A DNA stretch of 62,008 nucleotides. It comes from an uncultured Oscillospiraceae bacterium. GTDB lineage: Bacteria; Bacillota; Clostridia; Oscillospirales; Oscillospiraceae. The stretch covers positions 1-62,008 of the forward strand of contig CANRDC010000006.1 in the NCBI GenBank assembly GCA_947629245.1, given 5' to 3'. Positions 1 through 62,008 of the stretch are shown in pieces. Position 1 is the first letter of the stretch; the number at the start of each line of letters is the position of its first letter. A program made the translations under genes and the position numbers. The notes under the pieces are model-generated. The model searched no databases, was not told where the DNA came from, and worked only from the letters and a program-made list of their open reading frames with translations.

Positions 1-303
1 AGCAATAAGGTGAAATACACCGTCGAGCTGGCGGCTCCCACGGTGAAGATCGCCCAGACCAGCGGCGGCATCCAGGTCACCTGGAACGCTGTGTCCGGCT
101 CTTCCCGGTACATGGTGTATTACAAGGAGAACGGCGGCAGTTGGCAGAAGATAGGGACCACGGCCAAGACCAGCTACACCCGCGCGGCATCCAAGCTGAA
201 AGCCGGGGCCACGTATCAGTTCACAGTCCGCTGCTGCGCCGCCGACGGCAAGACCCTGCTCAGCGCCTACCAGGCCAGCAATAAGGTGACATACACAAAA
301 TAA
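1..303 (+). CDS. C-terminal end of fibronectin type III surface protein (5' truncated)
   Basis: The reading frame is already open at base 1 and ends at TAA 301-303, so only the last 100 residues of a larger protein are seen. They form one fibronectin type III-like beta sandwich: a proline-rich entry, ITVTW-like strand with Trp, a YMVYYK strand, and an AGATYQFTVR strand. The words ASNKV and YT recur at both the start and the end of the visible part, which suggests tandem copies of the domain. Such repeats usually sit at the C terminus of exported enzymes or adhesins. No sortase motif is seen after the domain. The catalytic or binding part lies outside the window, so the function is unknown. 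Confidence 0.75.
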   Translation, partial: SNKVKYTVELAAPTVKIAQTSGGIQVTWNAVSGSSRYMVYYKENGGSWQKIGTTAKTSYTRAASKLKAGATYQFTVRCCAADGKTLLSAYQASNKVTYTK

Positions 304-317
304 CGCAAAAATTTGAA

Positions 318-341
318 TGGGCGCGTCCTCGGACGCGCCCA
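318..341. terminator. Hairpin between convergent genes
   Basis: TGGGCGCGTCC (318-328) and GGACGCGCCCA (331-341) are perfect reverse complements. The hairpin lies 15 bases after the stop of the fibronectin-domain gene. Read leftward it is followed by an AT-rich TTCAAATTTTT stretch, so it may stop transcription from both sides. Confidence 0.55.
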
Positions 342-353
342 TACTTTATGGAA

Positions 354-450
354 AGTCACCCTTGTGTAAAGGGGGGCTTTTGCTTTGTCGGAGTCTGTCC
401 CCTTACACAGGGGAGGCGTTCCATAAGGAAGGGAGCTAAAGCCTCCCTTT
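354..450. repeat. Short inverted-repeat (MITE/REP-like) element beside the pot operon
   Basis: This stretch has CCCTTGTGTAAAGGGG near its left side and the near-complement CCCCTTACACAGGGG about 40 bases later, then a GGGAGC-TAAA-GCCTCCC hairpin with T-runs at 431-451. No convincing gene is present. The composition (accept/complement blocks of CCTCCC and a GTGTAA core) is like the small non-coding repeats found in many copies in Oscillospiraceae, and resembles in style the element at 59333-59457. The last hairpin directly abuts the stop codon of potCD and may act as its terminator. The assignment to a repeat family is inference. Confidence 0.45.
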
Positions 451-2424
451 TCAGTTGATCTTCAAAGTCTCCCAGAGGGAGTTGATGTAGTCCAGAAGCT
501 CCCCGTCCAGATTCCGGTAGGCGTAGGCGTTGTACTTCTCGGCAAAGTCGCCCCAATCGGGGTAGAGGATGGCCATGGCGTCCTCGCCCATCTCGTCGAT
601 GTAGTCCTCGTTCTCATACACCAGGGTGTTGGGGGAGGCGTACCAGGTGTACTCGGCGTTGGCGATGGCGGGCTCCTCGCTGAGCATGAAGTTGATGAAG
701 ATCTCCGCCAGCTCCTTATTCTGGCAGCAGGTGGGGATGCACATGGCGTCGATGTAGAAATTGGTGGGCTCGGGGTAGTAGAACCGCAGGTCCACATTCT
801 CCGCCTCGGCGTCCAGCATGGTGAAGTAGTCCCCGGCGTAGTAGGCGGCCACGGCGGCCTCGCCGGACTCCATCATGTTGTATACCTCGTCCTGTACATA
901 GCTGCGCACCACGCTCCGCTGGGCCAGCAGGTCCTCCAGGGCCGCGTCCCACGCCGACCGGTCCGTGGTGTTCACGTCCAGCCCCGCCCGGTACATGGCC
1001 GTGCCGAAGGCGTCCCGGGAGTTGTTGAACTGGAGGATGCGCCCGGCATACTTGTCGTTCCACATCAGGTCCCAGCCGCCCGCGTCGGCCTCGTCCACCT
1101 CGTTGGCGTTGTAGATGATGCCCACGATGCCGTAGGCGTAGGGGACGGAGTAGGCGTCCTCCGGGTCGTAATACAGGCCGTGGAAGTTGTCGGCGATGTA
1201 CTTGTAGTTGGGGATGTTGTCAAAATCCAGGGGCAGGAGCATGTCCTCCTCGATCATCCGGGCGATCATGTAGTCAGAGGGGATGACCACGTCGTAGCTC
1301 ACCGCGTCAAAGGACAGCTTGGCGTACATGTCCTCGTTGCTGGCAAAGGTGGTGTAGTTCACCTGCACCGGGCGGCCGTACTCCTCCTCGTACCAGACCT
1401 CGAAGGCCTTCACCGTGTCCAGAGTGCCCTCGGAGCCGTCGGAGATGTACTCGCCCCAGTTGTAGACGTTCAGCACCTGGGGCTTGTTGTCCGTCTCGGT
1501 GACGGCGAAGATCACCGCCGCCGCCACCGCGACCACGGCCAGAGAGCCGCCGCAGGCGTAGAGAATGCGCTGCTTCCGGGGGTCCCTGGGGGGTCTGCCG
1601 GACGCGGCACGCTTGGCCTTCCGGGCGGCCCGGAGCTTTTGGCTGTCCTCGCTGTCGGTCAGGTTGGACAGCAGCAGCAGGGCCAGTATGACGAAGAAAA
1701 TGAGCGTCGCCAGCGCGTACATGTCCGGCGTGACCGTCTTTTTCGTCATGTTGTAGATACGGATGGGCAGTGTCTGGAAGCCCGTGCCGGTGGTGAAGTA
1801 GCTGATGACGAAGTCGTCCAGGGAGAGGGTGAAGGCCATGATCATGCCGGTGACGATGGCGGGCATGATCTCGGGCAGCTCCACCTTCCAGAATGCCCCC
1901 CAGGGCGTGCAGCCCAGGTCCATGGCCGCCTCTGGCAGGGACTTATCCATCTGCCGCAGCTTGGGCAGCACCTGCAAGATCACGTAGGGCAGGCAGAAGG
2001 TGATGTGGGCGATGAGAAGGGTGATGAAGCTCAGGCTGTTGGCGAAGCCGAACAGGCGGCTCGCGAACACAAACATGAGCATCATGGAGATGCCGGTGAT
2101 GATGTCCGGGTTGATCATGGGGATGTTGGTGACCATGTCCATGGCCGAGCGCAGGTACTTGGAGCGCATCCGGTCGATGCCCACGGCGGCGGCGGTGCCC
2201 ATGACGGTGGACACCCCTGCGGCGCACACCGCCAGCACCAGGGTGTTGCGCACGGTCTTTAATGTCTCCGTGTCCCGGAAAAGCTCTTTGTACCACTTCA
2301 GCGAAAAGCCGGAGAACACCGAAAGGCTCCTTGCCTCGTTGAAGGAGAACAGAAGCAGTATCGCGATGGGTGCGAACAGGAACACGAACATCAGCGCGGT
2401 GAAGATCTTCGACGCTTTTTTCAT
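451..2424 (-). CDS. potCD: Fused spermidine/putrescine ABC permease and substrate-binding protein (PotC-PotD)
   Basis: This 657-residue protein joins two normally separate parts of the polyamine importer. Residues 1 to about 265 are a PotC-type inner permease with six membrane segments and the cytoplasmic EAA loop (EAAMDLGCTPWGAFWKVELP). A basic, proline-containing linker of about 35 residues follows, then one more membrane segment (LAVVAVAAAVIFAV), then a PotD-type binding domain from about residue 305 (VLNVYNWGEYI) to the end. The seventh helix would tether the binding domain outside the cell in place of a lipid anchor. The gene overlaps potB by ATGA and has GGAGGTG upstream. Similar permease-receptor fusions are known in Firmicutes importers. 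Polyamine specificity is inferred from family resemblance. Confidence 0.93.
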   Translation of the reverse strand: MKKASKIFTALMFVFLFAPIAILLLFSFNEARSLSVFSGFSLKWYKELFRDTETLKTVRNTLVLAVCAAGVSTVMGTAAAVGIDRMRSKYLRSAMDMVTNIPMINPDIITGISMMLMFVFASRLFGFANSLSFITLLIAHITFCLPYVILQVLPKLRQMDKSLPEAAMDLGCTPWGAFWKVELPEIMPAIVTGMIMAFTLSLDDFVISYFTTGTGFQTLPIRIYNMTKKTVTPDMYALATLIFFVILALLLLSNLTDSEDSQKLRAARKAKRAASGRPPRDPRKQRILYACGGSLAVVAVAAAVIFAVTETDNKPQVLNVYNWGEYISDGSEGTLDTVKAFEVWYEEEYGRPVQVNYTTFASNEDMYAKLSFDAVSYDVVIPSDYMIARMIEEDMLLPLDFDNIPNYKYIADNFHGLYYDPEDAYSVPYAYGIVGIIYNANEVDEADAGGWDLMWNDKYAGRILQFNNSRDAFGTAMYRAGLDVNTTDRSAWDAALEDLLAQRSVVRSYVQDEVYNMMESGEAAVAAYYAGDYFTMLDAEAENVDLRFYYPEPTNFYIDAMCIPTCCQNKELAEIFINFMLSEEPAIANAEYTWYASPNTLVYENEDYIDEMGEDAMAILYPDWGDFAEKYNAYAYRNLDGELLDYINSLWETLKIN

Positions 2425-3308
2425 GCCGCCGCACCTCCGTAGGTGTACTTGTTGGTGAGACGGCGCATCACGGCCATGGCCGCCAGCAGCGCCACCATGA
2501 GGATGAAGGCGATGGCCGCGGCGAAGTGCAGGTTATTGGCGGTGTACTGGCCCTCAATGGCGTCGCCCAGAAGGAAGAACATGCCGTCGCCCAGCTTCTG
2601 GGAGATGTAGAAGGTGCTGATGGAGGGGATCAGGACCATGGTCACGCCGTTGACCACGCCGGGCATGCTCAGGGGCAGTATCACCCGCCGGAGCACCCCC
2701 ATGGGGGCGCAGCCCAGGTCCCTGGCCGCCTCGATGAGCCGGTAGTCCATCTTGGCCATGATGGAGTAGAGCGGCAGTATCATGTAGGGCAGATAGTCGT
2801 AGACCATGCCGATGACCACGGCGGCCTCGGTGCCGATGATGTGCACCCGCCCCAGGTGGAGCTTGCCCAGGAGGTTGTTGAGGATGCCCGTGTCCTGCAA
2901 AATGGTCATCCAGGCGTAGGTCCGGATCAGGAAGTTCATCCACATGGGGATCATGATGAGGGTCATCATGGTCTTTTGGGCCCTGGGGGAGGACCGGGAG
3001 ATGATGTAGGCCAGCGGATACCCCAGCAGCAGACAGACGATGGTGGAGATCACGGCCAGCTTCACGCTCCGCCAGGTGATGACCAGGTATGTGCGCACCT
3101 CGTCGGCGGCCCCGTCCGCCCCGGTCACCGAGGAGGTGGCGGTAAAGAAGCGGGTGATGTTGGCGGTGGTGAAGCGGAAGGCGTTGTCGGTGAAGGCGTA
3201 GTAGGCCACGAAGGCCAGGGGCACCAGGATGAAGATCACGGCCCACAGCTCGTAGGGCGCGCTGGCGACGCCGGTCACCAGATTGCGCCGGGCGGTCTTT
3301 TTCGTCAT
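2421..3308 (-). CDS. potB: Spermidine/putrescine ABC transporter permease PotB
   Basis: A 295-residue membrane permease, the partner of PotC in the channel of the polyamine importer. It starts [10 protein letters not shown] at 3308, where its ATG overlaps the TGA of potA (ATGA); longer upstream starts would run into potA and are not supported. There are six hydrophobic segments, a long first extracellular loop, and the EAA loop [20 protein letters not shown] that contacts the ATPase. The tight overlaps on both sides show translational coupling within a potA-potB-potCD operon read leftward. Confidence 0.93.
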
Positions 3309-4423
3309 TCTTCCGCCTCGCTTTCCGCGTCGGCCAGCTCGTCGAACTCGTTGGAGAAGGAGGCGTAATCCCCGTACAGGCCGGAGTACTCGCTCTTTTT
3401 CATGATGTGGATGGCGTCGGGCTCGATGTACAGGCCGATGCGCTCGTCCACGCCCACATAGTCCGTGGTCTGGATCATCCACTTGAAGCCGCCGATGTCC
3501 ACGATGACCTCATAGTGGACCCCCATGAAGGTGACGGAGGTGACCACGCCCCGGAGCATCCCGGCGTCCTCGGCCACGATGTCCACATCCTCGGGCCGGA
3601 CCACCACGTCCACCGCCTCGCTGGGGCCGAAGCCCCCGTCCACGCACTCGAAGGTGTGGCCGGAGAAGCTCACCACCTTATCCCGCAGCATCACTCCGTC
3701 CACGATGTTGCTCTCGCCGATGAAGTCCGCCACGAAGGCGTTTTTCGGCTCGTTGTACACGTCCTGACTGGAGCCGATCTGCTGGATGCGGCCCTCGCTC
3801 ATGACCACGATGGTGTCGGACATGGAAAGGGCCTCCTCCTGGTCGTGGGTGACGAACACGAAGGTGATGCCCGTGGCCTTCTGGATGTTTTTGAGCTCCT
3901 GCTGCATATCCTTGCGCAGTTTGAGGTCCAGCGCCGCCAGCGGCTCGTCCAGCAGCAGCACCCGGGGCTTGCCCACCAGGGCCCTCGCGATGGCCACCCG
4001 CTGCTGCTGCCCGCCGGACAGGCTGGCCACGGACCGGTGCTCGAAGCCCTTCAAAGCCACCATGGCGAGCATCTCGTTCACCCGCTGCTCCAGCTCGTCC
4101 CGAGGCGTCTTTCGCTCCCGGAGAGGGAAGGCTACGTTCTCGAACACGTTCAGGTGGGGGAACAGGGCGTAGCGCTGAAAGACCGTGTTCACATTCCGCT
4201 TGTGGGGCGGCAGGTCGTTGATGCGCTCTCCCATGAAGAGCACGTCACCGGAATCGGGGGTGTCGAAGCCGCCGATGAGCCGCAGGGTAGTGGTCTTGCC
4301 GCAGCCGGAGGGCCCCAGGAGCGTGAGAAACTCGTTGTCGTAGATGTCCAGACTGATGTTGTCCAGCACCACCTCGCCGTCAAAGGATTTGGTGATGTTT
4401 TTCAGCTCGATGATCTTGTCCAT
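3305..4423 (-). CDS. potA: Spermidine/putrescine ABC transporter ATP-binding protein PotA
   Basis: A 372-residue ATPase that powers the polyamine importer from the cytoplasmic side. The Walker A loop GPSGCGKTT, the signature [15 protein letters not shown] and Walker [13 protein letters not shown] are all intact. The C-terminal ~130 residues form the TOBE-type domain usual in PotA/MalK-class ATPases. The start MDKIIELKN at 4423 was chosen because GGAGGG lies just upstream and because the N-terminal extension of the longer frame is not conserved-looking. A terminator-like hairpin sits only 24 bases before this start, which suggests control by attenuation. First gene of the operon. Confidence 0.95.
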
Positions 4424-4808
4424 GGCGCGCCCTCCGGAAAATAAAAAAGTGGAATGTGCTGGGCACATTCCACTTGCGTAACGCACGGTTTTCCGTCCGC
4501 GAAAGACGGGGTCCGTCCCAATGGATTTGAGAGTTTTCCGAAAGCAAAGACGCCTTGCCCTACTCTTACTGACCATTTTACAAGTTTGCGTGCCGCCCGG
4601 CACCGGTTATAAAGTAACCAACTTATAAAACTTGAGCCCTGGGCGCTGCCGCCCAGCTCAATCAATAAGGCAGCTTCCGCTGCCGGCCGCTCACGCGGCG
4701 ATCGGCGTTCGACCCGGCTGTCCGTGTGGCCTTAGCCGTCCCGGAAGGGGAGCGGCGGTCGCATCCTGCTTTGGAAAGACTCTTTCCAATTGAGACGGGA
4801 ACATTCTA
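4424..4808 (-). other. 385-base leader region upstream of potA
   Basis: No gene is visible here. Read leftward (toward potA), the DNA holds several stems: TTGGAAAGA-C-TCTTTCCAA (4771-4789), a TGAGC/TGGGCG stem closing on CGCCCA/GCTCA (about 4635-4662), an AT-rich imperfect stem around 4605-4630, and the terminator-like hairpin at 4447-4475. The length and stem density are more than a simple promoter needs. I could not match it to a known riboswitch class (no T-box, SAM, TPP, purine, lysine, glycine or preQ1 core was found). Confidence 0.5.
4447..4475 (-). promoter_or_regulatory. Attenuator-like intrinsic terminator in the potA leader
   Basis: AAGTGGAATGTGC and GCACATTCCACTT are perfect 13-base complements around a 3-base loop. 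On the coding (minus) strand the hairpin is followed at once by TTTTTTATTTT and then by the GGAGGG ribosome binding site of potA. A full intrinsic terminator placed between promoter and first gene is the usual sign of transcription attenuation. Confidence 0.65.
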
Positions 4809-5759
4809 TCAACACCTGTTCCCTTTGTCAATAGAAAAATCGAATTCCGGCGATTTGTTGAAGGGGACGGTCACGCCGCCGTACTCTTCTGTTATCCGCT
4901 CGACGGTATCGGCGGAGCAATACCCTATCCGCAGCTGGGGAGCATAGGAATATGCCTTGCGCGCCCATTCGTCCCCGGTCACGCGTCCGGCGTCGTCAAA
5001 TGTGACGGTATAGTAGGAACTGGTGTTGTCCGGATAATCATACGTCCAGACAGCGGCGGCGCTCCTTCCGTCCGGAGCGTACGCATACGCACACTCCGCC
5101 GAGTATTCCGGCAGCAGGTCGCCGCCGTTCCAGGAAAATCCCTGCAGCCGCCCCTTCTCGTCACGCCGGTAGACGTAGACGCCGCTGTTGTCCGTCTTTT
5201 TTTCGGCCAGGCGTCCGTCCTCGTCGTAGGAGCAGGTGAATCCCTCTCCCGTCAGCACGCGGCCCAGCTCGTCGTATTCAAAGGAGAAGGGAGCCCAGCT
5301 GTTCCGGGTCAGGGAGCTGGGGAGCGTGCCGCCGTTTTCATAGGCGTAGACGTCCGTGCCCTCGCGGGTCTTCCCGCTAAAGTCAAGCCATGTGTAGTGG
5401 ACCTGCGTGAGGCGCAGGGCGTTGGCGTCCCCGGTCTTATCCGCCTCGCGCGCCTTCGCGGCGAGGATGGTGACGGCCGGGCTTATGGCCAGAAGAAGGC
5501 CCAGAAAGTCACAGGCCGCCGTTCCATCCGTGAGCCGCGCGTAGTCCTGGCGGAGATCGGGGGCGGGCTTCGTCAGGAGAAGGGCCAAGAGGCCACGGAT
5601 GCTTGCCGTATCTTCATCGTCGAGCCATGTGCAGGGGAATTGGGCAAGGACGTCGTCCCCGGCCGCCTCCGTCTCGGTCTCTTCCGCGGCGAGAGCGGGA
5701 ACGCCCAGGCCCACGGCCAGGAGAAGGGCCAAAATCAATGACAATGCGCGTTTTTTCAT
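4809..5759 (-). CDS. Exported protein with YD/RHS-like repeats, function unknown
   Basis: The 316-residue product starts with a clear signal peptide (MKKRALSLILALLLAVGLG, then PALAA-E) without a lipobox cysteine, so it should be secreted. Start 5759 was chosen because AGAGGAA lies upstream and the signal peptide begins there. After about residue 130 the sequence has repeated aromatic-Asp-Gly-Arg units (FEYDELGRVL, CSYDEDGRLAE, YRRDEKGRLQGF) like single YD repeats of RHS proteins. No toxin or shell domain is present. The N-terminal ~100 residues (helical, LLALLLTKPAPDLRQDYA) are not recognised. Role unknown; a small extracellular beta-repeat protein is the safest reading. Confidence 0.75.
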   Translation of the reverse strand: MKKRALSLILALLLAVGLGVPALAAEETETEAAGDDVLAQFPCTWLDDEDTASIRGLLALLLTKPAPDLRQDYARLTDGTAACDFLGLLLAISPAVTILAAKAREADKTGDANALRLTQVHYTWLDFSGKTREGTDVYAYENGGTLPSSLTRNSWAPFSFEYDELGRVLTGEGFTCSYDEDGRLAEKKTDNSGVYVYRRDEKGRLQGFSWNGGDLLPEYSAECAYAYAPDGRSAAAVWTYDYPDNTSSYYTVTFDDAGRVTGDEWARKAYSYAPQLRIGYCSADTVERITEEYGGVTVPFNKSPEFDFSIDKGNRC

Positions 5760-6146
5760 GCTGTGGTTCCTCTCTTCCGTAAGATTTCGGCAGTGGGCCC
5801 GGAGCGGGTGCTCCGGGCCTTCCCGCCAAAACAAACAAAAGACGGCGCAGGGCGTTTTTCCCTACACCGTTGGAACGACAGCACGCGCCTCACGGCAACC
5901 AAATCGGCCCTTGTAAAACGGGGGGTGAACGGTTATAATGAGGCTTGGCGCAGTGATTCTGCTGTGTGGGAGGACTGCTCTCCTGCATAGGGGCGTGAGG
6001 TGGTGGTGCACTTCACGTCCCGCCTTTTATTTGTCTTGCAAGGTTCATTATAAAACCATTTTTCTTTCAATGCAGGCAGTTTTTCTCCGATATCCGCACA
6101 TATTGCGAAAGGCGGGGCCGCGAGGCTCCGCCTTTCGCAATGCCGC
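5760..6146. other. 387-base intergenic region with hairpins, no supported gene
   Basis: A perfect palindrome GGCCCGGAGC-GGGT-GCTCCGGGCC lies at 5796-5819 in the leader of the exported YD-repeat gene, and the terminator-like hairpin of the fucosidase gene is at 6102-6141. Open frames crossing the region carry no family signal and no good ribosome binding site, so I do not call a gene. Confidence 0.5.
6102..6141 (-). terminator. Terminator-like hairpin after the GH95 gene
   Basis: Eighteen-base arms beginning ATTGCGAAAGGCGG at 6102 and ending at 6141 pair with one G-T wobble around a 4-base loop, five bases after the GH95 stop. The T-run behind it is weak. Confidence 0.5.
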
Positions 6147-8360
6147 TCACACCGGCAGGGGGAGGGTCTGGCCGGGCGTCGTGTCCAGGTCGATAGTCCG
6201 CCCGTTGACGAGAAGGCGGGCCGTGCCGCCCAGGCGGGACAGGATCGTGCCCTCCGTCACACGGCCCTGCTTCCAGCGGAAGCTGAGCGTGAAGCCGCCC
6301 CGGACGCGCACGCCCTCCAGTGCGCCCTCGGGCCAGTCCGGGGGCAGGGCGGGCAGCAGCCGGATGGGCCCCTGGTGGCTCTGCACCAGCATCTCCAGGA
6401 TTCCCGCCGTGCCGCCGAAGTTGCCGTCGATCTGGAAGGGGGGATGGTAGTCGAAGAGATTTGGCAGGGTGCTTTTTGCTAGCAGGGCCCGCAGGTGCTC
6501 CCCGGCGGCCTCGCCGTCCCCCAGGCGGGCGAAGAAGTTGATGATCCAGGCCCGGCTCCAGCCGGTGTGGCCGCCGCCGTTGGCAAGGCGGCGCTCCAGC
6601 GTTTTCCGGGCGGCGGCCGCCAGCTCCGGCGTCCTCTCCGGGTCGATCTGCCAGCCGGGATACAGCCCGTAGAGGGGGGAGATGTGCCGGTGGCCCGGCT
6701 CCCACTCCTCATAGTCCTCCAGCCACTCCCGGATGCCCCCCGACGCGCCGGTCCGATAGGGCGGCAGCCGCCGCAAAAGCCCCGGCAGAGCCTCGGTCAG
6801 TTCGTCCCCCGCCTCCAATATCTCCGCGCACCGGAGCGTGATCTCGAACAGCTCCCGGATGATGGCGGTGTCCATGGTGGGACCCGCGCACACCGAGGTC
6901 TTTTGGCCGGTGGCCGGGTCGATGTAGCTGTTCTCCGGGGAGCTGGAGGGGGCGGTCACCAGCCAGCCCGTGCCGGGGTCCTCTACCAGCAGGTCCGCGA
7001 AGAAGCGGGCGCTGCCCTCGACGACGGGCCAGTATTGCCGGAGGAAGTCCTCGTCGCCGGTGTACAGATAGTGCTCGTACAGGTGGCGGCAGCACCAGGC
7101 CCCGCCGCACAAAAAACCGCCCCAGAGCGGGTCCTGTCCCGGCGCGGTGAAGCCCCAGGGGTTGGCCAGCACATGGGCCACCCATCCCCGGCAGCCGTAC
7201 ATGATCCGGGCGGTCTCGGCCCCGTGCTCCGCCAGGAAGGCGATGTAGCGGTAAAAGCTGTCCCCGTACTCCTCCAGGCCCGCCGCGTCCACGAACCAGT
7301 AGTTCATCTGCACGTTGATGTTGATGTGGTAATCCCCGGTCCAGGGGGCGGCCATGTCCCTGCACCAGACGCCCTGGAGGTTGGCCGGGAGACGGCCCCA
7401 GGCGGAGCCGATGAACAGATACCGGCCATAGTCGAAGTACAGCCGGACAAGGCCCAGGTCCCGCGCGCCCCGCCGGACCCGCTCCAGCCGCCGGTCCGTG
7501 GGCAGCGCCTCCAGCTCCGGGTCGGCGGGCAGCTCCAGCGCGCAGCGGCCCATGGCCTCCGTCACCCAGGCGGCCTCCTCCGCCAGCACCGCTTCAAAGC
7601 CCATGGTCCGGGCCGCGGCGAGCCGCTCCCGGCACAGAGCCTCCGGGTCCTCGGAGCGCCTGTAGGTGGTGGCGGTGGAGGTCCAGATGATAAGATAGCT
7701 CCCGTCGGATACAGTCAGCGCGCCGTCCCCGGCGGCGACGGTCCCGTCCGTGTCCACGCACACGACCGTGCAAAACCCCATGGCGCCGGGACCCCGCTGC
7801 AGGCCCCGGACCAGGATCCCGCCCGCTTCGTAGGAAATGTCGCACGATTCCCGGACAAAGCGCAGCGCGTACCGGTCCGCGCCGGTGACGCGGCTGGCGG
7901 TGACCTCCCGCCGGTGGGAGACGGTGTGTACCCGCCTGACGGGGCCGAAGCGGGTCTGCGCCGCGCCCCGGTCCAGGTCCAGCTCCCGGACATACCCGGA
8001 GGTGTCCGGGGCGGGGCTGTCGATGAAGAGAGACCCGGCGGTCTGATAGCTGCCGTAGTAGGCGTCGTCGCTGCCGCCGCCCAGGCATACCTGGTACTTC
8101 CGGCAAAGCGCCTCTGCCTCCTGGGGGCGGCGGTCGAACAGAAGCCGCCGTATCTCCGCCAGATGCTCCCGGCAGGCGGGGTCGTCCCATTGGGCGGGGT
8201 AGCCGCTCCAGAGGCTCTCCTCGTTGAGCTGGAGCTCCTCCCGCTCCGTGCCGCCAAAGACCATCATGCCCAGACTGCCGCCCCCCAGAGGCAGCGCCGT
8301 GTTCCAGTCCTCCGCCGGGCGGTCGAACCACAGCCGACGGGAAAGCCGCGTCCTGTCCAT
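6147..8360 (-). CDS. Glycoside hydrolase family 95 enzyme (alpha-L-fucosidase type)
   Basis: A 737-residue cytoplasmic enzyme (no signal peptide). The N terminus RLWFDRPAEDWNTALPLGGG and the NEESLWSG block are typical of GH95, whose members remove alpha-1,2-linked L-fucose, or in some cases L-galactose. The active-site block YHININVQMNYW is at about residues 344-355; the Asn residues in this block (N347 and N349) correspond to those used by characterised GH95 fucosidases. Start 8360 follows AAAGAGG. It is transcribed away from the LacI regulator, sharing its upstream region. Within the locus it would remove terminal fucose from imported oligosaccharides. Confidence 0.9.
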   Translation of the reverse strand: MDRTRLSRRLWFDRPAEDWNTALPLGGGSLGMMVFGGTEREELQLNEESLWSGYPAQWDDPACREHLAEIRRLLFDRRPQEAEALCRKYQVCLGGGSDDAYYGSYQTAGSLFIDSPAPDTSGYVRELDLDRGAAQTRFGPVRRVHTVSHRREVTASRVTGADRYALRFVRESCDISYEAGGILVRGLQRGPGAMGFCTVVCVDTDGTVAAGDGALTVSDGSYLIIWTSTATTYRRSEDPEALCRERLAAARTMGFEAVLAEEAAWVTEAMGRCALELPADPELEALPTDRRLERVRRGARDLGLVRLYFDYGRYLFIGSAWGRLPANLQGVWCRDMAAPWTGDYHININVQMNYWFVDAAGLEEYGDSFYRYIAFLAEHGAETARIMYGCRGWVAHVLANPWGFTAPGQDPLWGGFLCGGAWCCRHLYEHYLYTGDEDFLRQYWPVVEGSARFFADLLVEDPGTGWLVTAPSSSPENSYIDPATGQKTSVCAGPTMDTAIIRELFEITLRCAEILEAGDELTEALPGLLRRLPPYRTGASGGIREWLEDYEEWEPGHRHISPLYGLYPGWQIDPERTPELAAAARKTLERRLANGGGHTGWSRAWIINFFARLGDGEAAGEHLRALLAKSTLPNLFDYHPPFQIDGNFGGTAGILEMLVQSHQGPIRLLPALPPDWPEGALEGVRVRGGFTLSFRWKQGRVTEGTILSRLGGTARLLVNGRTIDLDTTPGQTLPLPV

Positions 8361-8497
8361 AAAAACGCCTCTTTTCTGTTGGGATAGGTCCGTCTTGCGC
8401 TTTGTCCGCGCGTCTGGGCGTATTATTCATCATTTTCCGGCAAAAAGCAACGGGGTCCCGATGGGTTTTGGCTTTGTCACCAAAGTGGGAGGAAAGA

Positions 8498-8508
8498 ATT
8501 GTGCAAAA
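8498..8508. promoter_or_regulatory. Candidate LacI-family operator half (ATTGTGCAAAA)
   Basis: ATTGTGCAAAA occurs here between the divergent GH95 and lacI-type genes, and its exact reverse complement TTTTGCACAAT occurs at 12623-12633 ahead of the ABC permease gene. The core TTG-NN-CAA is near-palindromic as in LacI-family operators. Assignment is inference from recurrence at the two places where the locus would need control. Confidence 0.4.
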
Positions 8509-8540
8509 CGACAAAAATGCCGGGAAAACCGGATACCTGA

Positions 8541-8569
8541 TTGACGTGTTAGTGAATTTTTACTATAAT
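8541..8569 (+). promoter_or_regulatory. Promoter of the LacI-type regulator gene
   Basis: TTGACG (8541-8546) and TATAAT (8564-8569) are separated by 17 bases, 54 bases before the start codon. Confidence 0.75.
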
Positions 8570-8623
8570 TTCCGCATAGAGAAATCGTTTTCCATGTACC
8601 TATTGCCGGAGAGGTGAGTCGAA

Positions 8624-9631
8624 ATGGTGACGCTGCGGATGCTGTCCCAGCGATGCGGCGTATCGGTGGCCGCGGTGTCCAAGGCCCTGAACGGCCAGCA
8701 GGGCATCAGCGCGGAGAAGGCCGCGCTGGTGCGCCGGATGGCGCGGGAGATGGGCTACTGCCCCAACGCCGCCGCCCGGACGCTCAAGACCCATCGGAGC
8801 ATGAACATCGGCATCCTCTTTAAGAATGTGATGGCTCATGAGTATTTCTCCGCGATCCTGGAGGGCATCCGGGAGACGGCGGAGGGGCGCGGCTACGACA
8901 TCACCTTCCTCAGCAACGTCTCCGGGGAGCATGGGTACTATGAGCACGCCATGCGCCGTCAGTGCGACGGGGTCATCATCGTCCAGCCGGGTTACAGCGA
9001 GGCCGACCAGGCCGAGGCGCTGAAGCTGGCCCAGAGCGATCTGCCGGTGGTGGCCATCGACCAGGTGTTCCGGGGCCGCTCCTCGGTCACGGGGGACAAC
9101 GCGGGCGGTCTGGAGGAGGTCGTGGAGTATCTCTGCGGCCTGGGCCACAGGCGTCTGGCCTTCATCCACGGCGAGATGGGGGACGTGACCCGCCAGCGGC
9201 TGGAGGGCTTTACCAGGGCCTGCCGGGACAGGGGGATACCGGTCCCGGAGGAGTACGTCATCCAGAGCCGGTATCAGAACCCGGACGCGGCGGCGCAGGC
9301 CACCCGTCAGCTTCTCCGGTGCGAGACGCTGCCCACCTGCGTGCTCTACCCGGACGACACCTCCTGCCTGGGAGGCATGGCGGAGCTGCAGGCCCACGGC
9401 CTGGCCGTGCCGGAGGATATCAGCTGCTTCGGCTACGACGGCAGCCGCGTCGCCTCCCTGGTCCGCCCCACGCTGGCCACCCACAACCAGAACTGCCGGG
9501 GCATCGGCCAGCAGGCCGTTCTGGAGCTGGTGAGAGCTATGGAGGCCCCGGAGGACTTTTCGCCCAGAACGGTCACCGTCACCGGGACTATCCAGCCGGG
9601 CGGGACGGTGAAGGACCTGACCGGGCGTTGA
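8624..9631 (+). CDS. LacI family transcriptional regulator of the glycan locus
   Basis: A 335-residue DNA-binding regulator. Residues 3-50 form the LacI helix-turn-helix (LSQRCGVSVAAVSKALNG) with the hinge region ending NAAARTLKTHRS; the rest is a periplasmic-binding-protein-like sensor domain (IGILFKNVMAHEYFSAILEG, later CFGYDGSRVASLVRP). It starts at ATG 8624 after GAGAGGTGA. Placed between the divergent GH95 gene and the phosphorylase/transporter genes, it most likely senses a breakdown product and controls both arms. The candidate operators at 8498 and 12623 are consistent with this. The sugar it senses is not known. Confidence 0.92.
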   Translation: MVTLRMLSQRCGVSVAAVSKALNGQQGISAEKAALVRRMAREMGYCPNAAARTLKTHRSMNIGILFKNVMAHEYFSAILEGIRETAEGRGYDITFLSNVSGEHGYYEHAMRRQCDGVIIVQPGYSEADQAEALKLAQSDLPVVAIDQVFRGRSSVTGDNAGGLEEVVEYLCGLGHRRLAFIHGEMGDVTRQRLEGFTRACRDRGIPVPEEYVIQSRYQNPDAAAQATRQLLRCETLPTCVLYPDDTSCLGGMAELQAHGLAVPEDISCFGYDGSRVASLVRPTLATHNQNCRGIGQQAVLELVRAMEAPEDFSPRTVTVTGTIQPGGTVKDLTGR

Positions 9632-9665
9632 GGATCGATATCAGTTTTCCTTAGGGGGAGCGCGT

Positions 9666-12569
9666 ATGTATTTTCAGACGGAACAGGCCAGGACCCAGAC
9701 CCTGACCGCCAAAGAAGTCATAGGGAAGAGCTTCGCGGGGCAGACCGGCGACGCCTCGCTGGACGCGGAATTTCTCTCCGCGGACCGGACAGCCGCGCTG
9801 GGCTTTCTGGGCCTTCCCTATGAAGCGCCCGTCTGCGCGTATCTCATGAACCGACCGGCGACAGCCGCGTACATAGCCCGCTTTGACCGGGACCAGGCCT
9901 TCCGGGTGGAGGGCGAGCGGGTGCTGCACCTGACCGGAGCGGACGAGACGGAGGTACCGGCGGATGTGGCGGCGGAGGTGCTGGACGTATACCGCCGGGT
10001 GCTGGCCAGCCCCGGCCAGCTCAACGACAAGGGCGAGCTGCTGCTGGACCTGAAGGCCTATCCCGTGGGCCTGCACTACCCGGTCAATCTGCTGCTGGGG
10101 GATCGGGCCGGGTATCCATACCCGCTGTGCACCACCCCCAAGAGCGCGCTGGATGGCTTTGGCCGGGGCTCCTTCCGGGCCTCCGGCGGCACCCAGGTGC
10201 TGGCCACCCGCTGCGTGCTCCAGCCGGAGGAGAACGGCGAGCCGGTGAACCGCCAGTTTTACCTGGTCGAGAACGGCGGGCAGATCTTCTGCTCCTTCAA
10301 CGTGCGGGAGAACGTGGCGTCCGCCCACTGCCTGCACGGCCAGAACCGCAGCGTCATCACCTATGAGACGGACTGCGGCCTCGCCATCCGCCGGACGATC
10401 TTTCTGCTGCCCCAGGAGAAGGGCATGCCCACGGCGGTGGAGGCCCAGCGGGTGGAGATCGAAAACCACACGGACCGGGACCGGACGCTGAAGATCGTCA
10501 TGACCGGCATGTTCGGCATCGCCGACCCGTCCACCGTGGCCAACGACGTGGTCTTCGCCAACATCGTGGCCCAGAGCGAGGTCTGGTACCGGGACGGGAA
10601 GCCCGCCGCCATGACCATGCACCACAAGCCCCGGAACTGCCGGGGCGAGAAGCGTTTCGCGGCGCTGCTGTGCCAGGGGGAGGGCTTCGACGAGTTCTGC
10701 ACCAGCCTGCCGGACTTCATCGGCAGAGGCACCCTGGACCGGCCGGAACTGGCCGCCCACCTGCCCAGCCGGTACAGCCGGAAGATGGCGCCGTTTTTCG
10801 CCATGGGCAGGACCTTTTCCGTGAAGGCCGGTCAGACGGCGGTCGTGGACGAGTTCGTGGGCATGCTGGAGACGGAGGGCGACGCGGCGGAGGAATTTGA
10901 CGGGGCGCTGGCCTGTCTGCTGGAAAAGTATGCCGACCCCGCCGCCTTGGCGGAGACGCTGCGGGGCGTCGTGGAGTTCTGGGACCGGTATGGGGCCTAC
11001 CTGGAGCCGGAGACGGGGGATGGGCGGCTGGATGTGTACGTGCGGCGGAACCTGCCCTTCCAGGTGCTGTATCAGACCTATGTGTCCAGGGCCTTCGCCT
11101 GGACCCAGAAGTCCTACCGGGAGACGGGCTTCCGGGAGATCCAGGACATCTACGCGTCCATGTACTACCTGTGCGCCAGCGGCAAGAGCGCTCTGGTCAA
11201 GGAGCTCATCGGCACATGGGTGCAAAACGTGTTCGCCATGGGCTACGCCTACCACAACTTCACCTTCCGGGGCAAGGAGCCGGGGGACTGCTCGGACGAC
11301 CAGCTGTGGCTGGTCCAGGCGGTGTACCGGTACGTGACGCTGACGGGAGACTACGGCTTTTTGCGGGAAAAGTTCCCCGTGGCGGGGACGGATACGGTCC
11401 GGCCTTTGTGGGACACCGTCATGGCCATATTGGAATACAGCGGCGATATCTCCGTGGGGGCCCACGGTCTGCCGCTGCTGGACAAGGCGGACTGGAACGA
11501 CACCCTGCGGCTGGACCGGGAGGTGCTGGACGGGCCGGAGAAGGAGCGGCGCTATCGCCGCCAGCTGGAGGAAAAGGGCCAGCGCTGGGGCGCTGCCTGG
11601 GACAATACCCTGTCCGAGAGCGTGATGAACGCCTGCCTTTTGAAGATCGCCGCCGACGAGGCGGCGGAGATGGCCGGGCATATCGGCCGGGAGGCCGACG
11701 GGGAAAGGGCGGCGGCCCTGGCGTCGCGGGTGGCGGAGAGCATGCGGCAAAACGCCTGGAAAAACGGCTATTACGCCCGCTGCCTCATCAACGACGGTCG
11801 GCCCTATACATACCTGGGCGCGCCCGGCGACGGGCTCAGCCTGGACCCGGACGTGGACGGCAGCTACTACCTCAACTCCTACAGCTGGGCCATCCTGGCG
11901 AGGGCGGCCACGGAGGAGCAGATCGGCTCCATGCTGGACGCGGTGGAGAAGTACCTCAAGACCGACGCGGGACTGAAGCTGTGCACGCTGGTCAACTACG
12001 ACCTGCTGGGGGTCGACACCGGTACGGCGCTGTACTTCCCCGGCGACCGGGAAAACGGCGGCGTATTCAAGCACGCGGCCATGATGGCCACGGTGGCGTC
12101 CCTGCAGGCGGCCAAGACCGTGAAGGACCCGGGTCTGGCCCGGCGGCTGGCGGAGCTGGCGTTTTTCATGATCGGACGCACAGTCCCCTACAGGACGCTG
12201 GACGATCCGTTCGTCCTGAAGGGGAATCCCCGCTTCTGCACCCAGTACAACAACAGCGAGACCGGGGAGAACATCGGCCCCATGCTGTCCGGCACCGCCT
12301 CCTGGCTGAGCCTGGCGGTATATGAATTTTTGGGCGTGGATGTGCGCAGGGATACCCTCCGCTTCGCGCCGGTGCTGCCGGAGGGCCGGGAGCGGATGGC
12401 CTATACGCTGCGTCTGCCGGACGGGACGGTCCGGGTGGAGATCGAGGGGAGCCGGGATAGCTTCCGGGCGGGCCCGGAGAGCGTCTATACCCTGGACGGA
12501 GAGAGTGTGGGCCAGCAGATCCCCCGGCCCGCGGACGGCGGCGAACACTTGGTGAAGATCATCCTGTGA
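9666..12569 (+). CDS. GH94-like carbohydrate phosphorylase
   Basis: A 967-residue cytoplasmic protein of the GH94 (former glycosyltransferase 36) superfamily. GH94 enzymes split beta-glucosidic bonds in cellobiose, longer cellodextrins or chitobiose with phosphate, giving a sugar 1-phosphate. The N-terminal ~400 residues fit the beta-sandwich region; the (alpha/alpha)6 barrel carries SDDQLWLVQAVYRYVTLTGD and the KADWNDTLR block, in which the second Asp (about D612) aligns with the catalytic acid of the family. The C-terminal part has YNNSETGENIGP and a final beta-sheet domain. It is longer and more divergent than classic cellobiose phosphorylase, so the exact substrate is open. It lies 34 bases after the regulator gene. 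Confidence 0.8.
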   Translation: MYFQTEQARTQTLTAKEVIGKSFAGQTGDASLDAEFLSADRTAALGFLGLPYEAPVCAYLMNRPATAAYIARFDRDQAFRVEGERVLHLTGADETEVPADVAAEVLDVYRRVLASPGQLNDKGELLLDLKAYPVGLHYPVNLLLGDRAGYPYPLCTTPKSALDGFGRGSFRASGGTQVLATRCVLQPEENGEPVNRQFYLVENGGQIFCSFNVRENVASAHCLHGQNRSVITYETDCGLAIRRTIFLLPQEKGMPTAVEAQRVEIENHTDRDRTLKIVMTGMFGIADPSTVANDVVFANIVAQSEVWYRDGKPAAMTMHHKPRNCRGEKRFAALLCQGEGFDEFCTSLPDFIGRGTLDRPELAAHLPSRYSRKMAPFFAMGRTFSVKAGQTAVVDEFVGMLETEGDAAEEFDGALACLLEKYADPAALAETLRGVVEFWDRYGAYLEPETGDGRLDVYVRRNLPFQVLYQTYVSRAFAWTQKSYRETGFREIQDIYASMYYLCASGKSALVKELIGTWVQNVFAMGYAYHNFTFRGKEPGDCSDDQLWLVQAVYRYVTLTGDYGFLREKFPVAGTDTVRPLWDTVMAILEYSGDISVGAHGLPLLDKADWNDTLRLDREVLDGPEKERRYRRQLEEKGQRWGAAWDNTLSESVMNACLLKIAADEAAEMAGHIGREADGERAAALASRVAESMRQNAWKNGYYARCLINDGRPYTYLGAPGDGLSLDPDVDGSYYLNSYSWAILARAATEEQIGSMLDAVEKYLKTDAGLKLCTLVNYDLLGVDTGTALYFPGDRENGGVFKHAAMMATVASLQAAKTVKDPGLARRLAELAFFMIGRTVPYRTLDDPFVLKGNPRFCTQYNNSETGENIGPMLSGTASWLSLAVYEFLGVDVRRDTLRFAPVLPEGRERMAYTLRLPDGTVRVEIEGSRDSFRAGPESVYTLDGESVGQQIPRPADGGEHLVKIIL

Positions 12570-12622
12570 CCGCGGGCGCGCCCGGAGCGGGGAGGGCCTG
12601 ACGGCATAATAGAATAGAATCA

Positions 12623-12671
12623 TTTTGCACAATGCCCCGGGGCATTGTCTGTACGGCTGACGCCGTACAGA
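12623..12671. promoter_or_regulatory. Operator-like site and two abutting palindromes before the sugar importer
   Basis: TTTTGCACAAT (12623-12633) repeats the site at 8498. It overlaps a perfect 20-base palindrome, ACAATGCCCC followed by its complement (12629-12648), which is followed directly by TCTGTACGGC-TGAC-GCCGTACAGA (12648-12671). The pair lies 54 bases after the phosphorylase stop and 87 bases before the permease start. It could be an operator with an mRNA-stabilising or terminating stem between the enzyme gene and the transporter genes. Confidence 0.5.
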
Positions 12672-12758
12672 ATGAGCCCTCGGGTCTGTGACGTGCCGGT
12701 TCGGCGGCCGGCCGGGAGAGGAGACGGAAACCGCCAATCTTCATTTGGAGGGATGCTT

Positions 12759-14201
12759 ATGCCAGAAGCAAAGACAAAGACCAGACCGGACGGGCTGTAC
12801 ATACTGCATCGGGTCGCGATCCTGTTTGCCTGCGCCGCCGTGTTCTATCCCGGCTTCAATCCGGGGCGGATCACGACGGAGATCAGCCGGTACACCTCGC
12901 TTTTGACCTCGTGCCTGTCCTATGAGTCCCTGGTGGGGAATCTGGGCCGGGTGCTGACGAAGGGCATCGTCCAGCGGAGCACCTTTGTGCTGCTCATGTG
13001 CGCCAGCGTGGTGATCCTGATCGGGATCATCCTGGCGGCGGTGGGAGGCTGTATGTCCGTGGGCAACGGCCTGATGCGCCGCAAGGGCCTGCGCTATCCC
13101 GTCATCGGCTCGGTCCTCATGGGCGTGGGACTGGTTGGGATCTATGTGGCCTACACCCAGATCGTGGCGGCCGACTCCAAACGGGTCCCGCCCAACATCT
13201 CCGGCGGGTTTTACCTCTTCATCGTCCTGGCGGCGGTCATCCTTCTGACCAGCGCGGCGCTGCTGCTGCGCAAAAAGGACGAGGCGCTGGAGGAGAAGAT
13301 GGGGATGAAGGAGGAATACCATCTGTTCCTGCTGTTCCTGCCGTTTCTGGCGCTGGCGTTCGTGTTCTCCTATCTGCCCCTGTGGGGCTGGCGCTACGCC
13401 TTCTTCGACTACACCGCCGGAGGCACCCTGAGCGCGGACAACTTCGTGGGCTTCAAGTGGTTCACCTATCTGTTCCAGAACGCGGCCACCCGCAAGGACC
13501 TGTTCCGGGTGCTGCGCAACACCCTGGCCATGAGCAGCCTGGGCATCCTCACCAGCTGGCTGCCCATGCTCTTCGCCATTCTGCTGACCCAGGTGAACAG
13601 CAAGCGCTTCCGGCGCATCGTGCAGACCTTCACCACCGTGCCCAACTTCCTGGGCTGGGTCATCGTCTACGCCGTCGCCCTGGCGATCTTCTCCACCGAC
13701 GGCTTCATCAACAGCTTCCTCAAAAACTTCCTGCACGTCCAGGCCAACACCAACTACCTCATGAGCAGCAGCCATATGTGGATCAAGATGCTGCTGTGGG
13801 GACTGTGGAAGGGCCTGGGCTGGAGCGCCATCATCTATATCTCCTCCATCTCCGGCATCGACCCGGCGCTGTATGAGGCGGCCACCATGGACGGCGCGGG
13901 CCGGTTCCGGAAGATCTGGAACGTGACCATCCCCCAGCTGATGCCCACGTTCTTCGTGCTGCTGCTGATGAGCATCGCGGGCATTTTGTCCAACGGCCTG
14001 GACCAGTACCTGGTGTTCTCCAACGCCATCAACCAGAACGCCATCGAGGTGCTGGACCTGTATGTGTACAACCTGGGCATCGGCAGCGGCCAGATCCCCA
14101 TGTCCACCGTCATCGGCATGGCCAAGTCCATCATCAGCGTGGTCCTGCTCTTCGGCGCCAACCAGGCCTCCAAGGCCCTGCGCGGCGAGAGCATCATTTA
14201 A
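12759..14201 (+). CDS. Sugar ABC transporter permease (LplB type) with extra N-terminal membrane region
   Basis: A 480-residue permease of the LplB/YtcO class that forms half of the importer channel. The conserved permease part is the C-terminal ~295 residues, with the EAA loop EAATMDGAGRFRKIWNVTIP. The first ~180 residues are unusual: about four further hydrophobic helices (for example VVILIGIILAAVGG and GSVLMGVGLVGIYVAYT) and a charged KKDEALEEK linker. Classic LplB proteins are near 300 residues. Start 12759 was preferred over ATG 12753 because the GGAGGG site ends at 12752, leaving a normal 6-base gap. No ATPase gene is nearby, so a shared MsmX-type ATPase is expected. Confidence 0.9.
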   Translation: MPEAKTKTRPDGLYILHRVAILFACAAVFYPGFNPGRITTEISRYTSLLTSCLSYESLVGNLGRVLTKGIVQRSTFVLLMCASVVILIGIILAAVGGCMSVGNGLMRRKGLRYPVIGSVLMGVGLVGIYVAYTQIVAADSKRVPPNISGGFYLFIVLAAVILLTSAALLLRKKDEALEEKMGMKEEYHLFLLFLPFLALAFVFSYLPLWGWRYAFFDYTAGGTLSADNFVGFKWFTYLFQNAATRKDLFRVLRNTLAMSSLGILTSWLPMLFAILLTQVNSKRFRRIVQTFTTVPNFLGWVIVYAVALAIFSTDGFINSFLKNFLHVQANTNYLMSSSHMWIKMLLWGLWKGLGWSAIIYISSISGIDPALYEAATMDGAGRFRKIWNVTIPQLMPTFFVLLLMSIAGILSNGLDQYLVFSNAINQNAIEVLDLYVYNLGIGSGQIPMSTVIGMAKSIISVVLLFGANQASKALRGESII

Positions 14202-14213
14202 GGAGGTGCCGGT

Positions 14214-15152
14214 ATGAGCGAAAACGAGAAGAAGATCAAAAAAGTGCGCCACACGGCCTCCGGCCCCCGGTATAAGTCCTCCGTGGGCGACAAGGTGTTC
14301 ATGACGGTGAACATCACGTTTTTCGTGGTATTCACGTTCCTGTGCATATTCCCGTTCTACTACCTGTTCATCAACACCATCTCCGACAACGACCTGGTGA
14401 ACCGGGGCGTCATCACCCTGCTGCCCAAGGGCATCCACATCAAGAACTATCTGGCCCTGCAAAACGTGTCGGACTTCGGAAACTCCATCCTGGTCACCGT
14501 CTCCCGCACCATCCTGGGCACGGCGCTGATGGTGCTGGCCTCCGGCTTCGCGGGCTACCTGACCACCAAGCGGAAGATGTGGCACCGGAGCATGTGGTAC
14601 CGGTTTTTGGTCATCACCATGTACTTCAACGCCGGTCTGGTCCCCTGGTATCTGAACATGCTGGGCCTGGGTCTGACCAACAACTACTGGGGCTATATCA
14701 TCCCCGGCATCGTGGCGCCGTACAACATCATCCTGGTCAAGACGTACATCGAATCCATCCCGGCGGAGCTGGAGGAGAGCGCCACCATCGACGGCGCCAG
14801 CAACATGCAGGTGTTCACCAGGATCATCCTGCCGCTGTCCAAGCCGATTTTGGCCACCATCGCGGTGTTCGGCGCGGTGGGCAACTGGAACTCCTTCCAG
14901 GACTCGCTGATCCTGATGGCCAACTCCCCGAATCTGTACACCCTGCAGCACCGGCTGTACGTGTACCTGAACAGCTCCTCCAACCTGGCGAACGTGATGC
15001 AGTCCGGCGGCCAGGTCACGGCGGCCATGCTGAACACCAAGGTCATCCAGTACACCATCTCCATGGTGACGATCATCCCCATCATGCTGGTCTATCCCTT
15101 CATGCAGCGCTACTTTGAAGAGGGCATCATGCTCGGCGCGGTGAAGGGTTGA
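14214..15152 (+). CDS. Sugar ABC transporter permease (LplC type)
   Basis: A 312-residue permease of the LplC/YtcP/YesQ class, the second half of the import channel. It has six membrane segments, the EAA-like loop ESATIDGASNMQVFTRIILP, and the family's C terminus MQRYFEEGIMLGAVKG. The start has a textbook AAGGAGG nine bases upstream, and the gene follows the first permease by 12 bases, so both are translated from one message. This subfamily transports larger oligosaccharides or uronic acid sugars in Firmicutes. Confidence 0.94.
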   Translation: MSENEKKIKKVRHTASGPRYKSSVGDKVFMTVNITFFVVFTFLCIFPFYYLFINTISDNDLVNRGVITLLPKGIHIKNYLALQNVSDFGNSILVTVSRTILGTALMVLASGFAGYLTTKRKMWHRSMWYRFLVITMYFNAGLVPWYLNMLGLGLTNNYWGYIIPGIVAPYNIILVKTYIESIPAELEESATIDGASNMQVFTRIILPLSKPILATIAVFGAVGNWNSFQDSLILMANSPNLYTLQHRLYVYLNSSSNLANVMQSGGQVTAAMLNTKVIQYTISMVTIIPIMLVYPFMQRYFEEGIMLGAVKG

Positions 15153-15185
15153 TTGGAAAAATATTTTTGTGAAAGGAAGGAACGT

Positions 15186-16928
15186 ATGAAAAAGTACACC
15201 AAGAAGACCCTCGCGATGCTGCTCACCCTGGTCATGACGGTCAGTCTGCTGGCCGGTATGGGCGGCAGCGCCCTCGCCGCCGACGACGAGGTGACCACCC
15301 TGACGGTCTACAGCCAGCTGGCCAACTTCTCCGGCACCCAGGGAGGCTGGAGCTCCGTGCTGCTGAAGGACAAGTTCGGCATCGAGCTGGTGATCGTGCC
15401 CGAGACCGACGGCACCTATGAGACCCGTATGGAGAACGGCGATCTGGGCGACATCGTGGTCTGGGGCTCCAACGACACCAACTACCAGAACGCGGTGGAT
15501 CAGGGCCTGCTGTATGACTGGGAGGAAGATGACCTTCTCAACGAGTACGGCCCCTACATCGCGGAGACCTTCGGCGACGCGCTGGACGCCAACCGGGAGA
15601 TCAACAGCGACGGGCTGCTGCACGGCTTCGGCCACAACCTGGCCCTGTCCACCGACAACCACGAGAACTTCTTCTACACCTGGGATATCCGTTGGGACCT
15701 GTATAAGGAGCTGGGCTATCCCGAGGTCAAGACCCTGGACGACCTGGTGGAGGTCTTTGCTCAGATGAAGGAGCTGGCTCCCACCGACGACAACGGCAAC
15801 CCCACCTACGCGGCCAGCCCCTGGCCCGACTGGGACGGCGACATGGTCATGTATGTGAAGAGCACCGCTCAGAACATCACCGGCTATGACGAGATGGGCC
15901 TGGGCCTGTACGACTCCGAGACCGGCGAGTATCACGGCGTGCTGGAGGAGAACGGCCCCTACATGCAGGCGCTGAAGTTCTATAACAAGCTCTATCAGCG
16001 CGGTCTGCTGGACCCCGACTCCATGACCCAGAACTACAGCCAGATGCAGGCCAAGGTCACCAGCGGCGGCGTGTTCTTCTCCATCTTCGACTATGCCGGT
16101 TCCACCCTGTTCAACACCGACAAGCACCTGGAAGAGGGCAAGTACATGACCAGCCTGCAGCCCACCGAGACCAACAACATCGCCTACGGTCTGAGCCTGG
16201 CCGGCGGCATCCGCGTCTGGTCCATCGGCAACTACACCGACTATCCCGAGAAGTGCATGGAGTTCATCAACTGGATGGCCACCCCCGAGGGAGCCATGAC
16301 CGGCTGGTACGGCCCCAAGGGCCTGATGTGGGACTATGACGAAGAGGGCCACACCTACTTCACCGAGCTGGGCCTGAAGTGCCACAACGATCCCACCACC
16401 GACCTGACCGGCGTGGAGTGGACCAGCCCCGACACCGGCAAGACCTATACTCTGGACGGCACCTTCAACGACGGCATGATCCAGATCAACAACACCACCT
16501 GGTCCCAGTCCGCCGAGAACCCCGACTCCATTGAGGGCGAGACCTTCCACTATTCCTCCTGGGACAGCATGAAGGGCGAGGCCAAGAACGAGGCCGAGCA
16601 GGATTGGCGTGACCACAACGGCGGCGTGCGCACCAACCAGGAGTATCTGGAGCAGCAGAGCTACAGCATCATCCCCGGCGTGAACTACTCCGCCAGCACC
16701 CGCTCCACGGAGCTTGAGCTGACCTGGTCCCAGGTGACCACCGCTGTGAAGCAGGGCTCCTGGAACGCCATCTATGCCGAGAGCGACGAGGAGTTCGACC
16801 AGATCGTGGCCGACATGGTCGAGCAGTGCGAGGCTTACGGCTATGCCGACTGCCTGGCCTGGGGCGAGAACGAGGCCGCGCTGAAGTATCAGCTGCAGGT
16901 CGACGCCGGTCTGAGCCCCGCCAAGTAA
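15186..16928 (+). CDS. Extracellular solute-binding protein of the sugar importer
   Basis: A 580-residue LplA/YesO-type receptor that would catch oligosaccharides outside the cell and hand them to the two permeases. The signal peptide (MKKYTKKTLAMLLTLVMTV, then SLLAGMGGSALAA-DD) ends in an AxA site but has no cysteine, so it is not a lipoprotein by sequence. That is unusual for a Gram-positive binding protein. The mature part begins with TLTVYSQLANFSGTQGGW and ends KYQLQVDAGLSPAK. Start 15186 follows GGAAGGA. Codon use is strongly biased to C-ending codons, suggesting high expression. A terminator-like stem follows. Confidence 0.92.
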   Translation: MKKYTKKTLAMLLTLVMTVSLLAGMGGSALAADDEVTTLTVYSQLANFSGTQGGWSSVLLKDKFGIELVIVPETDGTYETRMENGDLGDIVVWGSNDTNYQNAVDQGLLYDWEEDDLLNEYGPYIAETFGDALDANREINSDGLLHGFGHNLALSTDNHENFFYTWDIRWDLYKELGYPEVKTLDDLVEVFAQMKELAPTDDNGNPTYAASPWPDWDGDMVMYVKSTAQNITGYDEMGLGLYDSETGEYHGVLEENGPYMQALKFYNKLYQRGLLDPDSMTQNYSQMQAKVTSGGVFFSIFDYAGSTLFNTDKHLEEGKYMTSLQPTETNNIAYGLSLAGGIRVWSIGNYTDYPEKCMEFINWMATPEGAMTGWYGPKGLMWDYDEEGHTYFTELGLKCHNDPTTDLTGVEWTSPDTGKTYTLDGTFNDGMIQINNTTWSQSAENPDSIEGETFHYSSWDSMKGEAKNEAEQDWRDHNGGVRTNQEYLEQQSYSIIPGVNYSASTRSTELELTWSQVTTAVKQGSWNAIYAESDEEFDQIVADMVEQCEAYGYADCLAWGENEAALKYQLQVDAGLSPAK

Positions 16929-16963
16929 GCGGGCCTTAGCGCCGAGAGCAAAACCTTTTCCCG

Positions 16964-17010
16964 CGGGGAGCGGAGCCAACCGTTGACCCGGCTCCGCTTC
17001 CCGTTCTTCT
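16964..17010 (+). terminator. Hairpin with T-rich tail after the binding protein gene
   Basis: CGGGGAGCGGAGCC (16964-16977) pairs with GGCTCCGCTTCCCG (16990-17003) and is followed by TTCTTCT. It lies inside the transporter operon, where a partial terminator would keep binding-protein mRNA in excess over downstream genes. Confidence 0.55.
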
Positions 17011-17044
17011 ATCCCGGACACTGTCTGCGTCGAAAGGAGCGCCC

Positions 17045-17707
17045 ATGAAGCTGAGAGTGGATTCCCCCGTCATCCAGACCGGTATCCGGCTGGTGGACCT
17101 GCTGATCTTGAATCTGCTGTGGGCCGTCGGGTGTATCCCGGTGGTCACCGCGGGCGCGTCCACCATCGCGGCCTTCACCGTCACGCTGAAAATGGCGGAG
17201 AAGCGGGAGTCGTCCGGGGTCTTTGCCGCCTTCTGGACGGCGTATGGTAAAAATCTGAAGCACGGCGTCCCCCTGACGCTGTTCTTCGCCGTGGTAGTCT
17301 ACGGCATATGGCTGGACTGGCAGCTTTTTGAGAACCTGGAAGGAAACACGGTGGGCTTTCTCATCGTGGGGGTCCTGGCCGGTTTTTTCCTGCTGGTCCA
17401 TTATCTCTACGTGTTCCCCCTGGAGGCCCGGTACGCCAACACCATGTGGAGGAGCCTGGCCAATTCCCGGCGCATCTTCATGCGCTTTTTTGTCCGCACC
17501 CTGGGGCTGATCGGCATCCTGGTCATCCAGGTGCTGCTCTTCACCCAGATCAGCTATCTGCTGCTGTACATCGGCATTTTTTGTCTGCCGATCCTGATGA
17601 TCTATACCACCAGCCAGATCGTCATGCCCATCTTCCGGCAGATCGAAAAGGACGGCGCCGCCAGCGACGGTTTCTCCATCGACCGGGAGGGCTATTCCAT
17701 CCACTGA
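17045..17707 (+). CDS. DUF624 (YesL-like) membrane protein
   Basis: A 220-residue membrane protein with about five hydrophobic segments (LLILNLLWAVGCIPVVTAGAS at the start, then FLIVGVLAGFFLLVHYLY, and YLLLYIGIFCLPILMIY). The N-terminal helix followed by GCIPVVTAG is the hallmark of DUF624/YesL. Such proteins are nearly always coded beside LplB/LplC-type polysaccharide importers, as here. Their biochemical role is not established; an accessory part of the importer is the usual guess. AAAGGAG precedes the ATG. Confidence 0.88.
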   Translation: MKLRVDSPVIQTGIRLVDLLILNLLWAVGCIPVVTAGASTIAAFTVTLKMAEKRESSGVFAAFWTAYGKNLKHGVPLTLFFAVVVYGIWLDWQLFENLEGNTVGFLIVGVLAGFFLLVHYLYVFPLEARYANTMWRSLANSRRIFMRFFVRTLGLIGILVIQVLLFTQISYLLLYIGIFCLPILMIYTTSQIVMPIFRQIEKDGAASDGFSIDREGYSIH

Positions 17708-17719
17708 AATAAAATATAC

Positions 17720-17756
17720 GGCGGGGTCTTCCCGCCTGGAAAATATATGCTATAAT
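17720..17756 (+). promoter_or_regulatory. Small hairpin and extended -10 promoter before the alpha-xylosidase gene
   Basis: GGCGGG-GTCTT-CCCGCC (17720-17736) may end the upstream transcript. TGCTATAAT (17748-17756) is an extended -10 element; no clear -35 is seen, as is usual for extended -10 promoters. The GH31 start is 38 bases downstream. Confidence 0.5.
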
Positions 17757-17794
17757 CATCCTCACTACGATTCAGACAACAGGAGGGACGTTCC

Positions 17795-20041
17795 ATGAAA
17801 TTTCACTATGGCGAATGGCTTTTGCGTCCGGGCGTCAAGACATACAACTGCGAGCAGATCCGGCAGGTCCGGGTGAGCGAGGACGGGCGGGAGGTATACC
17901 TTTTCGCGGTGCCGTACCGGAAGGATGAGCGGAGCCTGGACGGCCCCGCCCAGGAGATCTGCATCAGTTCGCCTCAGCCGGATATGCTGCGGCTGCGGAC
18001 GGTGCATTTCAAGGGCGTCCGGCGCAAGACGCCGCGCTTTGACCTGGACGATCAGCGCTGCCCGCTGGACGTCCGGGAGGACGGCGACATGCTTCAGATC
18101 GCCTCCGGTCTGCTGCGCCTGGAGATCCACAAAGCGCCGCCCTGCACCCTTACATATTACTACGGGGACCGGAAGCTCACCAACGTGGGGGAGCGGTTCG
18201 GCTCCGCCATGCTCAGCTATGTGGACGCGCCGGAAGGGCCCTTCATGAGCTGCCAGCTGCAGGTGGACGTGGGGGAGAAGCTCTACGGCATGGGCGAGCG
18301 GTTCACGCCCTTCGTCCGCAACGGCCAGACCGTGGACATCTGGAACGAGGACGGCGGCACCTCCAGCGAGATATCCTACAAGAACATCCCCTTCTATCTG
18401 AGCACCAACAGCTACGGCGTTCTGGTGGACGACACGGGTCCGGTGTCCTTCGAGGTGTGCTCCGAGGCGGTGACGAAGGTGCAGTTCAGCGTCCCCGGCC
18501 AGAGTCTGGACTTCATCCTGATCGGCGCGCCGGACAGGAAGGGCGTTTTGAGCCGGTATACGGCGCTGGCGGGCCGTCCGGCCCTGCCGCCCGCCTGGAC
18601 CTTCGGCCTGTGGCTTTCCTCATCCTTCACCACCAGCTACGATGAAAAGACCGTCGCCAGCTTCGTGGACGGCATGCGTGAGCGGAACATCCCGCTGCGG
18701 GTGTTCCACTTTGACTGCTTCTGGATGCGGGAAAACGAGTGGTGCGGCTTTGAGTGGGACCGGGACATGTTCCCCGACGTGGAGGGGATGCTGGCGCGGA
18801 TGCACGAGAAGGGGCTGAAGATCTGCGTGTGGATCAACCCGTATCTCGCCCAGCACAGCCCCGCCTTCGACGAGGCGGCGGAGAAGGGGTATCTGCTGAA
18901 AAAGTCCGACGGCGACATCTGGCAGTGGGACCTGTGGCAGGCTGGCCTGGCGGTAGTGGACTTCACCAACCCGGAGGCCGTGAAGTGGTATCAGGCCAAG
19001 CTTCGCCGCCTCATGGACCAGGGGGTGGACTGCTTCAAGACGGATTTCGGCGAGCGCATCCCCACCGACGTGGTCTACTACGACGGCAGCGACCCCCAGC
19101 GGATGCACAACTACTATACCTACCTCTATAACAAGGCGGTGTTCGAGGTCATCCAGCAGGTGAAGGGCGAACGGGAGGCCGTTCTCTTTGCCCGCAGCGC
19201 CACCGTGGGCGGCCAGAAGTTCCCCGTCCACTGGGGCGGCGACTGCAACAGCACCTATGTGTCCATGGCCGAGTCTCTGCGGGCGGGCCTGAGCCTGTGC
19301 CTGAGCGGATTCGGCTACTGGAGCCACGACATCGGCGGCTTTGAGGGCACCGCTCCGGCGGATGTGTACAAGCGCTGGCTGGCCTTCGGCCTTCTCAGCA
19401 CCCACTCCCGGCTCCACGGCTCCAACTCCTACCGGGTTCCCTGGCTGTTCGGGGAGGAGGCGGTGGACGTGTGCCGCCGGTTCTCCAAGCTGAAAAACAC
19501 CCTCATGCCCTATCTGTACAGCCAGGCGGCGGCCAACAGCCGCACGGGCGTGCCGGTGATGCGGGCCATGCTGCTGGAGTTCGACGACCCCGGCTGCGAG
19601 GAGCTGGACCGGCAGTATATGCTGGGCGACGCGCTGCTGGTATCGCCGGTGCTGCGCTCCGACGGCAGCGTGGACTATTACCTGCCCAAGGGGACCTGGA
19701 CCCACCTTCTCACCGGCGAGACGGTGGAGGGCACTGGCTGGCGGCGGGACAGCTACGACTTTTTCTCCCTGCCGCTGTACGTGCGGCAGAACACCATCCT
19801 GCCCGTTGGCGGTCGGGACGACCGGCCGGACTACGACTATACGAAGGACCTGACAGTGCGGCTGTACGCCCTGGCCGACGGCTGCCGTGCGGAGCGGGAG
19901 GTCTGCGATATGGACGGAGAGCCGGTCCTTTCCATCAGCGCCGAGCGGACCGGAGACGAGATCGCCGTGACCGTCCGGGGCAGGGCGGAGGGCCTGAAGG
20001 TGGAGCAGTTCGGCACGGACTGCCGGATAATGATCAAGTAA
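17795..20041 (+). CDS. yicI: GH31 alpha-xylosidase (YicI type)
   Basis: A 748-residue cytoplasmic enzyme that removes alpha-1,6-linked xylose from the reducing-end-distal side of xyloglucan oligosaccharides such as isoprimeverose units. The nucleophile block FKTDFGERIPTD is at D417 and the acid/base block HWGGDCNSTY at D483, one residue off from E. coli YicI (D416, D482), and total length is close to YicI's. The N-terminal beta-sandwich, GEKLYGMGERFTPFVRNGQ and the C-terminal sheets are all present. The start follows AGGAGG. It has its own extended -10 promoter and is followed 21 bases later by the GH42 gene. Confidence 0.94.
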   Translation: MKFHYGEWLLRPGVKTYNCEQIRQVRVSEDGREVYLFAVPYRKDERSLDGPAQEICISSPQPDMLRLRTVHFKGVRRKTPRFDLDDQRCPLDVREDGDMLQIASGLLRLEIHKAPPCTLTYYYGDRKLTNVGERFGSAMLSYVDAPEGPFMSCQLQVDVGEKLYGMGERFTPFVRNGQTVDIWNEDGGTSSEISYKNIPFYLSTNSYGVLVDDTGPVSFEVCSEAVTKVQFSVPGQSLDFILIGAPDRKGVLSRYTALAGRPALPPAWTFGLWLSSSFTTSYDEKTVASFVDGMRERNIPLRVFHFDCFWMRENEWCGFEWDRDMFPDVEGMLARMHEKGLKICVWINPYLAQHSPAFDEAAEKGYLLKKSDGDIWQWDLWQAGLAVVDFTNPEAVKWYQAKLRRLMDQGVDCFKTDFGERIPTDVVYYDGSDPQRMHNYYTYLYNKAVFEVIQQVKGEREAVLFARSATVGGQKFPVHWGGDCNSTYVSMAESLRAGLSLCLSGFGYWSHDIGGFEGTAPADVYKRWLAFGLLSTHSRLHGSNSYRVPWLFGEEAVDVCRRFSKLKNTLMPYLYSQAAANSRTGVPVMRAMLLEFDDPGCEELDRQYMLGDALLVSPVLRSDGSVDYYLPKGTWTHLLTGETVEGTGWRRDSYDFFSLPLYVRQNTILPVGGRDDRPDYDYTKDLTVRLYALADGCRAEREVCDMDGEPVLSISAERTGDEIAVTVRGRAEGLKVEQFGTDCRIMIK

Positions 20042-20062
20042 GAGAGCGCGGAGGAGAGAGCT

Positions 20063-22027
20063 ATGATACAGGTCGGAATGGCCTATTATCCCGAGCACTG
20101 GGACCGCTCGCTGTGGGAGAAGGACGCCTCCCGGATGGCGAAGCTTGGCGTACACGCGGTGCGTCTGGCGGAGTTTGCCTGGAGCCGGATGGAGCCGGAG
20201 GAGGGGCGGTTCGACTTTGGCTGGCTGGACGACGCCATCGACGTCATCGCCCGCCACGGGATGCGGGTGATCTTGAGCACGCCCACCAACAGCGGGCCCA
20301 TGTGGCTGTACACGGACCACCCGGAGACGGTCCAGTGGGGCCGTGACGGGCGGCCCACGGACCTGGGCATCCGGGGCCACCGGTGCATCCAGAGCCCGGT
20401 GTTCCGCCGCTACGCGGGCAGGATCGTGGAGGAGATGGCCCAGCGCTACGCCGGGCGGCCCGAGATCCTGGCCTGGCAGATCGACAACGAGCTGGAGAGC
20501 AACCACTGCACCTGCCCCTCCTGCCGGGAGGCCTTCCGCCGCTGGCTGCGGGAGAAGTACGGCACGGTGGAGGCGCTGAACAAAGCCTGGGGCAGCGAGG
20601 TCTGGAGCGGCGAGATCAGCTCCTGGGAGCAGATCCAGCCCCTTCTTGCGCCGGATTGCATGCCGGACTGGCACAATCCCGCCTTCATGCTGGACTATGA
20701 GCGCTTCGGCGCCTGGTCCCTGGCGGACTTCATCCAGCGGCAGCGGGACATCATCAAGGACCATGACCCGGACGCGATCGTGACCACCAACAGCTGGTTT
20801 TGCGCCAATATGCCGGACTTCTATCAGGAATTCGCCTCGCTGGATGTGGCGGCCTACGATAACTATCCGCCCATGGACCTGCCGGAGGATGGGGAGACGC
20901 TGTATTCCAACGCCTTTGGCCTGGACCTGGTCCGGAGCTTCAAGCGGAAAAATTTCTGGATACTGGAGCAGCTTGGCGGCGCGGGCGGCTGCTGGAGCCC
21001 CATGGGTCCCGCCCCCTGGCCGGGGATGATCGAGGGCTACGCGCTGCAGGCGGTGGCCCACGGGGCGGACCTGGTGAGCTTTTTCCGCTGGCGCTCGTCC
21101 TGCTCAGGGGCGGAGATGCTGGGCCACGGGGTGCTGGACCACGACGACCGGGACAATCGCCGCCTGGCGGAGATCGGGCGGTTCTGCCGTCGGCTGGAGG
21201 CGATGCCGGAGCTGGACAGGACCGGCCTGCACAGCGATGTGGCGATGCTGTACGGCCCGGACCAGGAGTTCGTCCTCAAAAACCAGCGCCAGTCCCGGAA
21301 TTTTGCTTACTGGACCCAGCTGCGGCTGTTCCACGACGCCTGCATGGGTCTGGGGGTCAATCTGGACGTGGCGCCGGAGAGCGCCGCGCTGGAGGGCTAT
21401 AAGGTAGTGCTGGTCCCCACCCATTATGTGACGGACCCGGCGCTGGCGGCCCGGCTGGAGGCGTTCGCCGCCGGAGGCGGCACGGTGGTGGTCACGAACC
21501 GCAGCGGCGTCAAGGACAAGCACAACAACTGCATCTTCGGCGAGGCGCTTCCCACGGTGTTCCGGCGTCTGTGCGGCTGCCGGGTGGAAGAGTATGACGC
21601 CATCGGCGACGACCGTCGGCATATCGCCGCGGTCAACGGCGGCAGCTTTGCCGTCACCGGCTGGTGCGACCTGCTGGAGCCGGAGGGGGCCCAGGTCTGG
21701 GCCCGGTATACGGAGAAATTCTACGCCGGTACGGCGGCGATCACGAAAAACGCCTTCGGCGCGGGCTGGGCCTACTATGTGGGCGCCGTGGGCGAGCGGG
21801 CCCTGTACCGGTCGCTGCTGCTGGAGATCTTCCGGGCGCAGGATATCCCGGTGCTGACCGCGCTGCCCCAGGGTGTGGAGGTCACCACCCGCAGCGGCGA
21901 GGGCGGGACCTACCGCTTCTTCTTCAACGATACCCTCCACGGCAAGACCTTCCCGGTGGACGGGCAGATGGTGTCGCTGCGGCCCATGGAGATGAAGATC
22001 CAGGGCGAGGGAGGCGAGTGGCTGTGA
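20063..22027 (+). CDS. GH42 beta-galactosidase
   Basis: A 654-residue cytoplasmic enzyme that removes terminal beta-galactose (some members act on alpha-L-arabinopyranose). It opens with the family motif GMAYYPEHWD. The acid/base is E143 in AWQIDNELES, followed by the Cys-containing metal-binding strand CTCPSCREAF; the nucleophile is E302 in WILEQLGG. Domain order is TIM barrel, trimerisation domain (VVLVPTHYVTDP), small beta domain. Start 20063 has GGAGGAGAG upstream. It shares an operon with the alpha-xylosidase and the next gene, whose start overlaps this stop. Confidence 0.94.
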   Translation: MIQVGMAYYPEHWDRSLWEKDASRMAKLGVHAVRLAEFAWSRMEPEEGRFDFGWLDDAIDVIARHGMRVILSTPTNSGPMWLYTDHPETVQWGRDGRPTDLGIRGHRCIQSPVFRRYAGRIVEEMAQRYAGRPEILAWQIDNELESNHCTCPSCREAFRRWLREKYGTVEALNKAWGSEVWSGEISSWEQIQPLLAPDCMPDWHNPAFMLDYERFGAWSLADFIQRQRDIIKDHDPDAIVTTNSWFCANMPDFYQEFASLDVAAYDNYPPMDLPEDGETLYSNAFGLDLVRSFKRKNFWILEQLGGAGGCWSPMGPAPWPGMIEGYALQAVAHGADLVSFFRWRSSCSGAEMLGHGVLDHDDRDNRRLAEIGRFCRRLEAMPELDRTGLHSDVAMLYGPDQEFVLKNQRQSRNFAYWTQLRLFHDACMGLGVNLDVAPESAALEGYKVVLVPTHYVTDPALAARLEAFAAGGGTVVVTNRSGVKDKHNNCIFGEALPTVFRRLCGCRVEEYDAIGDDRRHIAAVNGGSFAVTGWCDLLEPEGAQVWARYTEKFYAGTAAITKNAFGAGWAYYVGAVGERALYRSLLLEIFRAQDIPVLTALPQGVEVTTRSGEGGTYRFFFNDTLHGKTFPVDGQMVSLRPMEMKIQGEGGEWL

Positions 22028-23148
22028 ATTTCCAGCCGGTCACGGAGTTTCTGGACGGGGTGGAGGCCCGCTGGGGCGTGCCCGCCTGCGAGTGTATCGT
22101 GGCCCGGGACCACCGGGTCCTGTACCGCCACTGGGCGGGCCATATGGGCTGGGGCGCGCCCAGCGAGCCGCTCCGGGGCGGGGAGTGGTACTGGATCTAT
22201 TCCTGCACCAAGCTCATGACCATGACCGCCGCGCTCCAGCTGTGGGAGCGGGGCGAGCTGGGTCTGGACGACCCGGCGTCTAAGTATATCCCGGAGCTGG
22301 GCGCGCTCACGGTCCGGGAAGGGGAAGCCGTCCGGCCCGCCAAGACCGCGCTGACCGTCCGCCATCTCATGACCATGACCGGGGGCTTCACCTACGACCA
22401 GACCACGCCCGCCATCCGGGCCGCCCGGGCGCGGAACGCGGGGACCCGGGACCTGATCCGGGCGTTGGCCGCCGAGCCGCTGGCCTTCGATCCGGGGACC
22501 CACTTCTGCTACAGCATGTGCCACGACGTGATGGCCGCGGTGATCGAGACCGTCTCCGGGGAGCGGTTTTCCGACTACGTCGCCCGGCACATCACCGGGC
22601 CCCTGGGCATCGAGGGCGTGACCTTCCGGCCCGGCGAGCGGGAGCTTGCGCGCATGCCGACGCAGATCTGCTGGCACGACCAGCGGCGGGAATTCTTCCT
22701 GACGGGCAAGGACAACTCCCACCAGCTCACGGCCGATTATGACTCCGGGGGCGCGGGTATCTGCTGCCGGGCGGAGGATTATGTGCCCTTTGTGGACGCG
22801 CTGGCCTGCGGCGGCGTGGGGGCCAATGGGGCCCGTATCCTTAAGCCGGAGACCATCGAACTGATGCGCGCCAATCAGCTTTCCGGCCAGACCCTGGCGG
22901 ATTACAACAACACCATGAAGCCCGCGCCGGAGGGCTACGCCCTGGGCGTGCGGGTGCATCTGGCGGACGACCGGTTCCCCAAAGGCGAGTTCGGCTGGGA
23001 CGGAGCGGCGGGCGCTTTGGCGGTCATGGAGCCCACCCGGCGGCTGAGCGTGTTTTACACGCAGCATGTGCTCAACTACCTGCCCAACTATTCCGAGCTG
23101 CACCCCGCGCTGATGGAGCGGATCTACCGGGCCGTGGACGGGAAATAA
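22024..23148 (+). CDS. Serine hydrolase of the beta-lactamase (class C) fold, likely esterase
   Basis: A 374-residue protein of the penicillin-binding-protein-like esterase family. The catalytic SxxK tetrad is SCTK (S60, K63), and YSMCHD near residue 160 fits the second motif (Tyr). There is no signal peptide, so a cell-wall target is unlikely. The most likely start is GTG 22024, which overlaps the GH42 stop as GTGA; GTG 22018 is an alternative. Being the last gene of the glycan operon, it may take acetyl or other acyl groups off the imported sugars. That role is inference from position. Confidence 0.82.
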   Translation: MNFQPVTEFLDGVEARWGVPACECIVARDHRVLYRHWAGHMGWGAPSEPLRGGEWYWIYSCTKLMTMTAALQLWERGELGLDDPASKYIPELGALTVREGEAVRPAKTALTVRHLMTMTGGFTYDQTTPAIRAARARNAGTRDLIRALAAEPLAFDPGTHFCYSMCHDVMAAVIETVSGERFSDYVARHITGPLGIEGVTFRPGERELARMPTQICWHDQRREFFLTGKDNSHQLTADYDSGGAGICCRAEDYVPFVDALACGGVGANGARILKPETIELMRANQLSGQTLADYNNTMKPAPEGYALGVRVHLADDRFPKGEFGWDGAAGALAVMEPTRRLSVFYTQHVLNYLPNYSELHPALMERIYRAVDGK

Positions 23149-23534
23149 GAGACGAAAAACACCCAGTCCGGGCGCTGCCCGGCCAGTATGACTCCGAAAC
23201 ACTAACGTCCGGCAACAGCCTTGCGGGATCGGAACAGAATACCGGCATCCGGCGAGGTGCGAAACGACAGCGGGTGGCTTTGTGCCATCCGCTTTTCAGA
23301 TTTGGTTTTGGTTTTCCAACGCTCTTGTCGAAATAAACAATAATCCACACGGTGCCCTGTGCATTGTGTGGATTTTGTTGGTTTTGCACCCTGATTCGTC
23401 TAAAAACCAACATTTTATTGTTGACATCCCTCGATTTGAGACGTATAATTTGAGCGAAATCAACAATTTTGGGAATTCACATACGTGTTTTGTGGGAGAC
23501 ATGACCGTATGGGAAATTTTAAAAGGAGGAAATT
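23149..23534. other. 386-base intergenic region: possible terminator, then promoter
   Basis: AATCCACAC (23342-23350) and GTGTGGATT (23366-23374) form a stem, followed by TTTGTTGGTTTTG, a plausible terminator for the glycan operon. The second half holds the consensus promoter of the next operon. The first ~190 bases show nothing that I can name; no gene is supported. Confidence 0.5.
23421..23449 (+). promoter_or_regulatory. Consensus sigma-A promoter of the aldolase/kinase operon
   Basis: TTGACA (23421-23426), 17 bases, TATAAT (23444-23449): a perfect match. The start of the first gene is 85 bases downstream, leaving an AT-rich leader. Confidence 0.85.
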
Positions 23535-24944
23535 ATGGAAAAGAAAAAATGGTATCAAAAGATGCCGCACACCTACATCATCCTGTTTGGCATGGCGTTC
23601 ATCGCCGCCATCCTGACATGGGTCCTGCCGGCCGGCGCTTTTGAACGGGCTATCCCCGAGGGGATGAGCCGCACCGTCATCGTTCCCGGCACCTACGCAT
23701 CCGTGGACCCGACCCCTGTAAGCCTCTGGAAGCTGTTTGTCGCCATTCCCGAGGGCATGATCGCCGCGGGCAACATCATCTTTCTGATCATGCTCTCCAC
23801 CGGCTGCTTCTACATCGTCAACAAGACCGGCGCGCTGGAAAGCGGCGTTGGCATGGTCCTGCGCAAAGTCAATACCTCCAAAAAGCTCTCCGGTACCGCG
23901 GCCATCTGGATCATGACCTTTCTCTTTTCTCTCCTGGGCGTCATCGTGGGCCCGGAGATACAGATCCCCTTCGTTCCCATCGCCGTGACCATCGGTCTGG
24001 GCCTGGGCTATGACCTTATCACAGGTCTGGCGCTCGTGATCGGCGGAGGCGGCGTCGGCTTTGCCCTGGGCCCCATCAACGCCTCCGTCATCGGCACCTC
24101 CGACGCGGTCATAGGCCTGCCCACCTTCTCCGGACAGGGGCTGCGCTGGGTGATGTGGTTTTGCGGCACCTGCCTGGTGGCCCTGATCATCAGCCTGTAC
24201 GCCAAGAAGGTCCGCGCCAATCCCGCCAAGAGCCTGGCCAAAGGCATCAGCACCGAGGGCATGGGCTTCTCCAAGCCCCTGGACTGCTACAAGCTGGAGG
24301 GCCGCCAGAAGAGCGTGCTGGCGGTGCTGCTGGCCATCCTGGTGGTCATCATCATCGGCGCCAGCAAGCTGGGCTGGTACCTCAACGAGATGAGCGCCGT
24401 GTTCGTCATCGGCGGCGCGCTGGTGGGCATCGTGGCCGGTATGAAGGTCAACGAGATCATGGACGGCTTTGCCCAGGGCGCGAAAAACGCGGCCAACATC
24501 GCCCTGATCGTGGGCATCGCCCGTGCGATCCAGGTGGTGCTGGAGAGCGGGAACATCATGGACACCGTGATCTACTACCTGTCCGCCCCGCTGCAGGGCA
24601 TGAGCCCCATTCTGGCCGCCATCGCCATCACCGTGATCGTGGGTATCGTCCACCTGCTCATCCCCTCCGGCTCCGGTATCGCCGTAGCCATGATGCCCAT
24701 CATCGGGCCGGTGGCCATGACCCTGGGCCTGACCGCCCAGACCGCCGTCCTGGCCTTCCAGGTGGGCGCCACCATCCCCAACTTCATTCTGCCCACCGCG
24801 GGCGCGTACATCGCCATGTGCTCCATCGCCAACGTCCCCGTGGACAAGTGGTGGAAGTTCGGCTGGCGTCTGACCATCCCCCTGTATGTCATGAGCTGGG
24901 TCTTTGTGGTCATTGCCGTTCTGATCAACTACGGGCCCTTCTGA
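23535..24944 (+). CDS. YfcC family carrier (organic/amino acid transporter), copy 1
   Basis: A 469-residue integral membrane protein with about 12 hydrophobic segments. The start KKKWYQKMPHTYIILFGMAF and the region VLPAGAFER are typical of the YfcC family, which belongs to the C4-dicarboxylate/arginine-ornithine carrier group. The halves contain a repeated signature: GPEIQIPFVPIAVTIGLGLG in the first and HLLIPSGSGIAVAMMPIIGP in the second, ligand-site loops in this superfamily. AAAAGGAGG precedes the ATG. It is the first gene of a catabolic operon and closely resembles the product at 29528-30931. Substrate unknown; an acidic sugar or hydroxy acid fits the neighbours. Confidence 0.85.
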   Translation: MEKKKWYQKMPHTYIILFGMAFIAAILTWVLPAGAFERAIPEGMSRTVIVPGTYASVDPTPVSLWKLFVAIPEGMIAAGNIIFLIMLSTGCFYIVNKTGALESGVGMVLRKVNTSKKLSGTAAIWIMTFLFSLLGVIVGPEIQIPFVPIAVTIGLGLGYDLITGLALVIGGGGVGFALGPINASVIGTSDAVIGLPTFSGQGLRWVMWFCGTCLVALIISLYAKKVRANPAKSLAKGISTEGMGFSKPLDCYKLEGRQKSVLAVLLAILVVIIIGASKLGWYLNEMSAVFVIGGALVGIVAGMKVNEIMDGFAQGAKNAANIALIVGIARAIQVVLESGNIMDTVIYYLSAPLQGMSPILAAIAITVIVGIVHLLIPSGSGIAVAMMPIIGPVAMTLGLTAQTAVLAFQVGATIPNFILPTAGAYIAMCSIANVPVDKWWKFGWRLTIPLYVMSWVFVVIAVLINYGPF

Positions 24945-25052
24945 TCCGGCGTTTCCCCGGCGCAAACAGCGGGTCAATCCGGCTCTCCCACGGATCGACT
25001 TCCGTTCGTCCATTATACGACCCGACCCCTTGGGGGTAGAAAGGATACGATC

Positions 25053-25694
25053 TTGAAAAACTATCAAGAAGCCAGAAAAACAATTCAGCAGACGGCTCTC
25101 AAGGCCTACCGGGAGCAGTTGGTCACCGGCACCAGCGGCAACGTCAGCCTGTACGACCGGGAGAACGGGATCATGGCCATCACCCCCAGTAACCTGGACT
25201 ACCAGGTGATGGCGCCGGAGGACATCGTGTTGATGGAGCTGGACGGTGCCGTTGTGGAGGGGAGGCACAAGCCCTCCTCCGAGTGGCGGATGCACGCTGG
25301 CATCTACGCCAAGCGGGAAGACGTTACCGCCATCATCCACACCCACTCCCCCTACGCCACCAGTTTCAGCGTGCTCCACGAGGGGATACCGGTGATCCTG
25401 GTGGAGATGCTGCCGTTCCTGGGCGGGGATATCCCCCTGTCCCAGTTCGGTATGCCCGGCACCTTTGAGCTGGCGGAAAACGCCCTGGCGGTGATGAAAA
25501 GCCGGAACTCCTGCCTGCTGATGAACCACGGGGTGCTGGTGATCGGCAAGAGCCTGGAGCAGGCCTATGTCCGGGCCCAGTACGTGGAGGACGCCGCCCG
25601 GATCTGCCATTATTCCCGGCAGATCGGTCAGCCCCAGCTGCTCGAAGAGAACGTTCTGGAGGCGCTCCGGGAAAAGTACCACCTTACCAGGTAA
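25053..25694 (+). CDS. Class II aldolase/adducin family sugar-phosphate aldolase
   Basis: A 213-residue cytosolic zinc aldolase of the L-fuculose-phosphate aldolase type, which splits a ketose phosphate into dihydroxyacetone phosphate and an aldehyde. Visible active-site pieces are the phosphate loop GTSGN (27-31), SSEW with the acid/base E77, and the zinc ligands H96 and H98 (HTHS) and H159 (NHGV). The start is TTG at 25053, nine bases after AAAGGA; no ATG is available. The fucose, rhamnulose, ribulose and 3-oxo-tetronate aldolases of this family cannot be told apart by eye. Its partners (kinase, alcohol dehydrogenase) fit a phosphorylate, cleave, reduce pathway. Confidence 0.9.
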   Translation: MKNYQEARKTIQQTALKAYREQLVTGTSGNVSLYDRENGIMAITPSNLDYQVMAPEDIVLMELDGAVVEGRHKPSSEWRMHAGIYAKREDVTAIIHTHSPYATSFSVLHEGIPVILVEMLPFLGGDIPLSQFGMPGTFELAENALAVMKSRNSCLLMNHGVLVIGKSLEQAYVRAQYVEDAARICHYSRQIGQPQLLEENVLEALREKYHLTR

Positions 25695-25705
25695 GGAGTG
25701 AAAGC

Positions 25706-26857
25706 ATGGCAAGCAAGGGATTCTTTTTGCCTCCCCAGAGCCTTTTCGGCGCCGGATGTCTGGACAGCCTGGGAGCGGAGATCGCCGGAAGAGGCTGGAA
25801 AAAGGCGCTTTTGGTCAGCGGCCAGCGTATCGCCGCCTCGGACGCGATGAAGAAAATGACGGCGGTGCTGGACCGGCACGGCGTGTCCTATGCGCTCTTT
25901 TCCGACGTCCGGCCAAACCCCGACACGAAAAACGTGGCCGACGGGGTACGGGCGTTTCAGGAAAACGACTGCGACTTTCTCCTGGCCCTGGGAGGCGGCT
26001 CCTCCAATGACTGCGCCAAGGCAATCGGCATCGTGGCCGCCAACGGCGGGGACATCCACGACTATCAGGGCGCGGACAAGAGCGCCCTGCCCGCCCCTCC
26101 CATCGTGGCGGTGAACACCACCGCCGGTACCGCCAGCGAGATCTCCCGTGCGTATCTCATCTCCGACGACGAGCTCCAGACCAAGCTCATCATGAAAGAC
26201 CGCAACTGTATGCCCGCCATCGCGGTAAACGACCCGGAGCTGATGGCGGACCTCCCGGCCGGTCTCACCGCTTCCACCGGCATGGACGCCCTGACCCACG
26301 CGGTGGAGGCCTACGTCTCCACCCGGTCCTACCCTCTGACGGAGCGCCTGGCCCGTGAGGCGGCGGACTGCATTTTCACCTACCTGCCCCGGGCCGTGGA
26401 GGATCCCCACGATATGCAGGCGCGGGAGCAGATGACCTACGGCCAGTACATGGCCGGCATGGCCTTCGGCAACGGCGGACTGGGCCTGGTACACGCCATG
26501 GCCCACCCCCTGGGGGCGGTGTTCCGCCTGGGGCACGGGATCTGCAACGCGGTGCTGCTGCCCTACGTCTGCCGCTTCAACGCCCAGGCCGTGGAGAGCA
26601 AGTACGCGGAGCTTTACCGTTTTCTCTTCCCTGAGGCGGACGAACTCTCCGACACGGCGGCCTGCGCACGGTTTATTGAGGCGCTGTTCCGGCTCTCGGA
26701 GCGGATCGGCACCCGGTCCACCCTATCCAACCTGGGGGTCACGGAGGCGGATATCCCCCTGTTGGCGGAAAAAGCGCTGCAGGACGGAAACCTGGCTTCC
26801 AACCCCATCCAGCCCACGGCGCGGGAGGTAGAGGCGCTATACCGTCAGGCTCTCTGA
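25706..26857 (+). CDS. Iron-containing alcohol dehydrogenase
   Basis: A 383-residue type III alcohol dehydrogenase that uses NAD(P)H to interconvert aldehydes and alcohols. It has the coenzyme loop LALGGGSSNDCAK and the metal ligands in order: Asp in AVNDPELM... region, His in MDALTHAVEAY, His in GLVHAMAHPLG and His in RLGHGICNA. The length matches FucO and butanol dehydrogenases. AAGGAGTG precedes ATG and the gene starts 12 bases after the aldolase. It would most simply reduce the aldehyde released by the aldolase (a lactaldehyde- or glycolaldehyde-like product) and so recycle NADH. Confidence 0.92.
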   Translation: MASKGFFLPPQSLFGAGCLDSLGAEIAGRGWKKALLVSGQRIAASDAMKKMTAVLDRHGVSYALFSDVRPNPDTKNVADGVRAFQENDCDFLLALGGGSSNDCAKAIGIVAANGGDIHDYQGADKSALPAPPIVAVNTTAGTASEISRAYLISDDELQTKLIMKDRNCMPAIAVNDPELMADLPAGLTASTGMDALTHAVEAYVSTRSYPLTERLAREAADCIFTYLPRAVEDPHDMQAREQMTYGQYMAGMAFGNGGLGLVHAMAHPLGAVFRLGHGICNAVLLPYVCRFNAQAVESKYAELYRFLFPEADELSDTAACARFIEALFRLSERIGTRSTLSNLGVTEADIPLLAEKALQDGNLASNPIQPTAREVEALYRQAL

Positions 26858-26882
26858 CACATTATCAAGGAGGGACAGCGAT

Positions 26883-28409
26883 ATGGGAAAGTATCTGATC
26901 GGCATTGACGCCGGTACCACCAACATCAAGGCGGTCCTGTTCGACGCCGGGGGCGGTCAGCTTTGTGAAGCGTCAGAGGAAAACCGGGTCGTCACCTACA
27001 ATCTTTCCTGGGCGGAACAGGACATGGACGAGCTGTGGGAGCACCTGGCCGCCTGTGTCCGCAGGCTGATGACCCTCTCCGGGGCGGCCCCGGAGGATAT
27101 TATGGCCGTGGGCCTGTCCGCACAGGGGGAGGGGCTCTGGTGTCTGGACGCTCAGGGCGCGCCGGTACGCCGGGCCATTCTTTGGAACGATGGCCGGGCC
27201 GCCGGTCTGGTGGCCAAGCTCAAGGCGGACACGGAACTTTATAACGAGATCAAGCTGCAGACAGGCTCCTACATCAAACCAGGCTCCACCCTCACCCAGA
27301 TCAAATGGTACAAGGAAAACGAGCCGGAGCTTTTCGCCAAAACCAGGACTATTTTCACCTGCAAAGACTTTCTGCGCTACCGCATGACCGGTCAGCTGAA
27401 CTGGGAGATGACGGACGCCTCCTGTTCCTGTCTCGACCTGGTCGCGCGGGCCTATCCCCTGGACCTTTTCGCCCGGCTGGGCATCCCCGAGGCCGCGGGC
27501 AAGCTGCCGCCGCTCATCAGCGGAACGGACTGCGGCGGCTGGCTCACAGAGACTGCGGCCTTTGCGCTGGGGCTCCGACCCGGCACCCCTGTCAGCGGCG
27601 GCATGATCGACGTTGTGGCCACCGCCGTGGGCGCGGGGGCGCTGGAGACCTACTCCGTCTGTACCATTCTGGGCACCACCGGCATGAACCTGACGGTCAC
27701 GGAGGAGTATGTCCCCGACCTGGCGTTCAACGGCTGGGAATGCCATATGGAGAGCGGCAAATGGGTCAAAGGGATGGGCATGATGTCCGCTATGCCCAAT
27801 CAGAACTGGGCGCTGCAGGAGCTGTTCGGCGTCCGGGAGTTCACCCCGGAGGTCTTCGCGCAGATCGACGCCGAGCTCCCCTCCATGCGTCCCGGCGAGG
27901 GCGGACTGCTGTACCTGCCCCACATCGACCCCTCCGGGGAACGTGCGCCGTTTTTCGACCCCACGGCGGCGGCACAGCTTATGGGCATCAAGACCACCAC
28001 CACGCGGGGCCAGATCCTGCACGCCGTCGTGGAGGGGGTGTGCCTGGGGCTGCGCTCGTGTCTGGAGAACATTCCCAACGTCCACCCCATTCTGCTCAGC
28101 GGCGGCGGCGCCCGTGGACTGACCTGGCCAAAGATCCTGGCCGACTGCACCGGGCGGGACGTGCTCATCTGCCAGTCCACGGAGCTGGCCGCCAAGGGCG
28201 CGGCGCTGTCCGCGGCGCTGATGATCGGGCTGTACCCCAGCTGCGCCGAGGCGAAGGAGTTTTTCCGGATCAGGGACACCGTCAGGGCCGACCCGGCGCG
28301 GACGAGACAGTATGACCGCATCTATCCCATGTACCGCCGCGCCCAGGAGCTTGCCGGGGAGTTCTGGACCTGGCGCGACAAATTTTTGAGAGGAGAAGAC
28401 CATGATTGA
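26883..28409 (+). CDS. FGGY family carbohydrate kinase
   Basis: A 508-residue kinase that phosphorylates a sugar or polyol with ATP. The phosphate-1 loop is DAGTTNIK (residues 9-16), GLSAQGEGLW and WNDGRA form the sugar pocket, and GGMIDVVATAVGAG holds the catalytic Asp; the C-terminal LSGGGARG binds adenosine. It resembles the xylulose/erythritol/L-xylulose branch rather than glycerol kinase. AAGGAGGG precedes the ATG, and the stop overlaps the next gene by 8 bases. Together with the aldolase it should create and split a phosphorylated ketose. No isomerase lies in the operon, so the imported compound may already be a keto form or be oxidised first. Confidence 0.92.
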   Translation: MGKYLIGIDAGTTNIKAVLFDAGGGQLCEASEENRVVTYNLSWAEQDMDELWEHLAACVRRLMTLSGAAPEDIMAVGLSAQGEGLWCLDAQGAPVRRAILWNDGRAAGLVAKLKADTELYNEIKLQTGSYIKPGSTLTQIKWYKENEPELFAKTRTIFTCKDFLRYRMTGQLNWEMTDASCSCLDLVARAYPLDLFARLGIPEAAGKLPPLISGTDCGGWLTETAAFALGLRPGTPVSGGMIDVVATAVGAGALETYSVCTILGTTGMNLTVTEEYVPDLAFNGWECHMESGKWVKGMGMMSAMPNQNWALQELFGVREFTPEVFAQIDAELPSMRPGEGGLLYLPHIDPSGERAPFFDPTAAAQLMGIKTTTTRGQILHAVVEGVCLGLRSCLENIPNVHPILLSGGGARGLTWPKILADCTGRDVLICQSTELAAKGAALSAALMIGLYPSCAEAKEFFRIRDTVRADPARTRQYDRIYPMYRRAQELAGEFWTWRDKFLRGEDHD

Positions 28410-29436
28410 TCCCACTGTCCTGCTGACCGCCGAGGCCGACCGGGCGGAGCTCGGTCCCCTGTACCAGGCCTGCCGTGTGGAGACCTGCGGTTGGTTCGTC
28501 AACGAGACCGTCCTGCCCGAGGACGAGCTTATCGAAAAGCTCATCGGCAAGGACATTTTCATCACCAGCTACGACCGGGTCACCCGCCGGGTGATCGAGA
28601 ACACATCCTTAAAGCTCATCGTCTGCACCCGGGGCAACCCCGTGAACGTGGACGTGGCCGCCGCCAGGGAGAAGGGCGTCCCTGTGGTATACACCCCCGA
28701 CCGGAACGCGGACGCCACGGCGGAATTTGCCGTGGGGCTGCTGCTGAGCGTCGCCCGAAAGATCCCCTTTGCCTACGAGGCCATCCGCGCCGGGAGGATC
28801 GTCACCGACGACCTGGAGCGTCCGGGCCCTCTGAAGGACGACGTCACCTGGGGCAAAGTCAAGGGCGTCCGCCCCTACTCCTGTTTCAAGGGCGTCCAGC
28901 TCAAAAACAAGACCGTAGGCATTGTGGGCTACGGAGCCATCGGCCGCCGGGTAGGCCGGATCCTCTCGGGCTTTGGCATGAACGTTCTGGTATGCGACCC
29001 CTATGTCTCCCGCATCGACATCGACGCCCCAGGGTTCCGCAAGGTGGACTTTGATACCCTGCTCCGGGAGTCAGATTTCGTCACCTGCCACCTGAAGGTG
29101 ACCCCCGGCACCCGGGGAATGTTCACCGCAGAGGCCTTTGCCAAGATGAAGCCCACCGCGTATTTCATCAACGACTGCCGGGGGGCCATCGTAGACGAGC
29201 GCGCCCTGATCGACGCCCTCCGGGAGCGCCGGATCGCCGGGGCCGCCCTGGATGTGTACGAATACGAGCCGCTGTACAAGGGCCACCCCTTCGTCAGCGG
29301 CGAGCTGGACAATGTGGTGCTCACGCCCCACCTGGGCGGCGCCGCCGAGGAGATCATCACCAACCACACCCGGATGTTCGTGGACGAGGTGCTCCACTTT
29401 ATCCATGGCGAACCGCTGATCTACGCAGTCAAATGA
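28402..29436 (+). CDS. D-isomer-specific 2-hydroxyacid dehydrogenase
   Basis: A 344-residue NAD-dependent dehydrogenase of the phosphoglycerate dehydrogenase/glyoxylate reductase family. The Rossmann motif is GYGAIGRRVGRI, followed by the Asp of VCDPY that favours NAD. The catalytic set is Arg in NDCRGAIVDE, Glu in YEYEPL and His in TPHLGG. The sequence has a distinctive insert before the Rossmann fold (DDVTWGKVKGVRPYSCFKG). The start overlaps the kinase stop and has AGAGGAG upstream. It may oxidise the imported hydroxy acid to a keto acid, or reduce one; the direction is not decided by the sequence. Confidence 0.9.
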   Translation: MIDPTVLLTAEADRAELGPLYQACRVETCGWFVNETVLPEDELIEKLIGKDIFITSYDRVTRRVIENTSLKLIVCTRGNPVNVDVAAAREKGVPVVYTPDRNADATAEFAVGLLLSVARKIPFAYEAIRAGRIVTDDLERPGPLKDDVTWGKVKGVRPYSCFKGVQLKNKTVGIVGYGAIGRRVGRILSGFGMNVLVCDPYVSRIDIDAPGFRKVDFDTLLRESDFVTCHLKVTPGTRGMFTAEAFAKMKPTAYFINDCRGAIVDERALIDALRERRIAGAALDVYEYEPLYKGHPFVSGELDNVVLTPHLGGAAEEIITNHTRMFVDEVLHFIHGEPLIYAVK

Positions 29437-29527
29437 TTTTTCCATCGCGTCTTATCGCTCCGGAGCCGTTCCCGGCGCGGGCCGCCACCGGCCCGCCCGG
29501 GCCAGTCATCAAAAGAGAGGTATAGAA

Positions 29528-30931
29528 ATGAAGGAAAAAAAGTGGTATATGAGGATGCCGCACGTATGCATCCTGCTGCTGATCATTATCATCGTCTGCG
29601 CGGCGCTGACCTATATCGTCCCCGCCGGCGAGTTTGACCGGGAACAGCTGGAGGGCGCCACCCGCGCCGTGGTGGTGGCCGGGTCGTACCACCGGGTAGA
29701 GCAGAGCCCCGTCGGTTTTCTGGCTGCCTTCAAGGCGCTGACCCAGGGCTTCCAGGCCACCTCCAACATCATCGCCATGATCCTGTTCTCAGCGGGCGCC
29801 TTCAAGGTCATGACCGAGTGCGGCATGGTGGAAAACCTGCTGGGCTCCCTGCTGGGCAGGGTAAGCGCCAAAAAGAACAGCGGCAGGCTGGTCATCTGGA
29901 TCGTCACGTTCATCTTCAGCGTCATGGGCATTTTCATCGGGCCGGAGGTCCACGTACCCTTCACCGTGGTCACGGTGGCCATTGCCCTGGCCATGGGGTA
30001 TGACCTGATCGTGGGCATGGCCATGCTCATCGGCGGGTGCGTCGGCTTCGCCACGGCTCCCATCAACGCCTCCACCATCGGCACCGCCGACGCCATTTCC
30101 GGGCTGCCCCTGTTCTCCGGCATGGGTCTGCGCACTGCGTTCTGGTTCTGCTCCACCTGCATGACATGCCTGATCATCTGCCGCTACGCCGAAAAGGTCA
30201 AGGCAGACCCCACCAAGAGCCTCACCTATGGCGTCGACGTCTCCGGCCTGGGCCTTAAAAAGGACATGGCCGACTGCCATATGCGTCCCCGGGACTGGGG
30301 CGTGCTGGCCTGCCTCGCCGGGATCTTCGCGTTCACCATCGTTGGCTGCACGCAATGGGGCTGGTATGTGGACGAGATGACCACCGTGTTTATTCTGGGC
30401 GGCATTCTGGCGGGTATCGTAGCCGGCTTTGACGGCAACAAGATCGTCGGCTGCTTCATCGAGGGCGCAAAGGAAGTGGTCTTTGGGGCCATGTGCGTGG
30501 GCATCGCCAACGCCATTTCCATCGTACTCAGCGAAGGACGCATCATGGACACGATCGTCTACGCCCTGTCCACTCCGCTGGCGGGCCTGCCCACCGTGAT
30601 CGGCGCGATACTGATGACCCTGGTCCACGGCGTGGTCAACTTCTTCATCCCCTCCGGCAGCGGACAGGCCGCCGCCACCATGCCCATCATGTTCCCCATC
30701 GGCGACCTGATCGGCATGACCAAACAGACCTCAATCCTCTGCTTCCAGATCGGCGACGGCGTCACCAACATCATCTATCCCACCCTGGGCTCGCTGATGG
30801 CGGTGCTTGCCATTGCCCGCGTCCCCTTTGAAAAATGGTTCAAATTCGCCATACGGCTGGTGGCCGGAATATATCTTGTGGGCTGGGTCTTTGCGGCCAT
30901 TGCCGTGACCATCCGCTGGGGCCCGTTTTGA
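29528..30931 (+). CDS. YfcC family carrier, copy 2
   Basis: A 467-residue paralogue of the carrier at 23535: same start pattern (KEKKWYMRMPHVCIL), VPAGEFDRE, GPEVHVPFTVVTVAIALAMG and NFFIPSGSGQAAATMPIMFP. The two differ at many positions, so this is an old duplication, not a recent copy. Having two such carriers at either end of one operon suggests either two related substrates or an uptake/export pair, for example import of the acid and export of a fermentation product. AGAGAGG precedes the ATG. A terminator-like hairpin follows. Confidence 0.85.
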   Translation: MKEKKWYMRMPHVCILLLIIIIVCAALTYIVPAGEFDREQLEGATRAVVVAGSYHRVEQSPVGFLAAFKALTQGFQATSNIIAMILFSAGAFKVMTECGMVENLLGSLLGRVSAKKNSGRLVIWIVTFIFSVMGIFIGPEVHVPFTVVTVAIALAMGYDLIVGMAMLIGGCVGFATAPINASTIGTADAISGLPLFSGMGLRTAFWFCSTCMTCLIICRYAEKVKADPTKSLTYGVDVSGLGLKKDMADCHMRPRDWGVLACLAGIFAFTIVGCTQWGWYVDEMTTVFILGGILAGIVAGFDGNKIVGCFIEGAKEVVFGAMCVGIANAISIVLSEGRIMDTIVYALSTPLAGLPTVIGAILMTLVHGVVNFFIPSGSGQAAATMPIMFPIGDLIGMTKQTSILCFQIGDGVTNIIYPTLGSLMAVLAIARVPFEKWFKFAIRLVAGIYLVGWVFAAIAVTIRWGPF

Positions 30932-30995
30932 GCTCTCCGCAGCCCCGCGCGAAGCGAGGAGCTTTGGCAGGCCGAGGGCCTTTGTCCGCGCGCTG

Positions 30996-31035
30996 AAAAG
31001 GGACGGGAGCCTTTTGGTTTCCGTCCCCTTTCTCG
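30996..31035 (+). terminator. Terminator-like hairpin after the second YfcC gene
   Basis: AAAAGGGACGG (30996-31006) pairs with CCGTCCCCTTT (31021-31031), with one mismatch, around a 14-base loop, and ends in CTTTCTC. Confidence 0.55.
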
Positions 31036-31057
31036 CCCGACGGGATGTTTGATTTTG

Positions 31058-31111
31058 TTGACAGACGGAGAAAATCTCATTATAATTAGGAAAAACCACA
31101 TAAAATCTCAT
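31058..31111 (+). promoter_or_regulatory. Promoter of the DeoR gene with two direct-repeat operator candidates
   Basis: TTGACA (31058-31063), 17 bases, TATAAT (31081-31086): perfect consensus. The 10-base word AAAATCTCAT occurs in the spacer at 31071-31080 and again at 31102-31111, 31 bases apart, which is three helical turns. Placement inside and just after the promoter is what an autorepressor would need; DeoR-family proteins often bind spaced direct repeats. Confidence 0.75.
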
Positions 31112-31128
31112 TTTTGTGGGGGAACGGA

Positions 31129-31947
31129 ATGTTAGCGGCAGTCAGAAAAGAAAAAATCAAAACATATATGCTGGAGAAAAAAGACGTAACGGTCACGGAG
31201 CTGTCCCAGCTTTTTTCCGTCAGCGAGGAGACCATCCGCCGGGATCTTCGGATGCTGGAGGACGAGGGCATCGTGATCCGCACCCACGGAGGAGCCGTAC
31301 TGAGCAAAAGGGTGAAGTCCACTGTGGATAACAAGGTGCTCGCCAATCTCTTCACCGAGAGCAAACGCTCCATCGCCGCCCAATGCGGCCAGTTCATCCA
31401 CGAGGGGGACTGCATCTACCTGGACGCCTCCACCACCGCCTCGGCCATCTGCAATGAGCTGGGAGGCAAACATATCACCGTTCTCACCAATTCCCTGCAG
31501 ATCATAAACCACCTGTGCGAGAGCGGCAGCCTCAAGCTCATCTGCGTGGGCGGCAACTTTGTCCGCTCCCGTCAGTGCTTTGTGGGCCGGGAGACCAATG
31601 AGCAGCTGAGCCACTACTATGTGGATATCGCCTTCATCTCCTGCCGCTCCCTGAATATGAAGACCGGCATCACGGACTCTGACGACGACGTGGCGGAGGT
31701 CAAGCAGATCATTACCCGCCACGCCAACCGGGTGTGCCTGATCGCGGACCACACCAAGTTTGACAAGACCTCCTTTACGCGCGTCTGCAATTTCAGCGAC
31801 ATCGACGACATTGTCACAGACCGTCCCCTGTCCAACGAGTGGGTCCGCTTTGCCGAGGAACGGAACATCCGCATCTGGGACGCGGGAGACCGCGCTCCCG
31901 AGACGGGGCGGGAGGGAGACGCCCCCGCCGACCCGGAGAATGCCTGA
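31129..31947 (+). CDS. DeoR family transcriptional regulator
   Basis: A 272-residue regulator. The N-terminal helix-turn-helix (TVTELSQLFSVSEETIRRDL, then the wing GIVIRTHGGAV) is the DeoR signature; the C-terminal part is the sugar-phosphate-isomerase-like sensor (YLDASTTASAI, CVGGNFVRSRQCFVG, LIADHTKFDK). ATG 31129 was chosen over TTG 31114 because GGGGGAACGG precedes it. It follows the catabolic operon in the same direction but has its own promoter. The likely effector is the phosphorylated intermediate made by the FGGY kinase. The last ~25 residues are Pro/Ala-rich and probably disordered. Confidence 0.93.
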   Translation: MLAAVRKEKIKTYMLEKKDVTVTELSQLFSVSEETIRRDLRMLEDEGIVIRTHGGAVLSKRVKSTVDNKVLANLFTESKRSIAAQCGQFIHEGDCIYLDASTTASAICNELGGKHITVLTNSLQIINHLCESGSLKLICVGGNFVRSRQCFVGRETNEQLSHYYVDIAFISCRSLNMKTGITDSDDDVAEVKQIITRHANRVCLIADHTKFDKTSFTRVCNFSDIDDIVTDRPLSNEWVRFAEERNIRIWDAGDRAPETGREGDAPADPENA

Positions 31948-31993
31948 AGCTCCTACGGGGGTTCGTTTCTGTCCGCGAGCTGACGCAAACTCA

Positions 31994-32023
31994 AATGGCG
32001 CGGCCTGTAAAGGCCGCGCCATT
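31994..32023. terminator. Hairpin after the DeoR gene
   Basis: AATGGCGCGGCCT-GTAA-AGGCCGCGCCATT, 13 perfect pairs, 46 bases after the DeoR stop. No T-run follows. Confidence 0.5.
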
Positions 32024-32053
32024 CCAAGATCTGATATTGTACTGTCTCATGAC

Positions 32054-32092
32054 CCGCCCAGCCGGAAGGATCTGGTCCTTCCGGCTGGGCGG
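32054..32092. terminator. Seventeen-pair hairpin between convergent genes
   Basis: CCGCCCAGCCGGAAGGA and TCCTTCCGGCTGGGCGG are perfect complements around TCTGG. It lies 9 bases from the stop of the leftward esterase gene and may end transcription from both sides, though neither side has a strong T-run. Confidence 0.5.
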
Positions 32093-32101
32093 ATGTCTAT
32101 A

Positions 32102-33079
32102 TCAGAGCTTTTCCAGCTTGTCGGTCAGCGCTTTCAGAAGCTCGTCGGAGATCCGGCCCGCCTGGGCGAACATCCGAAGGCTCATGCCGCTCTCCATGGG
32201 ATTGGCCCGGAGGGCCCCCGCCAGGCCGGGGGAGACCGCCTCCATGGCGGATACGCAGGCGGGACAGCTGGCCAGGCGGCGGATGGGGGTGTCCGGCCCG
32301 AACCGGTCCGGCGGCGGCAGGATGCCCGGCTGGGGCATGCCGTCCAGGGGGAAGTCCCCGAAAACGTGGCGGAGGAAGCGAACGCTGTCCGGTATCCAGT
32401 CCTGGGTGTCCGGCACGGCGTTGGCCGGGTTGCCGTTGGCGTGGGCGGCCTTGCCGGTGGAGAAGCCGTGCCCGGCCTGGAGATAGACCCGCAGCTCGAA
32501 ATAGACCGCGTTTTTCGCCAGGGCCTGGGCGAAGCTGAGGCAGTTTTCCACCGGCACGCACCCGTCGTCGGAACTGGCGAAGAGGAAGCTGGGGGGCGTG
32601 GTCCAGTCCACCCCGGCGCAGGCGTCGGGGATCTGCAGGCCCATGGGCGGGCCCATCTCCGGCAGGATGACGGGGTAGCCCAGCACCAGCGCGTCGGGCC
32701 TGTCCGGCCCCATGGTCCCCAGACAGGCCGCCAGGTGGCCGCCAGCGGAAAAGCCGATGGCCGCGACCTTGTTTGGGTCGATGTGCAGGGACGCGGCGTT
32801 TTCGCGGATGTAGCGCAGCGCCGCCGCGCCGTCCTCATAGGCCCGCTCCCAGGGCTTGCCGTTCACGCTGTAGCGCAGCACGAAGGCGTTGAAGCCCTCG
32901 GCCAGATACGCCAGCGCGATGGGCTCCGCCTCCCGGTCGGAACACATGACGTAGCCGCCGCCGGGGATCACCAGCATGGCCGGACGGATGTCCGCCGTGG
33001 GCATCTCCCAGCTTTCATGCTGTAAATAACAGGTCAGCTCCGCCCCGTTGGGAGCCAGCTCAACAGTGTAGGTTTTCAT
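32102..33079 (-). CDS. Alpha/beta hydrolase, esterase/acetyl-xylan-esterase-like
   Basis: A 325-residue cytoplasmic hydrolase. The oxyanion motif is PGGGYVMCSDRE, the nucleophile elbow GFSAGGH, and the His block AGHGFSTGK; Asp in SSDDGCVPVEN completes the triad. These features fit the BD-FAE/endo-1,4-beta-xylanase-B-like esterases that remove acetyl or other acyl groups from sugars. After the hydrolase core comes an extra C-terminal ~85 residues (LASCPACVSAMEAVSPGLAG onward) that I do not recognise. Start 33079 has GGGAGG upstream; the longer frame is not supported. It sits near the glycan and catabolic loci but is read in the opposite direction. Confidence 0.85.
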   Translation of the reverse strand: MKTYTVELAPNGAELTCYLQHESWEMPTADIRPAMLVIPGGGYVMCSDREAEPIALAYLAEGFNAFVLRYSVNGKPWERAYEDGAAALRYIRENAASLHIDPNKVAAIGFSAGGHLAACLGTMGPDRPDALVLGYPVILPEMGPPMGLQIPDACAGVDWTTPPSFLFASSDDGCVPVENCLSFAQALAKNAVYFELRVYLQAGHGFSTGKAAHANGNPANAVPDTQDWIPDSVRFLRHVFGDFPLDGMPQPGILPPPDRFGPDTPIRRLASCPACVSAMEAVSPGLAGALRANPMESGMSLRMFAQAGRISDELLKALTDKLEKL

Positions 33080-33104
33080 ATGTAGGCCTCCCTGATAAAA
33101 GCGT

Positions 33105-33133
33105 CGGGTCTGCCGCTTTTCGCGGCAGACCCG
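33105..33133 (-). terminator. Terminator after the phosphoglucomutase gene
   Basis: CGGGTCTGCCGC and GCGGCAGACCCG are complementary around a 5-base loop; on the minus strand a GACGCTTTTATC tail follows, 21 bases after the stop. Confidence 0.65.
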
Positions 33134-33153
33134 GTATTGTGCGTATAGGCGGC

Positions 33154-34890
33154 TCAGCGGCTGCCCAGAGCTTCCGCCGCGGCGGAGCAGGCGTCCGCCC
33201 GTGCATGGCACTCTTCCTTGCTCGCGCCCTTGGTCAGGATATAGATCTTGATCTTGGGCTCGGTGCCGGAGGGACGGATGATGAAGCTGGTGTCCTGCTC
33301 CAGTTCGAAGTACAGCACGTTGGAGCCGGAGATGGGGGTGCGCTCCACCGCGCCCAGGCCGGGCACGGTGACGGTGCCGTCCTTGTAATCCCGGACCCGG
33401 ACCACCCGCTGTCCGGCAAGCTCCGCGGGAGGGTCGGCCCGGAGGCCGGACATGAGCGCGGCCATGCGGTCCGGCCCGTCCACGCCCTCCATATAGACGT
33501 TCACGGTCTTTTCCACGAATACGCCGTATTTCTCATACAGCGCGTCCAGCGCGTCCAGCAGGGTCATGCCCTTTTGGTAATAGTGGGCGGCCATCTCCGC
33601 GATCATCATGGAGGCGGTGACGGCGTCCTTGTCCCGGACGTAGTCGCCCAGCATATAGCCGTAGCTCTCCTCGAAGGCCAGCAGATACCGCTCGCCGGTA
33701 CCCGCGGCGGCGTAAGCGGCCAGCTTTTCCGCCATGAATTTGAAGCCGGTGAAGGTCTCCCCATAGGCCACGCCGTTTTTCTCGCAGATGGCGCGGGTCA
33801 TGCTGGTGGAGACGATGGTGGAGAGGATGACGGGCTTTTCCGGCATGGTGCCGTTGGCCTGCCGGGCGGTGATGACGTAATCGGCCAGCAGAGCGCCCAT
33901 CTGGTTGCCGGTGATGGTGTGGAACTCGCCGTCCTTGCCCCGTGCCATGACGCCCACCCGGTCAGAGTCCGGATCGGTGCCGATGATCAGGTCGCTTTTG
34001 ACCTTTTTGGCCAGGTCCACCGCCAGATAGAAGCCCTCGGGATTTTCCGGGTTGGGGCTCTCCACCGTGGGGAAGGCGCCGTCGATGACCATCTGCTCGG
34101 CCACGGGGTGGATGTGCTTCAGGCCCAGACGCTTGAGCGCCTCGGGCACCAGGATGTGACCGGCCCCATGGAAGGGGGTGTAGACCACCTGGAAGTCGTC
34201 GGCCACGGCCTTGACAGCGGCCGGGTCGATGGCCTGGCCCAGGACGTTTTGCAAAAACAGCTCGTCCGTCTCCTGGCCGATGATCTCGATCAGGCCCTTT
34301 TCCACGGCCTCGTCGAAGTTCATGGCCTTGACGCCGGTGAAGATGTCGATGGCGGCCATGTTCCTGGCCACCACCTCGGCGTGGTGGGGCGGAAGCTGCG
34401 CGCCGTCGGACCAGTAGACCTTATAGCCGTTGTAGGCCTTGGGGTTGTGGCTGGCGGTGATGTTGATGCCCGCCGTGGCGCCGTAGTGGATGACGCCGAA
34501 GCTCAGCTCCGGGGTGGGGCGCAGCGACTCGAACAGCCGCACATGGATGCCGCTGGCCGCGCATACGCAGGCCGCCTCCCGCGCGAACTCCGGGCTGTTG
34601 ATGCGGCAGTCGTGGGCGATGACCACGCCCTTGTGCCGGGCCTCGTCGCCCTCGGCCACGATGAGCGAGGCAAACGCCTGGGTGGCCCAGCGGACCACGT
34701 GGATGTTCATCCGGGCAAGGCCCGCGCCCATCACGCCCCGCAGACCGGCGGTGCCGAACTCCAAGGGACCGCGGAAGCGGCTTTTGATCTCGTCGTCGTT
34801 GTCCCGGATGGCGTCCAGCTCGTGCCACTCCTCATCAGACAGGGCCGGGCTGTCCAGCCAGCGCTCAAATTCCTTCCTGTAGCTCGTCAT
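33154..34890 (-). CDS. pgcA: Phosphoglucomutase/phosphomannomutase
   Basis: A 578-residue alpha-D-phosphohexomutase that interconverts glucose 1-phosphate and glucose 6-phosphate, possibly also mannose phosphates. The phosphoserine loop is TASHNPKAYNG (S147), the metal loop is DPDSDRVG, the sugar loop is EESYGYMLG, and the phosphate loop is RPSGTEPKIKIY. Length and the start RDNDDEIKSRFRGPLEFGTAGLRG fit the Gram-positive PgcA group. AAAGGAG lies upstream, and the start lies inside the end of the DUF2007 gene, so the two are coupled. It would take in glucose 1-phosphate made by the GH94-like phosphorylase. Confidence 0.95.
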   Translation of the reverse strand: MTSYRKEFERWLDSPALSDEEWHELDAIRDNDDEIKSRFRGPLEFGTAGLRGVMGAGLARMNIHVVRWATQAFASLIVAEGDEARHKGVVIAHDCRINSPEFAREAACVCAASGIHVRLFESLRPTPELSFGVIHYGATAGINITASHNPKAYNGYKVYWSDGAQLPPHHAEVVARNMAAIDIFTGVKAMNFDEAVEKGLIEIIGQETDELFLQNVLGQAIDPAAVKAVADDFQVVYTPFHGAGHILVPEALKRLGLKHIHPVAEQMVIDGAFPTVESPNPENPEGFYLAVDLAKKVKSDLIIGTDPDSDRVGVMARGKDGEFHTITGNQMGALLADYVITARQANGTMPEKPVILSTIVSTSMTRAICEKNGVAYGETFTGFKFMAEKLAAYAAAGTGERYLLAFEESYGYMLGDYVRDKDAVTASMMIAEMAAHYYQKGMTLLDALDALYEKYGVFVEKTVNVYMEGVDGPDRMAALMSGLRADPPAELAGQRVVRVRDYKDGTVTVPGLGAVERTPISGSNVLYFELEQDTSFIIRPSGTEPKIKIYILTKGASKEECHARADACSAAAEALGSR

Positions 34891-35179
34891 ATTCCGGCTC
34901 TCCTTTCAAAAGTTCCTGGGCGTCCGCCAGGCTGCTTTTCGGTACATAGATATCCACGCCGCTGCCGCTCATGCCGATCACGACCTTGCCGAAGGCGCCG
35001 TCGCCGGGATAGCGGATAATGGACTGAATGCCATAGGCCTCCAGCATGGAGCGCACCATGTCCGCCGCCATATCCAGCGGGGAACAGTTCGTGAGAAACG
35101 CCGGTTCCTCCGGCTCCCCGTCCGGACCCTTGGGCCAGGCGTCGTATTGTTTTCCGAATTTGTGCAATGCCCAACTCAT
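34865..35179 (-). CDS. DUF2007-like small protein
   Basis: A 104-residue protein whose second half (MVRSMLEAYGIQSIIRYPGD, then VDIYVPKSSLADAQELLKGE) matches the DUF2007 pattern: a small ferredoxin-like fold in which two protein copies may bind a ligand or act in signalling. The function of the family is not known. The start MSWALHKFG at 35179 was chosen because GAGGT precedes it and the upstream extension runs into the hairpin-rich region. It overlaps the mutase start by 26 bases. Confidence 0.75.
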   Translation of the reverse strand: MSWALHKFGKQYDAWPKGPDGEPEEPAFLTNCSPLDMAADMVRSMLEAYGIQSIIRYPGDGAFGKVVIGMSGSGVDIYVPKSSLADAQELLKGEPEYDELQEGI

Positions 35180-35362
35180 AAGGTTGACCTCGTTGCCTCG
35201 CAGAGTTCGCCGCCGGAGCGGCGAATAAAGTTGGATATGATTTCCGGCGGCGTGTACGTCGGAAATCATTCTTCTCGGCCTGCAAACGTGCGGCTGCGCA
35301 GCAGACGTGCGCTGTAGCAGGCCGCAGCCTTCTCGTTTGAATGCGCTGCATTCAAACGAATT
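35180..35362 (-). other. Hairpin-dense leader, possible structured RNA
   Basis: Four stems fill this stretch: TTCGCCGC-CGGA-GCGGCGAA (35207-35226), ATGATTTCCG...CGGAAATCAT (about 35237-35269), a GGCCTGC...GCAGGCC stem (about 35278-35323) enclosing two further GC stems, and TCGTTTGAATGC-GCT-GCATTCAAACGA (35333-35359). No gene is visible. It could be the 5' leader of the DUF2007-pgcA message plus the terminator of rlmH, or a repeat-type element. Confidence 0.5.
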
Positions 35363-35788
35363 TCATTTGTGGTATTTGGCCCCGGCGTTGATGGAAAACG
35401 CCCGGTAGAGTTGCTCCAGCAGCATCACCCGCGCCAGATGGTGGGGGAAGGTCATGTCGGACATGGACAGGGAGAAGTCCGCCTTCGCTTTGACCGCCTC
35501 GGGCAGACCCTCCGACCCGCCGATGAGAAAGCAGACGCGGCTCACGCCCCGGCCCGCCAGCTCCTCCAGCCTGGCCGCCAGCGCCTCGCTGGACAGCTTA
35601 CGCCCCTCGATGCACAGGGCGATCACATAAGCGCCCCTGGGGACGCGTCCGGCGATGTCGCCATCCTCCGGAAGCTCTGTCACCTCGACCTTGCAATAGG
35701 CACCCAGACGCTTACAGTATTCCCGGCAGGCGTCGGCATAGTACGGCTCCTTCAGCCGCCCCAGGCAGAGAACGCTCACGCGAAGCAC
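35363..35788 (-). CDS. rlmH: 23S rRNA (pseudouridine1915-N3)-methyltransferase RlmH
   Basis: A 141-residue SPOUT methyltransferase that methylates the pseudouridine in helix 69 of 23S rRNA using S-adenosylmethionine. Family blocks seen: CLGRLKEPYYADACREYCKR, ALCIEGRKLSSEALA, FLIGGSEGL and the terminal SMSDMTFPHHLARVMLLEQ...KYHK. It is somewhat short for RlmH (about 155-160). GTG 35788 was chosen since GGAGGTGG lies seven bases upstream; GTG 35779, overlapping the upstream stop, is possible. Last gene of a murA-walJ-rlmH operon. Confidence 0.95.
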   Translation of the reverse strand: MLRVSVLCLGRLKEPYYADACREYCKRLGAYCKVEVTELPEDGDIAGRVPRGAYVIALCIEGRKLSSEALAARLEELAGRGVSRVCFLIGGSEGLPEAVKAKADFSLSMSDMTFPHHLARVMLLEQLYRAFSINAGAKYHK

Positions 35789-36555
35789 GGCGCCACCTCC
35801 ACCTCCAGACAGCCGGATTCCGGCGCCAGGAAAAGCTCCGTATCCCGGCCCTCCAGCGCCCGGCAAACGGTCCGGCGGGCCAGGCCGGGGACATTGTTGT
35901 TTTTGGAAATGTGTCCCAGAACGATCTTTCCGGTGCCACGCCCGGCCAGCACGGCGGCCAGCCAGGTGCACTCGTCGTTGGACAGGTGTCCGCGGTCGGA
36001 CAGGATGCGCCGTTTCAGATAGGCCGGATAGGGACCGTTTCGCAGCATGGCCACGTCGTGGTTGGCCTCAATGAGGGCCGCGTCCGCCCGGTCAAAGTAC
36101 CGGAGCATGGTGTCCGTCACACAGCCGGTGTCCGTAGCGGAGGCGAATACCGCCCCGTCCGCCTCGATCCGGTAGCCCACGCTGTACACCGCGTCGTGAG
36201 GCGTGGGGAAGCACGTCACGCTCATGCAGCCCAGCGACAGGGGCCGTTCCGGCTCCAACTCCCGCAGGAGAGGGGACAGCTCCGGAACGCTCCGGCGCAG
36301 CGCCTCCGCCACGGGGCCGGGGGCGTAGACCGGCAGGGGAAACTGCTTCGTGAAGACCCGCAGACCCGAGACATGGTCCGCGTGCTCATGGGTGACGAGC
36401 ACGCCGTCCAGTCCGGCGGGGTCCATGCTGAGCGCCTCCAGCGCGGCGCGGATGCGCCTGGCGGAGATGCCCGCGTCCAGCAGGACGCTCCTGCCGCCGC
36501 CCCGGATGAGGGCGCAGTTGCCGGTGGAGCCGCTGGCGAAAACGGCAAGCCGCAT
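35776..36555 (-). CDS. walJ: MBL-fold metallohydrolase (WalJ/YycJ-like)
   Basis: A 259-residue cytoplasmic metallo-beta-lactamase-fold hydrolase. The metal motif is THEHADHVSGL; other ligands are in FPTPHDAVYSVGY, SATDTGCVTD and EANHDVAML, and GHISKNN near the end fits the YycJ/WalJ group, proposed 5'-3' exonucleases. The ATG overlaps the murA stop by one base (TGATG). The rlmH-walJ neighbourhood is common in Firmicutes. The exact substrate is not proven by sequence. Confidence 0.88.
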   Translation of the reverse strand: MRLAVFASGSTGNCALIRGGGRSVLLDAGISARRIRAALEALSMDPAGLDGVLVTHEHADHVSGLRVFTKQFPLPVYAPGPVAEALRRSVPELSPLLRELEPERPLSLGCMSVTCFPTPHDAVYSVGYRIEADGAVFASATDTGCVTDTMLRYFDRADAALIEANHDVAMLRNGPYPAYLKRRILSDRGHLSNDECTWLAAVLAGRGTGKIVLGHISKNNNVPGLARRTVCRALEGRDTELFLAPESGCLEVEVAPCFA

Positions 36556-37874
36556 CAACCGGCGCTCCAGCTGGCCGCCCGGCTGCGCTCGGACTGCTCC
36601 GGCTCGTCTACGCAGCGGATATCCGCGCCCAGAGCCCGGAACTTTCCGACGATGTCCTGATAGCCCCGCTCGATGTAGACCACGTCCTCCACGGTGGTGA
36701 CGCCCTGGGCGGCGAGACCGGCGATGACCATGGCCGCCCCGGCCCGCAGGTCGCAGGCCCGGACCGTGGCGCCGGAGAGATGGTCCGCGCCCTGGATGAA
36801 GGCGGACTGGTTCTCCACTTCGATCTGAGCGCCCATCTTTTTCAGCTCGGCCACGTACTTGAACCGGCCGCTGCTCCACACGGCCTCCGTCACCATGCTG
36901 GAGCCGGGGGCGCAGCACAGCACGGCGGTCATCTGCGGCTGCATATCCGTGGGGAAGCCGGGATAGGGCTTGGTCTTGATGTTGGCGGCGTGCAGGGGGC
37001 CGTCCCGGCGGACCAGAACGTAATCGTCGCCCTCCTCCACCTCCACGTTCATCTCCTGCAGCTTGGAGGAGATGCATTCCAGGTGCTTGGGGATGACGTT
37101 GGACACCCGGACGGAGCCTCCGGCGGCGGCCACGGCCGCCATGTAGGTGCCCGCCTCGATCTGGTCGGGGATGAGGGTGTAGGTGCCGCCGTGCAGCTGC
37201 TTCACGCCCTGGATCTTGATGACGTCGGTGCCCGCGCCGCGCACGTCCGCGCCCATGGAGTTGAGGAAGTTGGCCAGGTCCACGATGTGGGGCTCCCGAG
37301 CCACGTTCTCGATGACGGTGCGGCCCTCGGCGGTGGCGGCGGCGATCATGATGTTGATGGTGGCGCCCACGGAGACCTTGTCAAGATAGACGTTCCTGCC
37401 GTGGAGACGACCGTCCCTGGTCTCGGCGGTGATGAAGCCGCCGGACAGCTTCACGTCCGCGCCCAGGGCGGTCAGGCCCTTGATGTGCTGGTCGATGGGC
37501 CGGATGCCAAAGTTGCAGCCGCCGGGCATGGTGCTGCGGGCTCGGCCAAAGCGGCCCAGCATGGCGCCGATAAGGTAATAGCTGGCCCGGATGCGCCGGG
37601 TCATATCCCACATCTGGTCCGGAAGAATGTCCATCTGGACATGGGTGCAGTCCAGCTCCACCGTGCTGCGGTTGATCATGCTCACCTTCGCGCCCAGGTA
37701 GGTGAGGATATGAAGAAGGGTATCCGTATCGCTGATCTCAGGCAGGTTCTCCAGTCGGCACACGCCGCGGACCATAAGGGCCGCCGGGATGATGGCCACC
37801 GCCGCGTTCTTCGCGCCGGATATCTCTACCTCGCCCCGCAGCGGCTTCCCGCCGTGAATAACGAACTTTTCCAT
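36555..37874 (-). CDS. murA: UDP-N-acetylglucosamine 1-carboxyvinyltransferase MurA
   Basis: A 439-residue enzyme that starts peptidoglycan synthesis by moving enolpyruvate from phosphoenolpyruvate onto UDP-GlcNAc in the cytoplasm. It opens with KPLRGEVEISGAKNAAVAII; the catalytic loop PGGCNFGIRPID holds Cys120, the residue attacked by fosfomycin. FPTDMQPQMTAVLC and GAAMVIAGLAA are also intact. ATG 37874 was preferred to TTG 37886. It is the first gene of the operon with walJ and rlmH. The C-terminal end (DEPEQSERSRAASWSAG) is longer and more polar than usual. Confidence 0.96.
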   Translation of the reverse strand: MEKFVIHGGKPLRGEVEISGAKNAAVAIIPAALMVRGVCRLENLPEISDTDTLLHILTYLGAKVSMINRSTVELDCTHVQMDILPDQMWDMTRRIRASYYLIGAMLGRFGRARSTMPGGCNFGIRPIDQHIKGLTALGADVKLSGGFITAETRDGRLHGRNVYLDKVSVGATINIMIAAATAEGRTVIENVAREPHIVDLANFLNSMGADVRGAGTDVIKIQGVKQLHGGTYTLIPDQIEAGTYMAAVAAAGGSVRVSNVIPKHLECISSKLQEMNVEVEEGDDYVLVRRDGPLHAANIKTKPYPGFPTDMQPQMTAVLCCAPGSSMVTEAVWSSGRFKYVAELKKMGAQIEVENQSAFIQGADHLSGATVRACDLRAGAAMVIAGLAAQGVTTVEDVVYIERGYQDIVGKFRALGADIRCVDEPEQSERSRAASWSAG

Positions 37875-37971
37875 AAAAACTCCCAAATATATGTAGTGTC
37901 AGGCCGCCGGAGAACGCTTTCCGGCGCCTATGGCAGAACGCCTTATATTGTATCATATCGCGGGAGAAAAA

Positions 37972-38520
37972 TCAATTCCTGTCAGGCCTGTCAAGAAATA
38001 CCATCGCCTTCATGGCTCCCACCACGGTCTTCGCGTCGTGGATCTGACCGTCCACCGCCATCCGATAGAGCTCGGCCAGCGGCATCATCTCCACGTCCAG
38101 AAACTCGTTGGGGTCCGGATGGGCCTGGCCCTGGCGCAGGTCGGAGGCCAGGTAAAGGTAGAGCTTTTCGGTGGAGATACCGGGGGACACGTAGATGTGG
38201 CCAAGCTCCGTCCACCTGTCGGCCTCCAGGCCCGTCTCCTCGCTCAGCTCCCTCTTCACCGCGTCGAAGGGGTCCTCGCCCTTCTCCAGCTTACCGGCGG
38301 GCAGCTCCAGCAGGACCTTCCCGAAGGGATAGCGGTACTGCCGCACCACGGCCACGTTCCCCCCGTCGTCCACCGCCGCCACGCACACGCCGCCGGGGTG
38401 GTGCACCACCTCCCGGACGCTGGCTGCGCCGTTGGGCAGGCTCACGATGTCCTCCGTCACCTCCACCACCGGGCCCTGATGGGAACTGACCCGACGAAGA
38501 GGCCGCTCCGTATAGTCCAT
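37972..38520 (-). CDS. Nudix hydrolase, ADP-ribose pyrophosphatase type
   Basis: A 182-residue cytosolic hydrolase that splits nucleoside diphosphate sugars, most likely ADP-ribose, into AMP and sugar phosphate. The Nudix box GKLEKGEDPFDAVKRELSEE is complete with the REL-EETG metal ligands, preceded by the substrate strand VAVVRQYRYPFGKVLLELPA that is typical of the NudF branch. The start MDYTERPL at 38520 follows GGAGGTG. It is divergent from the MecA-like gene. Confidence 0.92.
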   Translation of the reverse strand: MDYTERPLRRVSSHQGPVVEVTEDIVSLPNGAASVREVVHHPGGVCVAAVDDGGNVAVVRQYRYPFGKVLLELPAGKLEKGEDPFDAVKRELSEETGLEADRWTELGHIYVSPGISTEKLYLYLASDLRQGQAHPDPNEFLDVEMMPLAELYRMAVDGQIHDAKTVVGAMKAMVFLDRPDRN

Positions 38521-38681
38521 GGAAAACACCTCCAGGCTCGCTAAAAGGTTACATAATATGGAACTGTTCCCAGTATAACACGTTCCTTTACAAATTTCCA
38601 CATTTTTATGCTGTACGCGGGCGGATTATTTGCATTATAATCGTCTCATAATGGAGCTTTGTGCATGGGGGGACGCGCGTG

Positions 38682-39137
38682 ATGAAAACGGTACAGGCAA
38701 CGGAGACGGCGGTGTCCATCTGGATCAGCCGGGAGCAGGCGCCCAGCCGGGCGCAGATGCTGGAGCTGATCCGGCAGGCGCTGGCGGAGCGGGGGCTGAC
38801 CCCCTGGGAGGAGACGGAGGCGGAATGCTTCGCCGCGGGGGAGGACACGCTGGTCATCGCCCGGCCCGGCCATCCCAGGCGGGCGGCGTTTTATTTCGGG
38901 GATCTGGAGGCGCTGCTGGCGGGAGCGCTTTCCTGCGCCGACGGGGACAGCTCGCTGTACATAGCCGGAGACGGGTACGCGCTCACCGTGGAGCCTGAGG
39001 CGGCGGGTCCGGCGCTGATGGAGTTCGGAGAGCCCTTCCCGGTCGTCCCCGAGTGGGAAGTCCACGCCAGGGAGCAGGGCATGTGCCTGATCCGGGAGGG
39101 GGCCATCGCCGACCTGCGCCGCTATTTTTCGCGGTGA
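38682..39137 (+). CDS. MecA-like adaptor protein (short form)
   Basis: A 151-residue acidic protein not obvious at first sight. From about residue 60 the order AAFYFGDLEALLAGA, SSLYIAGDGYALTVE, ALMEFGEPFPVVPEW, MCLIREGAIADLRRYF follows the C-terminal domain of MecA, which binds ClpC: hydrophobic strand, DLE/DLI helix, SLY strand, and the closing AI..LR.YF helix. The N-terminal substrate domain of MecA seems reduced to a short MKTVQATETAVSIWI strand-helix. If right, it would feed proteins to ClpCP. ATG 38682 has GGGGGGA upstream. The resemblance was judged by eye only. Confidence 0.5.
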   Translation: MKTVQATETAVSIWISREQAPSRAQMLELIRQALAERGLTPWEETEAECFAAGEDTLVIARPGHPRRAAFYFGDLEALLAGALSCADGDSSLYIAGDGYALTVEPEAAGPALMEFGEPFPVVPEWEVHAREQGMCLIREGAIADLRRYFSR

Positions 39138-39190
39138 GGGTGTGGTATGGTGACGTCTGTAAACTTTTTTCAAACTGTTTCCTATTCTGT

Positions 39191-39219
39191 TTGCCAATTT
39201 GGAGAAGATACGGTATAAT
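39191..39219 (+). promoter_or_regulatory. Promoter of smpB
   Basis: TTGCCA (39191-39196), 17 bases, TATAAT (39214-39219), 36 bases before the smpB start. Confidence 0.75.
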
Positions 39220-39254
39220 ACAATCCTCAGCAGATCGACGGGGAGGTGAGCGCC

Positions 39255-39725
39255 ATGTCGGCCAGGGGAAAGGGGACCAAGCTGATCGCGGAGAACCGCA
39301 AGGCCCGCCACGACTATTTCATCCTGGACCGCTACGAGGCGGGCATCGAACTGACGGGCACGGAGGTCAAATCCGTCCGCGCCGGGACGCTGAATCTGAA
39401 GGACTGCTACGCCCGGGTGAAGAACGGGGAGCTGTGGGTCCGGGGGATGCACATCAGCCCCTACAAGCAGGGCAGCTACTTCAACGCGGACCCGGACCGG
39501 GACCGCCGCCTTCTCATGCACAAGCGGGAGATCGTCCGCCTGGGCGCGAAGGCGCAGCAGGAGGGACTGGCGCTGGTGCCCCTGAGCCTGTACTTCAAGG
39601 ACAGTCTGGTGAAGGTCGAGCTGGGGCTGTGCAAGGGCAAAAAGCTCTATGACAAGCGCGACGACGCGGCGGAAAAAAGCGCCCGCCGCGAGATGGATCG
39701 GAAATTCAAGGAGGCAAACGCATGA
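39255..39725 (+). CDS. smpB: SsrA-binding protein SmpB
   Basis: A 156-residue RNA-binding protein needed with tmRNA to rescue stalled ribosomes. Family blocks: [76 protein letters not shown]. The C-terminal basic tail that enters the mRNA channel is present ([15 protein letters not shown]). ATG 39255 has GGGAGG eight bases upstream; GTG 39246 would place the start on that site. The tmRNA gene itself lies 0.7 kb downstream. Confidence 0.96.
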
Positions 39726-40240
39726 AAAATCCCATCGTGACCATTCGGATGCATGACGGCGGCGTCATCAAGGCGGAGCTGTATCCCGAGATCGCTCCCA
39801 ATACGGTCGACAACTTCATCTCCCTTGCGAACAAGGGGTTCTATAACGGCCTGATCTTCCACCGGGTGATCCCCGGCTTCATGATCCAGGGCGGCTGCCC
39901 CCAGGGCAACGGCACCGGCGGTCCTGGCTATTCCATCCCCGGCGAGTTCACCGCCAACGGCTATACCAACGACCTGCGCCACACCCGCGGCGTGCTGAGC
40001 ATGGCCCGCGCCATGGACCCGGACTCCGCTGGCAGCCAGTTTTTCATCATGCACGACGACGCGCCCCATCTGGACGGCCAGTACGCCGCCTTCGGCCAGG
40101 TGCTGGAGGGCATGGACGTGGTGGATAAGATCGCCGCCACCAAGACCGGCTGGGGCGATAAGCCTCTGACCCCCCAGGTCATGGAGAAGGTCACGGTGGA
40201 GACCTTCGGCCAGGACTATCCTGTGCCGAAAAAAGCATAA
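39722..40240 (+). CDS. Peptidyl-prolyl cis-trans isomerase, cyclophilin type
   Basis: A 172-residue cytoplasmic cyclophilin that speeds proline isomerisation in folding proteins. The fold motifs are clear: [31 protein letters not shown] (split here as two adjoining motifs, FHRVIPGFM and [16 protein letters not shown]), [17 protein letters not shown], and [21 protein letters not shown]. Active residues Arg of FHRV and Phe of QFFIM are kept. The ATG overlaps the smpB stop (ATGA) and AAGGAGG lies upstream. Confidence 0.95.
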
Positions 40241-40420
40241 ATCGTCGGAGCTCGGGCCACGGCCTCCCTTTGCTGCCAAGGCAGCAAAGCTCGAGAGTGC
40301 CCCGGCTCCTCCTCTCCCCACGCGACCCGCTTCGCTGGGCTCGTGTGGGGACCCCATTCCAATTTGTTTTGATTCGTTCTCATGTCGCGCGCCCGGGCTT
40401 TCGCCCATGGCGCGCTCCGC

Positions 40421-40782
40421 GGGGCTGCAATGGTTTCGACGGGGGCGTGGGGGCGGAATAAGCGGGCGGATGACCCGGACATCCAAAAAACTGGGAACCT
40501 TTCAAATCAACTGAGAACGACAACACCGTTCTGGCCGCCGCTTAAGGCAGGCCCGTCCAGCCCGGGAGCGCTGCGGCCCGGGGCCTGGGCGTCGACTAGC
40601 AGCGTCCGTGCGTGCGCAAAGCTTTGAGCGCACCATGCATCATGAAGCTACCTGACTCGTCATGCGTGACGGCTTGCACCGGGAAGGGGAAGAGCGCGTA
40701 AGCGCGAGATAACCGTCTGCGCCCGGAGAAAGTTCCGCTGAAGTGCTTTCGGACAGGGGTTCGATCCCCCTCAGCTCCACCA
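40421..40782 (+). ncRNA. ssrA: Transfer-messenger RNA (ssrA)
   Basis: The 5' end GGGGCTGCAATGGTTTCGAC and the 3' end GGGGTTCGATCCCC...CAGCTCCACCA form the tRNA-like half: GGGGCTG pairs with CAGCTCC, the T arm is standard, and CCA is encoded. The tag frame reads GAG AAC GAC AAC ACC GTT CTG GCC GCC GCT TAA (40513-40545), giving ENDNTVLAAA as the tag end. The exact resume codon is not certain (ACT 40510 or GAG 40513). Length is 362 bases. No consensus promoter is clear immediately upstream. The 3' end of this gene is a classic integration site; AT-rich mobile remnants follow. Confidence 0.96.
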
Positions 40783-40855
40783 CTCAAATATTACACAAAA
40801 CCCTACTACTATGTGGGAGGGTTCGCCGAAACGGTGTGGCTGTGTAATATGAAGT

Positions 40856-40892
40856 AACGCCAGAGAGGTTTTCCTCCCTGGCGTTTACTTTT
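40856..40892 (+). terminator. Terminator downstream of tmRNA
   Basis: AACGCCAGAGAGG-TTTT-CCTCCCTGGCGTT followed by TACTTTTTATA. It also abuts the end of the leftward doc gene. A further inverted repeat, ATATTACACA (40788-40797) and TGTGTAATAT (40841-40850), lies between it and the tmRNA end. Confidence 0.7.
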
Positions 40893-41269
40893 TATATTTG
40901 GTGTTCCACGATCCACTTTACCATGGCATCAAAAGACACCACCCCGGAAGCCACCGCTCGCACCATATCGGACAGTTCTTCTTGCGTGTAGTCCAATTCG
41001 ATACCGTTCAAGGCCAGAAAGACCAGCATGACGTGAGCGCCAATGCGCTTGTTGCCGTCCACAAAGGCGTGATTCTGGATAAGCCCGTAGCCAAGCCGCG
41101 CTCCTTTTTGCTGGATGGACGGGAAAGCATCTGTGCCGTCAAAGCTGTGAAAAGGGGCGCTCAATGCGGAATCCAGAAGGCCCTCGTCTAACAAGCCGTC
41201 CGAGCCGCCAGTCTGCCGTATCAGTTCACGATGCAGCATGAGCACCTGCGCTTTTGTGAGCCGTTTCAC
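40892..41269 (-). CDS. doc: Doc family toxin (Fic/Doc fold)
   Basis: A 125-residue toxin of the death-on-curing type, which inactivates elongation factor Tu by phosphorylation in phage P1. The Fic motif NHAFVDGNKRIGAH has the active His67 and the NKR triplet at 73-75. The N terminus (KAQVLMLHRELIRQTGGSDG) and GLLDSALSAPF are typical of bacterial Doc. Its ATG overlaps the stop of the antitoxin gene (ATGA), the usual layout. It lies in the AT-richer strip next to tmRNA. Confidence 0.93.
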   Translation of the reverse strand: MKRLTKAQVLMLHRELIRQTGGSDGLLDEGLLDSALSAPFHSFDGTDAFPSIQQKGARLGYGLIQNHAFVDGNKRIGAHVMLVFLALNGIELDYTQEELSDMVRAVASGVVSFDAMVKWIVEHQI

Positions 41270-41508
41270 TTTGCCAAGACCTCATAAGCCTGCCGGTTCT
41301 TTTCAACGAAGCGCTTTGAAATGCTCATGACATCCTCGTCCGGGGCAAGTTGCTCTGCCTCTGCCCGACTGAATTCCACGATCAGATAGCGTGGGACGTT
41401 GTTCTTCAAAATGACAGCGGAGCCGGTTTCGTCTACCAGCCTTGCCACTCTGGAAAAGTTCTGGTTGGCTTCGGTGATGGACACAAGACTATTGGTATTG
41501 ATGTTCAT
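41266..41508 (-). CDS. Phd/YefM family antitoxin
   Basis: An 80-residue antitoxin. The N-terminal part VSITEANQNFSRVARLVDETG is the Phd/YefM DNA-binding fold, followed by the strand AVILKNNVPRYLIVEF and a helical toxin-binding tail. It neutralises the Doc toxin coded just after it and normally represses the shared promoter. AGGTGAAAAGG precedes the ATG, and a consensus promoter lies at 41529-41557. Confidence 0.93.
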   Translation of the reverse strand: MNINTNSLVSITEANQNFSRVARLVDETGSAVILKNNVPRYLIVEFSRAEAEQLAPDEDVMSISKRFVEKNRQAYEVLAK

Positions 41509-41528
41509 TCCTTTTCACCTCCGACTCT

Positions 41529-41557
41529 ATTATACACCATGTTTAGGATAAATTCAA
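41529..41557 (-). promoter_or_regulatory. Promoter of the toxin-antitoxin pair
   Basis: On the minus strand TTGAAT (41557-41552), 17 bases, TATAAT (41534-41529), 20 bases before the antitoxin start. Confidence 0.75.
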
Positions 41558-41564
41558 CCTATAC

Positions 41565-41598
41565 ATCCCGACAGATGAGACCATCTGCCGGGATTTTT
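41565..41598 (+). terminator. Hairpin with T5 tail on the plus strand
   Basis: ATCCCGACAGATG-AGAC-CATCTGCCGGGAT (one mismatch) then TTTTT. No rightward gene ends before it; it may protect the toxin-antitoxin promoter area, or may be part of the insertion-element end. Confidence 0.5.
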
Positions 41599-42454
41599 AG
41601 CTGTAACTGCCGGGCAAATAAGGCCGAGGGGCCATGTGTATGGCATTTGTCAGCAGTTCTTCAAAAGAAATGGGAGATGTTGGATTGTTAACCTTCACAC
41701 AGTACGCAGCCAGCTGCTCACGAATTGGATTTGAAGTGTCTAACTCATTTAGTGCATCATAGCACGCATTCTTTGCGAACAGGAGAGGGTGAGTTCTTCT
41801 TTTGCTTTCCTTTTCGCCGATATAGCCATGATTCTTTAATCTTGCCTCAGATACATAATCTAGATACCTGATTTTACTACCGGGCTCAACAACAGATTCA
41901 ATAAAAGAATTGATGATAGGACGACCGGGATAGTCTGGGTTAGGGAGAAATTCTTCAAGGCGTATGTGGCCAGCCTTATGATCGGTAACTTCAACAGCAA
42001 TTACCAACATTAATTTTTGCTGATGAAAGCGCACAGAAGTTAATGCCACTTCAACTGTTCCCGCCAATTTGCACGGAATAGAACGGGGCAGAGAAAAAGC
42101 AATGCTCAATTTGCGGTAGATATTATATGCAGTCCGATGACTGCTCAGGCGCAATTCATTCTTAAGTCCAGCAACGGTTACGTTGGGGGCAAAAGTAGAA
42201 TAATACCATGCGGCATGAAACCACGTTGTCATTGGAATATGGGTGTCTTGAAACAGCGTTCCCGCAATGACAGTGGTTTGATAGCCGCATTTTTTGCATT
42301 TGTACTTGTGGCTTCTGATCTCCCACATTTCATTGTGCTGACACTTGGGACACAGATAACCATTTTCCCAGCGCAAATGAAACAAATAATCAAGACATTG
42401 GGATTCAGTACCAAACTGATGGAAAAGGGCTGCTTTATCCGTAGCGGTGTTCAC
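41597..42454 (-). CDS. IS1595-like transposase with degenerate active site
   Basis: A 285-residue protein with the IS1595 layout: an N-terminal zinc ribbon (CPKC...CKKC at about residues 35-56, RWENGYLCPKC) followed by GTLFQDTHIPMTTWFHAAWYY and an RNase-H-like domain. The usual VEVDE-Y-GG active-site start is replaced by VEVALTSVRFHQQ, so the first catalytic Asp is missing, and the later Asp/His-Asn-Glu blocks are also not recognisable. It is either a decayed transposase or one taken over for another use. The start GTG 42454 is the first after an in-frame stop. The gene is visibly AT-richer than its surroundings. Confidence 0.75.
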   Translation of the reverse strand: MNTATDKAALFHQFGTESQCLDYLFHLRWENGYLCPKCQHNEMWEIRSHKYKCKKCGYQTTVIAGTLFQDTHIPMTTWFHAAWYYSTFAPNVTVAGLKNELRLSSHRTAYNIYRKLSIAFSLPRSIPCKLAGTVEVALTSVRFHQQKLMLVIAVEVTDHKAGHIRLEEFLPNPDYPGRPIINSFIESVVEPGSKIRYLDYVSEARLKNHGYIGEKESKRRTHPLLFAKNACYDALNELDTSNPIREQLAAYCVKVNNPTSPISFEELLTNAIHMAPRPYLPGSYS

Positions 42455-42475
42455 CTTCTCTTATGTGCTGACTGT

Positions 42476-42504
42476 ACTCTACCATATCCGTTTTGGTTCG
42501 TCAA
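42476..42504 (-). promoter_or_regulatory. Possible promoter of the transposase-like gene
   Basis: Minus-strand TTGACG (42504-42499), 17 bases, TAGAGT (42481-42476), just before the GTG start. The -10 is weak. Confidence 0.45.
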
Positions 42505-42577
42505 GTGGAACAAATACAAAATGGCTAGTTAAAGAGTGATGGCCAAGGTTATTAGGTGAAAGGATGGTTTACATAAT

Positions 42578-42739
42578 ATGAAACCTCTGGTTATCACAAA
42601 TAAGCAAGCAAGGCAACTCGCCCAAGTGATTTACCCGGATATAAAAGAGTACATCCAGAGAAACCGAGAAGATTTCGAGGAGTATCTAAAGCAACTGGGA
42701 AAGGAAGAGGGGAAGGAGGTTGGAAGAGTCCCCAAATGA
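42578..42739 (+). CDS. Small protein upstream of recombinase remnant
   Basis: A 53-residue charged protein, MKPLVITNKQARQLAQVIY then PDIKEYIQRNREDFEEYL and a Lys/Glu-rich end. AGGTGAAAGGA lies upstream, though 14 or more bases away. Small proteins of this kind are often coded just before large serine recombinases in clostridial mobile elements, which fits the recombinase fragment that follows. Function unknown. Confidence 0.5.
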   Translation: MKPLVITNKQARQLAQVIYPDIKEYIQRNREDFEEYLKQLGKEEGKEVGRVPK

Positions 42740-42745
42740 AATTAA

Positions 42746-43060
42746 CATACAAACAGGCTAAAGGAGTTGGAGCGGCTGATTGCCAAAGAGGAAGAAGTTT
42801 ATCCAACCCTCACAGAGGAAGAGATTCTTTTCTTCTTGAACGCGCTCAAAAAGGGCGGGGTGGATGATGTAAAGTACCGCAAGATGCTGATCTCTGTATT
42901 CGTCAATAGGATTTACCTCTATGATGACAGAATCACCATTACTTTTAACTCCGGCGACAAACCTGTGACCGTCAATGATGAGATGCTGTCCGACCTTGAG
43001 GCAAGGGAGGAAGAGTACAAAGCCCTATTCGATAAGGATAGGGTTTTGTTTTTTGACGGG
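42746..43060 (+). pseudogene. C-terminal fragment of a large serine recombinase
   Basis: The frame opens after a stop at 42743 and reads NRLKELERLIAKEEEVYP, LTEEEILFFLNALKKGG, DVKYRKMLISVFVNRIYLYD, ITITFNSGDKPVTV. This is the end of large serine site-specific recombinases (coiled-coil then terminal strands). The catalytic and zinc-ribbon domains are absent, so the gene is a remnant of an integrated element. Beyond about 43060 the frame runs into the tandem repeats and is no longer family-like. Confidence 0.75.
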
Positions 43061-43081
43061 AGTGGTCCACCACGTCAGAAC

Positions 43082-43390
43082 GGCTCTGGAGATGCCAGGA
43101 CCTCGCAAGCGAGGCCCTGCGCATCGGCCAGAGCCGTTCTTCCTTTTCCCCACGGGAACAGCGTTCCCGTGGGGGCCCCATTGTTGGCTCTGAAGATGTC
43201 AGGTCCCCGCAAGCGGGTCCCCTCCATCGGTCAGAGCCGTTCTTCCTTTTCCCCACGGGAACGGCGTTCCCGTGGGGGCCCCATTGTTGGCTCTGAAGAT
43301 GTCAGGTCCCCGCGAGCGGGGACCCTCCATCGGTCAGAACTCTTCTTCCTTTTTCCCGTCGCAAACGCCGCGCTGGTTTGCGATGGGAGC
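43082..43390. repeat. Tandem repeat, about 104 bases, three copies with conserved stems
   Basis: GGCTCTG-AGATG-CAGG begins copies at 43082, 43186 and 43289; the third is cut short. Each full copy can fold into CGGCTCTG...CAGAGCCG enclosing CCTCGC-AA-GCGAGG (or its variant CCCCGCAAGCGGG), followed by CCCCACGGGAAC-nnC-GTTCCCGTGGGG. Copies differ mostly inside loops and by paired changes. The third copy runs into another stem, CCCGTCGCAAAC...GTTTGCGATGGG (about 43356-43388). No protein is coded with confidence. Confidence 0.8.
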
Positions 43391-43403
43391 CCTGGTAACA
43401 AGG

Positions 43404-43425
43404 TCGCCGCCCAAAAGGGCGGCGA
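43404..43425. terminator. Hairpin TCGCCGCCC-AAAA-GGGCGGCGA
   Basis: Nine perfect pairs with an A4 loop and a TTTG end on the plus strand, 25 bases from the stop of the leftward flavodoxin/reductase gene. Confidence 0.55.
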
Positions 43426-43449
43426 TTTGATTGGCGCCCAAGGGGGCGG

Positions 43450-44844
43450 TCAATACCAGTCGTGCTTTTCGTTCCGGTCCAGGGCGTTGATATGCGCCAT
43501 TTCCTCGTCGGTCAGTTCAAAGCCGAACAGGTCCAGATTTTCCCGGATATGGTCCGGATCGCTGGAGCCGGGGATGACCACCACGCCCTTTTGCAGATCC
43601 CAGCGGAGGATGACCTGGGCGGAGGATACGCCGTGGGCCGCGGCGATGGCCGAGATCGTCTCGTTGCCCAAAAGCTCCGCCGTATGACCCCGCCCGCCGA
43701 AGGGATACCAGCCCTGGACCACGATGCCCAGGCTCTGGATATAGGGGATGACGTCATTTTCCTGATAATAGGGGTGGATCTCGTTCTGCACCAGCGCGGG
43801 GGTGATATTCACCTGGGGCAGGAATTCCTCCAGCTCCTCCACGTACCAGTTGGACAGGCCCAGAGAGCGTATTTTCCCCTCGCTCACGGCCTGTTCCATG
43901 GCGAGATAGGCTTTTACGTCGTTGGTTCCGGGATGGTGGAGCAGCATCATGTCGATGTAGCCGATGTCCAGCTTGTCGAGGGCGTCCTGGATGGCCTGTT
44001 CGGGGTCGGCGTACTGCGCGCCGGGATAGAGCTTGGTGATGACGAATATCTCCTCGCGGGGCACGCCGGAGTCCCGGACGGCCCGGCCCACGGCGGCCTC
44101 GTTGCCGTACATATAGGCCGTGTCGATGAGCCGTCCGCCAGCCTGGAGCAGGGCGGTGACGGAGGCATAGCATTCCTCGTCGGAGAGACTGTAGGTCCCC
44201 AGGCCCATGATGGGCATTTCATAGCCGGAGTTTAGCATGACGGTCCTCCTGTCAAAGTCGAATACGCCGGTCTGAGCGCGCGCCTTCATGTTGTTTGCGT
44301 CCAGCCACGCGGCGATCTCCTCCCTGGTCGTCCCGGCGGGAAAACGGGTCCCGTCCAGCCAATGAGCATCCGGCGCGAGAGGGTGCAGGTCGTCGGCGCT
44401 GGAGCCGATACCGCTGGAGTGGGAGGTGCAGAAGGGCAGAATGGTCTTGCCCGAGAAGTCATAGCTCTCCAGGAAGGTGCTTATGATCCGGGGCGCCTGG
44501 CCGTGCCAGATGGGATAACCCACGAGGACGGTATCGTACCGGTCCATATCCTCCACGCTGCCGGATATGGCGGGGCGTGCGGCAGGGTCGTTCTGCTCCC
44601 GGTCGGCCCGGCCGCCGGTATAGTAGGCCAGGTCCGCGTCGGTATAGGGCTGCTCCGGCACGAGCTCGTACAGGTCCGCGCCCAGAATATCCGCGCAGGT
44701 CCCGGCCACGGCCTCCGTTGTGCCCGTGCAGGAGAAATAGGCCACCAGGGTCCCTCCCTCGGCTGGGGCCTCGGCCGCCCACGCCGGGACAGCTATGGAA
44801 AGGCTCAAACACAGGGCCGACAGCAGAGAGACGGGCCGCTTCAT
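43450..44844 (-). CDS. Exported flavodoxin-aldo/keto reductase fusion protein
   Basis: A 464-residue two-domain protein. It begins with a signal peptide (MKRPVSLLSALCLSLSIAV, then PAWAA-EA). Residues 30-185 are a flavodoxin-like domain (TLVAYFSCTGTTEAVA, YPIWHGQAPRIISTFLE, PFCTSHSSGIG) that would bind FMN. Residues 200-464 are an aldo/keto reductase with the tetrad Asp and Tyr in DTAYMYGNEAAVG, Lys in VITKLYPG and His in LLHHPG, plus VIPGSSDPDHIRENLDLF for NADPH. Both domains normally work in the cytoplasm, so the export signal is odd. The start overlaps the upstream hydrolase stop (ATGA). Confidence 0.85.
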   Translation of the reverse strand: MKRPVSLLSALCLSLSIAVPAWAAEAPAEGGTLVAYFSCTGTTEAVAGTCADILGADLYELVPEQPYTDADLAYYTGGRADREQNDPAARPAISGSVEDMDRYDTVLVGYPIWHGQAPRIISTFLESYDFSGKTILPFCTSHSSGIGSSADDLHPLAPDAHWLDGTRFPAGTTREEIAAWLDANNMKARAQTGVFDFDRRTVMLNSGYEMPIMGLGTYSLSDEECYASVTALLQAGGRLIDTAYMYGNEAAVGRAVRDSGVPREEIFVITKLYPGAQYADPEQAIQDALDKLDIGYIDMMLLHHPGTNDVKAYLAMEQAVSEGKIRSLGLSNWYVEELEEFLPQVNITPALVQNEIHPYYQENDVIPYIQSLGIVVQGWYPFGGRGHTAELLGNETISAIAAAHGVSSAQVILRWDLQKGVVVIPGSSDPDHIRENLDLFGFELTDEEMAHINALDRNEKHDWY

Positions 44845-45833
44845 CTCAGGTTCTCCCGGAAGAACGCCTCCAGCTTATCGAAGGGGATGGCGTTTTTGCC
44901 GCCGCCGTCGTACAGGTCGGTATGCACCGCGCCGGGGATGATGAGAAGCTCCTTGTTGGCGGCCCAGGGATCATCCTTCACCATGGCGGCGTAGGCGTCC
45001 CGGCTGAAATAGCAGGAGTGGGCCTTTTCCCCGTGGACGATGAGCACGGCGGAGCGTATCTCGTTGGAATAGCGCAAAATGGGCTGATTCATGAAGCTCA
45101 TGCAGCCGATGACGTTCCAGCCACCGTTGGAGTTGAGGCTGCGGGGATGATAGCCGCGCTTGGTCTTGTAGTAGTCGTAGTAGTCCTTCACAAAGAACGG
45201 CGCGTCGTCCGGCAGGGGGTCGACAACGCCGCCGCCCAGGGCGTAGGCGCCGGACCGAAAGTCCGCGATCCGCTGGGCGTTCAGGGCTTTTTTCTTCTCA
45301 TATCTTGCCTCGGCGGAGTCCTCCGCGTCAAAGTACCCATTGGCGTTGACCCGAGTCATATCGTACATGGTCATGGCCGCCGTGGCCTTGACGCGGGTGT
45401 CCAGGGCCGCGGCGTTCAGCGCCATGCCGCCCCAGCCGCAGATGCCGATGATGCCGATCTTCTCCGGGTCCGCGTTATCCTGCACGGACAGGAAATCCAC
45501 CGCCGCCTGAAAGTCCTCGGTGTTGATGTCCGGGGAGGCCATATAGCGGGGCTGGCCGCCGCTCTCGCCGGTGAAGGAGGGGTCGAAGGCCAGCGTGAGA
45601 AAACCCCGCTCCGCCATGGTCTGGGCGTAAAGCCCCGCCGCCTGCTCCTTCACCGCGCCGAAGGGACCGCATACGGCGATGGCCGCCAGAGGCCCGGCGG
45701 CGCCCTTCGGCGTATACACGTCCGCCGCCAGCGTGATACCGTAGCGGTTGGGGAAGGTCACCTTCCGGTGCTCCACCCTGTCGCTTTCCGGGAAGGTCTT
45801 ATCCCAGTCCTGTGTCAGTGCAAGCTCAGTCAT
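44841..45833 (-). CDS. Alpha/beta hydrolase with Cys at the nucleophile position
   Basis: A 330-residue hydrolase of the dienelactone-hydrolase/YcjY-like group. The nucleophile elbow reads IGICGWGGMALNAAA, with Cys where most hydrolases have Ser; the His block is PGAVHTDLYDGG. There is no signal peptide. Natural substrates of this family are mostly unknown. It is coupled by overlap to the exported flavodoxin/reductase gene and lies divergent from a LysR regulator. The ribosome binding site AAAGGA is rather far from ATG 45833. Confidence 0.85.
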   Translation of the reverse strand: MTELALTQDWDKTFPESDRVEHRKVTFPNRYGITLAADVYTPKGAAGPLAAIAVCGPFGAVKEQAAGLYAQTMAERGFLTLAFDPSFTGESGGQPRYMASPDINTEDFQAAVDFLSVQDNADPEKIGIIGICGWGGMALNAAALDTRVKATAAMTMYDMTRVNANGYFDAEDSAEARYEKKKALNAQRIADFRSGAYALGGGVVDPLPDDAPFFVKDYYDYYKTKRGYHPRSLNSNGGWNVIGCMSFMNQPILRYSNEIRSAVLIVHGEKAHSCYFSRDAYAAMVKDDPWAANKELLIIPGAVHTDLYDGGGKNAIPFDKLEAFFRENLR

Positions 45834-45885
45834 TTCGAGAGCCCATCCTTTCTGCGCACTTATTTTATATTGTGATTGTACACCC

Positions 45886-45914
45886 TTGACGGTCGGCGCG
45901 CTAATGGTTATAAT
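45886..45914 (+). promoter_or_regulatory. Promoter of the LysR-type regulator gene
   Basis: TTGACG (45886-45891), 17 bases, TATAAT (45909-45914). It lies in the 127-base divergent region shared with the hydrolase operon, where LysR regulators usually bind. Confidence 0.75.
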
Positions 45915-45960
45915 TTATATCATGTTATTCGAATTTTAAATATCAGGAAGGGGAGTGTCT

Positions 45961-46842
45961 ATGGAGATACGGACGCTGCGCTACTTTCTCGCGGTGGCGC
46001 GGGAAGAGAGCATGACCCGCGCCTCCGCGTATCTGCACGTTTCCCAGCCCACGCTGTCCAGGCAGATACAGTCGCTGGAGGACGAGCTGGGGAAAAAGCT
46101 GTTCATCCGCCACAGCTTCAGCATCGAGCTGACGGAGGAGGGGGCGCTTCTGCGGCAGCGGGCGGAGGATCTGGTGTCCATGGCGGACAAGATCGCGGGG
46201 GAATTCATGGCGCTGGACGACGTGACCGGCGGGGACGTATATCTGGGGCTGGCCGAGTCGTACCAGATCCGTTCCCTTGCCCGCCAGATCAGGCGGTTCA
46301 AGCAGACCTGTCCCGGTCTGCGCTACCACATCACCAGCGGCGACACGGAGCAGGTCACGGAAAAGCTGGACAAGGGCATCCTGGACTTCGTGGTGCTGGC
46401 GGAGGAGCCGGATGCCGGAAGATATGAACGCCTCAGCTTCCCCGAGGCGGACGTATGGGGGCTCGTGATGCCCCGGGACTGTCCGCTGGCGGAGAAGGAG
46501 AGCATACGCGCGGAGGATCTGGTGGGGCTGCCGCTGTTCTGCTCCGAGCAGGGCTGGAACAAGGACATCCCCCGCTGGTGCGGGGAATGGATGGACAAGC
46601 TGCGTTTGGAGGGGTCGTTTCGGCTGAGCTACAACGCCTCGCTCTTCGTCAGAGAGGGGCTGGGATATCTGCTCACCTTTGACAAACTCATCGACACGAG
46701 CCGGGAGAGCGGGCTCGTGTTCCGGCCCCTGGCCCCGAGGCTGGAGGCCAGGATGTATCTTGTATGGCGAAAGTACCCGGTCTTTTCGCCCATCGCGGAA
46801 CGGCTGCTGGCCGGGATCAGGGACGCGTTTGAAGCCCGCTGA
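45961..46842 (+). CDS. LysR family transcriptional regulator
   Basis: A 293-residue regulator. The winged helix-turn-helix is at residues 1-60 (RTLRYFLAVAREESMTRASA, then HVSQPTLSRQIQSLEDELG); the rest is the two-lobed effector-binding domain (VYLGLAESYQIRSLARQIRRF, SFRLSYNASLFVREGLGYLL). ATG 45961 was preferred to GTG 45955 because GGGGAG lies six bases upstream. By position it controls the divergent hydrolase-flavodoxin/reductase pair. Its 3' end overlaps the end of a small leftward gene by 26 bases. Confidence 0.93.
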   Translation: MEIRTLRYFLAVAREESMTRASAYLHVSQPTLSRQIQSLEDELGKKLFIRHSFSIELTEEGALLRQRAEDLVSMADKIAGEFMALDDVTGGDVYLGLAESYQIRSLARQIRRFKQTCPGLRYHITSGDTEQVTEKLDKGILDFVVLAEEPDAGRYERLSFPEADVWGLVMPRDCPLAEKESIRAEDLVGLPLFCSEQGWNKDIPRWCGEWMDKLRLEGSFRLSYNASLFVREGLGYLLTFDKLIDTSRESGLVFRPLAPRLEARMYLVWRKYPVFSPIAERLLAGIRDAFEAR

Positions 46843-47095
46843 CCGCCCAAGCATACCGGTCCCGCCAAGACGGTTTGGAGGGCAATGGCTCTCCCGACCT
46901 TCGCGCCAACGCAAAAAAAAGCGGCGCGGAAAGGGAGTCGTCGTCTCTCCATTTCCGTGCCTTGCTTCTGTTGTATGCCTTCGGACTGGCCGGTTTGCGC
47001 GTCACGGGACTGATGGTCCAGACGCCGCGCCTTCTCGCGTCCAGCTCCCGCTTTTTCTTTTTCGAGAGCTTGGCATAGGGTATGAACTTTTCCAT
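46817..47095 (-). CDS. Small basic protein with extended C terminus
   Basis: A 92-residue product. The first ~52 residues (MEKFIPYAKLSKKKKRELDA, then RRRGVWTISPVTRKP and PKAYNRSKARKWRDDD) match a small conserved Firmicutes protein that normally ends soon after the W-DDD stretch. Here the frame reads on for about 40 further residues without family features and overlaps lysR. A stop may have been lost. AAAGGAG precedes the ATG. It follows the XRE regulator gene by 22 bases. Function unknown. Confidence 0.6.
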   Translation of the reverse strand: MEKFIPYAKLSKKKKRELDARRRGVWTISPVTRKPASPKAYNRSKARKWRDDDSLSAPLFFALARRSGEPLPSKPSWRDRYAWAVSGLQTRP

Positions 47096-47117
47096 AGCGC
47101 TCCTTTCAGAAAGACTG

Positions 47118-47600
47118 TTATTTTTTGAGCTTCCCATTGGTCAGGGCCCCGCCCAGCCAGGAGCTCAGCCCGACGCCGACGCCCAGCGCCCCCAGCAGCG
47201 CGCCCGCGCTGAGACCGGCCAGAGCCCCCACGTCCTTCAGCCACTGCTTGGAGACCTTGGCGCGGGAGGTGGCGCCCGCCAGGATGGACGGGGCCAGCAT
47301 ATTGGCCTTTTCCGTGATCCGCTCCCGCTCTTCCGGGCTGTAGTTCTCGGGGTGGTCCACCAGCGCGTCCAGCAGAAGCCTCAGCATCTCGGTGTCGTCG
47401 TCCGGCGACTGGAGCATCTCGGCGTCCAGAACGCTGCGCATGGCGATGTACTGGGTCTTTGTGAGCCGACTGCGGCCGCTCTCGATGTTGTTGACGGTCT
47501 GGCGCGTCACGCCGATGCGTTGGCCGAGCTCCTCCGCCGTCCAGCCCACCGTCCGGCGGAGCAGAAGCAGATGCTCCTGCATACGGGCTATCTCTTCCAT
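47118..47600 (-). CDS. XRE family regulator with C-terminal membrane-like segment
   Basis: A 160-residue protein. Residues 5-60 are a Cro/CI helix-turn-helix (LLLLRRTVGWTAEELGQRIG, VTRQTVNNIESGRSRLTKTQ). A helical middle part follows, and the end is a hydrophobic glycine-rich segment (GALAGLSAGALLGALGVGVG) that could be membrane-associated. ATG 47600 has GGGAGG upstream. Its promoter is embedded in a long perfect inverted repeat, suggesting autorepression. Confidence 0.85.
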   Translation of the reverse strand: MEEIARMQEHLLLLRRTVGWTAEELGQRIGVTRQTVNNIESGRSRLTKTQYIAMRSVLDAEMLQSPDDDTEMLRLLLDALVDHPENYSPEERERITEKANMLAPSILAGATSRAKVSKQWLKDVGALAGLSAGALLGALGVGVGLSSWLGGALTNGKLKK

Positions 47601-47621
47601 CCTTATCCGCCTCCCAACTAA

Positions 47622-47658
47622 ATAATAGCCCTTGACAATAAATTTGTCAAGGGCTATT
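47622..47658 (-). promoter_or_regulatory. Promoter inside a perfect 15+15 base inverted repeat
   Basis: AATAGCCCTTGACAA (47624-47638) and TTGTCAAGGGCTATT (47644-47658) are exact complements around TAAAT. Read leftward, TTGACA (47650-47645) and TATTAT (47627-47622) are 17 bases apart, so both promoter boxes fall in the arms. This is well suited as the operator of the XRE protein it precedes. Confidence 0.75.
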
Positions 47659-47694
47659 GACGCGGGCCGGGCTGTTTTCCGGCTCATCTTGGGC

Positions 47695-48255
47695 TCACTT
47701 CAGCTTTTCGTCGTATACGGCCCGGGAGCCGCCGATGAATTTGGGGCGGGTGCGGGCGGCCAGGACGATGGCCTGACCGATGGTATTCTGCTCCAGCCGC
47801 ACGGGTACGGCCACCTCCTTCAGGTGCATGCCGATGAGCACGCCGCCGATGTCCAGTCCCGCGTCGGCTCGGATGCGTTCCACGGCCACGGGCTCGGACA
47901 GGGACTTGTATGCCGCCGTGGCGAAGCTGCCTCCGGCCTTTGGCTGGGGCACCGCGTTGACGATCTCCGCGCCGGGCACGGCCTTGGCCTCCGTGATGAC
48001 GGCCCGATTCAGGTGCTCGCAGCACTGTGCCGCCAGGAAAATACCCTTCATATACAGCACCCGGTAGATGCCCTCAAAGATGACCTGGCCGATCTCCGGG
48101 GCGGAGGCGCTGCCGATCCAGCTGCCGACGACGGCGCTGGTGCTGCAGCCCACCACCACGGTCTGGCCCCGGCGCATATCCGCCTTTCGGACGAGCTCCT
48201 CCGCCGCGGCCGCCGCCTGGGCGCGAATGCGCTCCAGCTGTTCCAGTTCTGTCAT
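47695..48255 (-). CDS. YwlG-like (TIGR01440, DUF436) protein
   Basis: A 186-residue cytosolic protein of the YwlG family. Recognised blocks: VVGCSTSAVVGSWIGSASAPEI, GIFLAAQCCEHLNRAVI, GGSFATAAYKSL and DIGGVLIGMHLKEVAVPVRL. The family is conserved in Firmicutes but its biochemical role is not settled. AAAGGAG precedes the ATG. It is read away from the rpmH cluster. Confidence 0.9.
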   Translation of the reverse strand: MTELEQLERIRAQAAAAAEELVRKADMRRGQTVVVGCSTSAVVGSWIGSASAPEIGQVIFEGIYRVLYMKGIFLAAQCCEHLNRAVITEAKAVPGAEIVNAVPQPKAGGSFATAAYKSLSEPVAVERIRADAGLDIGGVLIGMHLKEVAVPVRLEQNTIGQAIVLAARTRPKFIGGSRAVYDEKLK

Positions 48256-48362
48256 GACGTTCTCCTTTCCGCGCTCCGGGGAGGCGCTGTATGTTATTTT
48301 AAATCATTTTTCCCGGAAAAACAATACCCGGCGGACCATGTGGGGGCGAAAGCAAATTTTGG

Positions 48363-48391
48363 TTGACATACCTTCACATTTTTTATATAAT
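48363..48391 (+). promoter_or_regulatory. Strong promoter of the rpmH-rnpA cluster
   Basis: TTGACA (48363-48368), 17 bases, TATAAT (48386-48391), perfect consensus, about 104 bases before rpmH. Confidence 0.85.
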
Positions 48392-48419
48392 GAGCAAGTT
48401 GCCGCGAGCGAGTTGCCGC
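48392..48419 (+). repeat. Fourteen-base tandem duplication at the rpmH transcript start
   Basis: GAGCAAGTTGCCGC is followed directly by GAGCGAGTTGCCGC. The duplication begins one base after the -10 box, so it covers the expected transcription start and first transcribed bases. A GGCGGC...GCCGCC stem follows at about 48438-48460. Confidence 0.7.
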
Positions 48420-48494
48420 GAATACCCGCCAACTAACGGCGGCGGACCCATTGGCCGCCGATGAGTAATATGAAAAGAAAGGACGAAACGAAAA

Positions 48495-48629
48495 ATGCTG
48501 CGAACCTATCAGCCCAAGAAGCGCCACGCCCAGAAGGAGCATGGCTTCCGCAAGCGCATGTCCACCCGCAACGGCCGGAAGGTGCTTTCCGCCCGCCGCG
48601 CCAAGGGCCGTAAGAAGCTGAGCTACTGA
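48495..48629 (+). CDS. rpmH: Ribosomal protein bL34
   Basis: A 44-residue basic protein of the large ribosomal subunit: [44 protein letters not shown], matching L34 along its whole length. AAAGGA lies about 10 bases before the ATG. As usual it is followed by rnpA. It is too short to be noticed by length-limited gene finding. Confidence 0.97.
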
Positions 48630-48656
48630 GCTTCGGCCGGTGAACAACGGGGAACG

Positions 48657-48992
48657 GTGAGAGCTACGACCTCCCTGAAACAGGACCGGGATTTCCGGCG
48701 GGTCTACCGCAAGGGGGCCAGCGCCGTGCGGCCCTGTCTGGTGGTATACGCCCGCAGGACCAACGGACGGGAAAACCGCCTGGGCATCACCGTGACGGCC
48801 AAGGTGGGCAAGGCCCACACGCGCAATCTGGTGCGCCGCCGCCTGCGGGAGATCTACCGCCTGCATGAGGACGGCATCCGCACGGGCTACGACTTTGTGG
48901 TGGTGGCCCGGACCCGTGCCGCCACGGCGGGATACAGAAGGCTGGAAAAAGAATTCCTGTCCGCGAGCCAAGAGCTGGGGGCGGCGCTGTGA
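48657..48992 (+). CDS. rnpA: Ribonuclease P protein component
   Basis: A 111-residue basic protein that binds RNase P RNA and helps cut the 5' leader from tRNA precursors. The start [18 protein letters not shown], the strand [20 protein letters not shown] with the RNR-like helix, and [10 protein letters not shown] are typical. The start is GTG 48657 after GGGGAA. Its stop overlaps the yidD start (GTGA). Confidence 0.96.
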
Positions 48993-49207
48993 AGCGGCTG
49001 CTGCTGGCTATCGTTCGTTTTTACAGGAGGCATATCTCCCCGTATACCAAGCCCTGCTGCCGGTTCATCCCCACCTGCAGCGAGTACGCCCTTACCGCCA
49101 TCGAGCGGTACGGGGCATGGAAGGGCGGCTGGCTTGCCCTCAAGCGCATCTGCCGCTGTCACCCCTTCCACACAGGGGAGCACGATTTCTACGATCCCGT
49201 GCCATAA
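48989..49207 (+). CDS. yidD: Membrane protein insertion efficiency factor YidD
   Basis: A 72-residue protein: [61 protein letters not shown]. The cysteine pattern and the closing HP-G-DPVP are those of YidD, which aids YidC-dependent insertion at the inner face of the membrane. The GTG start overlaps the rnpA stop. Confidence 0.95.
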
Positions 49208-49221
49208 ATTAGGAGAGAACT

Positions 49222-50631
49222 ATGTTAAGAGCTATCGCAAAGCCTTTCGGCGCGCTGATGCTGCTTCTTTACAACCTGGTGAACAACTACGGCGTGGCTA
49301 TCATATTGTTCGCCCTGGTGGTGAAGCTCATCATGCTGCCGTTCCAGCTCAAGAGCAAGAAGAGCATGATGCGCATGAGCCGCATGACGCCCCGGCTGAA
49401 GGAGCTGGAAAAGAAGTTTGGCAACGACCAGCAGCGCTACCAGCAGGAGATGGCCAAGCTGTATCGGGAAGAGGGCGTCAACCCCATGGGCGGGTGCCTG
49501 TGGAGCCTGCTGCCGTTCCCCATCCTGATCGCCCTGTATCAGGCCATCCGTTACCCTCTGACCATCATGATGGGCGTGCCGGAAAGCCTGCTGGCCGAGG
49601 GCGGCTCCATCTTCCAGAAGCTGGCGAGCCTGGGCTACCAGGCCCAGACCGGGCGGACGGCCTACTATGACCAGATCTTCCAGTCCAAGTTCATCACCGA
49701 GAATTTCGACGCCTTCGCAGGACTGTCGGACAAGCTCCAGCAGATCAGCTATAAGTTCCTGGGCCTGGACCTGAGCCAGACGCCGTCCTTCTCCTTCTGG
49801 AGATGGGATTTTTCCGACGCGTCCGCGTGGCTGCCGGCGCTGGGCCTGTTCATGATCCCGGTGCTGTCGGCGCTTTTGAGCTGGCTTTCCATGAAGGCGT
49901 CCAACGCCGCCAGCCCCCAGACCGCAGATACCCAGCGGCAGATGCGGACCATGAACCTGATCATGCCCCTCATGAGCCTGTATATCTGCTTCACCATGCC
50001 CGCCGTCATGGGCATCTACTGGATCGCCCAGAGCGTGTTCGCCATGGCGCAGGATATGATCCTGAACAAGGTCTACAATAAGCAGCTGGACATCGAGGAC
50101 GCGGACCGCATCCAGCGGGAGAAGGCCAAGGAGGCGGAGCTGGAGGCCAAGCGCGCCGAGACCGAGCGGCTGAAGGCCGAGGGCGCCACCGTGGAGAACC
50201 GGAACACCTCCAAGAAGAACAAGCGCGCCGTGGCCGCCCAGAAGGAAGTGGAGCGCAGGGCCGCCGAGGCCCGCGCGGCAAAGCTGGCCAAGAAGGGCAT
50301 AACGGAGGAGAGCGTCCCCGAATCCCAGGTGGGCGACCGGCGCTATGCCAGGGGCCGCGCCTATGTGGCGGACCGGTACTCCAACCCCGACGAGGCCGAG
50401 GAAAAGACCCGGGCCGCCGCGGCGGAGAGCGCGGCGTATGACAACGAGCCGACCGAGCCTGCTGTGGAGAGCGTCGAGGCGGAGGGTCTTGTCCATGAGG
50501 CCCCCGACGCGGACGCGGAGCCGGTGGCGGGACATGAGGAGCAGCCGGAGGAGGAAGAGCACGCCCCGGAGAGCGAGCCGGGCAAGGACGCCGCGGAGGC
50601 GGAGGAGCTGCCGCCCGAAGGCGAAATGTAA
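49222..50631 (+). CDS. yidC: Membrane protein insertase YidC/OxaA
   Basis: A 469-residue insertase. The conserved core (five helices) runs from YNLVNNYGVAIILFALVVKL through KSKKSMMRMSRMTPRLKELE and YREEGVNPMGGCLWSLLPFP to YWIAQSVFAMAQDMILNKVY near residue 285. There is no lipoprotein signal; the first residues are a short helix. The ~180-residue C-terminal tail is very charged, first basic (AKEAELEAKRAETERLKAEG, KKNKRAVAAQKEVERR), then acidic (EEQPEEEEHAPESEPGKDAA), longer than in most YidC proteins. The basic part could bind ribosomes. AGGAGAG precedes the ATG. Confidence 0.95.
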   Translation: MLRAIAKPFGALMLLLYNLVNNYGVAIILFALVVKLIMLPFQLKSKKSMMRMSRMTPRLKELEKKFGNDQQRYQQEMAKLYREEGVNPMGGCLWSLLPFPILIALYQAIRYPLTIMMGVPESLLAEGGSIFQKLASLGYQAQTGRTAYYDQIFQSKFITENFDAFAGLSDKLQQISYKFLGLDLSQTPSFSFWRWDFSDASAWLPALGLFMIPVLSALLSWLSMKASNAASPQTADTQRQMRTMNLIMPLMSLYICFTMPAVMGIYWIAQSVFAMAQDMILNKVYNKQLDIEDADRIQREKAKEAELEAKRAETERLKAEGATVENRNTSKKNKRAVAAQKEVERRAAEARAAKLAKKGITEESVPESQVGDRRYARGRAYVADRYSNPDEAEEKTRAAAAESAAYDNEPTEPAVESVEAEGLVHEAPDADAEPVAGHEEQPEEEEHAPESEPGKDAAEAEELPPEGEM

Positions 50632-50649
50632 CGGAGGAAGAGCAAGCAA

Positions 50650-51486
50650 ATGCAGAGATCGATCGAAGTCCACGGAAAGACGGTGGACGACGCCCTGGCC
50701 AAGGGTCTGGCGGAGCTGGGCCTGGAGCGGGACGATGTGTCTGTTGAGATCATAGAGCGGGGCAAGAAGGGCGTGTTCGGCATCGGCGCCGTGGAGGCGG
50801 TGGTGCGCCTGAACTACGAGGCCCCGGAGGACGAGGCCCCCGCGCCCAAGCCCGCGCCCGCGCCAAGGCCCGCCCCCAAGGCGGAGGCTCCCAAGCCCGC
50901 GCCCAAGGCGGCGGAGCCCAAGCCCGCGGCGAAGCCGGAGGCTCCCAAGCCGGTCGACGCGCCCGCGCCCGAAGCGTTTCGGAAAGCGGAGGGCACCCAG
51001 GCCGAGCAGACCGAGGCGTTCCTCAAGGGCCTGCTGGAGCACATGGGCGTGCAGGCGGAGATGACCATCACCGCCCGTGAGGGCGGCGGTCTGGACGTGC
51101 AGCTCAGCGGCGAGCACATCGGCGCCGTGATCGGCCGCCGGGGGGAGACCCTGGACGCCATCCAGCATCTGACCAACTACGCCGTGAACCGGGGCAGCGA
51201 CCGCCGGGCCCACATCAACGTGGACGCGGAGAACTACCGGTCCAAGCGGGAGGATTCGCTGGTGCATCTGGCGGAGAAGATGGCGGAGAAGGCCATCAAG
51301 TATAGGCGCAGCATGGCCCTGGAGCCCATGAACTCCTATGAGCGGCATGTGATCCACACCGCTCTGCAGGACTATGAGGGCGTCACCACCAGCTCCACCG
51401 GCACGGAGCCCAACCGCCGTGTGGTCGTCTCCTACGTGAAGCCGGAGACGAAGAAAGAGGAAAAGGGCTACAAAGAGTGGTGCTAA
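50650..51486 (+). CDS. khpB: RNA-binding protein KhpB (Jag, SpoIIIJ-associated)
   Basis: A 278-residue RNA-binding protein. Residues 1-55 form the Jag N-terminal domain (KTVDDALAKGLAELGL, GKKGVFGIG); then an Ala/Pro/Lys linker of about 45 residues; then a KH domain with GEHIGAVIGRRGETLDAIQ; then an R3H domain with ALEPMNSYERHVIHTALQ. It works with KhpA in regulating division and small RNAs in other Firmicutes. Its place after yidC is standard. GGAGGAAG precedes the ATG. Confidence 0.95.
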   Translation: MQRSIEVHGKTVDDALAKGLAELGLERDDVSVEIIERGKKGVFGIGAVEAVVRLNYEAPEDEAPAPKPAPAPRPAPKAEAPKPAPKAAEPKPAAKPEAPKPVDAPAPEAFRKAEGTQAEQTEAFLKGLLEHMGVQAEMTITAREGGGLDVQLSGEHIGAVIGRRGETLDAIQHLTNYAVNRGSDRRAHINVDAENYRSKREDSLVHLAEKMAEKAIKYRRSMALEPMNSYERHVIHTALQDYEGVTTSSTGTEPNRRVVVSYVKPETKKEEKGYKEWC

Positions 51487-51496
51487 ACTGATGAAC

Positions 51497-51527
51497 GCAA
51501 TGGGACGGCCTCGGCCGTCCCGATTGC
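51497..51527 (+). terminator. Terminator-like hairpin after khpB
   Basis: GCAAT-GGGACGGCC-TC-GGCCGTCCC-G-ATTGC, 10 bases after the stop, with no long T-run. Confidence 0.55.
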
Positions 51528-51557
51528 TATGTATTCCGTTATGTGGAGGGCAGCGCC

Positions 51558-53024
51558 ATGGTATTTTCCAGCGCGATCTTTCTGTTCGTCTTTTTCCCGG
51601 CGGTGTTCGCCGTATACCATATCGTTCCCGGCGTGAAGGGCAAAAACCTGGTCCTTGTGCTGGCAAGCCTGGTGTTTTACAGCTTCGGACGGCTGGCGTA
51701 TCTGCCGCTGCTGCTGGTCTCCATCCTGGTCAACTGGGGACTGGGCCGGGTCCTGGGCACGCTGGAGGGCAATGGGAAGCGCCGTGTGGTGGTGATACTG
51801 CTGGCGGCGTTCGACCTGGGGCAGCTGGGCGCGTTCAAGTACCTGGACTTTTTCGTGGAGAACGTCAACGCCCTGTTCGGCACGGCCATCCCCCTGCCGG
51901 GCATCCCCTTGCCCCTGGGCATCTCGTTTTTTACCTTCACGGCGCTCAGCTACGGCATCGAAGTCTACCGCAAGCCGTCCAATATGGCAAAGAGCCTCTT
52001 GGACACGGCCCTGTATATCTCTTTGTTTCCCACCATCCTGTCCGGCCCCATCGTGAGCTGGAGGACCGCCGCGCCCCAGCTGCAGGAGCGGACCTGTACG
52101 GCGGAAAAGACCGCACGGGGCATCCGCCGCTTCATCGTGGGCATGGCGAAAAAGCTGCTGGTCGCGGATATCGTGGGACGGATGGTGGACGGGATCTACG
52201 CCGGGTCCGTGCTGGACGCCCGGATCGCGTGGCTGGGGGCCGTGGGCTACGCCGTGCAGATCTACTTTGACTTTGCCGGATACTCCGACATGGCCATCGG
52301 CATCGGCCAGATCTTCGGCTTCGCCATCCCGGAGAACTTCGACCGGCCCTATACGGCCCTGGGACTGACGGATTTCTGGCGGCGCTGGCACATCAGTTTG
52401 ACCACCTGGTTCCGGAACTACGTCTACATGCCCCTGGTCATGAGCGGCCCCTTGCAGAAGCTCTATAAAAAGTGGGCGCGAAAATATGGCCGTGCCAGGG
52501 CCAACAAGCTGTCCATCCTGATCCCCATGGCCGTGGTGTGGCTGCTGACGGGCCTGTGGCACGGGGCGGCCTGGAACTATGTGCTGTGGGGCCTGTGGCA
52601 CGGGCTGTTCTGCGCCCTGGAGGGCGTGGGGCTCATCCGGACAAAAAAGCTGGAAAAGTCCGTCGGCGGGCGCTGGGTCCTGCGGGCCTATACGTGGCTG
52701 GTGATATTGCTGGGCACGGTGCTGTTCCGGTCCGGGAGCCTTGCCCAGGCGGGCGGGATGTTCGCCGCCATGTTCACCGGCTGGCGTTTTGCCCCGGCGG
52801 GGACGCTGCTTTTGCAGCGGGTGCTGAACGGGCAGAATATCCTCTGCCTGGTCCTGGGCGTCCTGCTGGGAGTAGTGGTACTTCCAAAGCGCCTGAAAGC
52901 GCCGGAAAAGCTGGCCCGCTGGGGCGAGAGCGCGTCCTACGTGCTGTGCCTGGGGCTGCTGGCTCTGTGCGTGATGAACATGGCCCAGAGCGGCTTCGTG
53001 CCGTTCATCTACCTGCAATTTTAA
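51558..53024 (+). CDS. MBOAT family O-acyltransferase (AlgI/DltB type)
   Basis: A 488-residue membrane protein with about ten hydrophobic helices, from FSSAIFLFVFFPAVFAVYHI to the C terminus. Family motifs: YFDFAGYSDMAIGIGQIFGF, FWRRWHISLTTWFRNYVYMP, and the catalytic His region LLTGLWHGAAWNYVLWGLWHG. Such proteins move an acyl (usually acetyl) group across the membrane for attachment to an outside polysaccharide or teichoic acid. ATG 51558 has GGAGGG eight bases upstream. The next gene is the expected extracellular partner. Confidence 0.92.
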   Translation: MVFSSAIFLFVFFPAVFAVYHIVPGVKGKNLVLVLASLVFYSFGRLAYLPLLLVSILVNWGLGRVLGTLEGNGKRRVVVILLAAFDLGQLGAFKYLDFFVENVNALFGTAIPLPGIPLPLGISFFTFTALSYGIEVYRKPSNMAKSLLDTALYISLFPTILSGPIVSWRTAAPQLQERTCTAEKTARGIRRFIVGMAKKLLVADIVGRMVDGIYAGSVLDARIAWLGAVGYAVQIYFDFAGYSDMAIGIGQIFGFAIPENFDRPYTALGLTDFWRRWHISLTTWFRNYVYMPLVMSGPLQKLYKKWARKYGRARANKLSILIPMAVVWLLTGLWHGAAWNYVLWGLWHGLFCALEGVGLIRTKKLEKSVGGRWVLRAYTWLVILLGTVLFRSGSLAQAGGMFAAMFTGWRFAPAGTLLLQRVLNGQNILCLVLGVLLGVVVLPKRLKAPEKLARWGESASYVLCLGLLALCVMNMAQSGFVPFIYLQF

Positions 53025-53039
53025 GGGGAGGGGAGCGCG

Positions 53040-54356
53040 ATGAAAAAATTCTGGTACGTCCTGTTCGCCGCCCTGTTCTTCCTGGCATGCCTGGTCCCCT
53101 CGGTGGGGATGCTCCTGGAGGGCCCCGCCCCGGCGGCGGCCAACGAGATCCCGGCGGCGGCGCCAAGACTTACGAAGATGGATGGCAGCTTCAACCCAAA
53201 CGTCCTGTCCGACCTGCAAAACTATGTGGCCAACGGCTTTTTCCTGCGGCTGGAGGGCATCACCGCCTGGGACAGCCTGACCGCCAACGTGTTTGATGCC
53301 TCCGCCAACGACGATGTGCTCATCGGCCCGGACGGGTGGCTTTTCTACGGCGCGGCGGTCAACGACATCTCCGGCGCGAACCAGATGACGGACCGCGAGA
53401 TATGGTGCGCCGCCCGGAGCCTGGCCCTCATGCAGGAGTATGCCCAGAGCCAGGGCGCGCAGTTCCTCTTCACCGTCCCCTGCGGCAAGTATACCCTCTA
53501 TCCCGAGCACGCGCCAAGCTATGTGACCGTGGCACAGGGCAGCAACCGGACCCAGCTGGAGGCGGCGATGGCGGAGCAGGGAATAAATTATGTAAACCTT
53601 TATGATCCCTTTGTCCAACAGGATGAAGAGCTCTACTGGCAATGGGACAGCCACTGGCACAGCCGGGGCGCGGCCCTGGCGGCAGACCAGATCATGAAGG
53701 CGGCGGGACAGGAGACGGACTATTTCGCCGGGCCCTTCACGCCGGTGCTGAACCACACCGGGGACCTCTACGAGATGCTGTATCCCACCGGGACCGCGCG
53801 GGAGGCGGATTACAGCTGGGACCCCGGCTTCACGTTCACCTATACCAGCAATTTCCACTCGGCGGACGACATCACCATCGAGACGGAAAATCCGGAGGCG
53901 TCCGGCAGCCTTCTCATGTTTCGGGACTCCTCCGGCCGGAGCCTGTACCCCTATATGGCACAAAGCTTTGGCAAAGCGTACTTCTCCCGGCAGAACAACT
54001 ATAGATTGGATTATGTAAATGAACAAAACGCCACGCTGGTGGTGATCGAGCTGGCGGAGCGGACGCTGCCCTATCTGCTGAAGTACCCGGCGGTATTTCC
54101 CGCGCCGGAGCGGGACGCCACGGTGCTGGAGGGGCTGGAGAGCGTGGACAGCGCTCTGGCCGCGGAGGAGCCGGGCAGGACGATGGAGGGCTGTCAAAAG
54201 CTCACCGGCACCCTGCCGGAGACGGCGGTGGACGGGGCGGTCTATGTGTCCGTGGACGGGGCGGTCTGGGAAGCCATCCCCAACGAGGGGAGCTTCACCG
54301 CGTATCTGCCCGGCGATGTGGATTGGGAAAGCGCCCAGGTATATGTGACGGACTGA
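53040..54356 (+). CDS. DHHW/AlgX-like exported acetyltransferase partner
   Basis: A 438-residue protein with an N-terminal signal anchor (FWYVLFAALFFLACLVPSVG). The middle part resembles the SGNH-like AlgX/AlgJ/DHHW domain: IGPDGWLFYGAAVND, LFTVPCGKYTLYPEH, the DHHW-type block WQWDSHWHSRGAALAAD, and LMFRDSSGRSLYPYM holding the likely nucleophile Ser of RDSSG. It would take the acyl group delivered by the MBOAT protein and put it on an exported polymer. A cysteine near the signal end (FLACLVPS) is not in a good lipobox. The last ~70 residues form a separate small domain. Confidence 0.85.
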   Translation: MKKFWYVLFAALFFLACLVPSVGMLLEGPAPAAANEIPAAAPRLTKMDGSFNPNVLSDLQNYVANGFFLRLEGITAWDSLTANVFDASANDDVLIGPDGWLFYGAAVNDISGANQMTDREIWCAARSLALMQEYAQSQGAQFLFTVPCGKYTLYPEHAPSYVTVAQGSNRTQLEAAMAEQGINYVNLYDPFVQQDEELYWQWDSHWHSRGAALAADQIMKAAGQETDYFAGPFTPVLNHTGDLYEMLYPTGTAREADYSWDPGFTFTYTSNFHSADDITIETENPEASGSLLMFRDSSGRSLYPYMAQSFGKAYFSRQNNYRLDYVNEQNATLVVIELAERTLPYLLKYPAVFPAPERDATVLEGLESVDSALAAEEPGRTMEGCQKLTGTLPETAVDGAVYVSVDGAVWEAIPNEGSFTAYLPGDVDWESAQVYVTD

Positions 54357-54368
54357 AAGGAGTATTTT

Positions 54369-55865
54369 ATGGAACTGCATGAAGCGTTGACGCTTTTGGA
54401 AAACACCCAAAAGAAGCTGTTTGCCTACAACACGGCAAGCTCGGCCCTGTACCTGGACGCCGTCACGGTGGCTCCCAGGGACACGGCGGAGGGCCGGGGC
54501 GTGGCGCTGGGCGTCCTGGCGGGGGAGCAGCACAAGCTGCTCACGGATCCGGCGCTGGCGGACGCGCTGGCGGTATTGAATGAACACAAGGGGGAGCTGG
54601 ATCTGCTACACGCCCGCCAGACGGAGGAGCTGGCCCGGTCCGTCCGGCAGCTCACCCGAATCCCGGCGGAGGAGTATATGGCCTACGCCCAGCTCACCAA
54701 CGAGGCGGACGACGTGTGGCGCCGGGCCAAGGAAGCCAGCGATTTTGAACTTTTCCGGCCATGCCTGGAAAAGCTGGTGGCGTATAACCGCAAGTTCGCC
54801 GGGTACTACGACCCGGACAAGGCCCCCTACGACGCGCTGCTGAACGAGTACGAGCGGGGCGTGGATATGACCATGCTGGACGGCTTTTTCGCCGCCCTTC
54901 GGGACAAGCTGACGCCGCTTATCCGGGCCATCGGCGAAAAGCCCCAGCCCGACGACAGCTTCCTGCACCGGCATTATCCTGTGGAGCGGCAGCGGCAGCT
55001 TTCCGACCACCTGATGCAGGTGCTGGCCCTGGACCGGGCCCACTGCGGCATCGGCGAGACGGAGCACCCCTTCACGCTGAACTTCACAAGCCGGGACGTG
55101 CGCATCACCACCCACTACTATGAGAACGACCTGGCCAGCTCCATGTATTCCGTCATCCACGAGGGCGGCCACGCCCGGTATGAGCTGGATGTGGACCCCC
55201 AGGTGGAGTACACGGTACTGGCGGGGGGCGTGTCCATGGGGGTGCACGAGAGCCAGAGCCGGTTTTATGAGAATATAGTTGGCCGGTCCCGGCCCTTCAT
55301 CGAGGCCGTTTTCCCGAAGGTGAAGGAGCTCTTCCCGGAGCAGCTGGCGGACGTGACGGCGGAAAAATTCTGGCGGGCGGTGAATAAGGCCCAGCCCTCC
55401 CTGATCCGCACAGAGGCGGACGAACTGACCTACAGCCTGCATATCATGGTCCGCTATGAGATCGAAAAGGCCCTTATCGGCGGCGATCTGGCTGTCAAGG
55501 ACGTGCCGGAGACCTGGAACAGGCTCTACAAAGAGTATCTGGGCTTGGATGTGCCGGACGACGCCCGTGGGTGTCTGCAGGACTCCCACTGGTCTGGCGG
55601 GAGCTTTGGCTACTTCCCGTCCTACGCCCTGGGCAGCGCCTACGGGGCCCAGATGCTGCGGAACATGGAAAAGGATATGGACGTCTGGGGCCCGGTGGGG
55701 CGGGGCGATCTGGGAGGCGTGACGGCATGGCTCACTGAAAAGGTCCACCGCTTCGGGGGCCTTCTGACCCCGGCCCAGGTGGTGGAAAACGCCTGCGGCC
55801 CCTTCGACCCCACGGTCTACACGGACTATCTGACGAAGAAGTATACGGAGCTTTACGGACTGTGA
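54369..55865 (+). CDS. M32 family metallocarboxypeptidase (Taq type)
   Basis: A 498-residue cytoplasmic zinc carboxypeptidase that trims residues from peptide C termini. The zinc motif is HEGGH (H264, E265, H268) in SVIHEGGHARYELDVD; the third ligand Glu is in MGVHESQSRFYENIVGRS. Further M32 blocks are FTLNFTSRDVRITTHY and RTEADELTYSLHIMVRYEIE. The length fits the family. AAAGGAG precedes the ATG, and the gene follows the DHHW gene by 12 bases, though no functional tie is evident. A strong terminator follows. Confidence 0.95.
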   Translation: MELHEALTLLENTQKKLFAYNTASSALYLDAVTVAPRDTAEGRGVALGVLAGEQHKLLTDPALADALAVLNEHKGELDLLHARQTEELARSVRQLTRIPAEEYMAYAQLTNEADDVWRRAKEASDFELFRPCLEKLVAYNRKFAGYYDPDKAPYDALLNEYERGVDMTMLDGFFAALRDKLTPLIRAIGEKPQPDDSFLHRHYPVERQRQLSDHLMQVLALDRAHCGIGETEHPFTLNFTSRDVRITTHYYENDLASSMYSVIHEGGHARYELDVDPQVEYTVLAGGVSMGVHESQSRFYENIVGRSRPFIEAVFPKVKELFPEQLADVTAEKFWRAVNKAQPSLIRTEADELTYSLHIMVRYEIEKALIGGDLAVKDVPETWNRLYKEYLGLDVPDDARGCLQDSHWSGGSFGYFPSYALGSAYGAQMLRNMEKDMDVWGPVGRGDLGGVTAWLTEKVHRFGGLLTPAQVVENACGPFDPTVYTDYLTKKYTELYGL

Positions 55866-55887
55866 AAGAGCACGGGGCGCTTTTGCG

Positions 55888-55930
55888 CACAGAAAAGGAC
55901 CATCCCTTCGCGGGATGGTCCTTTTCTGTG
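55888..55930. terminator. Strong bidirectional terminator
   Basis: CACAGAAAAGGACCATCCC and GGGATGGTCCTTTTCTGTG are 19 perfect pairs around TTCGC, with A-run and T-run placed to serve both directions. It separates the convergent M32 gene and the phosphodiesterase-like pseudogene. Confidence 0.85.
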
Positions 55931-55967
55931 CCTGTCACCCGGCGCGGAGCTCCAGGGGAGCGACGGT

Positions 55968-57438
55968 CTATTTTACCTCTATGACTTTCCCATAGCCTCC
56001 GTAATAGCGCACGCCGTTATAGAGCGAATAGAGCCGGAGGTCATAATAGACCGGCTCGTCGGCAGGCGGCTCGCTGGGATCGAACCACTCCGTCTGCGCG
56101 GGATCGTCGACGGTGGCCCAAATGACCTTCTCACCGTCCTCTCCGACGGTCCGCCGGATGAGACAGCCATCCGCGCCGGGCACGGCATCCCAGGTCAGAC
56201 GGATGCCGCCGTCCACCCGCTGGGCAGATGTAAAGCGCGTCGTGCCGATCAGCTTGGCGTATTCCGGGATGGACTGCAGAAGGGTCCCGTCCTCCAGACG
56301 GACGGAGAGAACGTAGGCATAGGGGACGCCGGACGATACGTCTGTGTCCTGATACTTGCAGAGCGCGGGGTCCCGCACGGGGATGGCGACCGTCTCCCCC
56401 GAGGTCATGTCGGTCCGCTGAAGCTCGACAGACGCTCCCTCCGGTACCGGGAGCCAGGTCAGCGTAAAACCGGACGACTTGTACCGGGCGGCCTGCAGGC
56501 CGAGCTTCCCCTCTTCGGTCAGTTTCGCGACGGTGTCCGGCGCCAGATAATCCGATATCAGGAAATCCGCGCCCATGGCAAGCAGCCTCTGAGCCTCATA
56601 GGAGTCCTGCACCGTGTAGAGATAGGTCTTTAACGGGGAGCCGGACAGCGTTTCAGCCCGTTCCGGCGTGTAATCGCCCGCCTCGATGGAAAAGCTGGTG
56701 ACGCCGTGAGAAAGACAGAAGTCCAGAAAATCCTCCGGCTCATAGATGGAGCTCTCCCGGACGCCGTCCGCGGCGAACAGCATGTGCAGCCAGGGAAAAT
56801 CCCCCGCGTCCAGAAAACCCAGCAGCATCTCCGTGCTCCGGGCGCTCATCACGACCTGGGACAGCATCTCCGTGCCCTGGGCCTCGTCCGCGATCTGCTC
56901 GGCGATATACCGGGCGGTGGCCCGGTCACACTCCTTGATGTCCAGCAGCACATGGACGTCCGGATGGGCCAGGACCCAGCCTGCGAATCGGGAAAATGTC
57001 ATGACCGGGAGATCTGCGCCGACGGTATAGGTCAGATACTCCTCCAGCGATGGAGGGGCGGAATCCGGGCGCTCGACGTGAATGAAACGAAGCGCATAAT
57101 CGCTGTCGTTGAACCCATGGGTGCAGATCAGGACGTTGTCGGACGTGAGCGTGATATCCGTCTCAAACAGGCGGTAGCCGTTTTCATAGGCGGTGGTCAA
57201 AGGCAGCGAGCGCGTTGGTGATGGTAAAACCGCCGTACACGCCGCCGGAGTGCGCCAGGACGCCTTTGTCTGCAAAATACACGGGGTCTGCGCTGCCCTC
57301 TGCCTCTGCCTCTGCCCGAGCCGTTGGAGCGCCTCCCGCCGCTCCGCAGGAGGCCGCCAGAAACAGTCCCAGAACGCCCGCCATAGCGGCCCGGCGCCGG
57401 ACGGCGGGCGTGTGGCCGCGCTTTGTCGTTTTCATCAT
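55968..57438 (-). pseudogene. Exported glycerophosphodiester phosphodiesterase-like protein, frameshifted
   Basis: Two frames together make one protein. The first (start 57438, GTGAGG upstream) codes a signal sequence (AAMAGVLGLFLAASCGAAGG, perhaps a lipoprotein) and the start of the barrel, KGVLAHSGG...ITNALAAFD, then stops at 57184. The second continues TAYENGYRLFETDITLTSDN and runs to 55968. Removing one C from GACCACCGCC (57193-57198) restores a single frame. The barrel keeps ETDITLT and HPDVHVLLDIKE, but the family HRG is HSG and the second His motif is HGF, so activity is doubtful even when intact. The C-terminal ~170 residues are two fibronectin-III-like domains. Real mutation or sequencing error cannot be told apart here. 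Confidence 0.8.
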
Positions 57439-57570
57439 AAAAGGACCTCACGATCATGTGGACTTGTCCAGCGGATCAGCGGCTGGAGCATATTACCAAT
57501 TTATCATACTGCGGCCCGGTTGACAAGACGAATTTCAGGGGCTCGGACGGATGCGCGGACGATACGGCAA

Positions 57571-57599
57571 TTGACGGGCGGTCGTTATGGGAGTAAAAT
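57571..57599 (+). promoter_or_regulatory. Promoter of the bceRS-like genes
   Basis: TTGACG (57571-57576), 17 bases, TAAAAT (57594-57599), 24 bases before the response regulator start. Confidence 0.65.
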
Positions 57600-57622
57600 G
57601 GCCGGGTGGAGAGGAGGCGGCG

Positions 57623-58294
57623 ATGTACAAGATATTCATCGTGGAGGACGACCGGGCCCTGGCGGAGGTCATGGCCCGGCAGATCGAGAGCTGGGGCCAT
57701 GCTGTCCGGTGCGCGAAAGACTTCCAAAACGTGCTGGGGGAGTTTCTGGACTACGACCCCCACCTGGTGCTGCTGGACATCGGTCTGCCCTTTTTCAACG
57801 GCTATCACTGGTGCTCTGAGATCAGGCGGGTGTCCAGCGTGCCGGTGGTGTTCATCTCCTCGGCCTCGGACAACATGAACATCGTCATGGCCATGACCAT
57901 GGGCGGGGACGATTTTCTGCCCAAGCCCGTGGATCTGCAGGTGATGACGGCCAAGCTCCAGGCGGTGCTGCGCCGGGCCTACGACATGGGGGGCAAGATC
58001 CCTGTGCTGGAGCACAGGGGAGCGGTGCTGAACCTGAACGACGCCAGCCTGAGCTTTGAGGGCAAACGGGTGGAGCTTACGAAAAACGAGTTTCGCATTT
58101 TGCAGACCCTGCTGGAGAACAAGGGCAAGGTGGTCAGCCGGGAGACCCTCATGACCCGGCTGTGGCAGATGGACGCCTACGTGGAGGAGAACACCCTGAC
58201 GGTGAACGTGACCCGGCTGCGGCGCAAGCTGGAGGAGGCGGGGCTGCGGGACTTCATCGCCACCCGCGTGGGCTCCGGCTACATCGTGGGGTGA
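57623..58294 (+). CDS. OmpR-family response regulator (BceR/GraR type)
   Basis: A 223-residue regulator. The receiver domain has the acidic pair in FIVEDDRALAEV, the phosphorylation site D52 in LVLLDIGLPFFNG and the Lys of FLPKPVDLQ; the C-terminal winged helix shows LTKNEFRILQTLLENKGKVV and TVNVTRLRRKLEEAG. ATG 57623 follows GAGGAGG; the longer frame is unlikely. With the next three genes it forms a Bce-type module, which senses and pumps off peptide antibiotics acting on lipid II cycle intermediates. A matching operator lies at 59474. Confidence 0.93.
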   Translation: MYKIFIVEDDRALAEVMARQIESWGHAVRCAKDFQNVLGEFLDYDPHLVLLDIGLPFFNGYHWCSEIRRVSSVPVVFISSASDNMNIVMAMTMGGDDFLPKPVDLQVMTAKLQAVLRRAYDMGGKIPVLEHRGAVLNLNDASLSFEGKRVELTKNEFRILQTLLENKGKVVSRETLMTRLWQMDAYVEENTLTVNVTRLRRKLEEAGLRDFIATRVGSGYIVG

Positions 58295-58297
58295 GCC

Positions 58298-59299
58298 ATG
58301 GAGCGGGAGAGGCACTATTTGTGGAACTATCTCCGGTCCCATCGCCGGGGCGCGGGGGTGCTGGCGCTGTTCACGGCCATCTTCGCGCTGGTGTTCGCGC
58401 TGTACGGCGCGCCGACAGAGGCGGTATGGTACGCGGCGGGGCTGTGCGCCCTGGCGGGCGCGGGCTTGCTGGCGGCGGGATACGTCCGCTTCCGGCGGGA
58501 GCATGAAAAGCGTCGGGCCGCCCTGGAAAATATCCTCATACTGACGGAATCTCTGCCCCCGGCGGACACCCCGGCGGAGGCGGATTTCCGGGCCATGGCT
58601 GAACGGATGAAGGCCGCCTATGGGGAGCTTGTCACCGACACCGAGCGGGCCCGGCAGGAGCATCTGGACTGGTACACCGCCTGGGTCCACCAGATCAAGA
58701 CCCCCATCGCCGTCATGCAGATGACGCTGCAATCGGAGGACACCCCGGAGCACCGGGCGTTGGAGGCGGAGCTTTTTCGCGTCCGGCAGTACGCCCAGAT
58801 GGCCCTTACCTATCTGCGGCTGGACGAGGGCGGGAGCGATCTTGTGATCCGCACGGTGGACCTGGACGGGATCATCCGCCAGGCGGTGCGCAAATACGCG
58901 CCCCAGTTCGTGCGGAAAAAGCTGTATCTGCGCTACGAGGGCACGGACGTACAGGCGCTCACGGACGAGAAGTGGCTGTCGTTCATCATCGAGCAGCTTC
59001 TGGACAATGCGGTCAAGTATACGCCCGCCGGGGGCGTGACCGTGGCGGTGAGCGCGGAGAAGGTGCTGTCCGTGGCGGACACGGGCATCGGCATCGCGCC
59101 CGAGGACCTGCCCCGCGTGTTTGAAAAGGGCTTTACGGGCTACAACGGCCGGACCGACAAGACCGCCACGGGGCTGGGACTGTACCTGTGCCGCCGGTCC
59201 GCGGAAAAGCTCCGTCACCGGCTCTGGGCCGAATCGGAGCCGGGGAAGGGCAGCGTGTTTTTCCTGGACCTGCACACAGATAAGCTGGAAGTGGAGTGA
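58298..59299 (+). CDS. Sensor histidine kinase (BceS/GraS type)
   Basis: A 333-residue kinase with two N-terminal membrane helices (GVLALFTAIFALVFALYG and WYAAGLCALAGAGLLAAGYV) joined by a very short loop, so it has no outside sensing domain, as in the intramembrane-sensing BceS group. The phosphorylated His131 is in WVHQIKTPIAVMQM; the ATP-binding boxes are IIEQLLDNAVKYTP, VADTGIGI and TATGLGLYL. BceS kinases take their signal from the partner ABC transporter, coded downstream. The gene starts 4 bases after the regulator stop. Confidence 0.94.
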   Translation: MERERHYLWNYLRSHRRGAGVLALFTAIFALVFALYGAPTEAVWYAAGLCALAGAGLLAAGYVRFRREHEKRRAALENILILTESLPPADTPAEADFRAMAERMKAAYGELVTDTERARQEHLDWYTAWVHQIKTPIAVMQMTLQSEDTPEHRALEAELFRVRQYAQMALTYLRLDEGGSDLVIRTVDLDGIIRQAVRKYAPQFVRKKLYLRYEGTDVQALTDEKWLSFIIEQLLDNAVKYTPAGGVTVAVSAEKVLSVADTGIGIAPEDLPRVFEKGFTGYNGRTDKTATGLGLYLCRRSAEKLRHRLWAESEPGKGSVFFLDLHTDKLEVE

Positions 59300-59332
59300 G
59301 AGTATGCGCCGCCAGGTGCACATTATGAAATG

Positions 59333-59457
59333 CCTCCCTCTGACGAGGAAGGTGGCTCGCCCGCCAGGGCGAGACGGAGGGAGAGATAAGCCGGGCTGTA
59401 GATTTTTCTCTCCCCCAGTCAGCGCTTTGCGCTGACAGCCCCCTCGTCAGAGGGGGC
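59333..59457. repeat. MITE-like inverted-repeat element between kinase and ABC genes
   Basis: The ends are inverted repeats: CCTCCCTCTGACGAGG (59333-59348) and CCTCGTCAGAGGGGG (59442-59456), sharing 13 exact bases. Between them are further stems: GGCTCGCCC-GCCA-GGGCGAG and GTCAGCGC-TTT-GCGCTGAC. It has no coding frame. It is typical in layout of small repeats scattered in Oscillospiraceae genomes, and it splits the usual bceRS-bceAB run. Confidence 0.7.
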
Positions 59458-59473
59458 CGTGCGCGGCGCGACA

Positions 59474-59487
59474 TGACAAAACTGTCA
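59474..59487 (+). promoter_or_regulatory. Candidate BceR-type binding site
   Basis: TGAC-AAAACT-GTCA is a perfect inverted repeat with a 6-base spacer, as in binding sites of BceR-like regulators. A related GTCAAAATGTCA lies at about 59498-59509. A weak promoter (TTGACG 59521, TATGAT 59542) follows before the ABC gene. Confidence 0.6.
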
Positions 59488-59573
59488 CGTCCGGGCGTCA
59501 AAATGTCACCCAAAGCGATTTTGACGGCCCGGATGTTTTGCTATGATAAGGACACGATAAGGAGGGAAACATC

Positions 59574-60341
59574 ATGACGATGCTTGAAGTGCAGAGCCTG
59601 GGCAAGATCTACACCGGCCGGTTCGGCGGCAACCAGGTCCGGGCCCTGAACAACGTGTCCTTTTCCGCGGAAAAGGGGGAGTATGTGGCCATCATGGGCG
59701 AGTCCGGCTCCGGCAAGACCACCCTGCTCAACATCCTGGCGGCGCTGGATAAGCCCACCAGCGGCAAGGTGATATTGGAGGGCCGGGACATGTCCGCCAT
59801 CCGGGAGGGGGAGCTCGCGGCCTTCCGGCGGGACAGCCTGGGCTTCGTGTTCCAGGACTTCAATCTGCTGGACACCTTCAATCTGCGGGACAATATCTTC
59901 CTGCCCCTGGTGCTGGCGGGGAAGGGCTATGTGGAGATGGCCCAGCGTCTGCAGCCCATCGCGCAAAAAATGGGTATCACCGAGGTACTCACAAAATACC
60001 CTTACGAGTGCTCCGGCGGCCAGAAGCAGCGGGCGGCGGTGGCAAGGGCGGTCATCACAAACCCGAAGATCCTGCTGGCCGACGAGCCCACGGGGGCGCT
60101 GGACTCCAAGTCCTCCGACGAGCTTCTGGACCTGTTCGGGTCCCTAAACCGGGAGGGCCAGACCATCCTGATGGTCACCCACTCCACCAAGGCCGCCAGC
60201 CACGCCGGGCGGGTGATCTTCATCAAGGACGGGGAGCTTTTCCACCAGCTCTACCGGGGCGACAGCTCCAACGAGCAGATGTACCAGAAGATCGCGGACA
60301 CCCTGACGCTGCTGGCCACGGGAGGGCGCGAGCATGAATAA
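59574..60341 (+). CDS. Peptide-antibiotic ABC transporter ATP-binding protein (BceA type)
   Basis: A 255-residue ATPase. Walker A is GESGSGKTT, the signature CSGGQKQRAAVARAV, Walker B ILLADEPTGALD, and the switch His is in VTHSTK. This is the MacB/BceA/LolD class, which works with FtsX-type permeases to release or expel membrane-bound molecules. AAGGAGGG precedes the ATG. Its end overlaps the permease start by 8 bases. Its expression is probably controlled by the response regulator through the site at 59474. Confidence 0.93.
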   Translation: MTMLEVQSLGKIYTGRFGGNQVRALNNVSFSAEKGEYVAIMGESGSGKTTLLNILAALDKPTSGKVILEGRDMSAIREGELAAFRRDSLGFVFQDFNLLDTFNLRDNIFLPLVLAGKGYVEMAQRLQPIAQKMGITEVLTKYPYECSGGQKQRAAVARAVITNPKILLADEPTGALDSKSSDELLDLFGSLNREGQTILMVTHSTKAASHAGRVIFIKDGELFHQLYRGDSSNEQMYQKIADTLTLLATGGREHE

Positions 60342-62008
60342 GCGCTTTTACGCCCGCCTGGCCGCCCGGAACCTGCGGAAAAACGCCCAGAGCTACGGGC
60401 CGTTCCTGCTGGCGGGCGCGCTGACGGTGTGCATGTTCTACATCATCCTGTCTCTGGCGGTCGATCCGGGGCTGGCGTCCATGACCGGGGCCACCACCAT
60501 CCAGGTGGTCATCCGCTACGGGGTGTTCGTGGTGGGGCTGTTCGCGGTGATCTTTCTCTTTTACACCAACAGTTTCCTCATCAAACGGCGCAAGCGGGAG
60601 TTCGGCCTGTATAACGTGCTGGGCCTGGAGAAAAAGCACCTGGCCAAGGTGATCGCCTTTGAGACGGCGTACATCGCCGCCCTGTGCATGGGACTGGGGC
60701 TCATCCTGGGCATGGCGCTGGACAAGCTGCTGCTTCTGGTGGTAGCAAAGATCATCGGCGTGGAGGCGCCCCTGGGCTTTTTCGTGAGCTTTCAGGTCGT
60801 CGGCGTCACGCTGGCTCTGTTCGGGGCCATCTTCCTGCTCATCTTCCTGTTCAGCATCCGGCAGGTGTACGTGGCCCGGCCGGTGGAGCTTTTGCAGTCG
60901 GAGCACGCCGGGGAGCGGGAGCCCAAAGCCAAGTGGCTCATAGCCCTGGTGGGCCTGGCCTGCCTGGGGGCGGGGTACTATATCGCCGTCACCACCACGA
61001 ACGTGCTCCAGGCCATCTTCCTGTTTTTTGTGGCGGTGGTGCTGGTCATCGTGGGCACCTACCTGCTATTCACCGCCGGGAGCATCGCCCTTTTGAAGCT
61101 GCTGAAAAACAACAAGCGATATTATTACAAGACCCGGCACTTCACCGCCGTGTCCGGCATGATGTACCGGATGAAGCAAAACGCCGTGGGCCTGGCCAAC
61201 ATCTGTATTTTGTCCACCATGGTACTGGTGATGATCTCCGGCACGAGCTGCCTCATGCTGGGCATGGAGTCCAGCCTGCAGACGAGCTATCCCTACGACG
61301 TGAACATCCCCCGCAGCAACGGCGAGACCATTGCCATGGTGAAAAAGGCCGTGGCGGACGCGGGCATCCCGGCAGAGGACGAGACGGAGTACGATTACAT
61401 GACCTTTGTCGCCTATCAACGGCCCGGCGGACTGGAGACGACCAGGGACTATACTCTGGACACAAGTTCCCCGTTGTGCGACGTGCTGGTGGTGGACCTG
61501 GACGATTATAACCGCTGCACCGGCCAGAGCTATACCCTGGGCCCGGACGAGATACTGCTCAAGGTGGAGCGGACGGACTATGCCGGGGACACTCTGGAGC
61601 TGCTGGGCAAGACCTATACCGTGAAGGAGCGGGTGGAGCCCAGGGTGAAGAGCGGTGAGCTGACTTTTAATCTGACCACCTCCTGGTACATCGTGGTGTC
61701 GGACAAAGGGGAGCTGGAGCGGCTGGCGCGGGCGGCCTACGAAGCGCCGAACGCCGCGCAGGGCGGAGACATGACCGTGGGCGAGGCGCGTCACTTGCTG
61801 GGCCGGTTTTACGGCTTCGATGTGCCCGGCCACGACAACGAGACGGCTCTGGACGCCCGCCTTGCCATCCGGAATGCCTGGAATGCGGCGGCGGAGGACG
61901 GGTCCGTGGACCTGTTGGGGACATACGAGATCCGGGCCTGGGAGCGGCAGGATTTCGTGAGCCTATATGGGAGCCTGTTCTTCCTGGGGATGTTCCTGGG
62001 GCTGCTGT
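60334..62008 (+). CDS. FtsX-like permease (BceB type), 3' end cut by window
   Basis: The open frame from ATG 60334 runs past the window end, so only the first 558 residues are seen. It begins RFYARLAARNLRKNAQSYGP, then has a first helix, the FtsX-type pair of helices (VVGLFAVIFLFYTNSFLIKR, then RKREFGLYNVLGLEKKHLAK), and more helices to about residue 310. After residue ~315 comes the start of a large outside domain (SSLQTSYPYDVNIPRSNGET and onward), the mark of BceB proteins, which bind lipid II-bound peptide antibiotics there. A further helix starts at the very end (SLYGSLFFLGMFLGLL). Confidence 0.93.
   Translation, partial: MNKRFYARLAARNLRKNAQSYGPFLLAGALTVCMFYIILSLAVDPGLASMTGATTIQVVIRYGVFVVGLFAVIFLFYTNSFLIKRRKREFGLYNVLGLEKKHLAKVIAFETAYIAALCMGLGLILGMALDKLLLLVVAKIIGVEAPLGFFVSFQVVGVTLALFGAIFLLIFLFSIRQVYVARPVELLQSEHAGEREPKAKWLIALVGLACLGAGYYIAVTTTNVLQAIFLFFVAVVLVIVGTYLLFTAGSIALLKLLKNNKRYYYKTRHFTAVSGMMYRMKQNAVGLANICILSTMVLVMISGTSCLMLGMESSLQTSYPYDVNIPRSNGETIAMVKKAVADAGIPAEDETEYDYMTFVAYQRPGGLETTRDYTLDTSSPLCDVLVVDLDDYNRCTGQSYTLGPDEILLKVERTDYAGDTLELLGKTYTVKERVEPRVKSGELTFNLTTSWYIVVSDKGELERLARAAYEAPNAAQGGDMTVGEARHLLGRFYGFDVPGHDNETALDARLAIRNAWNAAAEDGSVDLLGTYEIRAWERQDFVSLYGSLFFLGMFLGLL

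Follow-up and report, generated by a model that had tools for sequence, protein, structure and literature searches.

A putative xyloglucan-oligosaccharide utilisation operon with a cellodextrin-phosphorylase-type GH94 enzyme in an uncultured Oscillospiraceae bacterium

Introduction

Xyloglucan is widespread as a dietary fibre, and few of the systems that use it are understood in detail. With a set of marker genes, it would become easier to predict which Gram-positive gut bacteria are xyloglucan eaters. In Bacteroides, the xyloglucan utilisation loci (XyGULs) import their substrate via SusCD. According to the passages of PMC8245568 available to us, the XyGULs of Xanthomonas and Bacteroides share GH31 and GH95 enzymes for fucosylated xyloglucan; Xanthomonas has GH74 in addition, with xylose genes adjoining the XyGUL and TonB-dependent transport, and these passages mention no phosphorylase. 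A Treponema fosmid from the termite gut carries a GH74-GH31-GH95 cluster, for which the part of the source available to us mentions no cellodextrin phosphorylase (CDP) (PMC6298952).

The closest described system is that of Ruminiclostridium cellulolyticum, where the import of xyloglucan oligosaccharides (XyGOs) and the order of the enzymes were measured experimentally, and where an ATPase encoded elsewhere was proposed to power import (PMC4780118). Its locus (Ccel_2451-2458) encodes Gal42A, Glu3A, Xyl31A and SBP2458, and has a two-component system, with enzymes and importer arranged in two divergent clusters.

Here we describe a locus of ten genes in a stretch of 62,008 nucleotides (hereafter the window) from an uncultured Oscillospiraceae bacterium. 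Like the R. cellulolyticum locus, it combines a GH42 with a YicI-type GH31 enzyme and two permeases with a solute-binding protein (SBP) but no ATPase of its own, and disassembly is predicted to be cytoplasmic. In contrast, a CDP-type GH94 is found instead of the GH3 Glu3A, no GH3 being present among the ten genes, and a LacI regulator replaces the two-component system. A GH95 enzyme and a serine hydrolase are added, and the genes form a single operon with GH95 divergent. GH31 and GH95 also cluster in Xanthomonas, Bacteroides and the Treponema fosmid, but the window has an ABC importer, and Pfam identified no SusC/SusD pair among the ten genes. We consider that the locus is a cytoplasmic XyGO utilisation operon with a probability of about 75%.

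Results

An earlier note, made from the sequence alone, had listed GH95, GH31, GH42 and GH94-like enzymes, an importer and a LacI regulator. Pfam, NCBIfam and PDB comparisons recover all of them (Table 1). All frames are open and the intergenic gaps short. As the note had also stated, the enzymes appear to lack signal peptides, none being seen when the N-termini were read by eye, and the GH31 catalytic aspartates sit almost where they do in YicI (416/482), one residue further on. The GH95 enzyme retains the catalytic pair N347/N349 within an HxNxN motif (345-349). Its His345 occupies the site that is polymorphic (Thr/His) between fucosidases and L-galactosidases; histidine is the residue that indicates fucose, but mutants show that this site is not decisive, according to part of PMC8245568, and His345 does not by itself assign the specificity. 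The gene called a likely esterase does encode a β-lactamase-fold serine hydrolase, but its score lies below every NCBIfam cut-off listed; a role as (acetyl-)esterase is only possible. The DUF624/MusI-type membrane protein, missing from the earlier note, is probably a transporter accessory.

Table 1 Coordinates of the locus features in the window
Feature	Position	Strand	Evidence
GH95, α-1,2-L-fucosidase type	6147..8360	-	Pfam GH95 catalytic domain 520.8 bits; PDB 4ufc (482 bits), 7kmq (468 bits)
Predicted sigma-70 promoter of LacI-GH94 operon	8541..8569	+	-35 TTGACG, 17-bp spacer, -10 TATAAT
Predicted LacI operator GAGAAATCGTTTTC	8579..8592	+	Motif shared with relatives' upstream regions
LacI-family regulator	8624..9631	+	Pfam LacI + Peripla_BP_3
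GH94 CDP-type, predicted backbone phosphorylase	9666..12569	+	PDB CDPs, residues, tree
ABC permease A	12753..14201	+	PF00528; 55% identity to L186 permease
ABC permease B	14214..15152	+	PF00528; 49% identity to L186 permease
SBP, signal sequence by eye	15186..16928	+	PF01547; reciprocal best match
DUF624/MusI-type membrane protein	17045..17707	+	PF04854 54.8 bits; NF052431 85.6 bits (cut-off 160)
GH31 YicI-type α-xylosidase, Asp417/Asp483	17795..20041	+	NCBIfam α-xylosidase PRK10658 1163.7 bits (cut-off 606); YicI entries 890-903 bits
GH42 β-galactosidase	20063..22027	+	PF02449 421 bits
PF00144 serine hydrolase, possible esterase	22024..23148	+	166 bits; GTG start overlaps GH42 stop

The importer links the locus to a characterised system. 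The window SBP and an SBP encoded beside GH42-GH3-GH31 in a single-contig genome of 4,068,724 bp are each other's best match (247 and 239 bits), at only 30% identity. We take this genome to be that of R. cellulolyticum; its gene order is that of Ccel_2451-2458. Both permeases match the L186 counterparts of TMD2456/2457. In addition, a related importer in L163 adjoins GH95, GH2, GH31 and a GH74 xyloglucanase. Sequence comparison supports orthology of the window importer with the XyGO importer TMD2456/2457/SBP2458, the SBP being a putative XyGO-binding protein.

GAGAAATCGTTTTC is the only exact operator site found in the genome. A motif of this kind, RAAAWCGWTT, occurs in 12 of 14 upstream regions (shuffled mean 0.095), and in nine of the 14, the window included, a -10-like hexamer begins 13-17 bases before the forward operator-like site. 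The dedicated LacI would repress the operon from this predicted operator, just downstream of the -10 box.

The GH94-like enzyme turned out to be a full-length CDP-type protein, on PDB comparison and residue alignment. Four distinct PDB CDP sequences match it over its full length with 815-827 bits, one of them (826 bits) over query residues 8-964; this alignment includes an N-terminal region described as unique to CDP (PMC5667895). All non-CDP entries among the matches listed score at most 92 bits, and because only CDP entries reach the higher range, cellobiose, chitobiose, laminaribiose and β-1,2-glucan phosphorylase were ruled out. The catalytic Asp624 of CDP corresponds to D612, the phosphate residues R486/H817/Q874/S889 to R475, H803, Q860 and S875, E810 and Y804 to E796 and Y790, and the +2 residues D297 and aromatic 300 to D294 and F297. 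The enzyme matches the R. thermocellum CDP (5nz7/5nz8) from end to end and shares with it the N-terminal region, the catalytic Asp, the phosphate residues and most -1/+1 residues.

On the other hand, the window GH94 falls into a separate clade of the tree, about 44% identical to canonical CDPs and linked to xyloglucan genes, with 13 positions that differ from both other GH94 groups. GH31, GH42 or GH95 genes were found near GH94 in 18 of the 26 clade loci (window excluded), against 0/32 and 0/22 in the other two groups; for the trio of importer genes, the corresponding figures are 16/26, 0/32 and 0/22. Among loci of at least 14 kb, the enzymes are present in 16/22 and the trio in 15/22 of the clade, against 0/25 and 0/16. 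Seven of the 20 non-window loci labelled as xyloglucan loci contain a second GH94 of the cellobiose-phosphorylase (CBP) type (one compared with the PDB, three more 60-79% identical to that one), XylB scores above the cut-off in all three relatives tested, and GH5 genes are neighbours in some loci. Together with the importer orthology and the GH74 gene beside the related importer, these companions support the XyGO substrate proposed in the earlier note.

Corresponding functions were found elsewhere in the genome of the window. Contig C43 encodes a CBP 68% identical to that of L149, and contig C16 a XylB-like kinase that shares 68% identity with the XylB of a relative. A GH94 on C16 was dropped as cellobiose phosphorylase at only 31% identity, and an FGGY kinase of the window (26883-28409) was rejected as the locus xylulokinase (293.6 bits, cut-off 380.25). 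The genome also encodes a GH5_4-like endoglucanase.

Discussion

We propose the following pathway. The SBP and both permeases would import whole XyGOs, powered by an ATPase encoded elsewhere. Inside the cell, GH95 would take off fucose, GH42 galactose and GH31 the xylose at the non-reducing end; GH94 would then phosphorolyse the exposed non-reducing-end glucose, releasing glucose 1-phosphate. GH31 and GH94 would take turns (XXXG, GXXG, XXG and so on) until cellobiose remains. This would be split by a cellobiose phosphorylase, whose gene lies on another contig here and within the locus in certain relatives. An energy-saving backbone step in the cytoplasm, anticipated in the earlier note, fits the presence of a CDP-type GH94 where the known system has a GH3.

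This scheme makes a particular demand on GH94. Because the characterised α-xylosidase trims the non-reducing end only, the phosphorylase would need to act on GXXG-type substrates, and the literature searched yielded no report of this activity. In docking of CtCDP, the acceptor 6-OH hydrogen-bonds the catalytic Asp (PMC9293210), so that a 6-O-xylosyl group on the acceptor might be disfavoured. Moreover, the canonical catalytic, phosphate and +1 residues are all retained except Cys625, which is replaced by Thr as in some canonical CDPs. The retained residues fit an alternative with an appreciable chance of being right, in which the locus does serve XyGOs but GH94 is an ordinary CDP acting solely on co-imported unbranched cellodextrins, the xylosylated backbone being left to a GH3 from elsewhere in the genome. 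Four GH3 genes on other contigs are candidates for this role, and most GH94 genes of the sister clade are paired in tandem with one of the CBP type, in presumed cellodextrin loci that lack xyloglucan enzymes. However, the GH31/GH3 route ends in cellobiose (PMC4780118), so a CDP would be left without cellotriose or anything longer to act on. GH3 was found in none of the 17 importer-bearing loci of the xyloglucan-linked clade (16 trio loci and the window), and two of the 13 clade-specific positions adjoin known acceptor-site residues, N293 the +2 Asp and L789 the +1 Tyr. We suggest, tentatively and at slightly less than even odds, that the clade is a xyloglucan-oligosaccharide phosphorylase, releasing glucose 1-phosphate from GXXG-type oligosaccharides despite the 6-O-α-xylosyl group on the next glucose, and replacing the XyGO-specific GH3 in anaerobic gut bacteria, Actinomycetota included.

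If GH94 does act on the branched backbone, its specificity would be new among phosphorylases and of use in preparing defined XyGOs. It would also show clearly how a fermenter can save energy by substituting a phosphorylase for a hydrolase. Together with cellobiose phosphorylase, it would release three of the four backbone glucoses of each XXXG in phosphorylated form, whereas the known pathway yields one of the four in this form.

The xyloglucan-like gene set could also be coincidental, the target being another β-glucan or galactose-containing oligosaccharide such as mixed plant oligosaccharides. YicI-type GH31 was found in only seven of the 26 clade loci and a different GH31 in three more, counts in which some relatives' contigs stop early. 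In five of 14 informative importer-bearing relatives, the stretch fetched shows importer, GH94 and GH42 without any GH31, and the substrate may therefore vary within the group. Furthermore, GH42 and GH95 serve other pathways, and the nearest GH95 structure is described, in the part of PMC4491172 available to us, as an L-galactosidase of a xylan system. Nevertheless, the YicI-type α-xylosidase within the operon, the orthology of the importer, the GH74 beside the L163 importer and the xylulokinase in relatives make this explanation improbable. A further reading, in which several genes are relics or serve different ends and share no function, is very improbable. In its favour, the complete set occurs unevenly among relatives, and 149 other genomes sampled from the family yielded no ortholog of the window GH94. 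Against it, the frames are open with short gaps, the gene order is identical in L085, L113 and L149 (58-94% protein identity over matched parts) and the operator-like site is conserved.

Two further observations concern neighbouring genes in relatives. Protein clusters beside GH95 (c21, c26, c27) were considered as fucose-catabolic genes and set aside, c26 being GH43 and c21 DUF4867; the L085 copy of c27 has no NCBIfam match at E 1e-20. The protein encoded 3' of GH94 in L092 and L104 has no Pfam match at E 1e-6, nor a PDB match for the L104 copy; the alignment points to a leader and, for L104 and L092, to an anchor at the C-terminus.

Importer and gene content of the locus

The source assembly (3.08 Mb, 146 contigs, 87% complete) holds in this locus a GH95 gene divergent from an operon encoding LacI, GH94, two ABC permeases, a solute-binding protein (SBP), DUF624, GH31, GH42 and a serine hydrolase (Table). 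The reading frames are supported by codon-position GC: third-position values are 0.85-0.93 for all genes but the serine hydrolase, the tenth, for which the longest frame, starting far ahead of the gene, gives 0.79. The GTG start of the serine hydrolase overlaps the GH42 stop, which suggests coupled translation. As the earlier note had described, the GH31 is YicI-like with catalytic Asp residues at nearly the YicI positions: its score against the alpha-xylosidase equivalog is 1163.7 bits (cut-off 606), and over an alignment of about 732 residues the Asp pair is offset by +1 residue. Read by eye, the SBP N-terminus carries a signal peptide and no enzyme N-terminus looks signal-like, in agreement with the proposed absence of signal peptides from the enzymes.

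The importer is the strongest link of the locus to xyloglucan. We surveyed all 45 other sampled genomes of the class with a YicI-type GH31 at E <=1e-160 (ten stretches <12 kb). In one locus, L186, genes for GH42, two other proteins, GH3 and GH31, in that order, diverge from those for two permeases and the SBP; we took it as R. cellulolyticum because this order matches that described for Ccel_2451-2458 (PMC4780118). With the window SBP as query, the L186 SBP scored 247.4 bits and the next best 44.7; in the reverse search the window SBP was the sole match (238.6 bits). The R. cellulolyticum SBP is reported to have a very high affinity for XXXG, and growth on xyloglucan to require its importer (PMC4780118). 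In L163, which has a closer relative of this importer (SBP 50% identity), the flanking genes encode GH95, GH2, GH31 and a GH74 xyloglucanase that matches a PDB GH74-type entry at 172 bits. By homology, and with the importer as counterpart of the R. cellulolyticum one, the suggested use of xyloglucan oligosaccharides (XyGOs) is well supported as the probable substrate class (probability about 0.85).

L163 is itself a XyGO locus, ordered GH95-GH2-GH31-importer-unknown-GH74; neither GH3 nor GH94 was found in the fetched stretch. The lipobox Cys is missing from the window SBP (LAGMGG) and from that of L085, a close relative (LAGIGG). The Cys is present in the other 15 of the 17 SBPs inspected, within boxes that include the unusual LLSC (L076), FAGC (L113) and MSGC (L081); loss of the lipid anchor in the lineage of the window and L085 is therefore possible.

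Table. Positions of features in the window and in fetched loci (L-numbers)
Feature	Sequence	Positions	Remark	Basis
Seemingly fused permease and binding protein	window	451-2424	657-residue frame	named by eye
XyGO locus	window	6147-23148	GH95 to serine hydrolase	
Predicted promoter TTGACG-17-TATAAT	window	8541-8569	upstream of LacI	sequence positions
Operator-like site GAGAAATCGTTTTC	window	8579-8592	after promoter, upstream of LacI	sequence positions
SBP	window	15186-16928	LAGMGG	
Carrier cluster	window	23535-30931	separate cluster	
SBP	L085	15506-17233	LAGIGG	
Large protein after GH94	L092	10907-13120	leader, C-terminal anchor	by eye
Large protein after GH94	L104	12931-15453	leader, C-terminal anchor	by eye
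DUF4867 and xylulokinase	L149	1680-3807	adjoining	
DUF4867 and XylB-like FGGY kinase	L156 (window's genome)	177-2337	adjoining	

The GH94 is of cellodextrin phosphorylase type

The earlier note's "GH94-like phosphorylase" can be specified further. Residues 8-964 matched four distinct cellodextrin phosphorylase (CDP) sequences in the PDB at 815-827 bits, versus at most 92 bits for the non-CDP entries among the matches listed (15), and the protein is of CDP type. Numbered through the aligned L058 relative, equal in length to the R. thermocellum CDP, it conserves the catalytic Asp, the four phosphate residues, Glu810, Tyr804, Phe815 and Asp297 (roles as described in PMC5667895 and PMC6720390). 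Three residues are substituted: Glu328 by Asn, and Tyr300 by Phe and Cys625 by Thr, the latter two changes also occurring among the 27 canonical CDPs compared.

The best match in 149 other sampled genomes of the family (96.7 bits, 26% identity) indicates a paralogous GH94, while 27 of 390 other genomes in the class sample have a match at E <=1e-80, all at 41-46% identity. Of 282 relatives detected by scanning named genomes, the best 80 were used. Their midpoint-rooted FastTree phylogeny (85 rows; L117 and L127, of <880 residues, dropped and six class CDPs added) falls into three groups. The window's clade has 27 rows and a support of 90, and a second group of 30 rows is mainly from Erysipelotrichaceae. 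The third, of 28 rows, includes the canonical CDPs and L120-L122 and L124, which share about 50% identity with the window GH94. The close relatives are Oscillospiraceae MAGs with isolate names starting with "Lapin", presumably for rabbit. Atopobiaceae and Coriobacteriia rows are interspersed among Bacillota, a pattern that points to either horizontal transfer or mis-binning of MAGs.

Thirteen positions carry a residue that 86-100% of the xyloglucan-linked GH94s share and that no more than 10% of sister-group and 15% of third-group sequences have. N293 adjoins the +2 Asp and L789 the +1 Tyr; the other 11 are scattered along the protein. K607 and T613, which lie in the catalytic loop, are likewise characteristic of the clade, yet 27% and 40% of sister-group sequences have them.

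A phosphorylase in place of GH3

GH3 lies within reach in 14 of the 45 class GH31 loci and CDP in none; for the five with the importer trio (two permeases and SBP), the counts are 4/5 and 0/5. Within the GH94 clade (best 80 of 282), GH3 is found in 0/16 trio loci, nor is it found in the window locus; the single GH3 is in L131, a locus without the trio. Because a different gene was used to draw each of the two samples, the exclusion holds within the sequences seen and is not a rate; there, the swap of GH94 for GH3 is a clear pattern.

In R. cellulolyticum, Xyl31A is described as converting XXXG to GXXG, from which Glu3A takes off glucose, the cycle ending at cellobiose (PMC4780118). If this exo order held here, the CDP would meet a xylosylated +1 glucose and no pure cellotetraose would form, which gives a sharp prediction. 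For the R. thermocellum CDP, STD-NMR is reported to show that the acceptor cellobiose is contacted least at the hydroxymethyl of its non-reducing ring, whereas docking places the 6-OH of that ring near the catalytic Asp (PMC9293210); the literature is compatible with a xylosylated acceptor but not decisive. A new GH94 specificity, for the xylosylated XyGO backbone, would be the interesting part, and we give it slightly less than an even chance.

Among the papers listed by our literature searches, judged on titles and abstract openings, we found none that places a CDP-type enzyme in a XyGO locus or has one degrading XyGOs. Synthesis by CDP from xylosyl and glucosyl phosphates is described as giving products termed xyloglucan oligosaccharides, built on xylo- and cello-oligosaccharide acceptors, a different reaction from XyGO degradation (PMC4336185). 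RalCDP is reported to have some activity on carboxymethyl cellulose (PMC10119399).

Xyloglucan genes around the GH94 clade

Neighbours were counted by tblastn of window proteins within 10 kb of each GH94, on contigs down to 3.8 kb and with the window excluded; the short L117 and L127 were counted by default with the second group, whereas the six class CDPs (1.5-kb flanks) were excluded. Among the best 80 of 282, GH31, GH42 or GH95 occurs in 18/26 clade loci and the trio in 16/26, versus 0/32 in the Erysipelotrichaceae-type group and 0/22 in the third for both counts. For loci of at least 14 kb, the clade values are 16/22 (enzymes) and 15/22 (trio), and both values are 0/25 in the Erysipelotrichaceae-type group and 0/16 in the third. 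By gene, GH42 is present in 15/26, GH95 in 9/26 and YicI-type GH31 in 7/26; L077, L086 and L115 carry another type of GH31, assigned in the latter two by Pfam.

Two of the 16 trio loci (L075, L079) stop directly after the SBP. The remaining 14 include nine with GH31 and five with none within the fetched stretch (L076, L080, L081, L083, L098), the main result against a uniform substrate in the clade. Two clade members 84% identical to the window GH94 (L074, L084) lie in a different neighbourhood, with no matches to the xyloglucan enzymes.

A second GH94, of 800 residues, is present in 7/20 non-window loci hand-labelled as xyloglucan loci (best 80 of 282), a label that includes L118, a short contig with just LacI and GH5 beside GH94. 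A PDB search with one of these identified it as a cellobiose phosphorylase (1084 bits), with which three more share 60-79% identity. All three kinases tested (L083, L086, L149) pass the xylulokinase cut-off, and L083 also encodes a phosphoketolase. GH5 enzymes in L075, L092, L104 and L118 are nearer to this genome's GH5_4-like than to its GH5_2-like enzyme, subfamily names that we assume from PDB neighbours. Directly after GH94, L092 and L104 encode a large protein that matched nothing in Pfam and is a candidate for binding xyloglucan at the cell surface.

Regulation

For the operator-like site, a search of the genome gave no other exact copy and two sites with one mismatch. Its half-palindrome RAAAWCGWTT occurs in 12/14 upstream regions (shuffled mean 0.095, maximum 3, in 200 mononucleotide shuffles), a count that overstates independence because the motif was chosen after inspecting the regions and several are close kin. 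Some relatives have a second operator-like copy near the GH95 start; the window has none. In the clade locus L098, LacI gave no match and a histidine kinase is encoded upstream, which resembles the regulation of the R. cellulolyticum locus.

Other genes of the genome

Elsewhere in this genome, contig C43 encodes a cellobiose phosphorylase 68% identical to that of L149, C16 a GH94 of another kind (31%) and a XylB-like kinase (68% to the XylB of a relative), and C37, C16 and C43 four GH3 enzymes. C76 carries a GH5_4-like endoglucanase within a GH26/GH36 cluster, its weaker matches including xyloglucan-specific endoglucanase and xyloglucanase entries. These genes make a complete pathway plausible. 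Any endo-xyloglucanase activity is putative, and the cell may rely on xyloglucan fragments made by others.

In the window, a spermidine/putrescine-type permease and binding protein, seemingly fused, adjoin the other importer genes. The separate carrier cluster has two similar carriers around alcohol-dehydrogenase-like, FGGY kinase and 2-hydroxyacid-dehydrogenase-like genes (all but the kinase named by eye); the kinase scores under the xylulokinase cut-off. DUF4867, which adjoins sugar kinase genes both in L149 and on another contig of this genome (L156), may have a role in pentose metabolism.
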